A DNA stretch of 64,000 nucleotides from positions 62,001 through 126,000 of the forward strand of contig CAIKND010000221.1 of the NCBI GenBank assembly GCA_903828675.1, given 5' to 3'. Below the pieces are notes generated by a model that was given only the letters and a program-made list of their open reading frames with translations, searched no databases and was not told the origin of the DNA. The translations under genes were made by a program, and so were the position numbers. Positions 1 to 64,000 of this stretch are shown here, piece after piece. This stretch comes from an uncultured Acidobacteriaceae bacterium. GTDB lineage: Bacteria > Acidobacteriota > Terriglobia > Terriglobales > Acidobacteriaceae. Numbering within the stretch: position 1 is the stretch's first letter; every line of letters begins with the position of its first letter.

Positions 1-2
1 AC

Positions 3-350
3 TCCGCCAGCCTCCCGGTTACTGGATTGGTCATGAGCGAGTCGGCCAATCTGGCCGGCGGCAAGGTCACCTACGTCGATGGCCATATCGCCAACATCGG
101 AAATCGCACCGTCACCGGAATCTCGGTTCAGATTCTGTTCCGCAACATCGCCCATGAAGTCGTTCAGAACGAAACCCATCCACTAAAGCTGATCCGCACC
201 CGCGATCCATACGTCGATCTGGAACCGGTTTCGGCCGCCCCGCTCAAGCCCGCAGGCGAGCAGGACTTCCGTCTCATCTTCGACGCAGTTTCCCCGGACT
301 GGGACGGCGCCTACCCAGAGATCCGCATCGTGCGCCTCGACACAAAGTAG
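3..350 (+). CDS. C-terminal part of a hypothetical protein (DUF2393-like), truncated by the window start
   Basis: Frame is open from the window edge to the stop at 350; no upstream sequence available. Confidence 0.5.
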   Translation, partial: SASLPVTGLVMSESANLAGGKVTYVDGHIANIGNRTVTGISVQILFRNIAHEVVQNETHPLKLIRTRDPYVDLEPVSAAPLKPAGEQDFRLIFDAVSPDWDGAYPEIRIVRLDTK

Positions 351-606
351 CGCTTACTCGCTCTGCTTACCGGGTAGAAAATACCCAATAATGAACAAAT
401 TACATAGTCCTTGCTTATCAAGGTGACGCTTGCTTTCGTGCGAGCCTTAACGTTATCGCGACAAAGCGCACATTCTAAATGCGATACGTTTTTCCCCTCC
501 TGATCGTCTGCTTTGGCATCCACGGTGCAATAGGTAAGGGCGAGCAGACAGTACAGCTCACCCCGCAGAACCATTGCGGTGAACGAGTCAAAGAGGGTTC
601 AAACCC

Positions 607-1491
607 ATGAATAACCGTTCCAACAATTCGAGCATTTTCTCTCGCCGGTTCGCTGTACTTATGCTGGCATCTGCAATCGGACTTCCCGCATGGGCGCAAC
701 AGGCGCAGCCTGCCGGGGATGCACAAAGCACCGCGGCCCAGCAGCCCCCCTCCCCCAAAGCCACAACGTATGTAGCTCCAGGCAGAGAAGGATTCTGGGG
801 AAGGGTAAACCCCTTCGCCCGCAAAGTCTGGGTAAAGAAGCAGGTCACTCCCATCAACGACAGGCTGAGCGAGTTGGATCAGATCAACGCCAATAACGCT
901 CGTGACATCAAGGATGTGGACAGCAGGGCGCAGGCGGGAATCCGCCGCGCACAGTCGGCAGCCGACGCGGCCAACCAGACCGCCACCGCGGCAGGCGCTC
1001 AGGCTCTGAATGCAAATGGCATTGCCCAGGGCGCGGCAGGCCACGTCGATCAATTGAATTCCACCGTCAGCGGCTTGGACAAATATCATCCTGTCACTGA
1101 AGCGGATGTCCTTTTCCGCACCGGTGCCCCCGTATTAACCGCGGCTTCCCGTAAACAACTTGACGACCTGTCGGCCAGTATGGTCGGCCACCAGGGTTAT
1201 ATCGTCGAAATCGAGGCACATTCGCCTCATGCGGGCAGCGTCGGTATCCAAAATTCACAGCGTCTGGCAGAAGCGGTCAAGCGCTACCTCGTTACAGAAC
1301 ACCAGATTCCCGTCTACCGTTTGCACTCTGTAGCCCTCGGCAATGCCGAGATGGCCGCAGCCGGCGATGCTCCCATCAAGCCGGTGCGGACCAGTAGTGT
1401 GCATCTCCGGTTGATGGAAAACAGTTTGGCGGCCCAGGCTACAGCTCCTCCCCAGGGTGCAGTAGCTTCGACAGGCGCGGAGCGGCCGTAA
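607..1491 (+). CDS. OmpA-family C-terminal domain protein with signal peptide
   Basis: N-terminal signal-like segment, coiled Ala-rich middle, OmpA-like ADVLFRTGAPVLTAASRKQLDDL...VEIEAHS. Confidence 0.65.
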   Translation: MNNRSNNSSIFSRRFAVLMLASAIGLPAWAQQAQPAGDAQSTAAQQPPSPKATTYVAPGREGFWGRVNPFARKVWVKKQVTPINDRLSELDQINANNARDIKDVDSRAQAGIRRAQSAADAANQTATAAGAQALNANGIAQGAAGHVDQLNSTVSGLDKYHPVTEADVLFRTGAPVLTAASRKQLDDLSASMVGHQGYIVEIEAHSPHAGSVGIQNSQRLAEAVKRYLVTEHQIPVYRLHSVALGNAEMAAAGDAPIKPVRTSSVHLRLMENSLAAQATAPPQGAVASTGAERP

Positions 1492-1593
1492 GGCCATAGT
1501 CCCTCCCCCCTGAGGCAAATCTCCACGCCAGCGGCTACCCCGCCGTCCGGCCGCCAACCAAGCTCTCGCAACGCGAGAGAACCAAGGCAACTT

Positions 1594-1624
1594 GGCCCCC
1601 GTCCAAAACGGGGGCCGTTTTTTG
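1594..1624 (+). terminator. Rho-independent terminator
   Basis: GGCCCCCGTCCAAAACGGGGGCC followed by GTTTTTTTG. Confidence 0.85.
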
Positions 1625-1834
1625 TCTGGGGTTAAATATTTGTTGATAGCCATGCGGCACATTCGATATTTGCTGCTGCGGATTCGCTCCCCCCCATCGT
1701 TTACCAGCGAAACTGCGTCTCAATTGACAGTGCGACAAACGTCACACTATAGTCCGTGCGTCGGGCGCAGACGCAAAGCAGACAACGCGAACTGCACTGC
1801 CGCGTGTCGTCCAAGCCCTCCCGGAGAAATCAAC

Positions 1835-4246
1835 GTGCCCATCGATCGTCGTGAATTTGTAAAAGCCGGAGCCGCCCTTGCCGCTTTCGGAACCCTCGGT
1901 TCCCGCACTGCCTTTGCCGCTTCTGCCAGTGCGCAACCCGTCGGCCAAATGGCTACCTACCCCGCCACCTGGTATCGGCCCTACGTCTCTAAAGTCACGC
2001 ATGAGCCTACCGCTGCCACCTGGCTCCAGATCGATCTCGGCGCCCCCCGCGCCATCGATGCAATCCGCCTTTATCCTTCGTTCACGCCTGGCGATCTGCA
2101 TGCCAATGGCCATGAGTTTCCGCTGCGATTCAAAATCGAGGCATCCAGCGAGCCCTCCTTCACAAATCCAAAACTTATCTTCGACCAGACCGCTTCCGAC
2201 TTCGCCGACCCCTACGACCAGATCAACGAGTTTGCCGCGGCCGGCGTCTCCGGCCGCTACGTGCGCCTGACCGCAACCCGCTTGCGTTCCCCTGAGGATG
2301 GTGTCGGCTACCGCCTCGCGCTCGCCAAAATCGACGTTGTCTCCGGCGGCAACGATGTAGCCGAGCATTGTCCCGTCACCGGCGATCCCGCCCTCGGCAA
2401 TCCCAAGGACCTCGCTCAGATCACTCGTTCACCGCGTCCCATGGGCGAGGGCATCGTCACCGACAATCCCGCCAACGTAACGCCCGCTGCACAATGGCAC
2501 ACGGTTCCTTATCTGGCCGGCGTTCCGCTCACCGGCGTCACCGTCGCAGAAGGCAAAGGCCTCTTCCATCGCGCCATGCAGGACAACATCACATACCTGC
2601 TTGGCTCCTTTTCCGTGGACGAAATGCTTCGCCCCTTCCGCGAGCGCGCCGGCAAGCCCGTCCGTCCCGGCCTGCGCCCGCCCATCGCTTTTTGGGATAC
2701 TACTCTGCCCGGTTCCTCAGCCGGCCGCTTCCTCATGGGCGCCGCCAACACCCTCCGCTGGATGGAGCACGCCGAACTGCGCGATGCCATGAATGACCTC
2801 GTGGACGGCATCGAAGAGTGCCGCGCGCCCAACGGCTACATCATGGCCTATCCCGAAGATATGATCCTGCTGTCGGAACGCGGCGGTTACACCCGCGCCT
2901 GGGTCACCCATGGCCTTATCGAAGCTGGCCTCAGCGGCAATCCCAGAGCCTTTCCGCTTTTGCGCGGATTCTACGATTGGTTCGACAAGTCCCCCGGCCT
3001 GCCCAAAATGATGCGCGGCGGAACCCAGGGCATTCAGGGCATGGTCGGTAACACCCGCATGTTCTTCACCCCCGTCGGCAAGCCGGAAGATATACAAGTT
3101 ATTCAGCGCTATTACCAGGAGAACTATTGGCTCGAAGGCCTCGCAAAGCACGATAAGGACGTAGTCTGGCAGTATCCCTATGACCGCCCGCATAACTACC
3201 TGATAACTGACTTTGAAGCCTATCTCGATATCTATCGCGCCACCGGCGACAAGCGTTATCTCGACGCCATGAGCGGTGCATGGGACCTTTATCACGATAA
3301 CTGGGAGCACGTCGGCGGCTCCATCGCCATCACCGAATTTGGCGAGTTCCCGCCCAGATCCTATCGCCTCAATGCCCAGTTCCCATTCTGCGAGACTGGC
3401 GAAACCTGCGGCAGCGTCTTCTGGGCGCGCTTCAATCAGCGCTTCCAACTCATGCAGCCGGAGCAGGAAAAATACACCAGCGAAATCGAGAAGTCCATCT
3501 ACAACGTCGGTCTCGCCAATCAGGTCGGCTCGCGCGGCATCATCTATCACGCACGCCTCATCGGCATGAAGGGCGATCTACCCGTCCCGCTCTGCACGAA
3601 CTCCTGTTGCGAAGGGCAGGGAACGCGCCTGCTCGGCTCGCTGCCTGAGTACATCTTCTCCACCGCACCCGACGGCCTCTACGTCAACCTGTTCGAGCCG
3701 TCTACCATTCAGTGGGCCCAGGCCGGCGTCCAGATGAAGGCAGTTATGTCCGGTAACTTCCCCATGAGTCCCGATGTAACAATCGAGATAACTTCGCCGC
3801 AGCCGGCGCAGGCCAAAGTCAGGGTTCGCGTTCCCGCATGGGCCGCTGGACTTATGAAGATTAATGTCAATAAGGAAGCCGCCGTCTCCGGCAAGCCCGG
3901 TAGTTATGTAACTCTCGATCGCACCTGGTCCACCGGAGATACTGTCCACTTCACCCTGCCCATGGAACTCAGGCTTACCCGCTACGTAGGTCTCGACAAG
4001 ATCGAAGGCCACGAGCGTTTTGCGCTGGAGTACGGACCGGTCTTGCTTGCACTCATCGGCTCCGGCAGCGCCGTCCTAAAAGTTCCCGGAGGCCACCGCC
4101 ACGAAGACATTCTCAGCCGCATCAAGCAGGACCCCGATCGCCTCCTCCACTTCACCATCGAGGGCCATCCGGAGTTCACTTACATCCCTTACTGGAAGGT
4201 GGTTACCGAGCCATTCACCTGTTACCCGGTCATCGATCTTGCTTAA
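1835..4246 (+). CDS. Beta-L-arabinofuranosidase domain protein (GH127/DUF1680-type) with N-terminal Tat signal and discoidin-like domain
   Basis: GTG start after GGAGA; DRREFVKAGAALAAFG Tat signal; GH127-like core. Confidence 0.8.
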   Translation: MPIDRREFVKAGAALAAFGTLGSRTAFAASASAQPVGQMATYPATWYRPYVSKVTHEPTAATWLQIDLGAPRAIDAIRLYPSFTPGDLHANGHEFPLRFKIEASSEPSFTNPKLIFDQTASDFADPYDQINEFAAAGVSGRYVRLTATRLRSPEDGVGYRLALAKIDVVSGGNDVAEHCPVTGDPALGNPKDLAQITRSPRPMGEGIVTDNPANVTPAAQWHTVPYLAGVPLTGVTVAEGKGLFHRAMQDNITYLLGSFSVDEMLRPFRERAGKPVRPGLRPPIAFWDTTLPGSSAGRFLMGAANTLRWMEHAELRDAMNDLVDGIEECRAPNGYIMAYPEDMILLSERGGYTRAWVTHGLIEAGLSGNPRAFPLLRGFYDWFDKSPGLPKMMRGGTQGIQGMVGNTRMFFTPVGKPEDIQVIQRYYQENYWLEGLAKHDKDVVWQYPYDRPHNYLITDFEAYLDIYRATGDKRYLDAMSGAWDLYHDNWEHVGGSIAITEFGEFPPRSYRLNAQFPFCETGETCGSVFWARFNQRFQLMQPEQEKYTSEIEKSIYNVGLANQVGSRGIIYHARLIGMKGDLPVPLCTNSCCEGQGTRLLGSLPEYIFSTAPDGLYVNLFEPSTIQWAQAGVQMKAVMSGNFPMSPDVTIEITSPQPAQAKVRVRVPAWAAGLMKINVNKEAAVSGKPGSYVTLDRTWSTGDTVHFTLPMELRLTRYVGLDKIEGHERFALEYGPVLLALIGSGSAVLKVPGGHRHEDILSRIKQDPDRLLHFTIEGHPEFTYIPYWKVVTEPFTCYPVIDLA

Positions 4247-4278
4247 GCCGTCGGTCCGGGAATCCCCTGCTCCTGCGC

Positions 4279-5289
4279 CTATGGTTCCCCCGGCCGCGCA
4301 AAGGCTCCGCGGTAATAGTGCAGAATCCACATAGTCGCAATGAGAAACAGAATCCCCATACCGAACGACACGATGTAAATCGAGTTCTGAAATTGCGCCG
4401 GTGGCTGCTGCTGTCCAAGTCCCATGGTCTGGTTGATCTCCGCTGAGTAGCGCGTCATCAACGATGGGTGCGCGACATAGATAACGTACTGAACCAGCCC
4501 GAGTGCCTGGATGGCCATCGCCAGTCGCCGCGCCCACTCCTCCAGCCGCCACAGTCCCACGCCCGCCGCTGCCAGCAAAACACCATAGATTAGGAAGAAC
4601 GCCGCCTTTTCCCATCCGTGCAAAAGAAATCCGAAAATCGGAGTCGGAATAGTAAGAAATGCCGTCAGCACGCATGAGCATGCCCCAATCATGGTCAGGA
4701 CCGAAATCACGGCAATCAAAACCGGGCGGCGGCTTTCCACTACCCAACCCGGCCCGCTTGCGAACGCGTCTCGCACTTTTTTCAGATTGAAGTAAATCAG
4801 CCAGGAAATGCCCACGGCGCACATGATCCCGTAAAAGAGCGCTACGATGCCAAAAATGACCTTGGTCATCGCGTGCATGCTCTCCACCTGTGCGGGACTC
4901 ATGGTCGCCGTAGCCGGCAAAGACACCGCCATCGTCACCAGAGTCATAAGCATGGAAATCAAGCCAATCACAGCCAATCCGCCGCCGATCACCAGCACCG
5001 AGTACCGAGCCCAGCGTCGTGTCCGGAACAGCCCCACCGCCGTCCAGATTCCCCACACCGCCAGCGCCGCGATGAATGCGCACATCCCATACATGACGAT
5101 GTGCATCCAGCCCGGTGTAGGCATGCCCGTTGCCGCGCCGTGCTGCGCGTCGGAAAATGTCTTGCTCCCTACAACGGCGCCGGCAAATCCCATGCCCACG
5201 GCCATCACCAATTGCAGCAACGAAATCAGCACGAGGATGATCGCGGAAATAATCACACCAGGCAGACGCTTCACGGTTCCTCCTTGCAA
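4279..5289 (-). CDS. Multi-pass membrane protein of unknown function
   Basis: 336-aa ORF with many hydrophobic segments. Confidence 0.6.
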   Translation of the reverse strand: MQGGTVKRLPGVIISAIILVLISLLQLVMAVGMGFAGAVVGSKTFSDAQHGAATGMPTPGWMHIVMYGMCAFIAALAVWGIWTAVGLFRTRRWARYSVLVIGGGLAVIGLISMLMTLVTMAVSLPATATMSPAQVESMHAMTKVIFGIVALFYGIMCAVGISWLIYFNLKKVRDAFASGPGWVVESRRPVLIAVISVLTMIGACSCVLTAFLTIPTPIFGFLLHGWEKAAFFLIYGVLLAAAGVGLWRLEEWARRLAMAIQALGLVQYVIYVAHPSLMTRYSAEINQTMGLGQQQPPAQFQNSIYIVSFGMGILFLIATMWILHYYRGAFARPGEP

Positions 5290-5448
5290 TCAATGAGCGC
5301 GAACGGTTCTGTCGCCAGCGAAATTCGGCGTTAGTTTATGTGAGTGCTTTCGATTACGGAAAACTATATCACCAGCCGATCTCACGCAACAGATGGGCTC
5401 GCGGCACGCGCAACGGTACAATGCTTGCATCCGTCCAATGGAGGTTTT

Positions 5449-5910
5449 ATGCGCAAAATCCTTTTAGCCGTTCTCGCCGCACTCTTCGCTGTCCCGGTTG
5501 CCGTCCCACTCATGGCCCAGGGCGCGCCGCCCCAGGGTGGAGCCGGCAGTCCCTACACCGTCGAGTACTACTACAAGACCCAGTGGGGCCATCAGCAGGA
5601 GTTCCTCGACCTCTTCCTCAAGAACCACTTCCCGCTGCTTCAGAAGATCCAGGCCACCGGCCGCATCCTCTCCCTCAAGATCGAGTCCCCGGCCTACCAC
5701 ACCACTGAAGATGGCCGCTGGGATTATCGCGTCACCATCCGTTACAAGGACTCCACCGTCGCTACCACCGCCAACCCGGACGAGCCGGCCTTCATCAAGC
5801 AGCTATGGCCCGACCAGACGACTTATCAAAAAGAAGAACAGCGCCGCTTCGAGATTCTTATCTCCCACTGGGACTTGCCCGTAACCGACATAACTCCCGC
5901 AAGTAAGTAA
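5449..5910 (+). CDS. Secreted/periplasmic hypothetical protein
   Basis: ATG after GGAGG, clear signal peptide MRKILLAVLAALFAVPVAVPLMAQ. Confidence 0.6.
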   Translation: MRKILLAVLAALFAVPVAVPLMAQGAPPQGGAGSPYTVEYYYKTQWGHQQEFLDLFLKNHFPLLQKIQATGRILSLKIESPAYHTTEDGRWDYRVTIRYKDSTVATTANPDEPAFIKQLWPDQTTYQKEEQRRFEILISHWDLPVTDITPASK

Positions 5911-5957
5911 GAGGCAAGGAACGGGGAGTCCGTCCGCACACATCGGCGAGCGGGCTT

Positions 5958-5994
5958 TCTGTTCCCTGTTCCCTACTCCCTATTCCCTGTTCTT
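5958..5994. repeat. Imperfect heptanucleotide array (GTTCCCT-type)
   Basis: tct GTTCCCT GTTCCCT ACTCCCT ATTCCCT GTTCTT. Confidence 0.7.
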
Positions 5995-6978
5995 CCACTG
6001 CATTACCAGATCCTCGGCAGCCTCGGCCCATTCAGGAAACTCGAACTCAAACCCGGCATCCAAAAGCCGCCCCGGAATCACACGCCGGCTTTTCAGCACC
6101 AGTTCAGACTCGGTCCGCATCAGCAACGCGCCTAGTTCGACAAGCAGCGAAGGCGCCGGAAACCCGTTCGGCATCTCCCACGCATCCCGCAGCGTTTCCA
6201 TAAATTCGCGATTGGGCAGCGGGTTCGGCGCGGCCAGATTCACCGGTCCTTCCATCTCCTCGCGATCGATCAAAAACTCCACCGCGCGCGCAAAGTCTGC
6301 CTCATGAATCCACGAGACAAACTGCCGTCCGCTACCCAGCGTCCCTCCCACACTGAACCGCACCAGATTCAGGAAGGCCGCGAACGCATTCCCCGGCGTC
6401 GCGCTGAAGGTGATGGCGCTGCGCAGTGCGACTTTGCGTGTAAGCGGCGTCGCCGTTTCAAAGAAAGCGGCTTCCCAGGCCTTGGCCACACCCACTGAAA
6501 AATTCCATGTATCGGGCGCGCGCCGCCTCTTCGAAATCAGTTCGTGACCGCCCAGTTCGCCCGTCGCCTCATCCATAGGCCGGTCCAGTGAGTGGCGATA
6601 AATCGTAGCTGTCGAAGCGTTCAGCCATACCCGCGGCGGTGCGCTCATCCCCGCGATCACGTGGTTCAGCAGCCTCGTCGTTCCAATGCGCGAGTCGTAG
6701 ATCTTCCGCCGATTTGTCTTGTTATAGCGGCAATTCACGCTGCGCCCGGCCAGGTTGATGCAGGCGTCCGCGCCTTCCAGCGTCTCAGTCCACGGCCCGG
6801 GATTCTCGCCGTCCCAGTGAACTGTCTGCCACGGAGCGGTATACGGCCCGCGCGTCAGCACCGTCACATGGTGTCCGTGTTCCTGCAGGCGTCGCGCCAG
6901 CATCTGGCCGATCTGTCCGCTGCCGCCGGGCAGCACAATGCGCAGCGCTCTCGGGCTTGGTGCCGGGAAGGTCTCCAT
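5980..6978 (-). CDS. TIGR01777-family NAD-dependent epimerase
   Basis: RIVLPGGSGQIGQMLARRLQEHGHHVTVLTR nucleotide-binding motif; family-typical layout. Confidence 0.8.
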   Translation of the reverse strand: METFPAPSPRALRIVLPGGSGQIGQMLARRLQEHGHHVTVLTRGPYTAPWQTVHWDGENPGPWTETLEGADACINLAGRSVNCRYNKTNRRKIYDSRIGTTRLLNHVIAGMSAPPRVWLNASTATIYRHSLDRPMDEATGELGGHELISKRRRAPDTWNFSVGVAKAWEAAFFETATPLTRKVALRSAITFSATPGNAFAAFLNLVRFSVGGTLGSGRQFVSWIHEADFARAVEFLIDREEMEGPVNLAAPNPLPNREFMETLRDAWEMPNGFPAPSLLVELGALLMRTESELVLKSRRVIPGRLLDAGFEFEFPEWAEAAEDLVMQWKNRE

Positions 6979-7017
6979 GGATTCAGCCTACAGTGTCCCG
7001 ACGCCTGCATGGCGCGA

Positions 7018-7563
7018 TTACGGCTTGGGAGGAAACTGATATCCCCGCAGTACCAGCCGCCGCCGATACGCTCGGAACTCGCGCACCACCACAATAATCA
7101 CGACCAGGAAGACCAGCAACGGTCCCCAGATGATCCAGCCCGGCCACTCCACGCGATCCCCGCCCACACTTACTGAATCCGCCGCATGCAGCGTGCCGAA
7201 CATCGCCACCAGGTCCTTGCCGACAGAGACGTTTTCACCCAGCCGCACCCCGCCGAAAAAACTCACCAGATCGTCGTCGATCGAGGAGCCATTTTCCGCC
7301 GTCACATCGCCGAAGAAGTTCACAACGTCATGCTGGGCGTCGCCGGCAATGTGGATGCTTCCGAAAAACACCACAATATCGCCTGTCACCTTGCCTTCCA
7401 CATGCACGCTGCAAAAAAAGCACACGGCGTCATGGACCGGTGAGTCGGCCGTGACATGAATGTTGTTGCCAAACTGAACCGCGTCCCGGTCCGCGTGGGC
7501 AGGTGTCCCGCAAAGCGCAAGGGCGGCTCCCAGCAGGCCAACGGCAAGCATTCGTTGCTTCAT
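7018..7563 (-). CDS. Signal peptide plus repeat-containing (bactofilin/polymer-forming-like) protein with C-terminal TM helix
   Basis: Repeating FFGxVxxxxxV pattern, signal peptide MKQRMLAVGLLGAALALCGTPAHA, C-terminal hydrophobic segment. Confidence 0.55.
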   Translation of the reverse strand: MKQRMLAVGLLGAALALCGTPAHADRDAVQFGNNIHVTADSPVHDAVCFFCSVHVEGKVTGDIVVFFGSIHIAGDAQHDVVNFFGDVTAENGSSIDDDLVSFFGGVRLGENVSVGKDLVAMFGTLHAADSVSVGGDRVEWPGWIIWGPLLVFLVVIIVVVREFRAYRRRLVLRGYQFPPKP

Positions 7564-7646
7564 GATAGGTGTCTCCCCCCAAACGATACGCGCAAACGCG
7601 GCCCGCGGTTCCAGAGACAATCATCAACCCGCGAAAGAATTTACTC

Positions 7647-10364
7647 TCAGAACTGAAACCGCATGCCTAGTTGTATCCTTCGCGGCGCCGACGCCCCCGT
7701 GATTTTTCCGAAGTCCGCCGACGATTGCACCTGGTCGATGCCCCACCCGTTTACATGGTTAAGCACGTTGAAGGCGCCGGCAGAGAAACCCACTTTTGGC
7801 GCTTCATCGCCCTTGTCCGCGGTGAAGGCGAAGTCGTGGCCCCAGCGCACATCCATGTCCACATACGACGGGCCGCGCTCCGTGTTGCGTGCCACGCCGT
7901 CCGGCCGCGTGTTAAACAGGTTGTCGCCGAAATCGTCGGTGCCGGTCAGCACCGTCCACGGTGAACCAGTGTTCGCAAACACACCCACGGCCAGGTTCAA
8001 CAGTCCATCCGGATGGAACATCGCGTACATATTCATCTGGTGCCGGCGGTCCCAGCCGGAGTCGGCCCATTCGTTGTTGGGCTCAAATTGATTTTCCGGA
8101 TACCACCCGATTCCGCCTGTGTTTGATTCGTAATGGGACCACGTATAGCGGCCGAAGCCTGTGAAGTATTTGTTCAGCTTTCCACGGTACGCGACGTCCA
8201 TGCCGCTGCCTGCCAGAAAGCCCTCCGGCTGCATCTGCCTTATGCGTCCATAGGCCGGATTCGGCCGCTGGGCAAAGCCCGATAGTTGCGTCGGAGCGTT
8301 GATGTCCACCGAGCGGAACATGTCGATGCCCCGCATCGAGTAAACGCTAATCGTGGCGGTTGCGCGCTCTCCCAGTTGCCGCTCGACCGACAGCCCGTAT
8401 TGGATCTGGTAAGGCAGCTTGGCGTTCGGCCGCAGTTGCGCCAAGGAAGGGGGCTGCGCGGTCAGCGCAATGCAATTCGTGATCGGGACGCAGCCCGAAA
8501 CCGGTAAGCTCGCAGGGTCCATCGACACCTGCACCGAACGGCGGCGCGCATTCCCATACCGCGCTAGATCCAGAATCGGCCCGCCGCCAAAGCGGTCGTA
8601 ATAGATGCCCCCGCCTCCGCGCACAATGGTCTTCGAGTGCGCATCCAGCACCCACGCAAATGAGAACCTCGGCGAAAAGCCAAGCCTCTTCGTCGATAGA
8701 AAATTCTGCCAGTCGTACCTTAGCCCCGGCGAAATCGAAAGCCGGGTGCTGATCTTCATCTGGTCCTGTACAAACGCGCCCATCTCCTGTTGGTGATAGA
8801 TAAAGTGCACGTCGCCCGTGTTCTGCGAGAATGCCGAGGGCCGGTTGTTGGTATAGTTCTGGAACGTCGTTTGCAGCACGGTCACGCCGCCGGCCGCCAC
8901 CGTGGGGCCAAACGTATAGGTTCCCAACTCGTTGGTGTGATCGTCGTAGGCGCGGCGCGCCAGGTGCGGAATGTTCACGCCGTACTTCACCAGGTGACGC
9001 CCGCGCGTCCAACTCACAATATCCGACAGACGGAAGTTGTACTCCGTTGAAAACGCGTCGGTCTGCGCCGAGCCGCTTAGAAAGTCGCCCGGCAGGTTGA
9101 TGCGCGGACCCTCGGTCGTGTTCTTGTTGCGGCTCCAGCTGTGCTCGCCCACCAGCGAAATCTGGTTCAGCAGCACCGCCGAATACGCCGAGTCCAGGTG
9201 GGTCACCAGGTCGTCTTCGCGGTACTCCGAGTTGTATCCGCCCGAGGCCAGTGTCTGTCCGCCCACGCCCTGATTCTGCCCGGTCCAGTCCTCGTAGCTG
9301 TACTGAACATAAGCCGAGTGCCGGTCCCCGAACTGATGCCCGGCGCGCGTGCTGAACTCCGTGTCGCGCGTCGGCGTGGGCACGTTGGCTTCAAAGCTCC
9401 CCGTCGGATTGGCCACCGTAGGCACAATCGTCGCGTTCACCACCGTCTGGCGATCTTCCTCGGCGCGGTTGAATGAAACCAGAAAGCTGCTCTTGTTCGC
9501 ATGAGGGATGGGCCCGGTCGTGTGTCCCTCGTAAATACGCCGCTGCTCCGGCGGCTTCGATGGAGCCAGCGCGTTTTGCGCATTCATCGCCGCGTCGCGA
9601 AAGTAAAAATTAAACTGCCCATGGTAGTGCTCGGCCGCGGATTTGGTCATGATCTCCATCTGTCCGCGCCCAGGGTAGTAGTACCGCGCTGAGTAGGGAT
9701 CCTGGTTGATCTGGACCTCCTGCACCGCCGAAGACGAGACCGTTGCCCGGTTAGCCTCGATGCCGTCCACCAGCAGGCCGCTGCCCCCGGTCGAGGTCGC
9801 GTTGCTGTCTAAAAAGGCGCCCATCGCCGCCACGTAGTCGTTGTCAAAGATGGGCAGAGCCTTCAGGTCCGCGGTTGTCAGCGTCGACGAGTCGCTGTTT
9901 GAATCCGTCGACGTCAGGTCCTGATCGGTTTCCGCATTCACTTCCACATCGGTGGCCACCGACGCAATCGGCAGAATCACGCGCACCGGCGCTGGCAGTG
10001 ACGGCCCTGCCGCGGTCGCCGAACCTTGCCCGGCAGGCGCGGCAATCATTACCGCTGCCCGTACCGTCTTGAATCCCGCCTCCGACACCACCAGCACGTA
10101 CCTGCCGGCATGGGCGGCGGTTATCTGAAAGTTGCCCACCGCATCGGATTTGTACTTGCCGGTTATCGTGCCAGTCGCGTCCACCAGGTCAATCTGAGCG
10201 CCCGGAATAATCGCGCCGGTTGCGTCCGTCACCACCCCGCGCAATGTGAACGCCGGGGCAGTATGGGCCGGGGGGACAGCTGGATTGGCGGCTTGGGCAG
10301 AAGGAATAAACAGGAAAACACCCAGTGCAAACGCACCGGTAACAGCAAAAGCAATAGAGCGCAT
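7647..10364 (-). CDS. TonB-dependent/Oar-like outer membrane receptor with carboxypeptidase regulatory-like domain
   Basis: Signal peptide, FTLRGVVTDATGAIIPGAQIDL domain, beta-barrel with C-terminal aromatic ending RIQLGMRFQF. Confidence 0.8.
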   Translation of the reverse strand: MRSIAFAVTGAFALGVFLFIPSAQAANPAVPPAHTAPAFTLRGVVTDATGAIIPGAQIDLVDATGTITGKYKSDAVGNFQITAAHAGRYVLVVSEAGFKTVRAAVMIAAPAGQGSATAAGPSLPAPVRVILPIASVATDVEVNAETDQDLTSTDSNSDSSTLTTADLKALPIFDNDYVAAMGAFLDSNATSTGGSGLLVDGIEANRATVSSSAVQEVQINQDPYSARYYYPGRGQMEIMTKSAAEHYHGQFNFYFRDAAMNAQNALAPSKPPEQRRIYEGHTTGPIPHANKSSFLVSFNRAEEDRQTVVNATIVPTVANPTGSFEANVPTPTRDTEFSTRAGHQFGDRHSAYVQYSYEDWTGQNQGVGGQTLASGGYNSEYREDDLVTHLDSAYSAVLLNQISLVGEHSWSRNKNTTEGPRINLPGDFLSGSAQTDAFSTEYNFRLSDIVSWTRGRHLVKYGVNIPHLARRAYDDHTNELGTYTFGPTVAAGGVTVLQTTFQNYTNNRPSAFSQNTGDVHFIYHQQEMGAFVQDQMKISTRLSISPGLRYDWQNFLSTKRLGFSPRFSFAWVLDAHSKTIVRGGGGIYYDRFGGGPILDLARYGNARRRSVQVSMDPASLPVSGCVPITNCIALTAQPPSLAQLRPNAKLPYQIQYGLSVERQLGERATATISVYSMRGIDMFRSVDINAPTQLSGFAQRPNPAYGRIRQMQPEGFLAGSGMDVAYRGKLNKYFTGFGRYTWSHYESNTGGIGWYPENQFEPNNEWADSGWDRRHQMNMYAMFHPDGLLNLAVGVFANTGSPWTVLTGTDDFGDNLFNTRPDGVARNTERGPSYVDMDVRWGHDFAFTADKGDEAPKVGFSAGAFNVLNHVNGWGIDQVQSSADFGKITGASAPRRIQLGMRFQF

Positions 10365-10600
10365 GACAGACTTCTCCAGGCAACAAAACACAAAACAAGA
10401 AAAACAAGGGTCGTTCGAGTACACAGGCTATTCATCCCTTGGAGCGCATCCGGGACAATGTCCGATTCCGTGGAAAGATAGCCCGCTTCACGTGCGCAGT
10501 CCGTATATCCAATTGACGCTGCCGCGCTTCAAAGCGCGCGCCTCGGTCCAATGTCGCCCCAGGGTCTCTCCGGGTGCGTTCGTACACAAAAAACTGTCCT

Positions 10601-11344
10601 CTACGGCTGCACACCGATTTTCGCAGGACTCAGGGCTGCCGTCCAGTCTGCAGCACGGTCCACAAGCACATCCGGAGGAGTGTCCATCAGGTTTTGCGGC
10701 CCAAATCCAAACTGGCATCCGATCGACCACGCACCGGCGTTTCGCGCTGTTTCCACGTCTACCTGGCTGTCGCCAATCATCACCGTTTCCTCCGGCGTTG
10801 CGCCCGTCTCCTCCATCAGCGAGCGCAGGCCCATCGGATCCGGCTTCTTCATCTGGAAGCTGTCGCCCCCGTAAATATGTAAAAAGTAGTCGGCCAGCCC
10901 CAGCCCCTCGCAGATGCCCCGCGCCGGGCGCACCGGCTTGTTGGTCAGCACCGCCATCGTCCGCGGCGTTCCACCCGGCGCATCGTGCAGTTCCTTCAGC
11001 GCCGCCAGCGCCTCCAGAACTCCCTCGTAGGCGTAGGTAAAATCCAGCTTGTGCTCGCGGTAATACCCCAGGAAAAAGGCGGTCGCCTGGGTCAAAAGCT
11101 CTTCGTCCACCTGCTCCGGTGCAATGCCGGATTCCTGTGCCAGCGAGCGCCGCATCAGCATCGGCACTCCGTTGCCCACATAGCTGGCAATCAGCGGATC
11201 CGGAAGCGGTGCCAGCCCCGCATGCTCCAGCGCGGCGTTGACGCTGTTGCACAAATCCTGCGCGGAGTCGATCAGCGTTCCATCCAGATCGAAAACCAGC
11301 AGCTTTAACCGTTCCACAGGCAGAGCGCGAAAGACACGAACCAT
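10601..11344 (-). CDS. HAD-IA hydrolase, phosphoglycolate phosphatase-like
   Basis: LLVFDLDGTLIDS, MIGDSQVDVETARNAGA motifs. Confidence 0.8.
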   Translation of the reverse strand: MVRVFRALPVERLKLLVFDLDGTLIDSAQDLCNSVNAALEHAGLAPLPDPLIASYVGNGVPMLMRRSLAQESGIAPEQVDEELLTQATAFFLGYYREHKLDFTYAYEGVLEALAALKELHDAPGGTPRTMAVLTNKPVRPARGICEGLGLADYFLHIYGGDSFQMKKPDPMGLRSLMEETGATPEETVMIGDSQVDVETARNAGAWSIGCQFGFGPQNLMDTPPDVLVDRAADWTAALSPAKIGVQP

Positions 11345-11440
11345 ACCTTCAGTGTAACCAATAGGAACTCCACCCATTTCATCGATTGGTTGGCGGGTGC
11401 CCCCGGTCTCAATGCCTTATCCAAACCACACTGAGGGTGG

Positions 11441-11521
11441 CCCCGGTCCCTCGTTTTTGGGACCGGGGTTGACATACGATGAGGCGATCGGCTGCCCCAG
11501 GTCCCGCTTCTGAAACCTGGG
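11441..11521. repeat. Tandem pair of hairpins of the GGTCTC/GAGACC type
   Basis: CCCCGGTCCC tcgttttt GGGACCGGGG and CCCAGGT cccgcttctgaa ACCTGGG. Confidence 0.7.
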
Positions 11522-11635
11522 AAAGAATGAACTCATTGGTGTCGCCTTCTTTGGGCTCCCAGCCTCTTCGATGCGATGATGGATGGGGCAAACTGCGGCG
11601 TGCTCCCTGCACGCCCTTTGAAAGGATCTACTTCC

Positions 11636-12367
11636 GTGAAAAAGCATCTCGCGCAACTGGCAGCCATTCTCGCCATCTTCCTGGCGTCCCTCTGTTCCGC
11701 GCAGCAACCCTTAGCACCCGGGCTGCAGCATTCAGCCTCCAGCGCCAACGCCCATGCCGAGCTGCTTCCCAACCTCGACATCGTCAAAGGCGAACTGCGC
11801 CAGTATCACGACTGTACCTGCAAGTGCGGCTGTTACGCCCGCGATATCGACGTCCAGGCCGACCGCGCCATCGCATTCCTCCACCGCCGCGCCGCCCATC
11901 CCCGCCCCCAGGAAAAGCTCGCCATGGTTCTCGACATTGACGAGACCTCTCTCTCCAACTACCCGGAGATGCTCAAAGCCGATTTCACCTATGAGAGCAA
12001 AGCTTTTGATGAATGGGTGCAGTCCGCCCAGGGACCCGCCATGCAAGGAACTCTGCGCCTCTATAGAGAAGCGCAGAGCCTCGGTGTCAGCGTCTTTTTC
12101 ATCACCGGCCGCCCCGAGTCCGAGCGCGCCGCGACGGTGCGCAATCTTCAGGCCCAGGGCTTCCATAACTGGCAGCAGTTGGTCCTTCACCCTGCCGATC
12201 AGCCCTCGCTCAAAACAGTGGCCTACAAATCAGGGGCGCGCGCCCAGATCGTGGCGCAGGGATACACCCTCGTCCTTAGTGTTGGCGATCAGTGGAGCGA
12301 TCAGAAGGGCGCGCCCGAAGCCGAGTTCTTCGTCAAATACCCGAATCCCTACTACTTCATCCCGTAG
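11636..12367 (+). CDS. HAD-superfamily acid phosphatase (secreted)
   Basis: Signal peptide; AMVLDIDETSLSNY, FFITGRPE, SVGDQWSD motifs. Confidence 0.8.
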   Translation: MKKHLAQLAAILAIFLASLCSAQQPLAPGLQHSASSANAHAELLPNLDIVKGELRQYHDCTCKCGCYARDIDVQADRAIAFLHRRAAHPRPQEKLAMVLDIDETSLSNYPEMLKADFTYESKAFDEWVQSAQGPAMQGTLRLYREAQSLGVSVFFITGRPESERAATVRNLQAQGFHNWQQLVLHPADQPSLKTVAYKSGARAQIVAQGYTLVLSVGDQWSDQKGAPEAEFFVKYPNPYYFIP

Positions 12368-12379
12368 CGCCGCCCCGCC

Positions 12380-13219
12380 TCAGTGGATTCGAATATCGCC
12401 CGATCCGGTCTCGATCTTCACCGTCGGTCCGCCGCCGTTCACCTTGCCCATAATGTGGTGCCGGTTCTGCGACCCCTGCGTCGTCATCTCGCGGTCGCTT
12501 TGAACGGTGCCTGAGCCGGTTTCGGCGTCGATCGTCATTCCTGCGCTGCCGGTCCACAGTTCCACGCTCCCAGAGCCTGTCTCCAGCTTCCACGGCGAAG
12601 TCGGCGTGCCGCCCGCCTTGATCGAGCCAGAACCAGTCTCGGCCTTCAATCCCCCATGCAGGTTGCGCAGCTCGATTGAGCCCGACCCCGTTTCAGCCTT
12701 CACATCGCCTTCGCCGATCTGCTCGGCATAGATGCTGCCTGAACCCGTATCCACAGAGAAATTCCCCTTCAGCCCGGTGGCGCGAATCGAACCCGAGCCT
12801 GTGCTCAGCTTGGCATTCAGGCCCACCCCGTCATCGGTCACATCGCCCGAGCCCGTGCTCGCGTTCAGATAAGAATCCGCCGGTACTTCAATTTCGTAAT
12901 CGATGCTGATGTTGTGCAGATTCTCGTGCCGCGCACCGATCCGCACAATGTTCCCCGTCTGGTCCACTGGCGGATTGGCCGCGATTGACTTCACGCGCTC
13001 CTCGTTCCCGCCCCATCCCGACTTGACCCGCCCAAAGATGTGAACCCGCCCCGAGGTTCCGTGCGTCAGGCGAATATATCCTGCGCCGGTCTCGACCGAC
13101 AGATCCACTTTTCCGTTCACCGCCAGGTTGCGCTCAAAGGTAGCCTCCGCACCCATTGCGTGAACCGCTAGCGCCCCCGCCAGCCCAAGCATCGCCGTTG
13201 CCACAAAAAGATGTCTCAT
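12380..13219 (-). CDS. DUF4097-like beta-strand repeat protein
   Basis: Signal peptide and about seven (E/D/S)TGSGS(I/V/D) repeats. Confidence 0.7.
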   Translation of the reverse strand: MRHLFVATAMLGLAGALAVHAMGAEATFERNLAVNGKVDLSVETGAGYIRLTHGTSGRVHIFGRVKSGWGGNEERVKSIAANPPVDQTGNIVRIGARHENLHNISIDYEIEVPADSYLNASTGSGDVTDDGVGLNAKLSTGSGSIRATGLKGNFSVDTGSGSIYAEQIGEGDVKAETGSGSIELRNLHGGLKAETGSGSIKAGGTPTSPWKLETGSGSVELWTGSAGMTIDAETGSGTVQSDREMTTQGSQNRHHIMGKVNGGGPTVKIETGSGDIRIH

Positions 13220-13509
13220 TACGTCCTCGTTTCCTCTTGAAACCTAAGCCCGGAGCCCAGAGATTCCCGGTCGTTTCCTTGCACCCCAACTGCCAAACCA
13301 GATCCGCATCCAACCGCATATTTGTCAGCAGGTTAGCTCCAAGTAACAGCCGTACAACCGTCCTCTCAGTGCCCGTTTTCGAACACCGCTGTGCGCCCCC
13401 GGACACACAACCCCCCCAATAGAGAGTCAACCTTGAAGACCAGTACGCTTCCCGCCGTCATCCCGTTCCCCAATTCTTCAGCCATAGCTCGCCAGTGCAG
13501 GCAAATAGC

Positions 13510-13554
13510 TGACCACTGACCACTGTTCACTCACCGCTGCCCACTGTCGACTGC
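13510..13554. repeat. Imperfect heptanucleotide array (TGACCAC-type)
   Basis: TGACCAC TGACCAC TGTTCAC TCACCGC TGCCCAC TGTCGAC TGCC. Confidence 0.7.
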
Positions 13555-13581
13555 CTTCCGAAGTGCTATCCTCACACCCAG

Positions 13582-15090
13582 ATGCACGGCCTTCCGCTGC
13601 TCGAATCTGTCGCCGTGGCCATGCTCATCTTGGCCAACGCCTTTTTTGTGGCTGCCGAGTTCGCTCTCGTCTCCATCCGCGATACCCGTATCGAACAAAT
13701 GCTCGTCGCCGGCGTCCCTGGAGCCCGCGCCGTTCGCCGCCTTCAGCGCGGAATGGACGAGCTCCTGCCCGCCGTCCAGCTTGGCGTCACCCTCTGCTCC
13801 CTGGCCCTTGGCTGGCTCGGAGAGCCGCTCGTAGCCTCAGTCATCGAGAGTTGGCTCTGCGCTCTCCCCCACGCCCATATCTACGCCCACATCGCCGCCG
13901 TGGCCCTTGGCTTTGCCCTCATCACCTACTTCCACGTAGTTCTAGGGGAGTTGGTTCCCAAGTCCCTGGCTCTGCGCCGCGCTGAGGCTCTGGCCGTGGC
14001 CGTCGCGCCACCCATGCTCGTGTTCATGGCTATGGCCCGCCCCGCCGTCCGCCTGCTCCAGAGCTCGGCCGCCGCCGTCCTGCGCGCCTTTGACATTCCC
14101 ATCACCGAGCGCGCCACCGTCCACTCCTCTGACGAACTCAAGCTCATCACCACCGCTGCCCGCCGCATGGGAATCCTGCCCAAATTCCAGGAAACCCTCA
14201 TCCACCGCGCCCTCGAACTCGACGGCGTTTCCATCCGCGAGATCATGACACCGCGCCAGAAGATCTTCTCCCTCCCTTCAAACATGCTCATTGAGGAGGC
14301 CAGCGCCAAAGTCATCGCCCGTCATCGCTCCCGCGTTCCCATTTACGATGAAACCCGCGGCCCCGAGCACATCATCGGAGTCATCTACGCCCGCGACCTG
14401 GCCCGTCTCATCTTCTTCCGTTCCGCCGCCCAGCCCCACGCTGCACAGCCCGCTGAGCAGGCCGATGCTTTGAAAGGGCGTGGCTTTAGCCGCGCCACTG
14501 GCGCGCCGGAATTGACGCGGGCTTTAGCCCCCGAAGGTGTCTCCACACCGAACCTGCGATCCGAAACCTCGGAATCCACTCCGCCCCATCTCACCACCCC
14601 CTTCGTCGAACTCCGCCTTCGCCAGGTCATGCGCGACATCCTCGTCGTTCCCGAAACCAAATCCATTCTCGACCTCATCCTCGACTTCCAGCACCGCCGC
14701 CGCCACATGGCCGTTGTCGTTGACGAATACGGTTCCGTAGTTGGCCTGGTCACCTCAGAGGACGCCATCGAGCAGATCACAGGTGAACTGGAAGACGAAT
14801 TCGACTCCCCAGCCGTACCCGTCCTCACCACCGCCAGCGGAGCTCTCCTCATGGATGGCGGCGTCAACCTGCGCGACCTCGAAACCCAGATGCAGTGGAG
14901 CCTGCCCCGCGACGGCGGCGTCGAAACCCTGGCCGGTTTCCTGCTCTTCCGCCTCGGCCACATCCCACAGCCCGGCGAGGCCGTCACCAACGATGGCCGC
15001 CGCCTCACCGTCGTAGAAATGGACGGCCGCCGCATCTCCAAAATCCGTGTCGAGCCCCTGCCCGCCGACCCACCGGCCCCCACCGTTTGA
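13582..15090 (+). CDS. CNNM/hemolysin-family transporter with CBS domains and CorC-HlyC domain
   Basis: CNNM transmembrane region, IMTPRQKIFSL, VVPETKSILDLILDFQHRRRHMAVVVDEYGSVVGLVT. Confidence 0.85.
   Translation: MHGLPLLESVAVAMLILANAFFVAAEFALVSIRDTRIEQMLVAGVPGARAVRRLQRGMDELLPAVQLGVTLCSLALGWLGEPLVASVIESWLCALPHAHIYAHIAAVALGFALITYFHVVLGELVPKSLALRRAEALAVAVAPPMLVFMAMARPAVRLLQSSAAAVLRAFDIPITERATVHSSDELKLITTAARRMGILPKFQETLIHRALELDGVSIREIMTPRQKIFSLPSNMLIEEASAKVIARHRSRVPIYDETRGPEHIIGVIYARDLARLIFFRSAAQPHAAQPAEQADALKGRGFSRATGAPELTRALAPEGVSTPNLRSETSESTPPHLTTPFVELRLRQVMRDILVVPETKSILDLILDFQHRRRHMAVVVDEYGSVVGLVTSEDAIEQITGELEDEFDSPAVPVLTTASGALLMDGGVNLRDLETQMQWSLPRDGGVETLAGFLLFRLGHIPQPGEAVTNDGRRLTVVEMDGRRISKIRVEPLPADPPAPTV
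14473..14538. repeat. REP-like double palindrome inside a coding region
   Basis: GGCGTGGC TTTA GCCGCGCC and CGGGC TTTA GCCCCCG, both with GGCTTTAGCC core. Confidence 0.7.
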
Positions 15091-15280
15091 TCCCGCCCAT
15101 AAGCGCCGGCGGTGTCCGCCACACAGATCGTCATTTGTCTGTTTTGAAAGGGCATGGCCGGGGTACCCTCTGGGTCGCCGCGCCGCAAATAGTTGAAAAT
15201 AAATAGGGCCTAAACCCCTGAGCGACTCGGCGTGGAATAAGACCTAATCGGAGGTTCTCTAAAGCCGGCCCCCGATTTCC

Positions 15281-16078
15281 TCAATACAGCAGCACGGCGA
15301 TCCGATAGGCGGTAAACGAGCCTTCCACGCCCTGGGGTGGGCAGCTGCCAACAGCCGCACGCCGATACTGGCCTGACGCTAGGTGATCCGCGAGCGCCTG
15401 GGGCAGGTGCGAGAGGTCGGAATCCTGCCAGCGCATCACGAAACCTGGCTGCTGGTCGGCAGATGAGCTTCCAAATCCATGGCTCGCCGCGCAGGCGGCG
15501 CGCGCTTGTGCGGAGGCGCCGAGAATGGAAACTCTGCTGCTCCGAAGCAGTGCCGCCACTCGAGCCTCTACCTGCGACGCGGTCAGCGATTGCACGGCGC
15601 GCTCGTAGTCGGCCACCGCGTACAGCACGCCACGGCTCTGCACCACCGCCACTCCTACACGGTCCACATTGGGGCTCAGCAAGTTGGTGCGATGGCCGGG
15701 GGAGCGCATCCACTCTTCGTGAATTGCCGAGGAACTGGGTCCGATGGCCACGTTCTCTTCAATCAGGCTGAAGTGCGCGCCGGCCTGCGCTGCCCGCGCG
15801 GTAAGATCGGGCTCGCCGCCGTACCTGTGAGCAATGGGGCCTTCGGCGGCCATGCGCCGGCAGTGAAACAGCGCGGCTGCGGCCAGCGCCTGGTCCCACT
15901 GCAAGCGCCCATCGCCAGCCTGTGCGCGTGCCTGGTTGGCCAGCGCAAACAACTGTTCGGCCTGGGACGGGAGATTGGCGTTGGTTTCGTTCCGGGGATA
16001 CGGCTGGGCCTGCGCCGCCCCGCATGCAACCACAAGAAATGCCAGAGACAACACAACGCCCTTTGCGAAAGACTTCAT
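15281..16078 (-). CDS. CAP/SCP-domain secreted protein
   Basis: Signal peptide; LFALANQARAQAG, HRYGG, ENVA, WMRSPGHRTNLLSPNVDRVGVAVV. Confidence 0.85.
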   Translation of the reverse strand: MKSFAKGVVLSLAFLVVACGAAQAQPYPRNETNANLPSQAEQLFALANQARAQAGDGRLQWDQALAAAALFHCRRMAAEGPIAHRYGGEPDLTARAAQAGAHFSLIEENVAIGPSSSAIHEEWMRSPGHRTNLLSPNVDRVGVAVVQSRGVLYAVADYERAVQSLTASQVEARVAALLRSSRVSILGASAQARAACAASHGFGSSSADQQPGFVMRWQDSDLSHLPQALADHLASGQYRRAAVGSCPPQGVEGSFTAYRIAVLLY

Positions 16079-16130
16079 AGCTGATTAAACCCCGCCTCGG
16101 TGCCGGTGTCGCGGTATTCTTGCTTTGCGG

Positions 16131-17000
16131 ATGTCTTTTCTCACTTCAGTCGCGCTCCGATCTCTGCGGAACCGTTTGCGCCGCCAGCCCTTGGCTGTGG
16201 CTGGGATCGTTCTGCTCACATGCTTTGTGGTGTGCGGGCTTACGGCTCCCTGGCTTGCACCGTTCAACCCATCGGCCATCGACCTGCTGCACCGCCTCCA
16301 AAGCCCCTCCCCCGCCCACTGGGCTGGAACCGACGAACTCGGCCGGGACACACTGTCGCGCATGATGTGGGGAGCGCGCCTTTCGCTGGCAATCTCGGTG
16401 AGCGTCGTTTCAGTTTCGCTGGCGCTGGGGCTGGCCGTCGGCGGTCTCGCCGGTTACCTGGGCGGGTGGATCGATACGGCTCTCACCACCTTCGCGATGA
16501 ATACTTTTCTGGCGCTCCCGGGCATCCTGCTGGCCATTGCCTTTGCCGCCTTCCTGGGGCCCGGATTCACCAATCTGGTGCTGGCCCTGGCCATTGGCGG
16601 CTGGGCCGGATATGCACGCCTCGTCCGGGCGCAGGTTATGGCGGTGCGCGATCGTGAATATGTGGATGCGGCGCGTGCGTTAGGGGCCAGCGGACTCCGC
16701 ATCTTCTTTCGGCACATACTTCCAAATATTGTGCAGCCGATCCTTGTCCAGGGAGCTATCGGCATGGCGGGCGTGATCCTGGCCGAGGCCACGCTGTCGT
16801 TTTTAGGGCTGGGGATTCCGGCCCCCGCGCCCAGTTGGGGCTCGATGCTGAACGACGCGCGGCTCCATTTGTTCGACTCGCCGCACCTGGTTCTGTTCCC
16901 CGCGGCTGCGGTGGCTGGAGCGGTGTTGGGGTTCAACTTTCTTGGCGATGCCTTGCGCGACCAGCTCGACCCAAGAACGCGGCTCGAGTTGGGGCTTTAG
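16131..17000 (+). CDS. ABC transporter permease, DppC/OppC type
   Basis: LAPFNPSAIDLLHRLQSPSPAHWAGTDELGRDTLSRMMWGARLSL; EAA-type loop. Confidence 0.85.
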   Translation: MSFLTSVALRSLRNRLRRQPLAVAGIVLLTCFVVCGLTAPWLAPFNPSAIDLLHRLQSPSPAHWAGTDELGRDTLSRMMWGARLSLAISVSVVSVSLALGLAVGGLAGYLGGWIDTALTTFAMNTFLALPGILLAIAFAAFLGPGFTNLVLALAIGGWAGYARLVRAQVMAVRDREYVDAARALGASGLRIFFRHILPNIVQPILVQGAIGMAGVILAEATLSFLGLGIPAPAPSWGSMLNDARLHLFDSPHLVLFPAAAVAGAVLGFNFLGDALRDQLDPRTRLELGL

Positions 17001-17033
17001 ATGATTCATTTGTGTGCCCATAAAACCTTCTCT

Positions 17034-17072
17034 GCCCCATCCTTGCGAGTTTTTCCCGTCGCAGGGGTGGGA
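17034..17072. repeat. GTGCCCC-type covarying hairpin, copy 1
   Basis: CCCATCCTTGCGA gtttttcccg TCGCAGGGGTGGG. Confidence 0.6.
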
Positions 17073-17090
17073 AACCTTCAACCTTCAACC
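17071..17090. repeat. Short heptanucleotide repeat (AACCTTC-type)
   Basis: AACCTTC AACCTTC AACC. Confidence 0.5.
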
Positions 17091-17107
17091 GGAATATGGT
17101 CTTTCCT

Positions 17108-17572
17108 ATGAAGATTGGTGTTCTTAGCGATACTCACGGTCTCCTCCGCCCCGAGGTTATCTCGGCGCTGGCCGGGGTCGACCGCATTCTGCACCTGGGC
17201 GACGTGGGCATTCCCTGGGTGTTGAAAGAGCTTGGCAAGATTGCGCCGGTTACTGCGGTGCGCGGCAACGTGGACCGTGAAGGCCAGTGCGCAAAGCTGC
17301 CTGAAACCGATGTGGTGCTTATCGATGGTCTATATATTTATATGCTCCATGACCTGCACACACTCCACCTGGACCCGGCCGCGGGGAAGTTCGCAGCTGT
17401 ACTCTACGGGCACAGCCATGAGCCCGGTTTCTACAAAAAGAAGGGTGTTCTCTACTTCAATCCCGGCTCCTGCGGACCACGCCGGTTTGCCTTGCCGGTC
17501 ACTGTGGGAACACTGACCATCGGGGCTGACGGCGAGTTGCAGCCGGACATCATCTCGCTGGAAACTGCCTGA
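17108..17572 (+). CDS. Metallophosphoesterase, YfcE/MJ0936 type
   Basis: KIGVLSDTHGLLRPEV, HLGDVG, RGNVD, YGHSHEP, NPGSCGPRR. Confidence 0.85.
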   Translation: MKIGVLSDTHGLLRPEVISALAGVDRILHLGDVGIPWVLKELGKIAPVTAVRGNVDREGQCAKLPETDVVLIDGLYIYMLHDLHTLHLDPAAGKFAAVLYGHSHEPGFYKKKGVLYFNPGSCGPRRFALPVTVGTLTIGADGELQPDIISLETA

Positions 17573-17877
17573 TTTCAACCGCTGCGTATGCCACCATTTT
17601 TGCTTGGCAGCTGTGAGGCAGGACGGCACGGCGGTTTCTCGCCTCTGCGGCTCGATCAAGAATCTTAAAAAGAAGAAAGTGCTTGCCAGCCCCGTTAAAT
17701 CTGTGCAAAATTGGTCCACTTCGGCCCCTCCAATTTCTCCGCCGTCGAAAAGTGGCGAACGTTGTGCCCCTAGGTCGCGGGACCGAACTGCCTACATCTC
17801 CCCCTGCACGGCAGAGTAACAGGGATTGAGAACGGACAACCCATCGCAGCGCAAACACTCAGCTTTGGAGAGTAACT

Positions 17878-19509
17878 ATGACCTTGATTCGAAGCACATG
17901 GACCTTATCCGCTCCCCCGCCGTTAACTGGATTGCTGACGGCAAGTGAATGGTCCGGAGCCGCAACCATGGCGATTCCGCACGGAACGCTGCTGGCTCAG
18001 AACGATGCGACTCATCTGTACATCGGCCTCGACGTAACAGCAGAGACCGGTGCACCCAACACCAACGATTACTTCTGGTTTGTCGTGGATATCAACGCCA
18101 ACGGCCATATCGATGCAAACCGCGACAAGCTGTTTTCGATTCTGCCGGGGAATCTGAATCACCTGGTCATGGCCTACATGCTCGGTCCCAACACCACGAC
18201 CGGCATACCGGCCACCCAAGTGATTCCGTCCAGGTTGCAGAGCGGTTTTGGCCCATCGCTAAACTCGGCCGTCAGTCATCGGCAGTGGCAAATATCGTTC
18301 GCCCTTTCGGATCTGGGCATTGACCCCATAGACCCTGCCGGCCCCTCCCCAGTCGTCGACTTCGGGTTGAGAATCGCCACGTTAGGCGGCTTCGTTGGAG
18401 AAGTTCCGCCAAACCCGCTGGGCACATTTACTGCTTTCAACCAGATAGCGCTTGCACCGGTGCCTTCGATCGCGGCCCCGCCGGGCAGCCTTGGCCCGGT
18501 GATTGCCACCATTGGCCTCATTGGCACTGGCGAAATTGCCGCCGATGGCTATTGCACCATCACGCCGCCCTACTACATCAACCCGCAACAAGCGGCCTTC
18601 TGCGGCACCATGAACATGATCGGCAACGTAGCCACCCTGAACGGGTTATGGGCGGCGGGTGCCAGAAAATACAGGGTGTTGCACCGCCACGGCGCCACCG
18701 TGGCGCTTGCCTCGGCTGCTCCCTGGACTCCCATCCTGCAAGCCTGGACGAATTTCGAGATTGTGGGCGTCAACGACATTTGGCAATCGTTCGGTCCAGA
18801 TGCGGGCGGATTCTATCCCTTCATCGCTCCCAGCATTCCGTATACCATCCAGAATCTGCTGTTCCAGTGGACAACGGCATCGGAACCGGACGGTGCGCAT
18901 CAATTCGAACTCCAGTTCTTTACCGGCGCAAATGTCGTGGTTCCGTCCTCTGCCCAGATAGTCACGCTGGCCTTGGACAACCAGCCGCCGATTGTGAACC
19001 TGATCAACGTTCTCCATGGCGGCGTTCCGGTCCCGGCATGCGCACTAGTCAACCTCACTTCGATCACCGATGGCATTCAACTACAGTTCGAGGCCTACGA
19101 TCCGGAAGGCGATCTCTACAACCTGGCTTTGACCGCGGAGTACGGTCACGGCAACAGCGCGGGGATCTACAGCGACAGTTACGCCGCTCACCTCAGCGCC
19201 TCGCATATCTGGCAAGGCGTTACCACCGATACGCGGCCAGCTTCCCCCGCGCATTGGACCCCGCCAATTCCTCCGGGCACCTGCTCCTATCTGTTCAGGA
19301 TCACTGCCTGGGCACGCTCCACCAACGGATACAGCTACCCATGCCTGTACAGCACTGACTTCCAGACAGTCACGCTGATTGAGCCCGGCGTTACTCTCAA
19401 GGCGCCCATCATTTCCGGCCCCACTCATGTGGCGGCGGCTGGATTTGAAAAGCTGCCGGAGTCGGGCAAACTCGCCCATCTGGCCGTGAAGGCGCTGCCG
19501 GCAGAATAA
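17878..19509 (+). CDS. Large protein with CBM9/DOMON-like N-terminal region, function unknown
   Basis: 543-aa ORF; LTASEWSGA...DATHLYIGLDVTAETG...DYFWFVVDINANG pattern. Confidence 0.6.
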   Translation: MTLIRSTWTLSAPPPLTGLLTASEWSGAATMAIPHGTLLAQNDATHLYIGLDVTAETGAPNTNDYFWFVVDINANGHIDANRDKLFSILPGNLNHLVMAYMLGPNTTTGIPATQVIPSRLQSGFGPSLNSAVSHRQWQISFALSDLGIDPIDPAGPSPVVDFGLRIATLGGFVGEVPPNPLGTFTAFNQIALAPVPSIAAPPGSLGPVIATIGLIGTGEIAADGYCTITPPYYINPQQAAFCGTMNMIGNVATLNGLWAAGARKYRVLHRHGATVALASAAPWTPILQAWTNFEIVGVNDIWQSFGPDAGGFYPFIAPSIPYTIQNLLFQWTTASEPDGAHQFELQFFTGANVVVPSSAQIVTLALDNQPPIVNLINVLHGGVPVPACALVNLTSITDGIQLQFEAYDPEGDLYNLALTAEYGHGNSAGIYSDSYAAHLSASHIWQGVTTDTRPASPAHWTPPIPPGTCSYLFRITAWARSTNGYSYPCLYSTDFQTVTLIEPGVTLKAPIISGPTHVAAAGFEKLPESGKLAHLAVKALPAE

Positions 19510-19546
19510 GCGCTAACCAAGCCGAAGGAATTCGGCCTGCACTCCG

Positions 19547-19603
19547 GGGCCTGTCTACTCTACCGAGGCGTCACCTCGGTTGAGTAGACAGGCCCTCGGC
19601 TTT
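19547..19603. terminator. Bidirectional terminator between convergent genes
   Basis: GGGCCTGTCTACTC/GAGTAGACAGGCCC 14-bp outer stem plus CCGAGG/CCTCGG inner stem. Confidence 0.8.
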
Positions 19604-20538
19604 TATCCCCGCATCCGGGGATTGATCCAGCGGTAAATCACGTCCGTCAGCAGGTTGACGAGCACATACGTCAATCCAATCGACAACAGGCAGCCCTGCA
19701 CCAGCGCATAGTCGCGGTTGGAGATGGCGCTGACCACCAACCGGCCCAGCCCCGGCCAACTGAAGATGGTCTCCGTGACAATGGCTCCCGCCAGCAGCGC
19801 GCCAAACTGCAGGCCAACAACTGTGACGATTGGAACCAGCGCGTTGGGCAGCGCGTGGCGGCAGACCACGGCAGTCTCTGTCAGCCCCTTTGCGCGCGCC
19901 GTGCGTATGTAGTCCTGGCCCAGCTCCTCAAGCATCGCCGTCCGCACCATGCGGGTGAGGATAGCCGCCAGCGAAGCCCCCATCGCAATCGAAGGCAGGA
20001 TCAGGTAGCGCCAGTCTATCGACGATGTCCCGCCGGAGTTTGCACCGGAGACCGGCAGCCACCCCAGGCCAATCGAAAACACCAGGATCAGCACCGGGCC
20101 CAGCGCGATGCCGGGTACTGACAGCCCGAAGAGGCTTACCACGGAAAGAACCTGATCGAGCCACCGGCCCCGGCGCACGGCGGCCAATATGCCGGCAGGC
20201 AGAGCCATCGCCAGTGCCAGAACCAGCGCCGTGAGCGTCAGGGCAAGCGTGTATGGGTATCTCACCGCGATGAGGCTGGAGACGGTCGCATGCAGGCGAA
20301 TTGAGCTGCCCAGGTCACCATGCAGAACCCCCGCCCAGTAGTGGAGATACTGCGTGTGCAGAGGCAGGTCGAGGCCGTACTGGTGCCGCAGTGCGCTTAT
20401 GTCCGTAGGCGTCGCGCCCTCGCCAAGCATTTGCAGAATCGGGTCGCCCGGCACTAGGTGAATCAGCATAAAAACGATCGATACCACCAGCCAGACGACC
20501 GGGAGAGCAAGGAGAAGGCGGGTGAGGATCTGCTTCAT
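19603..20538 (-). CDS. ABC transporter permease, DppB/OppB type
   Basis: LIHLVPGDPILQMLGEGAT...HYWAGVLHGDLGSSIRLHATV and ARAKGLTE motifs. Confidence 0.85.
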   Translation of the reverse strand: MKQILTRLLLALPVVWLVVSIVFMLIHLVPGDPILQMLGEGATPTDISALRHQYGLDLPLHTQYLHYWAGVLHGDLGSSIRLHATVSSLIAVRYPYTLALTLTALVLALAMALPAGILAAVRRGRWLDQVLSVVSLFGLSVPGIALGPVLILVFSIGLGWLPVSGANSGGTSSIDWRYLILPSIAMGASLAAILTRMVRTAMLEELGQDYIRTARAKGLTETAVVCRHALPNALVPIVTVVGLQFGALLAGAIVTETIFSWPGLGRLVVSAISNRDYALVQGCLLSIGLTYVLVNLLTDVIYRWINPRMRG

Positions 20539-20596
20539 GGGCTGGGTACAACGATAAATCAGCAGGCAGCAAGAATGGCGGCCGCGCCGGAATCCC

Positions 20597-22159
20597 TTAC
20601 TGTGGCAGAACTTCTATGCCGCTGACGGTCGCGTAGCCCTCCACTGGAACAAAGCTCAAAAGCAGTTTGCCTTGCGCATTTGGGGCGAGTCCATTGAACG
20701 TTTTGACAAGCGCATCCTTGCGCTGAGCTTCCTTGGTCACATCGAAATTCTGCAGCAGAGCCTGCCCATTGCAAAACACGTTAAAGACGCGGCGAACACC
20801 CGGCTCACTTTGCCCCCCCTCCGCCGGCGACCGATTCGAGTCGGCGTGCCGAGCCGCAAAGTAAAGTGTCACAGTGTATTTTCCCGGCGACACCGGAATC
20901 GCATACGTGAAATTGCCCCATCGCTCGGCTTCGTAGAGGTCGGGGTCGTCGGTTCCGCTTGCGGGAGCGCTGTAAACAGCCAGTTGCCCACCTTGAAAAT
21001 AATTGTCAGGGCTCCACCAGCGGCTGTCGTTCGAGTAGTAAGGTGTCTGCCGCGGCAATACCCGAACCGGCAGAATATGCCCATGAACACCGGGCAGAAT
21101 CTCGATGGCTGAAAGGATCGCCGCGCCGCCGTTTTCTCCCGAGAATTCCAGATGCAACACCCCATCTGCTGCCGGAGCAATCTCCGGGAACACCTTCACA
21201 TCGGCGGTGTGGCTGGCGCCGGCGTCGGCCACCACATCGAAACCGGCCAGCAGCGTTCTCCCGTTGGCGCGCACCGTCATAATGCGGCTGCCTTCTCCGC
21301 CTGTGCTTGAGGACTCCGGAGAATAGACCGTCTCCGCAAAATGAAGGCGCAGCTCATAGATACCCTTCTTCAGCGGGATGTCGTAACGGAACTGCCCCTG
21401 CCGGCTGGTCCGGAAGAATCCTTGCTCCTGGGTACGCCAGATGTGCAGGCCGGCACTCTTCACCGCCGTCCCCCCGGAGAACCAGGCATCGGCCTCCCAC
21501 AGTTTTCCCGCATGGTCCACAAAACTCCGATTTGCCCCGGCCAGAACCCTGATTTCCTGGCCGACCGGCGGACCAAACTGCATTTCACCGGACCTCGCCG
21601 CGGCCTGACCCAATTCGACCGCCTGCCCTGAATGCGCTGGCTGCCGCAAAAGAAACCAGATCAAACCCATCAGCGGCGCCGCGAGAATTGCCGCCACCAG
21701 AGCAACACGCACCCATTTCTTCGACAGCCGATTGGCAACCTTCTCGGCGGCGGGCTTCGCCGCATCAGGCCCCACTGGTGGGCAGGTACCACCTGCTGGA
21801 GTTTGCGAACCGACCGTCAGGAACTTCGGAACATATTGGCCCACAGGAATGCAGATCCGCAGTGCATGGCCCGCGCCCTCGCCTGCGTAATATTCCGCCA
21901 GGCGCTTCCGCAGCCGGTTGGCATGCACGCGCACAATCGAATCCGAGTCCTGGTCGAAAGATGCTCCCCGGTGAAAAACCTCCACGCCAATCGAGTATTC
22001 CTTGATCCGGTTCGCCTCCCCGGCAAAGAACTTCTCGCACACGTAAGAGAGAAGGTGAGCCAGCGTCGGCGCGCGAACAAATTCCGTCGACTCAAGTACA
22101 GCCTTCAGCTCAGCACGCTGTTCTTCCAGATCTACCGACTCCAAGCCTTCGATGGCCAT
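20597..22159 (-). CDS. Membrane protein: N-terminal putative DNA-binding domain, one TM helix, two malectin-like domains
   Basis: N-terminal LSYVCEKFFAGEANRIKEYSIGVEVFHRGASFDQDSDSIVRVHANRLRKRLAEYY; TM VRVALVAAILAAPLMGLIWFLL; two YxLRLHFAE/YTVTLYFAA malectin-like repeats. Confidence 0.7.
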   Translation of the reverse strand: MAIEGLESVDLEEQRAELKAVLESTEFVRAPTLAHLLSYVCEKFFAGEANRIKEYSIGVEVFHRGASFDQDSDSIVRVHANRLRKRLAEYYAGEGAGHALRICIPVGQYVPKFLTVGSQTPAGGTCPPVGPDAAKPAAEKVANRLSKKWVRVALVAAILAAPLMGLIWFLLRQPAHSGQAVELGQAAARSGEMQFGPPVGQEIRVLAGANRSFVDHAGKLWEADAWFSGGTAVKSAGLHIWRTQEQGFFRTSRQGQFRYDIPLKKGIYELRLHFAETVYSPESSSTGGEGSRIMTVRANGRTLLAGFDVVADAGASHTADVKVFPEIAPAADGVLHLEFSGENGGAAILSAIEILPGVHGHILPVRVLPRQTPYYSNDSRWWSPDNYFQGGQLAVYSAPASGTDDPDLYEAERWGNFTYAIPVSPGKYTVTLYFAARHADSNRSPAEGGQSEPGVRRVFNVFCNGQALLQNFDVTKEAQRKDALVKTFNGLAPNAQGKLLLSFVPVEGYATVSGIEVLPQ

Positions 22160-22531
22160 CTTCAGGGCCTTCCACCACCTATTGATTCTTGGCGCGACTC
22201 CAATGTTAGCTCCAAGGGGCAGCCGCGCGAGCGTTTAGCGCCGGGTTTAGCGGTCAAAGCAATCGTGTAACCTCATGTAACCCCCCTCGGCAGAGCCGCA
22301 GCACCGCAAGCAGCCCCTAAACAAGCTTGTTCCATAAGTAGTTGCAGCGCTGCGAGTTATCTAACCAACCTAGGCCCGTAACCTTGAAGTCGCGGACGGT
22401 TAGCAGGGATAGCGTTGTCGCCGCCTGCCGTCGGGGCTCTACTGAGATCGAACTGGAACGCTTCTCGCCCAAGCCGGCCATTCAATCCACAGCCCCCGGA
22501 GCGAGACGCGCAATCGAACAGGAGGTGTACC

Positions 22532-23284
22532 GTGTTGAGACTTGGAAGAACACTCGCAATCATGAGTCTGGCGGTTTGCACAGCCTCGTGCGTCATGGCG
22601 GAGATTCTGCCGGACCTGCGAAGCGTAGACAGCCTGCAGGCCGCCAGGGCGGCGGAAGAGAAAGGCGATCTGGCGCGGGCGCATCGCGACTACGCGACGG
22701 CTGCCATGAACTACCAGAAGGCTCTCCGCTTCGATGGACAGAATTCGAAGCTGCTCAACAAGCTGGGAATCGCCCAACTCAAACTCGAGAACAGGGGTGC
22801 CGCGCGTAGAAGCTTCAATCAGGCAATCAAGTACGACCCCCGCAATACCACCGCACTGAACAATTTGGGGGCCTTGTGCCTGTTGGACAAGAAATACAAA
22901 CAGGCCCTTCGTTATCTGAAAGAGGCGTTGGCCCTCGATGAGTCAAGCGCCTCCGCTCACCTTAACATTGCCGGAGTCTGGATGGGACTGAACGAGATCG
23001 ACCGCGCGATGACGGAATACTCTCGAGCCTTCGAACTGAATCCCGACCTGATGCAGGACGACGGCAACGGACTTGCCGCCCAGGTCAGAACCCCCGAGCA
23101 GCGCGCCCGCATCTCCTACCTGATCGCGAAAGCCTACGCTAAACGCGGCAACCTCGACGGCGCTCTGGACTATCTGCGCCGTGCAAAAGACGATCGCTTC
23201 CCGCGTTTGTCCGATGTCTATAAGGATCAGGAATTCGCCTCGCTCTGGGCCGATCCGCGCCTGGCGAAGATCATCAAGCGCTAG
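22532..23284 (+). CDS. TPR-repeat protein, probable lipoprotein or secreted
   Basis: GTG after GGAGG; TPR motifs; MSLAVCTASC signal. Confidence 0.75.
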   Translation: MLRLGRTLAIMSLAVCTASCVMAEILPDLRSVDSLQAARAAEEKGDLARAHRDYATAAMNYQKALRFDGQNSKLLNKLGIAQLKLENRGAARRSFNQAIKYDPRNTTALNNLGALCLLDKKYKQALRYLKEALALDESSASAHLNIAGVWMGLNEIDRAMTEYSRAFELNPDLMQDDGNGLAAQVRTPEQRARISYLIAKAYAKRGNLDGALDYLRRAKDDRFPRLSDVYKDQEFASLWADPRLAKIIKR

Positions 23285-23317
23285 TCCAGCGCATTGCAGA
23301 ATCCCTGGAACCAGAAC

Positions 23318-23366
23318 GGCCCGGCGCCCATCTTCGCAAGTGGATGGGCGCCGGGCCGCTTTTTTA
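23318..23366 (+). terminator. Rho-independent terminator
   Basis: GGCCCGGCGCCCAT / ATGGGCGCCGGGCC 14-bp stem followed by GCTTTTTT. Confidence 0.9.
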
Positions 23367-23376
23367 AGAGATCCAG

Positions 23377-24279
23377 CTATCGATAGATTTGCGGTATAAA
23401 GTTCTGCTCCTGAATCGGCGGCCGAACATATTTCGATTTGCCCAGCGGCGGCAGCTTCAGCGGTTCGGGCGTCAGGTCGCGGTAAGGGATCATCGAGAGC
23501 AGGTGGCGGATCACGTTGAGCCGCGCTGCCTTCTTGTCTTCCGCGTTCACCACGTACCAGGGCGACTGCTTGGTGTCGGTGATCGCGAACATCTCGTCTT
23601 TGGCTTTCGAGTAGTCGGCCCAGTGCTTGCGCGACTCAAGATCCATCGGGCTGATCTTCCAGCGCTTGGTCGGCTTGCTCATGCGGTCCTGGAAGCGGCG
23701 CTCCTGTTCGGCGTCGGACACTGAGAACCAGTATTTGATGAGGATGATGCCAGAGCGCAGCAGCATGCGCTCGAACTCGGGACAGCTCTGCATGAACTCC
23801 AGATACTGGCGCTCCGTGCAGAAGCCCATCACGCGCTCCACACCGGCGCGGTTATACCAGCTGCGGTCGAAGAGAACCATTTCTCCAGCCGCGGGCAGGT
23901 GGGGGACGTAACGCTGGAAATACCATTGCGACTTTTCGCGCTCCGTGGGCGTAGCCAGTGCCACCACCCGGCAGACGCGCGGATTCAGCGACTCGGTCAC
24001 ACGCTTGATGGCGCCGCCCTTGCCGGCGGCATCGCGGCCTTCAAACAGGACTACTACGCGCAGCCCTTCGTTGCGCACCCATTCCTGCAGCTTTACGAGT
24101 TCAGTCTGCAGCCGGCGCAGTTCGCGCTCGTAGTCGCAGTCCTTGCCCAGACGCTGAACGCCGTCCGGCTGCAGCAGGCCTTCTACCGGGTTGCCTGCAG
24201 GCGAAGGTGCCCCCTTCATGTCAATCTGCTGGTCTTTCTGCTTTGCGTCCTTGTGGTTCTTCTTTTCTTTGTTCGCCAT
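23377..24279 (-). CDS. ppk2: Polyphosphate kinase 2 family protein
   Basis: VVVLFEGRDAAGKGGAIKRVTE, FDRSWYNRAGVERVMGFCT, PMDLESRKHW. Confidence 0.9.
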   Translation of the reverse strand: MANKEKKNHKDAKQKDQQIDMKGAPSPAGNPVEGLLQPDGVQRLGKDCDYERELRRLQTELVKLQEWVRNEGLRVVVLFEGRDAAGKGGAIKRVTESLNPRVCRVVALATPTEREKSQWYFQRYVPHLPAAGEMVLFDRSWYNRAGVERVMGFCTERQYLEFMQSCPEFERMLLRSGIILIKYWFSVSDAEQERRFQDRMSKPTKRWKISPMDLESRKHWADYSKAKDEMFAITDTKQSPWYVVNAEDKKAARLNVIRHLLSMIPYRDLTPEPLKLPPLGKSKYVRPPIQEQNFIPQIYR

Positions 24280-24374
24280 GGTTCTTCCTCCGGCGATGCT
24301 GAATTCCTATCCAACTTATTATCGGCAGGACTCGGGTCGGCGCTACTATGGATCCGGCAACGAAATACTGTTCG

Positions 24375-24417
24375 TGTGCCCCCTTCATTCCCGCGTATTT
24401 TGCGGAAATGGGTGGGA
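24375..24417. repeat. GTGCCCC-type covarying hairpin, copy 2
   Basis: GTGCCCCCTTCATTCCCGC gtatttt GCGGAAATGGGTGGGAA. Confidence 0.6.
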
Positions 24418-24511
24418 ACAAGACGCCGTTGCTTTCTTGCCGGATCAATAATATGCTGCGCGAACAGATGCCAGCCATTTTCACCCCGGCAACCGAAACA
24501 CGCAAGTCCTG

Positions 24512-26524
24512 TTAATTACTATTGGCGTTGTTGCGCAAGGTGTTGCCCCGAATTTCGACTTTCTGGTTAGGTTCCATCCACGTTTGCTGCGCTATCCCGG
24601 CGCCGCCGTTGCCTTCCGCCAGACTGGCTTCGACGGTCACCTCGCGTGACTCCGCAATGCGAACGCCGTCCAGGCCATTGCGGGCAATCTCACAGTCGCG
24701 GATGGTCACGTCGCGGCCAAACCTCACGGCCACGCCGCAGCCGAACATCGAGTCGGAGAGCCGGCAGCCGCTCACCGTTACGCCTGAGACGTGGTTGAGC
24801 TTCAGGTTGTGATTCTTGCCCGGCCCGGGCGGAACCAGCCCGCCGCTCCCCGAAAAATCGCAATCGACAACCGAGAGCTGCTCGGCGCCAAAAATCTCAA
24901 CCCCCGAATAAGTGCAATTGCGAACGGTCAGGTGCTCGAATCGAATGTTGCGAAGAGCCAGCTTCTCATCCGCCTGGAACAGCACGCCCGCGCGAATCGG
25001 CCCCCGCTCCATGCGCCGATGCTGCACGTCGCTGTTGGGGTCGCGGCCGGGCTTGGGGGTTTGCGCTCCGTCGATCACAAAGGCGCGCAGAACAATTTCG
25101 TGCATGTCTGCGTCGGCGTTGACGATTGCGGCTTCGTACTCAGGCTTGGCCGGATCGAGAAACACCTCGCAATCCAGACCTGCGCCGACAATCGAGACTC
25201 CGCTCGGCAATCGCAATGTTGCTGTTAGCGTGTGCAACCCAGCGGCAAGACTCACCGTGCCGCCCGTTGCCTTCAGCTTGTCGAGTGCGTCCTGTATGGA
25301 TTGGCCGGGTGCCACGTCGATTGCATTGGCAGGCGCGGGAGCCGAAGGCTTGGTTTGCGCACCGGCCGCCACCGCGACCTTCGAGGCGACAGGCGCAGGC
25401 AGCAGCCTTGCCGCAGTCGTGCCACGGTCGCCTTTGAAGAGCGTCAGCACGCTGCGGGAGTGGTCGCGTGCCTGCATGGCCGCCCTCTCCGTGTATGGCA
25501 GGTCGATCTGCTTCAGGTACCGGTAGTGATTCAGCACACCCTCGTAAATGTCGCTGAACCGGTTGCGGTTGTCCACGATCTTGCCGTAAACCGGGACCGT
25601 CTCGCCCAGCAGCAGCCGGGCTGTGTACTCGTAGCCCAGAGCAAGACGGTTATCGGCCTCACCGAACAGGTCCACGCCCTGGTTCCACGCCACAATGCAG
25701 GTGCGCGCCAGGTAGCCGAGTCCGAGCTGCACATGCCCCTGGTCGCGCGTAGTCTCTTCGCACTGGCCGCTGGGATAGATGTAGCGCGTTATGCCGCTGT
25801 TGACAGGCCCGACGCGATAGTGATGGCAGGCCTCGTCCATTAGCGTGCGGTCGTCGCAGAAGATGCCTATCGAGAGCAGCGTGTACATGATCGCCGCATC
25901 CCAGTTGCCGTTGGCCTCCGGGTAGTACATGCGCAGCAGCGGAACAAAGACAGTGAGCATCATCCGTTTGAACTGTGCCTGCGACTCGCCCCGCCATGCC
26001 GGATAAGTGGCGCGCAGAATTTCAGCGGCGTTGCAAAAGTCTCCACCGGTCCAGCCCGACAGCAGCATGGCGTCGTTCTCAAAGAAGTCGGCGAGCGTCC
26101 CCGACCATGCGTCAAAAATCTCGATAGCCTTGCGGGCATAGGCTTCGTTGCCCGTCACCACCCATTGAATTACGTGACTGTTCACTGCGCTGGCGCTGGC
26201 CGTGAGTTCGGCGCCGCCCTTTTGTCCCGCCCCGTAAGCGCCGCGAATGATGTGCGCAAAGGCCGCGGGCTTGAAGTCGAGCCAGGAATCGGGGTCGGCC
26301 TGCAGCCGCTCCCATGCGGACTTCCACGGTTCTTCGCCGGCCTTGATCTTGGCCTTCATGAACTCCAGATCGGCACGAGTTTGCAGGATGCCGGGATGAA
26401 CGAGACCGTGTTGCGAAGCGCCTGTCTTGCCAACCAGGGGTGCGGCGGCTGTTTCTGCAAAACCAGGCAAAGCGGCAGCGGCCAGTCCGGCGCTCGACTG
26501 CAAAAGAAAGGCACGTCTTTTCAT
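24512..26524 (-). CDS. Alginate lyase-family domain fused to right-handed parallel beta-helix
   Basis: Tat-like MKRRAFLLQSSAGLAAAALPG signal; alginate lyase-like alpha-helical region; IDVAPGQSIQDALDKLKATGGTVSLAAGLHTL beta-helix. Confidence 0.7.
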   Translation of the reverse strand: MKRRAFLLQSSAGLAAAALPGFAETAAAPLVGKTGASQHGLVHPGILQTRADLEFMKAKIKAGEEPWKSAWERLQADPDSWLDFKPAAFAHIIRGAYGAGQKGGAELTASASAVNSHVIQWVVTGNEAYARKAIEIFDAWSGTLADFFENDAMLLSGWTGGDFCNAAEILRATYPAWRGESQAQFKRMMLTVFVPLLRMYYPEANGNWDAAIMYTLLSIGIFCDDRTLMDEACHHYRVGPVNSGITRYIYPSGQCEETTRDQGHVQLGLGYLARTCIVAWNQGVDLFGEADNRLALGYEYTARLLLGETVPVYGKIVDNRNRFSDIYEGVLNHYRYLKQIDLPYTERAAMQARDHSRSVLTLFKGDRGTTAARLLPAPVASKVAVAAGAQTKPSAPAPANAIDVAPGQSIQDALDKLKATGGTVSLAAGLHTLTATLRLPSGVSIVGAGLDCEVFLDPAKPEYEAAIVNADADMHEIVLRAFVIDGAQTPKPGRDPNSDVQHRRMERGPIRAGVLFQADEKLALRNIRFEHLTVRNCTYSGVEIFGAEQLSVVDCDFSGSGGLVPPGPGKNHNLKLNHVSGVTVSGCRLSDSMFGCGVAVRFGRDVTIRDCEIARNGLDGVRIAESREVTVEASLAEGNGGAGIAQQTWMEPNQKVEIRGNTLRNNANSN

Positions 26525-26767
26525 GGAAACTTCACTCCTGAGAGGCGCGACCGCGAACAGTCGCCCTGTACAGCAAGGATGGGTCTTGATTTTCCGGCTC
26601 GCGCCAGTATACGCCGGGAGTGCAAAGCAGCGGCCTGCCTCTGTATGGCGCATCCACGCACCGCCTGACTTGCTTCACCTGCTCCACCCCCCCCTGCCGC
26701 CATCTCCACTTGGATCGTTCGCAGAATCCCAAACTTGTTTCTTGTTGGTCTCTAGACTGCCCGGCTC

Positions 26768-28123
26768 CTAAATATCCATCGCCAGGTCAACCGGGGCAGG
26801 GATGTCAAGCTCCATGCGGATCGTCGGGCCCTTGCCTACAAACTGATCGGAACGCCTGACGATCAATTGCATCTCGCGGAATCCCTTGCCGCTGAAAAAG
26901 TCTCGCGCCGTTTGGTTCGGCTCGCGCACGTCCAGCGTGACTCTTGATTTCCGCATCGATCTGCCTAGCTCAATCGCGTATTCCATAAGCCGTCCCCCGG
27001 CTCCGGTTCCCTGAAGCTTCCGGTCAACGGCAATGTATTGAATGTAGAGTTCGCCCGGCCCAATGTCGGGTGCTGTATCGCTCAAAACCCGCCAGTTTCG
27101 CCACGACCGCACCAGGCCGACAACGCCCAGATGATAGAAAAGAATCGCGGGTACCAATAGCCAATAAAGTACTCCGGCCCTGAATGCCGTCGAGTAGGTG
27201 CACTTCAACAGGCCTATCACCTCGTGTGGCTCACCTTCTACGGCAACTTGGAACGACCGAAAGCCAAAATTCGGAATTTTGCCATTTGCCATACGCACCA
27301 GGTTAAGCAGGATCTTCTCGGTCATCCGAGGGCTAGTGTCGAACGCCGCCGCATACATGTAGCCGAAGTGATCCGTCATAAGGCGCGCTAACGCCAGTGA
27401 ATCGTCGCGGCCTGCCTGGCGAACTCGTATATTGCCGGTCCCCAGGTGCGATTCTGCGCTGAAGGCGCTTACGCCGTCGTGGCTCATACCGGTAGTGTCG
27501 AGCTTGGTCGAGAACGTCGCATTCATCGAGTAGCCCATGTTGAATGCCAGGATAGCCGCAGCGACTGCCGCACAGATTACATATACCGCACTCGGTAACG
27601 TGTGCGTTAGCAGGATGAGCAGTGAAATCGCCTGAACGGCCGCCACGCCCGCAATGTTCATGGCCTGCAACCTGCGCTCTTTGCGGTAGCCCTGGTAATT
27701 GGCAAACATCGGTTCCTTCAACGAGCCAAAGGCGCGGATATACCCGATAAGCGCCAGTATCGAGACAATGCTGATCCGCTTGTGAAACTGCATCACCGCA
27801 AAGCCCGGCACGATCAACGACGAAAAAACGTGATACTCCAGCATGCCGATCACAAAGATAAGAAGAACGTCAGCGAAGTTCGTTGCCCATTCGTCGTAAT
27901 CCAGCGCGGCCGTAATATAAGTCTGAAAAATCCGTAGCAATAACGTAAAGGCCAGCAGAAAATGCGCAGCCGGAATCAGATCGTGAGTCGCCTCGGTATA
28001 GCTAAGAATCATCTGCAGACGGCCGGCAAGATCGTTGAATGCCAAACCCTGGATGATGCTGATGACCGCCAGGACGATTGCCGTCCAATTGCCTTGGAAG
28101 TTACGGTGAGCACGGCTGAGCAT
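26768..28123 (-). CDS. Membrane protein with C-terminal GNAT acetyltransferase domain
   Basis: About six hydrophobic segments then GNAT motif LYIQYIAVDRKLQGTGAGGRLMEYAIE...NQTARDFFSGKGF. Confidence 0.75.
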   Translation of the reverse strand: MLSRAHRNFQGNWTAIVLAVISIIQGLAFNDLAGRLQMILSYTEATHDLIPAAHFLLAFTLLLRIFQTYITAALDYDEWATNFADVLLIFVIGMLEYHVFSSLIVPGFAVMQFHKRISIVSILALIGYIRAFGSLKEPMFANYQGYRKERRLQAMNIAGVAAVQAISLLILLTHTLPSAVYVICAAVAAAILAFNMGYSMNATFSTKLDTTGMSHDGVSAFSAESHLGTGNIRVRQAGRDDSLALARLMTDHFGYMYAAAFDTSPRMTEKILLNLVRMANGKIPNFGFRSFQVAVEGEPHEVIGLLKCTYSTAFRAGVLYWLLVPAILFYHLGVVGLVRSWRNWRVLSDTAPDIGPGELYIQYIAVDRKLQGTGAGGRLMEYAIELGRSMRKSRVTLDVREPNQTARDFFSGKGFREMQLIVRRSDQFVGKGPTIRMELDIPAPVDLAMDI

Positions 28124-28126
28124 AAG

Positions 28127-28765
28127 TCAGATCAACCCCACAAAAATTGAGACTGTTCCCAGAACGCAATGGGAGACCGTGACTCCCCACAAATTCCGCG
28201 CGGCACGATAACTCAGCCCCCATGCAATTCCCATGCAAAGCGTCACGCCCAGGGTAATTGCGTCCCGGTAGATCACATGCAAAAGGCAGTATGCAGCACT
28301 TGAGATGGCGACCTGCCAAATCCTGTGCGTTATCCCCGCCCGGTCCATCTCCGCGAACAGTGCGCTGCGAAACAGAAACTCCTGCGCTGGGCACGACAGC
28401 AGCACATAGAAGACGAAAAACCACCGCCACGCCGGAATAGAGGGTGCGCGCATCAGCCCCAGAAAATAAACAGCCGCGATCGCAACCAGCGCCAACGCCG
28501 TAATTGACAGGTTCAATTGAAGCGAGCGCTTTAGCGTATCCCTGCGAAGCCCCAGCGCTGCCAGCCCGTTCCCTTTCCACAGCACATACGCGAGCACCAT
28601 CACCGACGTGATCAGCAACACTGGAAAGCGGAAGCGGAAGGGAACCACGTCGAAGAAGATCAACAGCGGAGGCACAACATAGACGAGCAGTAAGAAACCG
28701 GCAAAACCCAGCGGGCTTCCTGCAACTATCCCTGTACCTTGCGTTTTGGGTTCTACAGTGCTCAT
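28127..28765 (-). CDS. CPBP-family intramembrane protease-like protein
   Basis: QEFLFRSALF and LLHVIYRD motifs in hydrophobic context. Confidence 0.75.
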   Translation of the reverse strand: MSTVEPKTQGTGIVAGSPLGFAGFLLLVYVVPPLLIFFDVVPFRFRFPVLLITSVMVLAYVLWKGNGLAALGLRRDTLKRSLQLNLSITALALVAIAAVYFLGLMRAPSIPAWRWFFVFYVLLSCPAQEFLFRSALFAEMDRAGITHRIWQVAISSAAYCLLHVIYRDAITLGVTLCMGIAWGLSYRAARNLWGVTVSHCVLGTVSIFVGLI

Positions 28766-28918
28766 GAACTCTAATACCTGATTCTGAAACTAGCCTACCA
28801 GAGATCATGGCCAAGGCAGTTCGACTGGACCGAATTGAAATCCGCTCCTGGAAACTACCAAAACACTGGGTTCAGGGCGCTGCCCCGGCCGGATTCACTG
28901 GAAAATTCCGCTCCGCGA

Positions 28919-29352
28919 AATGCCGGTCAGTCTTGTTCAATAGGGGGATGGCGCAGTATGCTAACGAAACGGGGTTGCGTTGCCTGCTCGGCGGCTCTTC
29001 CTTGAACTCCAACGGCCCGTCGCACGGTTGGCAGTTATACCGCCTACTTGGCTCTTGCGGGTTTCTGGAGTTTGAGACAGAACCAGCCGCTTCATCCACC
29101 CGCCCTAACGAGCAAGAAAGCCGGCGCACACAGCCGCCGGTTTCAAGTGAAAGTAAGTCGATGCGAATGCCGGTTATTCCTGAAGTCAAGGTTCCAAGGT
29201 TGCTGAAAGCCTATCTGGCCATTGGTCCGCGCGATGCCGCGGAATTGGCTTGGAGCCGGGAATTTCGTACCATCGGTTTTCTTACTCAGCTCGATATCAA
29301 GCTGATTTCGCGCTCGAAGCGTAATCAGATTCTGGCTCCCCTCACACAATGA
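28919..29352 (+). pseudogene. 5'-truncated OlsB/hemolysin-like GNAT (acyl-ACP:ornithine N-acyltransferase-type) remnant
   Basis: AQYANETGLRCLLGGSSLNSNGPSHGWQLYRLL...VPRLLKAYLAIGPRDAAELAWSREFRTIGFLTQLDI match the C-terminal half of this family; N-terminal half not found. Confidence 0.6.
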
Positions 29353-30098
29353 CCTTTCGCCGCTTCCGGCGCGCTGTGGCGTTGGCCTTTTCTCTAGCCC
29401 TCTGTATCGTTCGGTTCTGGCTGTTGCATCTCACCGGTCCGGTTACTCTCTATCGTCGCGCCCTGTGGGTTCAGCAAACTGCGCGGGGAATTCTCAAGAG
29501 CCTCGGCATTCATTGCAAGGTGGAAGGCCAACCGCCTACACACGGCCTGGTTGTTGCCAATCACCTCAGCTACATCGATATCCTCGTCCTTTCGGCGGAT
29601 ATGCCCTGTTTCTTTGTCGCCAAAATGGAAATTGGCGGCTGGCCGTTCTTTGGAAAGGCGGCGCGCACAGGCGGCACCATCTTTGTCGACCGGTCCAGCC
29701 TTGCCAGCGCCCAATCCGTTGCTGAACAGATGACCGAGAGGCTCCAGTTGCCCATCCCGGTTCCTGTCCTGCTGTTTCCCGAGGGCACCAGCACCGATGG
29801 AAGCCAGGTGATCCGTTTCCACTCCAGGCTGATTGATCCCGCCACATCTTTAGGCGTGCCCATCACAACCGCCGCCGTGCGCTATGTTATCGGCGACGGC
29901 ATGGAGGAACGGGAGCTTTGCTGGTACGGCGACGAAACCTTCGCGAACCACATGTGGAAGGTGCTCGGCGTGGCCGATTTCTGGGCCGATGTCCGCTTCG
30001 GTGAGCCCCGCGTCTATACCGACCGCCGCAGAGCCGCCGACGAAACCCGCTCGGAGATTACAGCCATGAGGGAAGAGAGCGCGCTGGTTCTCCAGTAG
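29349..30098 (+). CDS. 1-acyl-sn-glycerol-3-phosphate acyltransferase-like (PlsC/OlsA type)
   Basis: VVANHLSYIDILVLS (HX4D-like), FVDRSS, LFPEGTSTDG. Confidence 0.85.
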   Translation: MTFRRFRRAVALAFSLALCIVRFWLLHLTGPVTLYRRALWVQQTARGILKSLGIHCKVEGQPPTHGLVVANHLSYIDILVLSADMPCFFVAKMEIGGWPFFGKAARTGGTIFVDRSSLASAQSVAEQMTERLQLPIPVPVLLFPEGTSTDGSQVIRFHSRLIDPATSLGVPITTAAVRYVIGDGMEERELCWYGDETFANHMWKVLGVADFWADVRFGEPRVYTDRRRAADETRSEITAMREESALVLQ

Positions 30099-30161
30099 CC
30101 CTCAATGAACTCCCCAATAGCTCATCTGCCAGGCAACGGAAAAAAGCGAAAGCTGCGAGTT

Positions 30162-30659
30162 CTACTTCGCCATGATCGCCGCGGCCGCGCTGGCGCACTG
30201 CCCGTCCTGCACGCTTTGACCGCCTGACACACCCACCGCACCGATAATCTTGCCGTTCTCAACCAGCGGAATCCCGCCCTCTATCGGTATCGCACCCTCG
30301 ACTTTGAGAATGCGCAGCCCAATACCGCCGCCGGCAACAGCGTCTTCATAGACCTTTGTGGGGCGCTTGAAAAGTGCGGCTGAGCGCGCCTTTGCAATCG
30401 ACAGCTGGATGCTCCCGATCTGTGTGCCGTCCATCTTTTCAAAGAAGATCAGGTAGCCCGAGGGGTCCACAATCGCGACCGCCATGAGCCAGCCATTCTT
30501 CTGCGCCTCGGTAACGGCGGCAGCCGCCACCAGTTTGGCCTTTTCTATTGGGATCGGGCCGCCGTAAAGAACGGGTTGCTGGGCCTGGAGACTTGCGCTC
30601 AGTGCAAGCGCGGCCCCCAACAGGCTGATTGCTCTTACGACCATTTTGCCTTGATGCAT
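30162..30659 (-). CDS. GlcG/HbpS family heme-binding-like protein (DUF336)
   Basis: Signal peptide; VAIVDPSGYLIFFEKMDGTQIGSIQLSIAKARSAALFKRPT; GAVGVSGG. Confidence 0.8.
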   Translation of the reverse strand: MHQGKMVVRAISLLGAALALSASLQAQQPVLYGGPIPIEKAKLVAAAAVTEAQKNGWLMAVAIVDPSGYLIFFEKMDGTQIGSIQLSIAKARSAALFKRPTKVYEDAVAGGGIGLRILKVEGAIPIEGGIPLVENGKIIGAVGVSGGQSVQDGQCASAAAAIMAK

Positions 30660-30785
30660 GCTTCTTCTCCGGCAGAGAGTGGCTTCGCGGCGAACGCGCC
30701 CGTTCAGCTTCACAATTCGCTCCCATCATAGATGAGGGATGAAAATGCGCAGGACCCGGTACTTCGTAAGCATCGATGCCTCTGT

Positions 30786-31856
30786 CTAAGCGCTCAGTCC
30801 AGCACTGTCTTTCGGTCTCGGAGTACTCGTCGAACCCCGAACCACCAGGCTGGTCGACACCAGGAATTCACGCTGCATATGAGGATCGCCGGGGTCTTCT
30901 GCCTGCTGGCGAAGCGCCTCAAACGCAGCCCGCGCAAGGTCAATGCGGGAAAGGCGAATTGTCGTCAGCGGCGGCAGAGTGAACTCGGCAAAATCGATGT
31001 CATCGAGGCCGATGACCGACAAGTCCTTGGGTACGTGCAGGCCTTCCATGTAAGCCGCACGCAGCACGCCGATGGCGATCATGTCGTTCGAGCAGACTAT
31101 CGCTGTGGGCCGCACCGGGAAGTTCTTCAACTGGGCATATCCGGCTACGCCGCCCTTGAGCGTGTGGTTGCACTCTATAATCCAATGCTTCTCGATTGCC
31201 AACCCCGCCGCCTGCATCGCCGTCCTGAAGTCGTTCTCGCGCGTAATCGCGGAGTGGAGTTTGTGCGGTCCGGCGAAAAAGGCGATCTTCGTGTGCCCCA
31301 GTGCGGCCAGGTGGTTCACGGCTGCATGAATGCCCGTCGAGTAGTCCAGCAGAATCGTGCTCGCCTTGGGATCGTCCAGCTTGAACTCCGCCAGCACGAT
31401 CGGCACATTGCGGTGCGTCAACTGGTCAAGAATAGGCTCTTCCTCGCCGAACGTCATTACGGCGACCCCTTCCACTTTGCGTTCCAGCATGCGGCGAACG
31501 CAGTTGGTCAGAACCTCCGGGTCGCTATTCGAAGAACTGACCAGGATCTCGTATCCGTTGGCTACAGCGATCTCCTCAAAGCTCTGGATCAGCTCGGGAA
31601 AGAATGGGTTGGTGATGTTTTCAACGATGATGCCTAACAAACGGCTCCGCCCCGACACCAGCGTGCGCGCATGAGTGTTGGGAAAGTAATTCAACTGCTT
31701 GATGGCCTGCCACACACGCTTTGACAGCCGTTCGCTCACCAGCGGAGATCCGTTGATGGTCCTGGAAACTGTTGCGATTGAAACCTTGGCGACGGCGGCG
31801 ACGGTACGGATATCGGGCGTCTTGATGACTGTCTTGCGATCTGCTTTTCGAGGCAC
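30786..31856 (-). CDS. LacI-family transcriptional regulator
   Basis: DIRTVAAVAKVSIATVSRTINGSPLVSERL HTH and periplasmic-binding-protein-like domain. Confidence 0.9.
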   Translation of the reverse strand: MPRKADRKTVIKTPDIRTVAAVAKVSIATVSRTINGSPLVSERLSKRVWQAIKQLNYFPNTHARTLVSGRSRLLGIIVENITNPFFPELIQSFEEIAVANGYEILVSSSNSDPEVLTNCVRRMLERKVEGVAVMTFGEEEPILDQLTHRNVPIVLAEFKLDDPKASTILLDYSTGIHAAVNHLAALGHTKIAFFAGPHKLHSAITRENDFRTAMQAAGLAIEKHWIIECNHTLKGGVAGYAQLKNFPVRPTAIVCSNDMIAIGVLRAAYMEGLHVPKDLSVIGLDDIDFAEFTLPPLTTIRLSRIDLARAAFEALRQQAEDPGDPHMQREFLVSTSLVVRGSTSTPRPKDSAGLSA

Positions 31857-31923
31857 GGACGGATCCTAATTCATCTAAATCGAGTGTGAAAGCAATGGTA
31901 GTGCATTTGCCGGAAGATTGTTG

Positions 31924-31954
31924 GCTTCGGGTGAGAATTATTCTCACCCGAAGC
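31924..31954. promoter_or_regulatory. Perfect 31-bp palindrome (possible operator or terminator)
   Basis: GCTTCGGGTGAGAA TTA TTCTCACCCGAAGC. Confidence 0.55.
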
Positions 31955-31992
31955 TCATACCTAAGTAATGCTCTCCTCCAAAAAAGATGAGC

Positions 31993-33447
31993 CTAATCTC
32001 TCTCCGCAATCAGCAAACGCAAATCGCGCAGATTGTGCCCCGTAGGCCCGGTGACGACTGCATCACCCAGAGCCGTGAACATGGGACAGGCGTTGAAGGC
32101 CGCCAGCGACTCCTTGAGGTGGAATCCAAATGCATGCGCGCGGGTCACCGTCGTTGGATCGGCGATAGCGCCGGCCGCCTGTGTGTTGCCGTCGATGCCG
32201 TCGGAACCGGCGCTCAAAACGGTTAGCCGCTCACCCGGATGGTTCTCCAGTTCCAGCGCGCAGGCCATCGCGAATTGCTGGTTGCGGCCGCCCGCGCCAG
32301 GCTTGCGGTTCAGCGTTACCGTAACCTCGCCCACCGAGATCAGGCAGAGCCGCTTATGCGTCGTGCGAAGCGAGTGGAAGAGATTCAGCAGGTAGCGCGC
32401 CGCATCCGCATAGTCCCAGTCGTCGCAGCTATTGTCCACGGCGGCAAAGTAGCCGGCTTTCTCCGCCATGGCCTTAGCGCTCTCCACCAGGTCATGGCTT
32501 GAAAGCAAAATCTCGAATACAGAATCGCGAAAGGCCTCGTCTTCTTCGCTCATGTTGACCGCGGCCGCCACCCGCCGCGCGGGAGCGATCTCGGGTCGCG
32601 CCAGCTTGGGAAAGAACGATGGCCGCCAGCCCTTGTTGCCCGGTGACTCGGGCATATCGTCACGCTCGAAAAACGCGCGGATCGAGGCTGGAAGCTTCGC
32701 CGACAAGTCGTACTTTGCAATCAGCTCGCGTACATCAGCAATTGTGGAGTGATCGGGAGAAGTAGGGCCGGACGAAAGCGCGTCCAGCGTGCGTAGCGGC
32801 ACGTCCGGCAGCAGCAGGCTTACCTTGGCAGCATCGGGCGCGGCCATCGCCAGCCGCCCGCCCTTGACTGCGGAAAAATGCTTGCGCAGCGTGTTGATCT
32901 CGTTGATGGGAGCGCCCGAGGCCAGCAGCAACTGGTGGAATTCCTGCGTCTCTTCCAGCGTGATCTTCGGATCCAGCGGCAGGTCGAACATGGCCGAGCC
33001 GCCTCCGGAGATCAAAAAGAAGATGAGGGTATCCTTTCGGGCTTTCCGCAGAAGCGCCAGCGTGGCGCGCGCCGCGGCAAACGTGTCTTCGTTGGGCAGC
33101 GGATGCCCGCCCTCAAAGTACCGGATGCGCCAGTTGCGGCTATGCGGTACCTGATTCCAGCAGCAGATCCCGCTCAATCCCTTGCGCCGCTTCATCCGAT
33201 CCAGCAGTGTATCCAGCATCGGCCCCGCCGCCTTGCCCAGCGAGATCACAAAAATGCGCTTGTAAGCGGAAAGGTCGATTGTCGCGGGACCGCCACCGTC
33301 CGGCAGCAAGCGGTGCAGCGTGTTGCCTTCGAAGTGCAGGCGCCGGTCAAACGCTGCTGCTATGTTGCAAGCCTTGATCGCGCCGGTAAAGATTTCCGTG
33401 GCCGTAGTGTGCAGTGTGTCCAATGCGGTATCGCTGGCCGGGGTCAT
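31993..33447 (-). CDS. Glycerate 2-kinase, MOFRL family
   Basis: ISLGKAAGPMLD, LISGGGSAMFDLP, SAGSDGIDGNTQAAGAIADPTT. Confidence 0.85.
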   Translation of the reverse strand: MTPASDTALDTLHTTATEIFTGAIKACNIAAAFDRRLHFEGNTLHRLLPDGGGPATIDLSAYKRIFVISLGKAAGPMLDTLLDRMKRRKGLSGICCWNQVPHSRNWRIRYFEGGHPLPNEDTFAAARATLALLRKARKDTLIFFLISGGGSAMFDLPLDPKITLEETQEFHQLLLASGAPINEINTLRKHFSAVKGGRLAMAAPDAAKVSLLLPDVPLRTLDALSSGPTSPDHSTIADVRELIAKYDLSAKLPASIRAFFERDDMPESPGNKGWRPSFFPKLARPEIAPARRVAAAVNMSEEDEAFRDSVFEILLSSHDLVESAKAMAEKAGYFAAVDNSCDDWDYADAARYLLNLFHSLRTTHKRLCLISVGEVTVTLNRKPGAGGRNQQFAMACALELENHPGERLTVLSAGSDGIDGNTQAAGAIADPTTVTRAHAFGFHLKESLAAFNACPMFTALGDAVVTGPTGHNLRDLRLLIAERD

Positions 33448-34163
33448 GGTAATTGCTCCTTCAGCCACCCTGCGAGCGCTTGCTGCATCGGCTCCAGATG
33501 ACCGGTAAAAAAGTGATCGGCGCCGGGAAGGAGCACCAGTCGTTTAGGTTTGGCGGCATAGGCGGCCACTTGGGTCAACTGCGAGGCCGGCGCGAACTGA
33601 TCGTGGTCTCCACTCAGGAAAAGCTTGGGAAGGGAACAGGTACTGAGGGAAGGATAACTGTAACGGCGGTCTTGATCCTCAGTGGGAAGGCCAAGTGCTG
33701 CCAAAGCGCGGACCTGCGCAACGGCATTGCTAGTGCTGCAACAAGCGCCCACCATCATCGCCGCGCCAAAGCTGAATCCGGCTGCAATCACGGGAAGATT
33801 GTATTCGTTTTCAAGCCAGCTCAAACCGGCCAGAACATCGCCCGTCTCTGCCTCGCCATCGTGCGTGCCCTGGCTCAGCCCCGTGCCGCGAAAGTTGAAG
33901 CGCAGAACCGGACAGCCCAACCCCCATTGAGGATCGTTCATCGCCTTCATGGCGTGGTACACAACCTTGTTGTGCATGGTGCCGCTGCCCAAGGGATGGG
34001 GATGGCAAAGCAGCACTGCAAACGGTGCATCTGCGCCACCTTCGTTCACCAACGCTTCCAGCCGGCCGGCTGGGCCGGTCAAATCCACGCTGCGCAGCAT
34101 CGCTGTGGCGGGAACCTGGTTTGGTTGGGCGGGTGTCGTGGTGGCGCTCATTCCACCCCTCAT
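33444..34163 (-). CDS. Alpha/beta hydrolase
   Basis: LLCHPHPLGSGTMHNKVV, RFNFRGTGLSQG, AAGFSFGAAMM, LPGADHFF. Confidence 0.85.
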   Translation of the reverse strand: MRGGMSATTTPAQPNQVPATAMLRSVDLTGPAGRLEALVNEGGADAPFAVLLCHPHPLGSGTMHNKVVYHAMKAMNDPQWGLGCPVLRFNFRGTGLSQGTHDGEAETGDVLAGLSWLENEYNLPVIAAGFSFGAAMMVGACCSTSNAVAQVRALAALGLPTEDQDRRYSYPSLSTCSLPKLFLSGDHDQFAPASQLTQVAAYAAKPKRLVLLPGADHFFTGHLEPMQQALAGWLKEQLP

Positions 34164-34302
34164 TGTACGCGCAACCGGCTCCCCGATTTGTGACCTTTGC
34201 CGCCAGTTAACAGATTTCGCGGCGTCACCCTGGTCGCAGCCGTCACTGCCGATTCTTTGCCTTGAGAAAGTGAAACCCCTTCTAAGGTATTCTGGCTGCA
34301 TC

Positions 34303-35346
34303 ATGAACGATAACTTCCAGCCTCACCCAATCGACCCCATCGCGCTGACGCGCCAATTGTGCGAGATCGAATCCACCACCTACAACGAGGGTGCGGTGGG
34401 CGACTTCCTGGCCGATTTTCTAGCCCGGCGGGGTTGGGCGGTCGAGAAGACACCGGTCGAGCAGCCTCAGGAGAGCGTTGACGGCGGACCGCGCTGGAAC
34501 GTCTACGCCGGCGTGGCTGGCCAGATGCCCGACTTGGTCTTTTCCACCCATATGGACACTGTCCCACCCTACATTCCTTTCAGAGAGGACGACGACTTCA
34601 TGTATGGGCGCGGAGTTTCCGACGCCAAAGGCATCATCGCCGCCCAGGTGGCCGCGAGCGAGGTGCTTCGCGATGCGGGATTCCCAGTAGGACTGTTGTT
34701 TGTCAGCGGTGAAGAGCGCGACTCGGCCGGAGCCAGAGCCGCCAACCTCGTCCCCAGGGGCAACCGCTTCCTCATCAACGGCGAGCCGACCGACAATCGC
34801 CTGGCCCTGGCTTCCAAGGGAGCCCTGCGTGCGACCTTGAAGTGCACCGGCGTCATGGCTCACTCGGCCTATCCGGAACTGGGCGACAGCGCCGTCCACA
34901 AGCTTGTAGAGGTTCTGGGCCGGCTCTTAGCCCTGCAACTCCCCGTCGACAAGGATGCAGGCCCCAGCACGCTCAACATTGGTCAGATTCAGGGCGGGCA
35001 CGCTCCCAACGTGATCGCCGACAAGGCTGAAGCGCAGGTGCTGGTCCGTCTCGTTGGTGATTCCGCCCCGGTGCGCGCCGCCATCATCGAGGCCGCCGCC
35101 GGACTCGCCGAAGTTGCCTTCACCCTCGACCTCGCCTTCGTCCGCCTGCGCGCTATCCCGGGCCTCCCAACCATGGTCGCCAAGTTCGCAACTGATATTC
35201 CCATGCTGACTAACTGGGGTGAGCCACTCCTGCTCGGCCCCGGGTCCATTCACGTCGCCCACACCCCCCAGGAAAAGCTGGCAAAGCAGGAACTGCGAGA
35301 TTCAGTCGACTTATACGTCAAAGTAGCGAAGCAGCTACTGGCATAA
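34303..35346 (+). CDS. M20-family metallopeptidase (ArgE/DapE-like)
   Basis: VFSTHMDTVPPY, GRGVSDAKGIIAAQ, VSGEERDSAGA, GPGSIHVAHTPQE. Confidence 0.85.
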   Translation: MNDNFQPHPIDPIALTRQLCEIESTTYNEGAVGDFLADFLARRGWAVEKTPVEQPQESVDGGPRWNVYAGVAGQMPDLVFSTHMDTVPPYIPFREDDDFMYGRGVSDAKGIIAAQVAASEVLRDAGFPVGLLFVSGEERDSAGARAANLVPRGNRFLINGEPTDNRLALASKGALRATLKCTGVMAHSAYPELGDSAVHKLVEVLGRLLALQLPVDKDAGPSTLNIGQIQGGHAPNVIADKAEAQVLVRLVGDSAPVRAAIIEAAAGLAEVAFTLDLAFVRLRAIPGLPTMVAKFATDIPMLTNWGEPLLLGPGSIHVAHTPQEKLAKQELRDSVDLYVKVAKQLLA

Positions 35347-35408
35347 AAAATCCGTCCCTCGCAAATTCGACTGAGAAGTACGAACTCAAACTGTCGCAGA
35401 AAAGCCCC

Positions 35409-35449
35409 GTGCCCCATCCATTCCGCGCTTTTTGCGGAATGGGTGGGAG
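35409..35449. repeat. GTGCCCC-type covarying hairpin, copy 3
   Basis: GTGCCCCATCCATTCCGC gcttttt GCGGAATGGGTGGGA. Confidence 0.7.
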
Positions 35450-35564
35450 AGCATGAACTCCATCTCGCCAATTCACCAACCTCCGCGAACTTTCTCCGCC
35501 CCGTCTGCATCCATCCGCCCGCTGCAACATCTAAACCTATGAAGGATTGGAGGATGAATTCAGA

Positions 35565-36119
35565 ATGAGTGCATCAATTTATGACATTCCGGTTCACAAA
35601 ATTACCGGCGAGGACACGTCGCTCGGCGAGTTCAAGGGCAAGGTGCTACTGGTAGTCAACGTAGCCTCAAAGTGCGGCTTGACCCCGCAGTACGAGGGCC
35701 TCGAGAAGCTCTACGAGCAATTCAGCGGACAGGGTCTTGTCGTTGCCGGCTTCCCGGCCAACGATTTCAAAAGCCAGGAGCCCGGTACCGAGCAGGAGAT
35801 TCAAACCTTCTGCACCATGAACTTCGGCGTCAAATTCCCCATGTTCAGCAAGATCGCCGTCGTCGGCCCGGAAAAGCATCCACTCTACGCGGCTTTGATC
35901 GCGGCCCAGCCCAAGGCCACAAGCGTCTCTGAGATTCCCTGGCGCGAGAAGCTCAAGGGCTACGGCATCGAGGGCAACCCAGAGCCGGAACTGCTCTGGA
36001 ACTTCGAGAAGTTCCTGGTCGGCCGCACCGGCGAAGTCGTCCAGCGGTTCGCGCCCGACACCACCCCGGATGCGCCCGCCCTGGTTGCCGCCATCCAGGC
36101 CGAACTAGCAAAGAACTAA
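35565..36119 (+). CDS. Glutathione peroxidase family (Cys type)
   Basis: NVASKCGLTPQYEGLEKLY, FPANDFKSQEPGT, WNFEKFLV. Confidence 0.9.
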   Translation: MSASIYDIPVHKITGEDTSLGEFKGKVLLVVNVASKCGLTPQYEGLEKLYEQFSGQGLVVAGFPANDFKSQEPGTEQEIQTFCTMNFGVKFPMFSKIAVVGPEKHPLYAALIAAQPKATSVSEIPWREKLKGYGIEGNPEPELLWNFEKFLVGRTGEVVQRFAPDTTPDAPALVAAIQAELAKN

Positions 36120-36128
36120 CCAGGCAAT

Positions 36129-36182
36129 TGGCGCGGGTGGCTGAGATCTCGCTACAAAGCGAGACCACAGCCACCCGCGCCA
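36129..36182. repeat. Two-tier long hairpin between gpx and DUF255 gene
   Basis: TGGCGCGGGTGGCTG / CAGCCACCCGCGCCA 15-bp perfect arms, inner CTCGCT acaa AGCGAG. Confidence 0.75.
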
Positions 36183-36196
36183 TTTATTCTCAGCCC

Positions 36197-38344
36197 ATGC
36201 CCGACCATCTTTCCTCAACGCACGGCGTCTCCAACCTGCTTGAATCGGCGGCTTCCTCCTACCTGCGCTCGGCGCGGCATCAGCCCGTCCAATGGCATCC
36301 GTGGGGTGAGGCGGCTTTTGCACGCGCCCTGGCTGAGGACAAGCCGGTACTGCTGGACATCGGCGCGGTCTGGTGCCATTGGTGCCACGTCATGGACCGC
36401 GAATCCTACGAGAATCCCGAAATCGCCGCCCTCATCAACAGGGACTTCATCGCCGTCAAGGTGGACCGCGACGAGCGCCCCGACGTCGATGCGCGCTACC
36501 AGGCTGCGGTTTCGGCAATTACCGGCCAGGGCGGCTGGCCCCTCACCGCGTTTCTTACGCCCGATGGCCGCCCCTACTTTGGCGGTACCTATATCCCACC
36601 CGACGACCGCTATGGTCGCCCCGGCTTTGGCCGCGTTCTGCAGGCCATGGCCCAGGTATGGCACGAGCGCCGCGACGAGGCTCTTGAAACTGCCGGCAGC
36701 GTCATGTCCGCCATCGAGCACAATGAGAGCTTCTCTGGCGGTGGTGGCGACCTGACTCTGGCCCTGGTCGACAAGATCGCCGGCTCGGCGCTTGGCAAAT
36801 TCGATCCGCGCTACGGCGGCTTCGGCTCACAGCCCAAGTTCCCCCATCCCGGCGCTCTTGACCTGCTGCTTGAAATTGCCATGAGCCGCGACAACGAGCT
36901 GGCCCGCGATGCCTTCATCACCACCCTTGAAAAAATGGCGCGCGGCGGCGTCTATGACCAGCTTGCCGGCGGATTTCACCGCTACAGCGTCGATGAGCGC
37001 TGGGTGGTCCCGCACTTCGAAAAGATGCTCTATGACAACACCGAGCTGCTCAGGAACTACGTGCACGGCTTCCAGAGCTTCGTCCGCGAGGACTTTCTGC
37101 AAACCGCTCGCGAGATCGTCGCCTGGCTCGATTCCACCATGACCAACCGCGAGCGAGGCGGCTTTTATGCCTCTCAGGATGCCGACGTGGGACTCGACGA
37201 CGACGGCGACTACTTTACCTGGACAGTGCAGGAAGCGGCGGCAGTGCTCGATCCGGCCCAACTCGAATTTGCGGCCAGCTACTGGCATATCGGCGAACTC
37301 GGCGACATGCACCACAACCCCGCCAAGAACGTCCTCCATGTGGATTCGACTCTGGAAGAGCGCGCCGCAAAAGGGGCTGACCCGGAACACCTGCGCGGAC
37401 TGCGGGACGCTGCAAAGCGCAAGCTTCTCGCCGCGCGCAGCCTCCGCCCCACTCCGTTTATTGACCAGACCCTCTATACCGGCTGGAACGCGATGGCGGT
37501 CACGGCTTATCTTGAAACCGCCCGCGTCCTGCGCATGGATTCGGCCCGCGACTTTGCCCTCCGCACCCTGAACCGGCTCTTGGATGAGGCATGGGACGGA
37601 GCCGCCACGCTCGATCACGTTATTGCCTATCCGGATGAAGCCAACGGCACTGCGGCTGAGAAGGCCCCCGGCACCCTCGATGATTACGCCTTCACCGTGC
37701 ACGCCTGCATCGACGCCTGGTTTGCCAGCGGAAACATGAAGTATTACGAGGTGGCGGTCAAGGTCGCCGACGCCATGATCACCCGCTTCTATGACAGCAC
37801 CGGCGGCGCCTTCTACGATGCCGCCGCAACCCAGCAGGGGAAGACGCCGCTTGGCGCTCTCGGCGCGCGCCGCAAGCCTCTTCAGGACACACCCACCCCC
37901 GCCGGAAATCCAACCGCGGCCTCCGCCCTCCTCCGCCTTGAGACCCTGAGCGGACGTCAGGAATATCGCGACATCGCCGAGGATACGCTGGCCTGCTTTG
38001 GCGGCATCGTGGAGCACTTCGGCCTCTACGCAGGCAGCTACGGGCTGGCTCTCGAGCGGCTGTTGCTTGACCCGCTGCAGGTCGTAGTCGTCGGTTCAGG
38101 CCCTGAAGCGGCCCGTCTCGAGGCAATGGCCGTTGCGCGCTTCGCCATCAACAAGACCGTGATGCGTGTCGCGCCTTTCCGCCTGGTCCCCGGCGGCATT
38201 CCTGAGGCCCTGGCCGAGATGTTGCTCCAGGTTCCGCCCCCGTCCGGAGCTGAAGTGTGGGCCATCGTCTGCCGCGGCCGCACCTGCCTTCCCCCCATCA
38301 CCGATGCTGAAGCTCTCCTTCAAGCTCTGGAGCCAATCGCCTAG
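36197..38344 (+). CDS. Thioredoxin-domain protein, DUF255/YyaL (SPATA20-like)
   Basis: NLLESAASSYLRSARHQPVQWHPWGEAAFARA, VWCHWCHVMDRESYENPEIA. Confidence 0.9.
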   Translation: MPDHLSSTHGVSNLLESAASSYLRSARHQPVQWHPWGEAAFARALAEDKPVLLDIGAVWCHWCHVMDRESYENPEIAALINRDFIAVKVDRDERPDVDARYQAAVSAITGQGGWPLTAFLTPDGRPYFGGTYIPPDDRYGRPGFGRVLQAMAQVWHERRDEALETAGSVMSAIEHNESFSGGGGDLTLALVDKIAGSALGKFDPRYGGFGSQPKFPHPGALDLLLEIAMSRDNELARDAFITTLEKMARGGVYDQLAGGFHRYSVDERWVVPHFEKMLYDNTELLRNYVHGFQSFVREDFLQTAREIVAWLDSTMTNRERGGFYASQDADVGLDDDGDYFTWTVQEAAAVLDPAQLEFAASYWHIGELGDMHHNPAKNVLHVDSTLEERAAKGADPEHLRGLRDAAKRKLLAARSLRPTPFIDQTLYTGWNAMAVTAYLETARVLRMDSARDFALRTLNRLLDEAWDGAATLDHVIAYPDEANGTAAEKAPGTLDDYAFTVHACIDAWFASGNMKYYEVAVKVADAMITRFYDSTGGAFYDAAATQQGKTPLGALGARRKPLQDTPTPAGNPTAASALLRLETLSGRQEYRDIAEDTLACFGGIVEHFGLYAGSYGLALERLLLDPLQVVVVGSGPEAARLEAMAVARFAINKTVMRVAPFRLVPGGIPEALAEMLLQVPPPSGAEVWAIVCRGRTCLPPITDAEALLQALEPIA

Positions 38345-38390
38345 CAGCATCAGCCACCAGTTGTGCTTTCCATGCTGCGGATGGGCTACA

Positions 38391-38468
38391 GCAATTCCAG
38401 GATTGGTATACCTCGAAGGCAACCTCGCCCGAATTCTGCCAGGGTACGGTAATTCTGGTTTTGCTCTA
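38391..38468. repeat. MITE-like element, copy B (internally deleted)
   Basis: GCAATTCCAGGATTGGTATACCT ... CTGCCAGGGTACGGTAATTCTGGTTTTGCTCTA, end coincides with a stop codon. Confidence 0.75.
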
Positions 38469-39158
38469 AATGTTCTGGGAAACCGCTGTCCCTTCGCAAT
38501 GCGTTACATCGCTTCGGTAATAGCAGAACGGCGCATCCGGAATCTCCCACCATACCTCCAGGCGATGCGCCACGCGCATGCCGTTCCAAATGCGGAAGTC
38601 GCTGCCCCTTCCTTCCCACTTGGTATCCACTGCGTCTCTGCCCACCATGCGCGGCCGTATCGTGTGACACGAGGTCGGCTCGCCATCCGCTCCGATCTCA
38701 AAATCGACCGCAGCCCCGGTAGGGTCCGCTGAGTCCCGCACACGCAACACAGACTCAGCCACCGCGTTCCACTCCAGTGAAGCGTGATTGACAATCGCTG
38801 CCGGGCAGAGCATCAGCGAGCTTAGGTAACGTTGCACCTCGCCGCGATCGAGCTCCGGCCCGCGCGTGGCCTTCTTCAGCGTCAACAAGCCCGCCAGTCG
38901 GGACATCGCGATCCCGTGCCCGCCTTCATACGCGTCGGTGATCACAATGCCGCTGGTCCGCGCATCCCAGCGAAACTCGCTGAGTCTCGTCTGAAAGGTC
39001 AACTCGGCGGTAAAGGACATCCACCGCGACTCCTCTGACGCGCGCATTTCTCCCTTTTCAGATATCCGCACAGCCTGCAAGCCGCGCGCCGCTGCCTCCC
39101 CCTCAGGGAGCAGGAAGCCTGTGAGTCGTGCGAGCAGCACTGCTGTTTCATGATTCAT
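38466..39158 (-). CDS. DUF6544-like hypothetical protein
   Basis: Internal ATG at 39158; conserved-looking ORF to TAG at 38466. Confidence 0.6.
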   Translation of the reverse strand: MNHETAVLLARLTGFLLPEGEAAARGLQAVRISEKGEMRASEESRWMSFTAELTFQTRLSEFRWDARTSGIVITDAYEGGHGIAMSRLAGLLTLKKATRGPELDRGEVQRYLSSLMLCPAAIVNHASLEWNAVAESVLRVRDSADPTGAAVDFEIGADGEPTSCHTIRPRMVGRDAVDTKWEGRGSDFRIWNGMRVAHRLEVWWEIPDAPFCYYRSDVTHCEGTAVSQNI

Positions 39159-39434
39159 AGAGGCAGGATCATAACACCGCGTCGCCATCCATGGCTGCCA
39201 CCAGGCTTGCACTCCGATAGATCTTGCCGAGGAGCAGCGTGGAATCCCTCGTTTCTGGCGCGCAGCGCTACTAAAGTATTTGAAGATGATGCGAGAGCGA
39301 CCGCCAAGCCGCAGGCGCCATGAGCAAAACCACGTGAGGGAAGTATCGCTGAAAATCCAACCCCAATGCCCGTCCGGCGCCATCATCCCCTACCCACAGC
39401 AGTGTCATCCTTGAACACAGTGAAGGATCCGCGG

Positions 39435-39851
39435 ATGCCTTTGAAAGTTTCACAGGGTCCTTATTTCCGCTCTGCCGACAATCCGTCCGGGGCGCAGGTT
39501 GACGGGCAAGCCGCGCAATCACCACAATTGCCATTGTTCCCTGAAATCGGTGACTTGAGGTTCTTATCGATGGACGATTCGTCTCAGCACGTTATATCTC
39601 CCCTTTCGCTTGTGATGGTTGTCAGAGTGACAAGCGAAGAGCCGGATTGGGGTGGCTACGAGGGGCGAGTATTTCGGATCGGCTACTACAACGGAAACGA
39701 TGGCCTGGATTGCGTTTGGCTCGTCAATGATGATGGACAATACCAGGAGACGGTTAATCAGGGGATGATCAGGACCCACTTCGAGATACTGCAGCGCAGT
39801 CACGAGTCTGATCTCTACGGAGTAGACAGACCCATAATTGGACCGCGTTGA
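39435..39851 (+). CDS. Small hypothetical protein
   Basis: ORF with ATG at 39435; no family recognised. Confidence 0.35.
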   Translation: MPLKVSQGPYFRSADNPSGAQVDGQAAQSPQLPLFPEIGDLRFLSMDDSSQHVISPLSLVMVVRVTSEEPDWGGYEGRVFRIGYYNGNDGLDCVWLVNDDGQYQETVNQGMIRTHFEILQRSHESDLYGVDRPIIGPR

Positions 39852-39945
39852 GTCTTTGCGGACGAGTAACCGCCAACTCGTCTCCAACCCGTTTCTCGGG
39901 TTACAGATGGATGGGCGACCATCCGCTCAATTGGCACATCGCTCT

Positions 39946-39987
39946 GTGCCCCATCCATTCGCCTTGCTTTTGGCGAATGGGTGGGAC
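39946..39987. repeat. GTGCCCC-type covarying hairpin, copy 4
   Basis: GTGCCCCATCCATTCGCC ttgctttt GGCGAATGGGTGGGAC. Confidence 0.7.
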
Positions 39988-40290
39988 AGCAACAAACAAA
40001 TCCTCGTGCTTTTCCATACCCTAAGGGTCAAGCCCAGTCATTCATAGCGCCTCGCCCCACCATGAAATGACAAAAACGCACCCGATTTTCACGTCGCTGA
40101 ATTGAAAGAACTTACCCTTAGTTCTCACTGCAGAGAATTACCGCACAAAGGCGCACAATCTTTATAGGTCATGCAAAAACTCAAATCGCTGCCTTCCAAC
40201 GGATGTGGAGGCGCATGCCCACCAGAGGCCCCACCCCCTCCCTACCCTCCCCCCTCCTGTGACGCCACATTGCCCAGGAGGCGATGCCAT

Positions 40291-40404
40291 GGCAATTCCA
40301 GGATTGGAATACCTTGAGGGCAATTGACGAAGTGTAAGCGGCCATCTGGGAACGGCGACAGCGCGTGATTTCTGCCAGGGTAGGGAAGTCCCGGAATTTT
40401 TCTA
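40291..40404. repeat. MITE-like element, copy C
   Basis: GGCAATTCCAGGATTGGAATACCTTG ... CTGCCAGGGTAGGGAAGTCCCGGAATTTTTCTA, end coincides with a stop codon. Confidence 0.75.
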
Positions 40405-40899
40405 GCTGTTGCCGTTTTCAAGTGCTGCGGTGTTCTGGCAATGCTCCCGCGCCGTCTCCAGCAAGCCGACTAATTGAGCCAGTTCCAGTCCGCTCATGTG
40501 CCCCAGCATTTCCCGCGGGACCCGTTGAATGACGGGGTCCATCGCCTGCAGTAGCTCTAGCCCCGCTTCGCTTATCTGGGTCCAGACCACGCGCCGGTCA
40601 TGCTTGTCGCGCTGCTGGCGGATCAGTTTGAGCGCCTTGAGTCTGGCCAGCAACCGGGTAATGTCCGGTTCGGCGGTGATCATGCGGCCGCCTATAGCCG
40701 CGCAGGTGAGCCCGTTGGGCTGTGCGCCGCGCAGAATTCGCAGCACGTTGTACTGCGTTGCGGTCACGCCCCAGTTGCGCGTCTTGCGATGAAACGCACG
40801 CTGCAACGCGTCGGAGGTACGTAGCAGATTTAGAAACGCCTCTTCTTCCACACTCGAAAAAGGAGGCTCTTGAACGATTTCGAGTTTCAAGCTGGACAT
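40402..40899 (-). CDS. MarR-family transcriptional regulator
   Basis: QYNVLRILRGAQPNGLTCAAIGGRMITAEPDITRLLARLKALKLIRQQRDKHDRRVVWTQISEAG. Confidence 0.9.
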   Translation of the reverse strand: MSSLKLEIVQEPPFSSVEEEAFLNLLRTSDALQRAFHRKTRNWGVTATQYNVLRILRGAQPNGLTCAAIGGRMITAEPDITRLLARLKALKLIRQQRDKHDRRVVWTQISEAGLELLQAMDPVIQRVPREMLGHMSGLELAQLVGLLETAREHCQNTAALENGNS

Positions 40900-40979
40900 T
40901 GACTTTCTCCCGGCCGGCAGCCGCGAACGAAAGTAAGGTCAGCCGGCATGCTGCGAACTGACCTCACCTGTGGCTCCGC

Positions 40980-41555
40980 CTACTGCTTGGCTACATCCAG
41001 ATCGATGTTCAGCTTCACGTCGTCGCCCACCATGGCGGCAGGGAACTTCGTCCCGATACCGAAAGCAGCGCGGCTAATGGTCGTGGAAGCAGAGAACCCG
41101 GCGTGCTGCTTGTGGTCCATGCCCTCAACCGGTCCAGTCGGTCCTTCAACTGTAAGCACCACCGGCTTGGTCACGCCGTGCAATGTAAAGTTGCCGGTCA
41201 CAATCAAATTGTTCCCGCTCTTCGCCACGCTGGTGCTCACAAAGGTGGCCGTGGGAAAGTTGGCGACATCAAAGAAGTCAGGGGTCTTCAGGTGGTTATT
41301 GCGCGCATCCTCACCCGTGTCAATTGTCGAAATGTCGATAGTGGCCTTCACCGTGGACTTGGTTACATCGGCCTGGTCGTACACAAGCGTGGCGGCTATC
41401 TTGCCGAATCGGCCATGCACGTTGGAGATCGTCAGATGGGTGACGCTAAAATCAACTTCGCTGTGAACCGAGTCGGAGACCCAGGTCGAGGCTTGCGCCA
41501 TGGCTAGGGGAGCCGCCAGCGCCAGAATTCCAGTCACAATTGCCAAACGTTTCAT
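40980..41555 (-). CDS. YceI-family protein
   Basis: Signal peptide; STWVSDSVHSEVDFSVTHLTISNVHGRFGKI. Confidence 0.9.
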   Translation of the reverse strand: MKRLAIVTGILALAAPLAMAQASTWVSDSVHSEVDFSVTHLTISNVHGRFGKIAATLVYDQADVTKSTVKATIDISTIDTGEDARNNHLKTPDFFDVANFPTATFVSTSVAKSGNNLIVTGNFTLHGVTKPVVLTVEGPTGPVEGMDHKQHAGFSASTTISRAAFGIGTKFPAAMVGDDVKLNIDLDVAKQ

Positions 41556-41864
41556 ATTTGATATTCCTTTCGGTACAGGGCCTGAGGGCCGAATTGGGGT
41601 TTGAGGGGAAGCAAACGCCTCGCCATTTGTGCATGGAAACAAGTAAGCCTACCCGTTTACATTGCGAATCTCTTCTCTGCAAATAAGATGTTGCCGCCAA
41701 GGTATTCGTTGCAACAAATATTTCTGCGGGTCGAGATTGGCACGTTTCGGTGGATCAATATCACGGCCAGCGTTGTCCTGAATGTTTCCCATAAAGGAAC
41801 AGAATCCGCTTCGTCGCTCACCGCGACAGGCCGGCCGTCGTTTGGGTCTGATATCCTCCCGCCT

Positions 41865-43112
41865 ATGTCCGTGCTAGCTCCGTTTCGCCAACTCAACAGT
41901 CCGCAGCGCCACGCCTTCGTGGCCTCGTTTCTTGGCTGGACACTCGATAGCCTTGATTTCTTTCTGCTTATCTTCTGCGTGAAGGCGATTGCCGGAGAGT
42001 TCCATACCCAGCCCTCGGCGGTGCTGGGAGCAGTTTTCATGACGCAGGCGTTTCGGCCCGTGGGCGCTCTTCTCTTCGGCCTCCTTGCCGATCGTTATGG
42101 GCGCCGCCCCGTATTAATGTTCAACATTCTCAGCTTCTCTGTGATTGAACTGGCCTGCGCCTTTGCGCCTTCGCTAAGCGTCCTGCTGGTGCTCAGGGCT
42201 TTGTTCGGAATTGCCATGGGTGGCGAGTGGGGAGTGGGTGCGGCTCTGACCTTCGAGTCGCTGCCGACGGAAGGCCGCGGTGTATTCTCTGGCATTCTCC
42301 AGGAGGGCTACGCGCTGGGGTCGATTCTCGCCTCGGCGGCCTTCGCGCTCTTCTTTCAACACATTGGCTGGCGAGGGTTGTTCATTCTCGGCGCCATGCC
42401 TGCCATCCTGGTTTTCTATGTCCAGGCCAGGGTGGCGGAGTCGCCGGTCTGGCTTGCCGCGGCTGCGAAGCGCAGGTCGCGGGCCCTATTGCCCGTCAAT
42501 TCTGCCGCGCCGTTGATACCCAAGAATCTACTGGCCTTTCTGCCTACGTTCCTGTTTCTGATACTGCTGATGACGGCCTTCATGAGTTTCTCCCATGGCA
42601 CGCAGGATGTGTATCCGACCTTCCTTGCCGTGCAGGCAAAGCTTTCCCCACAGACCATAGGCATTATCGGAGTCCTTTATGGCTTCGGCTCCATTGCTGG
42701 CGGCTTTGTGGTAGGGGCGCTGTCTGAAAAATGGGGTCGCAAGCGAGCTATTGTGACTGCTGCGCTCTTGGCCATTCCAGTGATTCCGCTGTATGCCTAT
42801 GGGCATTCTGCGATTTCGCTGGGGGTGGGTGCGGTGCTGATGCAGTTTATGGTGCAGGGCGCCTGGGGCGTGGTTCCCGCTTATCTAACGGAACTTTCGC
42901 CGGCGGCGGTGCGTGCCACCGCACCGGGCTTGGCCTACCAGTTGGGAGGTCTCCTTACTTCATGGAACGGCAAGGGACAGGCGCTGGCGGCTGAGCGTTG
43001 GGGCAACTATCCGGCGGTCCTGGCGATTACCGTCATTGTTGTGGCGGTTACGCTGGCGGGACTGGCGCTGCTGGGCCGCGAGGCAAAGGGCATGGACATG
43101 AGCGACGCGTAA
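41865..43112 (+). CDS. MFS transporter
   Basis: LADRYGRRPVLMFNILSFSV, many TM segments. Confidence 0.85.
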   Translation: MSVLAPFRQLNSPQRHAFVASFLGWTLDSLDFFLLIFCVKAIAGEFHTQPSAVLGAVFMTQAFRPVGALLFGLLADRYGRRPVLMFNILSFSVIELACAFAPSLSVLLVLRALFGIAMGGEWGVGAALTFESLPTEGRGVFSGILQEGYALGSILASAAFALFFQHIGWRGLFILGAMPAILVFYVQARVAESPVWLAAAAKRRSRALLPVNSAAPLIPKNLLAFLPTFLFLILLMTAFMSFSHGTQDVYPTFLAVQAKLSPQTIGIIGVLYGFGSIAGGFVVGALSEKWGRKRAIVTAALLAIPVIPLYAYGHSAISLGVGAVLMQFMVQGAWGVVPAYLTELSPAAVRATAPGLAYQLGGLLTSWNGKGQALAAERWGNYPAVLAITVIVVAVTLAGLALLGREAKGMDMSDA

Positions 43113-43199
43113 TGCCCTGGCCGACGCCATCGATCGCGAACCGACCCGTAACCTTTGCGTCATATCCATTCCTATTCATGCAACTTAGAATGAGTTGTA

Positions 43200-44210
43200 A
43201 TGACCCTCGCATCGGCTGAGAAGATCGCTATTGTCGCCATCGGGCGCAACGAGGGCGAGCGTCTCAAGAGTTGTCTTAGCGCGGCGTTTGCAGGCTGCGA
43301 AACTGTGGTTTACGTGGACTCGGGTTCTCAGGACGCGAGCGCGAGCTTTGCGCGGTCGGCGGGTTGTCACGTGGTGGAACTCGATCCCGCGCGGCCCTTC
43401 AGTGCGGCGCGCGCTCGTAACGAAGGCTTCGCCTGTGCAATGGAACATGCCCCCGACGCGGCCTTAATCCAGTTTGTGGATGGCGACTGCGATCTGGCCG
43501 AGGGCTGGTTGCGGCAAGCCAGAGCCGTACTCGCCGACAGAAGCGATGTGGGCATGGTGCGCGGCCAGCTCCGCGAGATTAACCCGGAGGCTAGTGTCTA
43601 CAACCGCTTGTGCGATTTGGAGTGGCGGCAAACGCCCGGGGAGATTGGAGCGTGCGGCGGCATCTTCATGGTCCGGACGGAGATCTTCAAGGCCGTGGGT
43701 GGATTCCGGCCTGATGTGATTGCGGCAGAGGACGATGAGTTCTGCATACGCGTGCGGGGGCTGGGCTCGAAGATTCTGATGATCGACGCACCCATGGCCA
43801 GCCACGATGCGGCCATGAGGCACTTTAGCCAGTGGTGGCGCAGAGCAAGGCGGGCCGGTCACGCCTATGCGCAGGTTGCGGCTTTGCACGGCAGCGGAGA
43901 AGATCGCTATTTCGTCGCCGAGCGCCGCAAGATTTGGATTTGGGGACTGGCGCTGCCGGCCGTGGCTCTGCTTCTTGCGCCCGTTACATACGGCATCTCC
44001 CTCGCGGCCCTGTTGGGTGTCTATCTACTGCAACTGGCCCATATCTGCGGTGGAGTAAGCAAGCGCGGCTGGAAAGCAAAGGACGCATGGACCTACGCCT
44101 TCTTTTCGGTGATTTCAAGATTCCCAGGGTTGCAAGGCTTGATCGGCTACCGATGGCGGCAAGTTCGAGGCCAAACGCCAGAGATCATTGAATACAAGAG
44201 GAACGCATGA
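43200..44210 (+). CDS. Glycosyltransferase family 2
   Basis: KIAIVAIGRNEGERLKSCLSAAFAGCETVVYVDSGSQDAS; FVDGDCDLAEGWL. Confidence 0.85.
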   Translation: MTLASAEKIAIVAIGRNEGERLKSCLSAAFAGCETVVYVDSGSQDASASFARSAGCHVVELDPARPFSAARARNEGFACAMEHAPDAALIQFVDGDCDLAEGWLRQARAVLADRSDVGMVRGQLREINPEASVYNRLCDLEWRQTPGEIGACGGIFMVRTEIFKAVGGFRPDVIAAEDDEFCIRVRGLGSKILMIDAPMASHDAAMRHFSQWWRRARRAGHAYAQVAALHGSGEDRYFVAERRKIWIWGLALPAVALLLAPVTYGISLAALLGVYLLQLAHICGGVSKRGWKAKDAWTYAFFSVISRFPGLQGLIGYRWRQVRGQTPEIIEYKRNA

Positions 44211-46393
44211 ACGATACGACCCACACCTCGCCCAACCAGGCAAACGGGGATAGATACTTGTCCGGCACATCAGAGTCCTCGTTGAAACGCCGCGTGGCGT
44301 TGGTGGGTGCGGGCTACATCGCGGACTGGCATGCGAAGTGCATTGCGTCCGTGGCCGATGTGGAGCTGGTGGCGGTGTGCGATCTGTCCCTGTCGAGAGC
44401 TCAGGCATTGGCGGAGAAATATGGCATAGCTAAGGTGTATGGGACGCTCGAAACCATGCTTGCCGAAGAAAAGCTTGATGCAGTGCATATCCTGCTGCCT
44501 CCGCACCGGCATTTTGAGGCTGCGCGCGCGGCGATTGAAGCCGATGTGGATGTGTTTATGGAAAAGCCCATGTGCGATTGCGCGACCGGCTGCGAAGAAC
44601 TGGCACGGCTGGCCTCCGAGCGTGGCGTGCGATTGGGCGTGGGACACAACTTCCTTTTCTCTGAGCCTTACGAGCAGTTGCGGAGAGATGTACGCAGCGG
44701 CGTTCTGGGGCGCATCGACCAGGTGACGATCACGTGGAACCGCTTTCTGCCGCTGGCGGCATTTGGACCCTTCGACACGTGGATGCTGCTCGACCCGCGC
44801 AATATCATGCTCGAGATTGGATCGCACTCGGTAGCGCACATGCTTGACCTGGTGGGCGAGCCGGAAGAGATGACGGTGCGTGCATCGAATCCCGTCGAAC
44901 TGCCCACCGGACGCAGCTTCTATCGTCATTGGCAGGTGAATGGCTTCAAGGGCAAAACGGTTGTGGAACTGCGCTTTTCGTTTGTGCCGGCCTTTGCCGA
45001 ATACACCATTCATGTGCGCGGGTCGCTGGCGGCAGGCACGGTGGATTTCGAGCGCAACACCTATATGCTTCACGAGCACCGGCCAAGCGATCCGGACTTT
45101 GAAAACTACGCCATGATTGCGAACCAGGCGAAGAGCCTCAAGCAGCAGGCGCGGCGGACTTTGCGGAAGTACGTGCTGTCGAAATTGCACCTCTGCGCCC
45201 GCGGCACGGCTTATGGCGAGAGCATTTCACGGGCGATGGACGCTTTCTACAATGCGGAAACTCTGGACGAACGCATCGATGGACGCAATGCGGCCAAGAT
45301 CATCGGTGTTTGCGAACAGATCGGAGCATTGGCGAAGCTGCCGCCGGAGACGGTTGCGCCCAAGGGAAGTCCAATTTCGACCAGCGACGCTGCAACTCCG
45401 CGTGTTCTGGTGCTGGGCGGAACGGGTTTCATCGGCAAGGAGTTGGTTAGGCAATTGATCGAATCGGGCTCATACGCACGGCTGCTGGTTCGGAATGCGG
45501 CAAGTATGCCTGAAGCTTTGCGGACACAAGTGCACTGCCTGAGCGGCGACTTGATGAACAGGGACTCGCTGCTGCGCGCAATGGACGGCGTGGAATGCGT
45601 TCTGCACCTGGCGCGGGCGAATGTAAAGAGCTGGGACGACTACCAGAAATACGAGATCGAAGCGACCAGGCAGGTGGCCGAATGCGCTCTGGAGGCGGGT
45701 GTCAAGCGGCTGGTCTACACGGGCACAATCGACTCGTATTATGCGGGTGCGGGGGCCGGGGCCATTACCGAGGCGACGCCTCTCGATCCGCGGATTGCAA
45801 GCAGAAATCTTTATGCGCGGGCCAAGGCCGTTTCTGAGGAATTATTGGTAATAATGCACCGGGAGCGGGGATTGCCGGTTGTGATTCTGAGGCCGGGTAT
45901 TGTGATTGGGCGCGGTGGAAATCCTTTCCATTGGGGCGTGGGCATGTGGTGGCACGATGCGGTGTGCCAGGTTTGGGGTGAAGGCAGGAATAAGCTCCCG
46001 CTGGTGCTGGTGGAAGATGTGGCCGCGGGGCTGATGGCCGTGATCGGGAAGCCCGGCATCGAAGGCCGGTCATTCAATCTTGTGGCGGACCCCTGCCTGA
46101 GCGCGCAGGAGTATCTGGATGAACTGGATCGCGCAGCCGGAATGCGTATTCAGCGGCACGCTACGCCAATTCTCAAGTTCTATTGCATGGACATGGTCAA
46201 GTGGGCGGTCAAGGTTGCGGTTCGTCACCCGGAGCGGCGACTGCCCTCGTATCGCGACTGGGAGAGCAGGACGCAGCTGGCCCATTTCGACTGTACGGCG
46301 GCGAAGGACGATCTGGGCTGGCGGCCCGTGAGCGAGCGCGAAGAACTGGTACGCCGTGGGATTGAAGAGCCGCTGGCTGATTTCTACAAGTAA
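44207..46393 (+). CDS. Fusion of Gfo/Idh/MocA oxidoreductase and NAD-dependent epimerase
   Basis: RVALVGAGYIADWHAKCIASV...EKPMCD and second half RVLVLGGTGFIGKELVRQLIESG; ATGA overlap with upstream GT2. Confidence 0.85.
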   Translation: MNDTTHTSPNQANGDRYLSGTSESSLKRRVALVGAGYIADWHAKCIASVADVELVAVCDLSLSRAQALAEKYGIAKVYGTLETMLAEEKLDAVHILLPPHRHFEAARAAIEADVDVFMEKPMCDCATGCEELARLASERGVRLGVGHNFLFSEPYEQLRRDVRSGVLGRIDQVTITWNRFLPLAAFGPFDTWMLLDPRNIMLEIGSHSVAHMLDLVGEPEEMTVRASNPVELPTGRSFYRHWQVNGFKGKTVVELRFSFVPAFAEYTIHVRGSLAAGTVDFERNTYMLHEHRPSDPDFENYAMIANQAKSLKQQARRTLRKYVLSKLHLCARGTAYGESISRAMDAFYNAETLDERIDGRNAAKIIGVCEQIGALAKLPPETVAPKGSPISTSDAATPRVLVLGGTGFIGKELVRQLIESGSYARLLVRNAASMPEALRTQVHCLSGDLMNRDSLLRAMDGVECVLHLARANVKSWDDYQKYEIEATRQVAECALEAGVKRLVYTGTIDSYYAGAGAGAITEATPLDPRIASRNLYARAKAVSEELLVIMHRERGLPVVILRPGIVIGRGGNPFHWGVGMWWHDAVCQVWGEGRNKLPLVLVEDVAAGLMAVIGKPGIEGRSFNLVADPCLSAQEYLDELDRAAGMRIQRHATPILKFYCMDMVKWAVKVAVRHPERRLPSYRDWESRTQLAHFDCTAAKDDLGWRPVSEREELVRRGIEEPLADFYK

Positions 46394-46551
46394 TGCTCAA
46401 ATCCGTTGCGGCCAGGCAAGGCTGGTATCTGACAAGCAAAAGGTGGCTGGAGGGAAGCGCACTTTACCAATACGGAAAATATATCTATGTCTTATAAGCG
46501 AGTGATAAGATGGCTGGCGGATCGCGCGCAATGCGCGAAGGAGAGTCAAGT

Positions 46552-48060
46552 ATGAGCGAATTCAACCCTACGTGGAAGGCGTGCAATTTCACCCGTTTGC
46601 TCGTTGCGGGTTTTGCCTGCGTTGTGACCGCGGTCTCCCTGCATGGGCAACCCGCACCCAAACTCACCATTGACTGGGACAAGACCACGGTAGTTTCGAG
46701 GTCGACGCCCACGTTGCAGGTGGTGGTGAATCCTCCGCTGCGTCCGGGAGAGCCGCTGGGTGTGGCCTCTTATAAGGCCGTGAAGGAACTGGGCGCCGAC
46801 TACGTGCGCTACGTGCCTTGGCTGCCCTATCCAAAACTCGCCGTCGCCGAACTGGAGCCGCCGACAGCGCAGAAGACTTCGTGGGATTTCAGCCTCATCG
46901 ACCCCATGACCAAGGACTTTCTGGCGGCGACCGAAGGCCACTCGCCGATCCTGAATTTCAGCACGATTCCGACCTGGCTGTTCAAAACAGACAAGCCGGT
47001 TGCGTACCCCGCCGATCCCAACCAGGTGGTCTGGGAATATACGCAGGGCACCGAGCTTCGCGATCCGACCGGCAAGGAACTGGGCGACTACTACGCGAGG
47101 CTGGTGAGCTGGTATGTGAACGGCGGCTTCACCGATGAAAACGGCGTGAAGCACGAGTCCGGCTACCACTACAAACTGCCCTACTGGGAAGCGCTGAACG
47201 AGCCCGAGTTTGAGCACAAGACCACGCCGGAGCAGTACGCCGAGCGCTACGACGCGATGGTGAGCGCAATCCACAAGGTCTCGCCGGACACAAAGTTCGT
47301 GGGCATGGCCCTGGCGATGCCGAGCCTGGTTCCGAAGTACTTCGAGTATTTCCTTGACCACAAGAACCACCGGCCGGGGATTCCTCTGGACGTGATTTCC
47401 TACCACTTTTACGCATCGCCGGGGAAGGACCAGACCATCGATCAATGGAAGTACACCTTCTTCGATCAGGCCGACGGCTTCCTGAATACGGTGCGGTATG
47501 TGGAGCAGATTCGCAAGGGGCTTTCGCCGGAGACGCGCACCGACCTGGACGAGTTGGGCGTGATTCTGCCCACCGATAACAAGCCCGAAGACAAGATTCC
47601 CCCGCCGGACGCTTATTGGAACCTGGCCGGATCGCTGTACGCGTATGTGTTCATCGAGACCTCGCGGTTGCAGATCGACATCATTGGCATGTCGCAAATG
47701 GTGGGCTATCCCACGCAGTTCCCGAGCGTCAGCATGATGGACTGGCGGACCAACCAGCCCAATGCGCGCTTCTGGGTGCTCAAGCTGATCAAGGACAACT
47801 TCCATCCCGGCGACAAGCTGGTCGAGACCTCAATCGACTCGGGCGACCTGGCGGCACAGGCATACGTCACGCCCGGCGGACGCAAGCTGCTGCTGGCGAA
47901 CAAGCGCGACAAGGCTGTAGACGTCCCGATTCCCGATGCGGAAAAGGCAAGCGCTCTGACGGTTGATTTGCAAACCGGCGACGGACCGGCGCGCGCTGTA
48001 AAGCCAACGGGCGGCAGCATTAAACTGGAGCCATTCGCCGTAACCGTCATTAGCTGGTAA
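46552..48060 (+). CDS. Clan GH-A glycoside hydrolase, GH39-like
   Basis: ADYVRYVPW, LPYWEALNEPEFEHKTTPEQYAERYDAM, ISYHFYASP. Confidence 0.7.
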   Translation: MSEFNPTWKACNFTRLLVAGFACVVTAVSLHGQPAPKLTIDWDKTTVVSRSTPTLQVVVNPPLRPGEPLGVASYKAVKELGADYVRYVPWLPYPKLAVAELEPPTAQKTSWDFSLIDPMTKDFLAATEGHSPILNFSTIPTWLFKTDKPVAYPADPNQVVWEYTQGTELRDPTGKELGDYYARLVSWYVNGGFTDENGVKHESGYHYKLPYWEALNEPEFEHKTTPEQYAERYDAMVSAIHKVSPDTKFVGMALAMPSLVPKYFEYFLDHKNHRPGIPLDVISYHFYASPGKDQTIDQWKYTFFDQADGFLNTVRYVEQIRKGLSPETRTDLDELGVILPTDNKPEDKIPPPDAYWNLAGSLYAYVFIETSRLQIDIIGMSQMVGYPTQFPSVSMMDWRTNQPNARFWVLKLIKDNFHPGDKLVETSIDSGDLAAQAYVTPGGRKLLLANKRDKAVDVPIPDAEKASALTVDLQTGDGPARAVKPTGGSIKLEPFAVTVISW

Positions 48061-48086
48061 GCGCTGTCGAGAGGATGAGGACAACC

Positions 48087-49517
48087 ATGAGCAATGAGAG
48101 ACCCCTGCGCGTTGGGCTGTGCGGCATCGGGCTGGATGCCTATTGGAGCCAGTTTGCGGGCCTGGAAGAGCGGCTCAAAGGCTATGTGGCGCAGGTGGCG
48201 GCGCGATTGACGCGACCCGGCGTCGAGGTGGTGAATCTGGGACTGGTGGACACTCCGGCACGCTCCAGCGAAGCCGGCCACCAGTGCCGCCGCGAAGACA
48301 TCGACGTGCTGTTTCTTTACGTCACCACGTACGCCCTCTCGAACACCGTTCTGCCTCTGGTCCAGCGTGCCGGGGTGCCGGTGGTGGTGCTCAACCTGCA
48401 GCCCGAGGCCGCCATCGATTACAAGACGTTCAACCGGCTTGAAGACCGCACGGCGATGACCGGCGAGTGGCTGGCGCACTGCTCGGCCTGCCCAGTGCCT
48501 GAAATCGCCAACCTGCTGATGCGGGCGAAGATCCCTTTCCACCAGGTAACCGGGGTGCTGGATGAAGAGCAGACCTGGCTGGAGATCGAGGAGTGGCTGG
48601 CGGCGGCGCGGGTGCGCTCGACGCTGGCCTCGGCTCGCCTGGGCCTGATGGGCCACTATTACAGTGGCATGCTGGACATCATGACCGACGTGACCCTGGT
48701 TTCGATCACTTTTGGAACGCATGTGGAACTGCTGGAAGTGGACGAGCTGAGCGAGCTGTGCGGCAATGTCAGGGAAGACGAGATAACCAGCCGCGTCGAA
48801 GATTTCCAAGCCGCCTTCGATGTGCAAGCCGACTGTCCGCTGGAGGAACTGCGCCGGGCCGCGCGCACCTCGGTGGCTCTGGATGCCTTTGCCGCGCGCT
48901 ACGAACTGGGCGCCCTGGCCTACTTCTACAAGGGCTCGGGCGTTGCCGCCAACGAAGACACCATGAGCTCGATCATCCTGGGCACTTCGCTGCTGACCGC
49001 GCGCCACATTCCCGTGGCGGGCGAGTACGAGGTGAAGAACGCCCTGGCCATGAAGATGATGGACTCGCTGGGTGCGGGCGGCTCGTTTACCGAGTACTAC
49101 GCGATGGACTTTAAGGACGACCTGGTGCTGATGGGCCACGACGGACCGGGCCACATCGCCATTGCCGAGGGCAAAACCAAGGTGAGGCCGCTGAAGGTTT
49201 ACCACGGCAAGGTGGGTCGTGGCCTTTCGGTGGAAATGAGCGTCAAGTACGGCCCCGTGACGCTGCTTTCCGTGGTCGAGGACGCGGATTTGCGCTTCAA
49301 GCTGGTGGTGGCCGAGGGCGAGTGCGTGGCCGGTGAGATTATGGAGATTGGCAACACCAACAGCCGCTATCGCTTCCCGCTGGGCGCGCGCGGATTTGTG
49401 AACGCGTGGAATGCCCAGGGACCCGCGCATCATTGCGCCGTGGGCATTGGCCATGTGGCCTCCGCGCTGGCCAAAACCGCTGCGTTGATGGGGGTTGGAT
49501 TCAAACAGGTGTGCTGA
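48087..49517 (+). CDS. L-arabinose/L-fucose isomerase-like protein
   Basis: Family-typical LGLMGHYYSGMLDIMTDVT and YEVKNALAMKMMDSLGAGGSFTEYYAMDF...GHDGPGH. Confidence 0.75.
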   Translation: MSNERPLRVGLCGIGLDAYWSQFAGLEERLKGYVAQVAARLTRPGVEVVNLGLVDTPARSSEAGHQCRREDIDVLFLYVTTYALSNTVLPLVQRAGVPVVVLNLQPEAAIDYKTFNRLEDRTAMTGEWLAHCSACPVPEIANLLMRAKIPFHQVTGVLDEEQTWLEIEEWLAAARVRSTLASARLGLMGHYYSGMLDIMTDVTLVSITFGTHVELLEVDELSELCGNVREDEITSRVEDFQAAFDVQADCPLEELRRAARTSVALDAFAARYELGALAYFYKGSGVAANEDTMSSIILGTSLLTARHIPVAGEYEVKNALAMKMMDSLGAGGSFTEYYAMDFKDDLVLMGHDGPGHIAIAEGKTKVRPLKVYHGKVGRGLSVEMSVKYGPVTLLSVVEDADLRFKLVVAEGECVAGEIMEIGNTNSRYRFPLGARGFVNAWNAQGPAHHCAVGIGHVASALAKTAALMGVGFKQVC

Positions 49518-49705
49518 ACCGCGGGCTGCCCCCGAAGCCCGATTTGAGATCATTGTTCCAGGGGTTCGGCGAGCCGGCGCAGGATTGGTTCACAGGGTGG
49601 GATGGGGGGGACGGAAATTGAAGGCAGGCGAAAGGAAGGCGCAGAACTCCTTAGCCAAAATGGGCCCAAAACTGGTACGTTGATTTAGAAGGACTTTATT
49701 TCCCC

Positions 49706-50077
49706 ATGGCTTCAAATTCCTATTTTTCCTTGGCGGTTCTGTTCCTGGCGGCATTGGGTTTTGGGCTGGCCCCGCTGGTGCTGGCATGGCTATGGGGGAA
49801 GGCATTTTCACCCGCCAAGCCAAACGCGATCAAAAACTCCATTTACGAGTGCGGACTGGAGTCGAGGGGCGATGCCTGGATGCAGTTCCGCTCCGCCTAT
49901 TATCTTTACGCCATCATTTTTCTCATCTTCGACGTAGAGGCGGTTTTTTTGCTGCCGTTTGCCGTAGCGTTTACCGGCTTGGGCGCGGCAGCGTGCGGCG
50001 CCATGCTGGTGTTTGTGTTGATGCTGATTGAAGGGCTGGCGTGGGCCTGGGCCAAGGGCGTTCTTACGTGGGCGTAG
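49706..50077 (+). CDS. nuoA: NADH-quinone oxidoreductase subunit A
   Basis: YECGLESRGDAWMQFRSAYYLYAIIFLIFDVEAVFLLPFAV. Confidence 0.95.
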   Translation: MASNSYFSLAVLFLAALGFGLAPLVLAWLWGKAFSPAKPNAIKNSIYECGLESRGDAWMQFRSAYYLYAIIFLIFDVEAVFLLPFAVAFTGLGAAACGAMLVFVLMLIEGLAWAWAKGVLTWA

Positions 50078-50131
50078 AACAGAGATCAGGGGCACTCGGC
50101 AGGGAATTGGGAACCCAACAGGAGCAGAGCG

Positions 50132-50745
<614 letters not shown>

Positions 50746-50746
<1 letters not shown>

Positions 50747-51432
50747 TGAAGACGATGGAAGAGATCAAGGCGGCGATCGAGGCGGCCGCACCGGGAGCGG
50801 GAGTGGAGATTGTGCCCAATCCCAGCCCCAGCGGACAGCACTCGCTTAGAATCGCGCCCAGCCATGCCGTGGCGGTGGCGACGTTCCTTCGCGACGATGC
50901 GGAGCTTGCGCTCGATTTCCTGTCAAACGTGACCGGCGTGGACTGGCTGGACAAGGAAGTCACCGAAAAGGTGAAGGTAACGAGCACCGTTACCAAGACC
51001 GTGGATGACGTGGAACAGGATGTGGAAGAGACCGTCGAGGAAACCCGCAAGCGCGTTCAGCCGGGCTGCCTTGAGGTGGTCTATCACCTGTTCTCTTCAG
51101 CACTGAAGCACGGTCCGGTGATTTTGCGGATGAAGACGATGAACCGCACCGATCAGGTGGAGTTGCCGTCGCTGACGCCCATCTGGCGGTCGGCGGAGTT
51201 TCAGGAGCGCGAGGTCTTCGACCTCTATGGAGTTGTGTTCAAAGGGCACCCGGACCTTAGGCGGCTGCTGATGTGGGATGAGTTCAAGGACCATCCAATG
51301 CGTCGCGACTACGTCGATCCGGACGACTATGAGTACGAGCCCACGCCGCACGATGCCGTGTTGACGCGGGCTAACGCGCACAAGGCAGCGGAAGAGGCGA
51401 AAGCCAGGGAAGGGACGGGTGCCGGCCTATGA
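50746..51432 (+). CDS. nuoC: NADH-quinone oxidoreductase subunit C
   Basis: [49 protein letters not shown]; overlaps nuoB stop. Confidence 0.9.
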
Positions 51433-52604
51433 CGGATACTGCGTTCCGTCGGGAAAAGATGGAAGAGGGCTGGAACCGGCCGCCGCTCATCGAAGAGGAT
51501 GGCGAAGCGGAACTGCTGGAAGTGGCCATGGGGCCGCATCACCCCTCGACCCACGGCGTCTTCCGCATGGACCTGGCTTTGGACGGCGAGCGCGTGGTCC
51601 GCTTGAAGCCGGTGTTCGGTTACCTGCATCGCAATCACGAAAAGATTGCCGAAGGAATAAGCTATCTGGCTTCCATGCCGTATACCGACCGGCTGGACTA
51701 TATCTGTTCGCTCACCAACAACTGGGCCTATGCGCTGGCGGTTGAAAAGCTGGTGGGCCAGCAAGTGCCCGAGCGCGCCGAATACATTCGAGTCATCCTC
51801 GCGGAGTTCACTCGCATTCAGAATCACGCCTCGTCTATCGGTTTTCTGATTCAGGAGATGGGTGCCAGCGGCACGCCGCTCATGTACGCCTTCAGAGAGC
51901 GCGAGAAGATTCTGGATCTGTTCGAGGAACTGACCGGCTCGCGGATGATGTGCAACTACATGCGCTTCGGCGGCTGCCGCGTGGATACTTCAGCTGCCTG
52001 GCTGGATGCTGCGCGCAAGGTTGTCGACGGGTTGCCGGGCTTTGTGGACGAGTTTGAAAACCTGCTCAGCACCAATGAGATTCTGATGGCGCGCTGTCAG
52101 CGGGTCGGTATTCTGAGGCCGGAACTGGCGGTGAACGCCGGCATTACCGGGCCCATGCTGCGCGCCTCTGGGGTCAACTACGACATCCGCAAAGTCGATC
52201 ACTACGGCATCTACGACCGCTTCAAGTTCCGCGTGCCGCTGGGCGATCACGGCGACATCTACGACCGCTACATGGTGCGCATTCTGGAGATGCGGGAGTC
52301 CATCACGATTCTGAATCAGGCGCTGAGAGACATTCCCGGCGGCCCGATCATGGACGCCAAGGCGAAGATTCGCGGTTTCCGCCCCAAGCCGGGTGAGGCT
52401 TATGGACGCATTGAAGCGCCCAAGGGCGAGTTGGGCTTCTATCTCATTAGCGACGGCGGGCCGAACCCCTATCGCTACCGGGTGAGGCCGCCTAGTTTGA
52501 TTAACCTCACGGTGCTTGAGGATATGTGTCTGGGCAGCAACGTGGCCGATGTGGTGTTGATCTTCGGCAGCGTGGATATTGTGCTGGGAGAAGTGGATCG
52601 GTAG
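51429..52604 (+). CDS. nuoD: NADH-quinone oxidoreductase subunit D
   Basis: [21 protein letters not shown]...[52 protein letters not shown]. Confidence 0.95.
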
Positions 52605-52609
52605 AAACC

Positions 52610-52682
52610 AGTTCAAAGTTCATAGTTCGCAGTTCAAAGTTGAAAGCATGCGACCAAGAATGTGAACTATGAACTGCGAACT
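52610..52682. repeat. Inverted pair of heptanucleotide arrays between nuoD and nuoI
   Basis: AGTTCAA AGTTCAT AGTTCGC AGTTCAA AGTTGAA - 16 bp - GTGAACT ATGAACT GCGAACT. Confidence 0.75.
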
Positions 52683-52697
52683 TGATGGAGGTTTCAT

Positions 52698-53306
52698 TTG
52701 CTGGGCGAGGGAATACTGAAGGGAATGGCGGAGACGGCAAGAAACTTTGTCGGTAGCTATTTTTCCGCGGAGCGGATGACTACGGTCGAGTATCCGGAAG
52801 AGCGGATCGCGCCGATCGAAGCCGCGCGCGTCTTCCCTTTTCTGGTGTACGACACGGAAAACTGGGAGGCTGGGCTGCGCTGCGTCGCCTGCCAGATTTG
52901 CGAAAAGGAATGCCCGCCCAAGTGTATCTTCATCGAGAAGAGCAAGGACAAGAAACCAGACGCAATCGGCAAGCCGCAGTTTTATCCCACCCGCTTCGAC
53001 ATCGATATTTCGGTCTGCATGAGCTGCCAGATTTGCGTTGAAGTGTGCCCGTTTGAGGCCATCAAGATGGACAACGTGTTCGAACTGGCCACGGATGACC
53101 GCTTTGGCGGCCTGCTGCTGGACCGCAAGGAACTGGCCAAGTCGAACGAGTACTACCACGGGATTCACCCAACCGAGGCCGCCCGCGTGGATGCGCGGCT
53201 GGCTGCGGAAAAGGTCAAGGCGGATGCCAAGTCAACGGCCGCGGTGGTCGCTTCGGCCGTCAAGGGCGCCGAACGACCGGCGCCGCCGGCTGCGGGAGGA
53301 GTCTAG
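52698..53306 (+). CDS. nuoI: NADH-quinone oxidoreductase subunit I
   Basis: CVACQICEKECPPKC and CMSCQICVEVCPFEAI 4Fe-4S motifs; TTG start after GGAGG. Confidence 0.9.
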   Translation: MLGEGILKGMAETARNFVGSYFSAERMTTVEYPEERIAPIEAARVFPFLVYDTENWEAGLRCVACQICEKECPPKCIFIEKSKDKKPDAIGKPQFYPTRFDIDISVCMSCQICVEVCPFEAIKMDNVFELATDDRFGGLLLDRKELAKSNEYYHGIHPTEAARVDARLAAEKVKADAKSTAAVVASAVKGAERPAPPAAGGV

Positions 53307-53309
53307 CCA

Positions 53310-54485
53310 ATGATCGTCTGGATGGATCAGTTCTTCGTGCTCCTAAGAAATTGGCTGGTAGGGTTTTTGCCCGTATCCCTGCAAGGGTTTGCGGGTGTGC
53401 TGCTGAGCGTGGTGACCATTGTTCTCCTTTTTCCGGCGCTGTTTGCCCTGGCCGTCTGGCTGGAGCGCAAGGGACTGGGACGCATGCAGAACCGGCTGGG
53501 GCCGAATCGTGTGGGGCCGTTTGGGCTGCTGCAGCCGATCGCCGATGGCATCAAATCGCTGACCAAGGAAGACATTGTTCCGCTCAGCGCCGATGCGCCG
53601 GTGCATTTTCTGGCTCCGGTCGTCCTGGTGGTTGCTGTCTTTATGGGCTTCGCCGTGCTGCCCATGGGACGCAACATGGTGCTGGTGGACATGGACGCTG
53701 GGCTGCTGTTCTACTTCGCCATGGGTGCGTCCACGGAGTTGGCCGTCTTCATGGCGGGCTGGTCGAGCCGCAACAAATATTCGCTGCTCGGAGCCATGCG
53801 CGCCGTGGCCCAGATGATCAGCTACGAAGTGGTGCTGCTACTTTCCAGTGTGGCCGTGGTCATGATCTCCGGCTCGCTCTCGCTTACCAAGATTGTTGAA
53901 GCGCAGAACCACTACACCTGGGGATTGCCGCACTGGTACATCTTTACGCCCTGGGGATTGGCGGGCTTCATCATGTACGCCATCGCGGCAACGGCCGAAA
54001 CCAACCGCTCCCCCTTCGATCTGCCAGAAGGCGAATCGGAACTGGTGGCCGGATACCATACCGAATACTCAGGCTTCAAATTCGCGCTCTTCTTTCTCGG
54101 CGAGTACCTGGCCATGTTCTCCATCTCCGGCCTCGGCTCCACGCTGTTTCTGGGCGGATGGTCCGCGCCCTTTTCGTTCCTCACCTGGGTCCCGTCCTGG
54201 ATCTGGTTTTTCTCGAAATTGATGCTTTCGGTCTTCGTCTTCATTTGGATGCGCGGAACGCTGCCCCGCCTGCGGCAAGATCAACTAATGAACTTCGCCT
54301 GGAAGTTTGTGCTGCCCTTCACACTGCTCAACCTGATGGTGACCGCGCTTTGGCGCTTCATGGGCGAGGGATGGGAGCGCTGGGTCGTCTGCTCGGCGAT
54401 TCTGGTGGTGGTCTACGTTGTCATGGCGAGGGTGAGTTTGTATAAGGAACACATCCGGCCAAGGAGATACCGCTATGCCGATTAG
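53310..54485 (+). CDS. nuoH: NADH-quinone oxidoreductase subunit H
   Basis: LERKGLGRMQNRLGPNRVGPFGLLQPIADGIKSLTKEDIVP; AETNRSPFDLPEGESELVAGYHTEYSG. Confidence 0.95.
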   Translation: MIVWMDQFFVLLRNWLVGFLPVSLQGFAGVLLSVVTIVLLFPALFALAVWLERKGLGRMQNRLGPNRVGPFGLLQPIADGIKSLTKEDIVPLSADAPVHFLAPVVLVVAVFMGFAVLPMGRNMVLVDMDAGLLFYFAMGASTELAVFMAGWSSRNKYSLLGAMRAVAQMISYEVVLLLSSVAVVMISGSLSLTKIVEAQNHYTWGLPHWYIFTPWGLAGFIMYAIAATAETNRSPFDLPEGESELVAGYHTEYSGFKFALFFLGEYLAMFSISGLGSTLFLGGWSAPFSFLTWVPSWIWFFSKLMLSVFVFIWMRGTLPRLRQDQLMNFAWKFVLPFTLLNLMVTALWRFMGEGWERWVVCSAILVVVYVVMARVSLYKEHIRPRRYRYAD

Positions 54486-54524
54486 CATTTGCCGGACCGA
54501 TATCATCGCGATGGACTCTGAGAT

Positions 54525-54550
54525 CCCAGGTCTCAAAAGCGAGACGTGGG
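54525..54550. repeat. GGTCTC/GAGACC hairpin inside the nuo operon
   Basis: CCCAGGTCTC aaaagc GAGACGTGGG. Confidence 0.7.
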
Positions 54551-54587
54551 CCACCCGGATGAGTACAGACGGAAAGGGAAACTGTCG

Positions 54588-55088
54588 ATGAGCCCTGTCT
54601 TCTATCTAATTTCAGCCATGACGGTGGCCGGCGGTCTGGCGGCGGTGCTGCTTAAGAACACGGTGCATTGCGCGCTAGCCCTCACCGTGGCCTTTGCCGG
54701 ACTGGCGTTGCTGTTCCTGCAGCTTGACGCGCAGTTCGCCGGCTTTGCGCAGATTCTGGTTTATATTGGCGCGGTCGCCATCCTGGTTGTGTTTGCGATT
54801 CTGCTCACGCGCGGTTCTGAAACTCCCAAGGACGGCGTTTACAGCCGCAACTGGCCCATCGGCCTGGTGATTGCAGCGGCGGTGTTTTCAGTGCTGGGTT
54901 GGGCGGTGCTGCAAAGCGCGCGTGTTCTGCCCAATGAGACGGCCGTGCCCAAGGTGACGGTTCTGGATATCGGCAACGCCCTGGTGGGCCGCTACGTTTT
55001 GCCGCTTGAAATTGTGGCCCTGCTGCTGACTGCCGCCACCATCGGCGCGGTCATCGTGGCCCTGCATGAGAAAGAAGGGGCCAAATGA
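54588..55088 (+). CDS. nuoJ: NADH-quinone oxidoreductase subunit J
   Basis: NuoJ-like hydrophobic ORF; QFAGFAQILVYIGAVAILVVFAILLT; start taken at MSPVF (ATG 54588), ORF track start is 54546. Confidence 0.9.
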   Translation: MSPVFYLISAMTVAGGLAAVLLKNTVHCALALTVAFAGLALLFLQLDAQFAGFAQILVYIGAVAILVVFAILLTRGSETPKDGVYSRNWPIGLVIAAAVFSVLGWAVLQSARVLPNETAVPKVTVLDIGNALVGRYVLPLEIVALLLTAATIGAVIVALHEKEGAK

Positions 55089-55396
55089 CGCCGCTTACTG
55101 GATATCTTCTGGTCGCAGCCTTGCTGTTCGCCATCGGACTGGCCGGCGCGCTCACACGGCGCAACGCCATCCTGGTGCTAATCGGCATTGAACTGATGCT
55201 GAACGCGGCCAATCTCAATCTGATCGCCTTCTGGCGTTACGGGCCTCATCCGGAGGCGCTTACCGGCATGATGTTCGCCATCTTCTCCATCGCCGTGGCT
55301 GCGGCTGAAGCTGCGGTAGGACTTGGACTGGTGATTTCCATTCATCGCCACGCGCACACCACCGATCTGGACAACATGAACAGGATGAAGGGGTGA
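55085..55396 (+). CDS. nuoK: NADH-quinone oxidoreductase subunit K
   Basis: RRNAILVLIGIELMLNAANLNLIAF; ATGA overlap with nuoJ. Confidence 0.95.
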   Translation: MTPLTGYLLVAALLFAIGLAGALTRRNAILVLIGIELMLNAANLNLIAFWRYGPHPEALTGMMFAIFSIAVAAAEAAVGLGLVISIHRHAHTTDLDNMNRMKG

Positions 55397-55400
55397 GCGC

Positions 55401-57500
55401 ATGATGATGCAAGAAGAAGCAGCAGTCGCGTTTTCTCCGCTCACACAGTGTTATGGGGGATCGTCGTTTGCGGCCCATATGCTGTGGCTGATTCCCGCAC
55501 TTCCGATCATTGCCGCAGGTGCAATTGCTCTGCTGAAGCAGCCCCGCCGCAAAACTTCCGCCACCCTGGCTATCGGTTCTCTGAGTTTCTCGCTGCTGCT
55601 CTCGCTGGTGGCATTTGGCCAGGTTTTGATGGATTGGGCGTATGGAGACTACGGAAGCCGCGAGACCGTAAACCTCACCTGGTTCCAAGTGGGCGCCATC
55701 CACGTAGACCTCGGCTGGGTGCTCGATCCGCTTTCGGCCATCATGCTGGTCATGGTCAGCTTCGTCGGCCTGCTCATCTTTATCTACTCGACCGGCTACA
55801 TGGCCCACGACGAGAACTACACGCGCTTCTTCTGCTTCCTCTCGCTGTTTGCAGGAGCCATGCTGGGTGTAGTGATCTCGAACAGCCTTCTGCTCCTGTT
55901 TATGTGCTGGGAGTTGGTTGGCCTTACATCGTATCTGCTCATCGGCTTCTGGTATCAGAAGCCATCGGCTGCAGCCGCCGCCAAGAAGGCTTTCCTCACC
56001 ACGCGCGTCGGCGACATTTTCTTTCTGCTAGGCATGGTCTGGTTGTTCGCGCAAACCGGCACGCTGCTCTTCTATAACAACGGTGGCGGCTCCATGGAGC
56101 ACGTCGCTCTGAGCGCACTGCTGGCGCAGCCTGCCGCACTCGGCCTCACCGCAGCGGGCGCAATTGGCCTGCTGATCTTTGCCGGAGCAGCGGGCAAGAG
56201 CGGCCAGCTTCCCCTGCACGTCTGGCTACCGGACGCGATGGAGGGCCCCACGCCCGTCTCCGCTCTCATTCACGCAGCCACCATGGTTGCCGCTGGCGTC
56301 TACCTCATCGCCCGCGTTTATCCGCTGATGCAGGCCGGAGCACTTGCCGGCGGCACCACGACAGCCCTCACGGTCGTCACCTGGGTGGGCGCGTCAACAG
56401 CCGTTTTTGCCGCGCTCATCGCCGTTGCGCAGAACGACATCAAGCGCATCCTGGCCTACTCCACCGTTTCGCAGCTCGGCTACATGATGGCCGGGCTGGG
56501 CATGGGCGGCGTTGCTGTAGGCATGTTCCACCTGATCACGCACGCCTTCTTCAAGGCGCTGCTCTTTATGGGCGCGGGCTCGGTGATTCACGGCTGCCAC
56601 GAGGAGCAGGACATCCGCCGCATGGGCGGCCTCAAGGCCGATATGCCGCTCACTTTCATCACCTACTCCATAGGTATGCTGGCCCTCTGCGGCTTTCCTA
56701 TCTTTTTCTCTGGCTTCTGGTCAAAGGACGGCATTCTCGAAGCCGCGCAGCACTGGAGCGTGGCCAAGGCTCCGTTTTACATGCTCGTCTTTGGCGCGCT
56801 TCTGACCGCGTTTTACATGACCCGCCAGGTTGCGTACGTCTTCTTTGACCACTGGCGCGGCCACAAGCCGGCGCACGAAAGCCCAGCGGTAATGACGGTT
56901 CCGCTGGCGATTCTGGCCTTCTTCGCAATCACGCTGGGCGCGCTCGGCACTCCGGTCTGGCCGTGGTTCCGTGCCTTCCTGGATGGACGCGCGGCAGGCT
57001 TCGACCTGCACGGTTTTGCCGAGCCGGGCCTGCTGGCGCTGATGACGACATCGACGCTGGTTGTATTTCTAGGGCTCGGAGTGGGTTGGCGGCTCTACGG
57101 CAACAAATCCACCAGGCCTGAAGCCAAGGATGCACTGGAAAATGCAGTTCCCTGGGTCTGGGCTGTACTCCGCGACCGTTTCTATGTGGATGAGCTATAC
57201 GGAGTGACGGTGATTGCGTTTTATGCGTGGTGGGGACGGGTTGCCGACTGGCTCGACCGCCATGTTTGGGGCGGCGCGGTTACTGGAGTGGCCTGGTCTT
57301 TTGGCCTGTGGGCGCGGCTGAGCCGCTTTCTCGACACCAACGTGGTGGACGGCAGCTTCGACAAAGGCTGCGAAGAGCTTTCAGCCGGCGGCGGACTGCT
57401 CTCGCGGGTGCAGAGTGGCCGCGTCCAAGCCTATCTCAGAATCCTGGCGCTCGCCGTTGTGGCGCTGGCAGCAGTTTTGATCTGGAGCGCCCGGCCATGA
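55401..57500 (+). CDS. nuoL: NADH-quinone oxidoreductase subunit L
   Basis: CWELVGLTSYLLIGFWYQKPSAAAAAKKAF; GAAGKSGQLPLHVWLPDAMEGPTPVSALIHAATMV. Confidence 0.95.
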   Translation: MMMQEEAAVAFSPLTQCYGGSSFAAHMLWLIPALPIIAAGAIALLKQPRRKTSATLAIGSLSFSLLLSLVAFGQVLMDWAYGDYGSRETVNLTWFQVGAIHVDLGWVLDPLSAIMLVMVSFVGLLIFIYSTGYMAHDENYTRFFCFLSLFAGAMLGVVISNSLLLLFMCWELVGLTSYLLIGFWYQKPSAAAAAKKAFLTTRVGDIFFLLGMVWLFAQTGTLLFYNNGGGSMEHVALSALLAQPAALGLTAAGAIGLLIFAGAAGKSGQLPLHVWLPDAMEGPTPVSALIHAATMVAAGVYLIARVYPLMQAGALAGGTTTALTVVTWVGASTAVFAALIAVAQNDIKRILAYSTVSQLGYMMAGLGMGGVAVGMFHLITHAFFKALLFMGAGSVIHGCHEEQDIRRMGGLKADMPLTFITYSIGMLALCGFPIFFSGFWSKDGILEAAQHWSVAKAPFYMLVFGALLTAFYMTRQVAYVFFDHWRGHKPAHESPAVMTVPLAILAFFAITLGALGTPVWPWFRAFLDGRAAGFDLHGFAEPGLLALMTTSTLVVFLGLGVGWRLYGNKSTRPEAKDALENAVPWVWAVLRDRFYVDELYGVTVIAFYAWWGRVADWLDRHVWGGAVTGVAWSFGLWARLSRFLDTNVVDGSFDKGCEELSAGGGLLSRVQSGRVQAYLRILALAVVALAAVLIWSARP

Positions 57501-59026
57501 ACGAATTTTCGACCGGAATTCCTTTATTGTCGCTGTTGACCGGGTTGCCCCTCATCGGGGCGGCTATTGCGCTCTGGTCCGGCAAACACGCGCGTGCCGT
57601 GGCCCTGATCACAACCATGTCCAGCCTGATGCTGGCCTTGCTGGTTTGGACCCGCCTGCCCGTGAGCGGCGGCATGGGACTGGTTGAGCAGTTGGCCTGG
57701 GCGCCTTCTCTTGGCATCGAATATCACCTCGGCGTCGATGGCTTGGGCGCGCTGATGCTGGTGCTCTCGGCGATTGTCACCCTCATGTCCGTCGATGCGG
57801 CGCACCGCGTGCATCACCAGCCCAACCTCTACTTCGCACTGGTGCTGGTGCTCGAGTCCGGCCTGTTCGGCTCCTTCACGGCGCTGAACTTCTTCCACTG
57901 GTTCTTGTTCTGGGAACTGAGCCTCATCCCTGCCTTCTTTCTCATCAAGCTCTGGGGCGGCCCCCGGCGTGGCCCGGCGGCTACGCAGTTCTTCGTCTAC
58001 ACCATGGCCGGGTCGGTGGCGCTGTTGGTTGCGTTCCTCGCCATCTTTGTTTCCACCGGCAGCATGGACTTCGGCCACTTGACCCTGCTCGCATCCACCG
58101 GCGAACTTGAGCAAATGGTCACGGCGCATCTCGGCCCGGTCAGCTTGTGGCTGGCCATCGGCGTCCTCGCCGGATTCGCGGTCAAAGTCCCCATGTTTCC
58201 GTTCCACACCTGGCTGCCCGCCGCGTACGCTGAGGCGCCTTCTCCGGTAACCATGCTGCTCACCGGCGCCATGTCCAAGATGGGCGTCTACGGATTGCTG
58301 CGGATCGCCATTCCGCTCTTCGGCCCGCAAATCGCCCAGATCCGCACGCCGCTTCTCGTCCTGGCCGTCGCTACTATCGTGATGGGCGCGTGGGCTGCGG
58401 TGGCGCAGAAAGACCTCAAGCGCGTCTTCGCCTACTCCTCGGTAAACCACCTGGGCTATTGCCTGCTTGGCATCTTTGCGCTGGCGGTTCCGTCTGCTGG
58501 CGCGGCGGCACAGGCCAGTCAGGCGGCTGCGCTCAACGGCGTCATCCTTCAGATGTTCAATCACGGCATCACGGCGGCGGCGCTCTTCTGGTTTGTCGCC
58601 ATGATCCAGATGCGCTCCGGTGGCGGCCGCGGCATCGACGACTTCGGCGGCCTGCGCAAGCCCGCTCCGGTCTTCGCCGGTCTCATGGGCATTGCGCTCT
58701 TTTCGTCCCTCGGCCTGCCCGGACTCAACGGTTTTGTCGGCGAGTTCCTGATCTTTCGCGGCGTCTTTCCGCTGGCGTGGGTGGCGGCTACGGTTTCCAT
58801 TCTCGGCCTGCTGGTCACGGCGGCTGTCATTCTCACCGTCATTCAAAAGGTCTTCAGCGGTCCCGTCCCCGAGCGGTGGGCCGCCTTTCCCGATCTGCAC
58901 CACGGTGAGCGCCTGGCGCTGGCCCCGGTCATCGGCCTCATGCTCCTCCTGGGCCTTGTGCCCCAAGTCATTGTGGACAGCGTGAACCCTACGGTTCTTA
59001 ACCTGCTGGCGCACTGGAGATTTTAG
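57497..59026 (+). CDS. nuoM: NADH-quinone oxidoreductase subunit M (first copy)
   Basis: FWELSLIPAFFLIKLWGG; FAVKVPMFPFHTWLPAAYAEAPSPVTMLLTGAMSKMG. Confidence 0.92.
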   Translation: MNEFSTGIPLLSLLTGLPLIGAAIALWSGKHARAVALITTMSSLMLALLVWTRLPVSGGMGLVEQLAWAPSLGIEYHLGVDGLGALMLVLSAIVTLMSVDAAHRVHHQPNLYFALVLVLESGLFGSFTALNFFHWFLFWELSLIPAFFLIKLWGGPRRGPAATQFFVYTMAGSVALLVAFLAIFVSTGSMDFGHLTLLASTGELEQMVTAHLGPVSLWLAIGVLAGFAVKVPMFPFHTWLPAAYAEAPSPVTMLLTGAMSKMGVYGLLRIAIPLFGPQIAQIRTPLLVLAVATIVMGAWAAVAQKDLKRVFAYSSVNHLGYCLLGIFALAVPSAGAAAQASQAAALNGVILQMFNHGITAAALFWFVAMIQMRSGGGRGIDDFGGLRKPAPVFAGLMGIALFSSLGLPGLNGFVGEFLIFRGVFPLAWVAATVSILGLLVTAAVILTVIQKVFSGPVPERWAAFPDLHHGERLALAPVIGLMLLLGLVPQVIVDSVNPTVLNLLAHWRF

Positions 59027-60550
59027 ATGTTGGCGTGGACGATCTATCTCTCGTTTGCCGGGGCGCTGCTCCAGGCTCTCCTGCCCAAAGGCAGGAATGA
59101 CCTGGCGCGCTGGCTGGCGCTGGCCTTTGCCGTAGCTGGCCTCGCGCTTGCTGTGGCAGGCTTTGTCGCCGGCATGGGGCAGGGCCGCGTCATCATCATT
59201 GACGCTCCCTGGGTGCCCACGATGGGCATTCACTACCTGCTCGCCGCCGATGGCATCAGCCGTGTACTGGTGCTGCTCACCGGCCTGGCCGCGGTCGCCG
59301 GAGTCCTTTTCAGCTGGAATATCGAACTGCGCACCAACGAGTTCTTCGCCTTCTTCCTCGCTCTTATCGGCGGCGTCTACGGCGTCTTTCTCAGCTTCGA
59401 CCTCTTTCTGCTGTTTGTGTTTTACGAAATCGCCATCGTCCCCAAGTACTTCCTGATCGCCATCTGGGGCTCGACCCGCAGAGAATACGCTGCCATGAAG
59501 CTGGCGCTTTACTCCTTCGCCGGATCGGCCATGGTGCTGATCGGCTTGCTTGCCGCGTATGCCACTTCGGGCAGCCATTCGACCAGCCTGATTGATCTTG
59601 CCGCCTATGCGCATTCAGGGGGCCTGCCTGTCAGCTTCCAGATGTGGTGCTTCCCGCTGGTCTTCACCGGCTTTGCAATTCTGGCCGGCATGTGGCCTTT
59701 CCACACCTGGGCGCCCACTGGCCACGTCGCCGCTCCCACTGCCGCTTCCATGCTGCTCGCCGGAGTGGTGATGAAACTCGGCGCTTACGGTTGCCTGCGC
59801 GTCGGCATTTGGCTTTTTCCGCACGGCCTCGACTCCTGGGGATTCACCCTGCTCGGCTTCATCGGCTCGTGGCGCGACGTGTTCGCCCTGCTGGCCGTCA
59901 TCGGCATCGTCTACGGCGCACTGGTAGCCCTGGCGCAGACCGACTTTAAATTCGTCATCGGCTACTCCAGCGTCAGCCACATGGGCTTTGTGCTGCTTGG
60001 CCTTATGACGCTGAATCAGATTGGCGTCACCGGCGCGGTCATGCAGATGTTCTCGCACGGCATCATCGCCGGACTGCTCTTCGCCATCGTGGGCCGCATC
60101 GTCTACGAGCGCACCCACACCCGCCAGTTGGACGAGCTTGAAACCATGCATCTGGCCAAGCGTTTGCCCTTTGCCGCCTGGGCCTTTGTGGTGGCCGGAA
60201 TGGCCTCGATGGGCCTGCCCGGCTTCTCCGGCTTCGTCGCCGAGTTGCAGGTGTTGGTGGGAGCGTGGACCGCCAAACCCTGGTGGACCTTCGCTGCCGG
60301 AGTAGGCATTGTGGTCGGCGTGGCTTACACCTGGCGCGCGTTGCAAAAAGCGTTCTTCAGCGACAGACTGCCCACGGCGGACGAACATCCAAAGACCGGC
60401 TGGCACAACCTCGGCGCCATCACATGGCCTGAGTATGCCGGCGTTGCGCTGCTTACCGGAGTCAGCCTCTTCGTCGGCCTCTATCCAAGAATTCTGCTCG
60501 ACACCATCGAACCAGCCGTGAAAGCCCTGCTAGCGGGAGGCGGACAATGA
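59027..60550 (+). CDS. nuoM: NADH-quinone oxidoreductase subunit M (second copy, M')
   Basis: VFYEIAIVPKYFLIAIWGS; FAILAGMWPFHTWAPTGHVAAPTAASMLLAGVVMKLG. Confidence 0.92.
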   Translation: MLAWTIYLSFAGALLQALLPKGRNDLARWLALAFAVAGLALAVAGFVAGMGQGRVIIIDAPWVPTMGIHYLLAADGISRVLVLLTGLAAVAGVLFSWNIELRTNEFFAFFLALIGGVYGVFLSFDLFLLFVFYEIAIVPKYFLIAIWGSTRREYAAMKLALYSFAGSAMVLIGLLAAYATSGSHSTSLIDLAAYAHSGGLPVSFQMWCFPLVFTGFAILAGMWPFHTWAPTGHVAAPTAASMLLAGVVMKLGAYGCLRVGIWLFPHGLDSWGFTLLGFIGSWRDVFALLAVIGIVYGALVALAQTDFKFVIGYSSVSHMGFVLLGLMTLNQIGVTGAVMQMFSHGIIAGLLFAIVGRIVYERTHTRQLDELETMHLAKRLPFAAWAFVVAGMASMGLPGFSGFVAELQVLVGAWTAKPWWTFAAGVGIVVGVAYTWRALQKAFFSDRLPTADEHPKTGWHNLGAITWPEYAGVALLTGVSLFVGLYPRILLDTIEPAVKALLAGGGQ

Positions 60551-62082
60551 ACTACCCAGGGTTCTATCCTGACCTCTTCCGCGTCACGCTACCGGAGACC
60601 GCGCTCGAAGTTGCGGCGCTGTTGGTGCTGGTTATCGATCTCGGCTTTCTGCGCAAGGCCGCGCTCAAGGTGCGCGTGGCAGTTGCGGCACTCATCGGCA
60701 TCGCCGGGTGCGGCGCGGCATTGTGGGCACTGCAATGCACCGCCCGGTCCGGACTCAGCTTCGATGGCGATGTGCTTCTGGCCCAGGGCGGATACACTCA
60801 GGTCGCTCAGACCGGAATCCTCGCCCTCACCATCCTTACCCTGCTGCTCTTCATCGGTTCCGCCTTCACCCGTCATGCAGGCGAATACGTCTCCGTAGTG
60901 CTGATGGCTGCGGCGGGCGGCCTGATCGTGTCTTCCGCGCAGGACCTGCTGGTGATTTTCATCGGTTTGGAACTGCTCTCGCTGGGCCTCTACATCCTTA
61001 CCGCCTTCGCGAAAAGTTCAGGCAAGAGCGCCGAAGCGGCGATGAAGTACTACCTCTTCGGCGGCATGTCGGCGGCGTTTCTGCTCTTCGGCTTTAGCTA
61101 TCTCTACGGCATCTCCGGCTCAACGAACCTGAACAAAATTCTTCTGGCGTCGTTCTATTCGAGTGCTTCAGGCGGCGCGCCCTTGCTGTATGTTGCGCTG
61201 GTCCTGATTGCCGCCGGGCTCGGTTTCAAGGTGGCCGCCGTTCCTTTTCACCTATGGGCGCCCGACACTTATGAAGGTGCTCCCGCTCCCGCCGCGGCCT
61301 TTATCGCGTCGGTATCAAAGGTGGCTAGCTTCGCTTTGCTCATTTCCATCAGCACTGCGGCAGTGCACCTTTTCGATGGCGTTCACGAATTGCGATTCGT
61401 TGCGTTCACTTTGGGGCCTCCACCGAAATATCTGGGCTTGTGGATTCCCTGGTCCCTGATTCTGACGGTTCTATCCGCGGCATCCATGGTGGTCGGCAAT
61501 CTGGCCGCGCTTGCGCAAATCAGCGTTCGCCGCCTGCTCGCCTACTCCGCCATCGCGCACGCAGGCTATATTCTGCTGGGCCTTGCCTTCTTCTCCCATT
61601 CGAATGCGAGCGCCAACGCGATCCTCTACTACATCCTCACCTACGGCCTCACCACCATCGGAGCTTTCGGCGTTGTGGATGTCGTCCAGCGCGCCACTGG
61701 CAGCGACCGCCTCGATGCCTTCCTCGGCCTGCACAAGCGCAACCCGCTTCTCGCCGCGGTGCTGCTGGTGCTGTTCCTCTCGCTCGCCGGAATCCCGCCG
61801 CTGGTTGGCTTCTGGGCCAAGTTCAACCTCTTCGCCGCGGTGCTGGGCGTTTCCGCCGGGCCGGTCGCCTTCGCCCTCGTCGCCTTGGCCGTGGCTCTCA
61901 GCGCCGTCTCGCTCTACTACTATTTGCAGGTCCTCAAGCGCGCTTACGTCATGCCCGCGGTGGACGAGACGCCCATCAAGGCTCATCCAGTCACGATGGC
62001 CGTGTTGCTTGCCATCGCCGCCGCAGTGGTCGTCTTCGGCTGCTTCCCGGCACTCCTCCAAAACTGGATCGCGGGCTTCTGA
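60547..62082 (+). CDS. nuoN: NADH-quinone oxidoreductase subunit N
   Basis: FIGLELLSLGLYILTAFAKSSGKSAEAAMKYYLFGGMSAAFLLFG; FKVAAVPFHLWAPDTYEGAPAPAAAF. Confidence 0.95.
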   Translation: MNYPGFYPDLFRVTLPETALEVAALLVLVIDLGFLRKAALKVRVAVAALIGIAGCGAALWALQCTARSGLSFDGDVLLAQGGYTQVAQTGILALTILTLLLFIGSAFTRHAGEYVSVVLMAAAGGLIVSSAQDLLVIFIGLELLSLGLYILTAFAKSSGKSAEAAMKYYLFGGMSAAFLLFGFSYLYGISGSTNLNKILLASFYSSASGGAPLLYVALVLIAAGLGFKVAAVPFHLWAPDTYEGAPAPAAAFIASVSKVASFALLISISTAAVHLFDGVHELRFVAFTLGPPPKYLGLWIPWSLILTVLSAASMVVGNLAALAQISVRRLLAYSAIAHAGYILLGLAFFSHSNASANAILYYILTYGLTTIGAFGVVDVVQRATGSDRLDAFLGLHKRNPLLAAVLLVLFLSLAGIPPLVGFWAKFNLFAAVLGVSAGPVAFALVALAVALSAVSLYYYLQVLKRAYVMPAVDETPIKAHPVTMAVLLAIAAAVVVFGCFPALLQNWIAGF

Positions 62083-62107
62083 CACCCTCCCTCACAGAGA
62101 AATCTCC

Positions 62108-62150
62108 GTGCCCCTTCCATTTCGCGCACTCTGCGAAATGGAAGGGATGG
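62108..62150. repeat. GTGCCCC-type covarying hairpin, copy 5
   Basis: GTGCCCCTTCCATTTCGC gcactct GCGAAATGGAAGGGATGG; 14-bp perfect stem. Confidence 0.7.
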
Positions 62151-62196
62151 CAGCCAACTATACTTTCGGACCGGGCTGCGGACGTAGCGTTGCCTT

Positions 62197-63318
62197 CTAC
62201 ACCACCCGCCGAATCCCTGGCAGCCGCACCAGCGGATCGGACAGCAGCCAGGTGGCTGCAATCGCCAGCAAGCCCACGACACCAAACTTCATCAGCGCCG
62301 GTGCAACCCAGCCGTGCAGCAGCAAACTGATGCCCACCAGCACCGGCGGGTGAAGGATGTAGACCGCGTAGGCCCGCCGATTGAGCCACGACCAAAAGGC
62401 CGAGGGCTGGTTCATCCGCTCGCGGAAGATCAACAGCCACAGCGCAATCAGGCCCCAGGCCACGAACGGCTCCCACAGCGCATAAAGAACAGCCGTCCAT
62501 GAAAAGCCACCTGAAAAGTTCGACTTCCCCGGACCAGCCAGAGCGCGCGCAAGGGCAATGCCCACCGGTATCAGAGGCCAGGCGACCAGCAAACCCACGA
62601 TTCCGGCTCGCGCATTTCTCCAGTCGAGCTGCCTGAGCCAGTCGAATCGCCAGGCGGCTATGCCCGCCGCGAACAAAAAGATATAGGTGGCAAAATAGCC
62701 GAGCTGCAGCCCGATCACGTTCACACCGGTGGGAACAAATTGGCGAATTGCCAGCGCTGCTGCGCCGGTTGCCAGGGCGCTCAGCAACCACCAGCGTCCT
62801 GAAGGAACAGGCTTGGGCGTACGCGCGGACTGCGCCAGCGAAGAGCCAGTGAGCGCCCGCCAGGCGCAGTAGGCGAGACTGAAGATCAGCAGAGCCTGCG
62901 CAAACCAGAGCGGTCCGTTCATAAACCGCTTGTGAAGCCAAAGCCATGAAATCGTGGGCCAGAAACCGTGACCTTGCGCGAAAGTGACAATACCCGCGGT
63001 CAACGGCCCGAGAAGCAGACCGAAGGCCAGCAACGGCAGGCCCAGGCGCAGAAAGCGGTCGCAAATAAAGCGCGCATACCCCTTGCGTTCCAGCGAGGCT
63101 GGCGTAAAGTAGCCTGCCAGCAGGAAGAAGAAGCCCATGAAGTAGGCCTGATTGGTTGTGCAAAACAGAATAAGGGCGGTGCAGGAGGGCGAGCCGGAAG
63201 GCTCAACTTCGCGCCAGAACCAGCCGCCAATAGCGCCATAGGTGATGGCCGTGTGGTGCAGGATGACCAGGGTAGTCATCACGCTGCGGAGGCGGTCGAC
63301 GTAGAACTCCCGTTGGGA
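62197..63318 (-). CDS. Acyltransferase family 3 membrane protein
   Basis: REFYVDRLRSVMTTLVILHHTAITYG; multi-TM. Confidence 0.85.
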   Translation of the reverse strand, partial: SQREFYVDRLRSVMTTLVILHHTAITYGAIGGWFWREVEPSGSPSCTALILFCTTNQAYFMGFFFLLAGYFTPASLERKGYARFICDRFLRLGLPLLAFGLLLGPLTAGIVTFAQGHGFWPTISWLWLHKRFMNGPLWFAQALLIFSLAYCAWRALTGSSLAQSARTPKPVPSGRWWLLSALATGAAALAIRQFVPTGVNVIGLQLGYFATYIFLFAAGIAAWRFDWLRQLDWRNARAGIVGLLVAWPLIPVGIALARALAGPGKSNFSGGFSWTAVLYALWEPFVAWGLIALWLLIFRERMNQPSAFWSWLNRRAYAVYILHPPVLVGISLLLHGWVAPALMKFGVVGLLAIAATWLLSDPLVRLPGIRRVV

Positions 63319-63366
63319 CATGAGACATTCTACGTTCGACCGCAGGCTCCGGTTCAATCGAAATTA

Positions 63367-63480
63367 TGGCAATTCCAGGATTGGTATACCTCTAAGGAAT
63401 TGCACAAAGTTGACGCGACCATTAGGGAGCGGCAACCTCGCATGAACTCTGCTAGGGTACGGTGATCCTGAATTGCTCTA
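63367..63480. repeat. MITE-like element, copy A (full length)
   Basis: GGCAATTCCAGGATTGGTATACCT ... AGGGTACGGTGATCCTGAATTGCTCTA; imperfect terminal inverted repeats; end coincides with tpiA stop. Confidence 0.75.
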
Positions 63481-64000
63481 GTACTTCACAATCGCCGCGA
63501 ACGAGTCCGGCTTCAGGCTTGCGCCGCCCACCAGGGCTCCGTCGATCTCTTCCTGGCCAATCAGCGAAGTCGCGTTGTCGGGCTTCACGCTGCCGCCGTA
63601 GAGAATGCGAACCGCCGCGGCCACTTCCGCACCCAGCAGCTTGGCCACTTCGGCGCGAATGATCTTGTGCGCGTCAACGGCCATTTCGGGCGTGGCGGTC
63701 TTGCCGGTGCCGATGGCCCAAACCGGCTCATAGGCAATCACGATCGGCGCAGCCATCTCGGCGGTGATACCCACCAGGGCTCCGGCGATCTGCGTCTTCA
63801 GCACGTCGGCGGTCTTGTCGGCTTCGCGCTCGGCCAGAACCTCGCCCACGCAAACCACGGGAACCACACCATGCTTTAGGGCCGTGTGCAGCTTCTTGTT
63901 GACAATCTCGTCGGTCTCGGCAAAGTACTGACGCCGCTCGGAGTGGCCAATCAGGGTATGCGTTCCGCCCACGGCCTTGAGCTGGTTCAGCGAGGTCTCG
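63478..64000 (-). CDS. tpiA: Triose-phosphate isomerase, 5' end beyond the window
   Basis: THTLIGHSERRQYFAETDEIVNKK; AYEPVWAIGTGKTATPE; GGSVKPDN. Confidence 0.95.
   Translation of the reverse strand, partial: ETSLNQLKAVGGTHTLIGHSERRQYFAETDEIVNKKLHTALKHGVVPVVCVGEVLAEREADKTADVLKTQIAGALVGITAEMAAPIVIAYEPVWAIGTGKTATPEMAVDAHKIIRAEVAKLLGAEVAAAVRILYGGSVKPDNATSLIGQEEIDGALVGGASLKPDSFAAIVKY

What the first reader, a model, noticed from the sequence alone, without database searches (positions are those of the whole stretch)
38388..63482. Three-copy MITE-like element whose terminus is the TAG stop codon of the adjacent gene each time
Copies at 38391-38468 (B), 40291-40404 (C) and 63367-63480 (A) share GCAATTCCAGGATTGG(T/A)ATACCT at one end and CTGC(C/T)AGGGTA(C/G)GG...TCTA at the other. 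The ends are imperfect inverted repeats: TAtgGCAATTCCAGGAT versus TAGAGCAATTC-AGGAT in copy A. In all three copies the terminal CTA is exactly the stop codon (TAG on the minus strand) of the neighbouring gene: DUF6544-like (38466), MarR (40402) and tpiA (63478). All three have the same orientation relative to the gene. No transposase is in the window. Inference: a non-autonomous TA-targeting element with stop-codon-specific placement, or a mobile 3'-UTR/terminator cassette.
Basis: partly seen in the sequence, partly recalled or inferred. Interest (0 to 1): 0.8.

Follow-up and report, generated by a model that had tools for sequence, protein, structure and literature searches.

The report
Jumping hairpin that spares stop codons
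Soil acidobacteria carry dozens of copies of a ~115-base hairpin of jumping DNA that often lands exactly inside a gene's stop codon and, because of how its ends are spelled, rebuilds that stop codon and so leaves the protein unharmed.

Summary
All three copies are at the stated places and each right end is the TAG stop of the neighbouring gene. They belong to a family with ~51 copies in this 6.4-Mb acidobacterial genome and others across its genus and family. It is a MITE-like mobile element: 113-117 bp from TA to TA, complementary 13-bp arms, insertion into YTAR (95%), TA duplication. Empty sites prove insertion: in larE-larC, over 20 relatives read straight through, while this genome has the element inside larE's TAG with the TA duplicated.

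Docking on stop codons is not universal: 10 of 51 copies here, 54 of 196 copies in 24 genomes (28%, against 12-17% of non-coding YTAR sites). Orientation at stops is strict, though: only ends spelling TAA/TAG face the gene. In this genome that is the right end (TAG); in relative G029 the left end (TAA). So stop docking is best explained by YTAR targeting, regeneration of the stop by the element's end, and selection. No stop-codon sensor or terminator cassette is needed.

Unusual: arms differ freely between subfamilies but stay complementary, around a conserved core. No mobilising transposase was found; IS5-like ISs share target and terminal bases. Precedents: ERIC, RUP, GTAG-REPs.

The parts
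38387..38468 (+). Copy B, internally deleted (82 bp TA to TA); left TA 38387-38388, right TA 38467-38468
38466..38468 (-). TAG stop of the DUF6544/DUF6920 gene, formed by the target TA plus the G of the element's right end
40288..40404 (+). Copy C, full length (117 bp), left TA decayed to CA
40402..40404 (-). TAG stop of the MarR-family gene at the right end of copy C
63365..63480 (+). Copy A, full length (116 bp); left TA 63365-63366 (original stop reads TAA on the minus strand), right TA 63479-63480
63478..63480 (-). TAG stop of tpiA at the right end of copy A; same last residue as tpiA of 29 relatives that lack the element
63369..63381 (+). Left arm GCAATTCCAGGAT of copy A (terminal inverted repeat)
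63465..63476 (+). Right arm ATCCTGAATTGC of copy A (complementary arm, one base lost)
63407..63437 (+). Conserved core hairpin AAGTTGACGCGACCATTAGGGAGCGGCAACC

Best explanation
The three copies are members of an old family of non-autonomous DNA elements (MITE type) of Acidobacteriaceae, 113-117 bp from TA to TA, recently amplified in some relatives. They insert into YTAR and duplicate the TA. One or both element ends begin with G or A next to the target TA (here TA|GAGC at the right end). An insertion into the TA of a TAA or TAG stop with that end facing the gene therefore rebuilds a stop codon at the same residue and is neutral. Insertions in the opposite orientation, or inside genes, are lost. 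YTAR sites are scarce in these GC-rich genomes and stop codons make up 12-17% of the non-coding ones, so stop docking is a common tolerated outcome. Shown: repeat family, target, TA duplication, empty sites, unchanged C termini, orientation rule. Inferred: a DDE transposase (IS5-like) moves them in trans, and selection causes the orientation rule.
For: 51 copies in the genome. Base before the left TA is C/T in 141 of 148 and base after the right TA is A/G in 147 of 156. TA-to-TA distance 113-117 in 190 of 196 copies. Near-identical recent amplification in G029 (58 copies, median identity 0.967). Empty site: the joined larE-larC flanks match many relatives through the junction, and this genome breaks exactly there; G022 reads GCA TAG CCGGCAGTTTAAAATT, this genome GCA TAG-element-TAG CCGAGCAGTTTAAAATC. 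tpiA of 29 relatives ends at the same residue with TAA/TAG/TGA and no element. Exact docking by end triplet: TAG 31 of 49 gene-facing, TAA 26 of 60, TAC 0 of 45, TAT 0 of 23. In this genome (scored full-length copies) docking uses the right end, 7 to 0; in G029 the left end, 14 to 1, the single right-end case being a variant with TAA there. IS5-family ISs in the same genomes sit in CTAG and begin TA-GAG or TA-GAA.
Against: No autonomous element with matching arms was found: 49 DDE and 30 Y1 loci carry no such ends, and the complete genome G357 holds only element pairs and no IS with these arms. The stop excess in this genome alone is weak (p=0.22; 0.011 with orientation counted). In G029 the wrong orientation would add only 4 residues, yet it was never seen, so selection alone may not be the whole story. 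Gene calls come from a home-made caller.
Confidence: 0.82

Rival explanations
1. True stop-codon targeting: the transposition machinery recognises stop codons (or terminating ribosomes or 3' ends) and orients the element there.
For: Stop docking is about twice the share of non-coding YTAR sites (54/196, p=2.5e-6). Orientation at stops is absolute, even in G029 where the wrong orientation would add only YGIF before a TGA.
Against: 72% of copies are elsewhere, including between divergent genes. The null assumes every intergenic insertion is tolerated, so purging of promoter insertions would inflate the stop share. The end that docks is simply the one that spells TAA/TAG, and it differs between species.
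Confidence: 0.12
2. Mobile 3'-UTR or terminator cassette: the hairpin is kept because it ends or stabilises the transcript of the docked gene.
For: Strong hairpin. In G029 and other relatives copies are enriched between convergent genes. Several relatives have a native hairpin and T-run behind tpiA at the place where this genome has the element.
Against: No U-tract is built into either end. Arms within this genome's main subfamily decay without compensatory changes (0 of 24 pairs). GT/TG 35 versus AC/CA 40 mismatches give no sign that one strand is selected as RNA. In this genome divergent positions are as frequent as expected.
Confidence: 0.06
3. REP/RAYT-type (HUH Y1) element: a tyrosine transposase mobilises a single-stranded hairpin, which would explain why arm sequence is free while pairing is kept.
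For: Arms vary freely but stay complementary. GTAG REPs often provide TAG stops to flanking ORFs, and Acidobacteria carry TIR-flanked Y1 transposases (PMC3733652). Y1 genes occur in 10 of 12 element-bearing genomes.
Against: Most of the 30 Y1 loci fetched carry their own, different hairpin TIRs, and none has a flanking pair of this family's ends. Two element-bearing genomes (G289, G036) had no Y1 match. The symmetric YTAR target with TA duplication is typical of DDE elements.
Confidence: 0.1

Closest known systems
ERIC / IRU / RU-1 elements of enterobacteria (PMC2759123, PMC2229807)
   Same: ~127-bp imperfect palindromes, TA at both ends, TA target duplication, intergenic, stable stem-loop, mobiliser unknown; one case removes a gene's normal stop codon
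   Different: No sequence similarity; ERIC fusions described there lengthen ORFs, whereas here the end rebuilds the stop; other phylum
RUP of Streptococcus pneumoniae, thought to be moved by IS630-Spn1 (PMC2229807, PMC3049150)
   Same: 107-bp TIR element, TA target, complementary ends
   Different: RUP arms match an IS of the genome; no such IS was found here; RUP sequence is uniform
IS5-family elements and MITEPsy1 (PMC3189936)
   Same: MITEPsy1 (100 nt) inserts at CTAG or YTAA; IS5-family ISs in these acidobacteria sit in CTAG and start TA-GAG/TA-GAA
   Different: MITEPsy1 duplicates 4 nt, this family only TA; subterminal arm sequences do not match the ISs found
GTAG REPs and TIRYT elements (PMC3733652)
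   Same: Palindromic repeats whose termini often supply the TAG stop of flanking ORFs
   Different: REPs are 20-40 bp with a GTAG tag next to Y1 transposases; here a 113-117 bp element with a YTAR target and no association with Y1 genes

Membership tests
MITE (bacterial, non-autonomous TIR element) | short, terminal inverted repeats, dispersed multicopy, no transposase of its own | tested here: met
   113-117 bp, 13-bp arms, 51 copies
MITE (bacterial, non-autonomous TIR element) | target site duplication shown against an empty site | tested here: met
   larE-larC empty sites in relatives, TA duplicated
MITE (bacterial, non-autonomous TIR element) | ends match an autonomous transposon | tested here: inconclusive
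   no match in 79 transposase loci or in the arm search of complete genome G357; other transposase families and genomes were not searched
ERIC family | sequence homology to the ERIC consensus | tested here: not met
   local alignment no better than shuffles
IS630-derived (RUP-like) | DDE_3 transposase with the same ends in the genome | tested here: not met
   3 DDE_3 loci in the genome without these ends; none in G029, G357, G158 or G036
IS5-derived | CTAG/YTAR target and terminal GA(G) next to the TA | tested here: met
IS5-derived | subterminal TIR shared with an IS5 element | tested here: not met
   L240 GAGGCTGTTATTAACTTT versus GAGCAATTCCAGGAT
REP/RAYT or TIRYT element | same repeat flanks a Y1 tyrosine transposase gene | tested here: not met
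   30 Y1 loci, mostly with other TIRs
Structured RNA family (Rfam) | match to a curated family | tested here: not met
   no match at gathering level in the window, nor at E<=1 in three loci

The most novel reading that the evidence does not exclude
A mobile-element family recognised by shape more than by arm sequence: across genomes (and within some) the 13-bp arms have drifted through at least 17 perfectly paired versions while length, YTAR target, GC step and core hairpin stay. The unidentified mobilising enzyme may read the folded hairpin, or each element may repeatedly copy one arm onto the other. It may also insert preferentially at stop codons in the harmless orientation.
Probability: 0.2. 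Interest if true: 0.75.

Novelty: new variant of a known kind. Interest (0 to 1): 0.5.

Why it matters
It shows, with empty sites and an orientation rule that flips with the spelling of the element's end, how a selfish element can use stop codons as harmless landing sites. It adds a MITE family to a phylum for which the literature searches here found no such description, and it poses a testable question: how can both arms of an inverted repeat change together while the core stays, with no matching transposase in sight? It also warns annotators that many 3' ends in these genomes are element-supplied.

Tried and rejected
Rfam match (none). RNA-structure selection: no compensatory change within the main subfamily, and strand-symmetric wobble counts, although arms covary between subfamilies. 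IS630 (DDE_3), IS5-type (DDE_Tnp_1) and Y1 transposase loci as autonomous partners: none carries the ends. Arm search of complete genome G357 for a long element: only MITE pairs. Four-base duplication (YTAR) as in MITEPsy1: rejected, because the first and last bases of the two flanking YTAR differ between sides in many copies. ERIC homology. Literature searches for this family in Acidobacteria found nothing. Distant members (G018, G036, G158, G289, G277) were found with a structure model that could also pick up unrelated long hairpins; I treat them as probable relatives because length, TA-NN-GC ends and docking agree.

Full report
Observation. Reading the sequence, copy B runs from TA 38387 to TA 38468 (82 bp, internally deleted), copy C from 40288 to 40404 (117 bp, its left TA now CA) and copy A from 63365 to 63480 (116 bp). 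Each right end reads GCTC-TA or a variant, and the CTA on the plus strand is the TAG stop of a minus-strand gene: DUF6544/DUF6920 at 38466, MarR at 40402, tpiA at 63478. The 16-base end GCAATTCCAGGATTGG has 161 matches (up to 3 mismatches) in the 6.4-Mb genome against 13 for the reversed control.

A genome-wide family. A profile of 24 copies finds 51 distinct copies in the genome and relatives in 27 of 35 other genomes of the genus searched, but in none of 24 genomes outside it. A broader model with structure finds probable relatives in 12 of 299 genomes of the class, in seven genera. In G029 58 equal-length copies have a median identity of 0.967, which points to recent amplification; in this genome the median is 0.787, which is older. 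Named database records with the core are Acidobacteriaceae, among them Terracidiphilus and Silvibacterium MAGs.

Anatomy. In 190 of 196 copies from 24 genomes the distance between the two flanking TA is 113-117 bp. Outside the left TA lies C or T in 141 of 148 cases, outside the right TA A or G in 147 of 156: the target is YTAR. Inside come two bases, then GC and an arm of about 13 bp, an inner TGTAYCC/GGRYACA pairing, and a core hairpin.

It moves. larE and larC are adjacent. In this genome an element lies exactly in larE's TAG. A query made of the two joined flanks matches many relatives straight through the junction (86% identity in G061, 85% in G022), while this genome's own sequence breaks there. 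G022 reads GCA TAG CCGGCAGTTTAAAATT; this genome reads GCA TAG, the element, then TAG CCGAGCAGTTTAAAATC. TA is duplicated, larE keeps its last residue, and the old TAG survives behind the element. For tpiA, 29 relatives end at the same residue with TAA, TAG or TGA and have no element there.

Stop codons. In this genome 10 of 51 copies dock on a stop codon; in the full set 54 of 196 do. Stop codons are 12.5-17.2% of the non-coding YTAR sites in the same stretches, so docking is about twice as frequent as a uniform choice would give (p=2.5e-6 overall; 0.22 in this genome alone). The orientation rule is the clearest result. Docking happens only with ends that spell TAG (31 of 49 gene-facing ends) or TAA (26 of 60), never with TAC (0 of 45) or TAT (0 of 23). 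This is partly true by definition, since a stop docked on TA must be TAR. The informative point is that genes hardly ever run into TAC/TAT ends at the equivalent site, and that the docking end differs between species according to its spelling: right end in this genome (7 to 0 among scored copies), left end in G029 (14 to 1; the one right-end case has TAA there). The rule needs no stop-codon sensor. The element's own first base completes the stop.

Not an RNA cassette, as far as can be tested. Within the main subfamily of this genome none of 24 predicted pairs shows a compensatory change. Over all copies, arm mismatches that would be wobble pairs on one strand (35) or on the other (40) are equal. 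In this genome copies lie between divergent genes as often as expected (14 of 38). In G029 and other relatives there is an excess between convergent genes, which fits selection against promoter damage as well as a 3'-end role. A terminator role remains possible for single loci: several relatives have a hairpin plus T-run behind tpiA where this genome has the element.

The odd part. Between subfamilies the arms differ strongly but stay complementary: in a 16-sequence alignment 9 of 13 arm pairs change on both sides and 96.6% of cells are paired, and the whole structure falls from 92% paired to 32-44% when the partner is slid. Without any alignment, 33 distinct arms match their own partner at 11.6 of 13 positions and other copies' partners at 7.5; 17 are perfect. 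The core is conserved within the genus. Ordinary MITEs inherit both arms and interior from one IS, so a conserved interior with drifting matched arms is unusual. Either a drifting transposase drags both ends along, or arms are copied onto each other during replication, or shape is read. I cannot decide.

Mobiliser. 49 DDE loci (DDE_3, DDE_Tnp_1) and 30 Y1 loci carry no such ends. The Y1 genes mostly have their own hairpin TIRs, like the TIRYT genes reported in Acidobacteria (PMC3733652). In the complete genome G357 the arm sequence occurs in element pairs and never as the ends of a longer IS. IS5-family ISs of these genomes share target and first bases: a 903-bp IS in this genome sits in CTAG and starts TA-GAGGCTG (DDE_Tnp_1 plus DUF4096), and an 866-bp IS present three times in G357 starts CTAGAATC. 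This makes an IS5-like enzyme the best guess, no more.

Comparison. It works like ERIC and RUP: a short palindromic element with TA ends and TA duplication (PMC2759123, PMC2229807). It is not ERIC by sequence. REPs of the GTAG type were already reported to supply TAG stops to neighbours (PMC3733652), so stop docking by repeats has a precedent. What is new here is the family, the YTAR rule, the orientation rule with its cross-species flip, and the drifting matched arms.

Noticed in passing
window 39947-39988: A 17-bp inverted repeat TGCCCCATCCATTCGCC / GGCGAATGGGTGGGACA upstream of copy C resembles the hairpin TIRs found beside Y1 transposase genes of relatives (GGTGCCCCA...): probably a REP/TIRYT-type repeat.
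   Followed up: partly
L413 (G082), larE-larC gap: G082 has what looks like a different, decayed member of the family a few bases behind larE's TAG: an independent insertion into the same gap.
   Followed up: no
G029:C388:5851-5963: In G029 a copy lies about 28 bp behind tpiA, the same gene that carries copy A here: an independent insertion near the same 3' end.
   Followed up: no
L105-L133, tpiA 3' flanks: Several relatives have a hairpin followed by a T-run behind tpiA that is not visible in this genome, where the element sits instead.
   Followed up: partly
L165-L192: Y1 transposase genes of these acidobacteria are flanked by several distinct families of hairpin TIRs (e.g. GCTGTGCCCCGTTCATCGCG, GGGTGCCCCAGGTCTCGA).
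   Followed up: no
L142, L155, L163, L311, L353: Five copies fill the whole gap between convergent genes, each end being the stop codon of one of them.
   Followed up: partly
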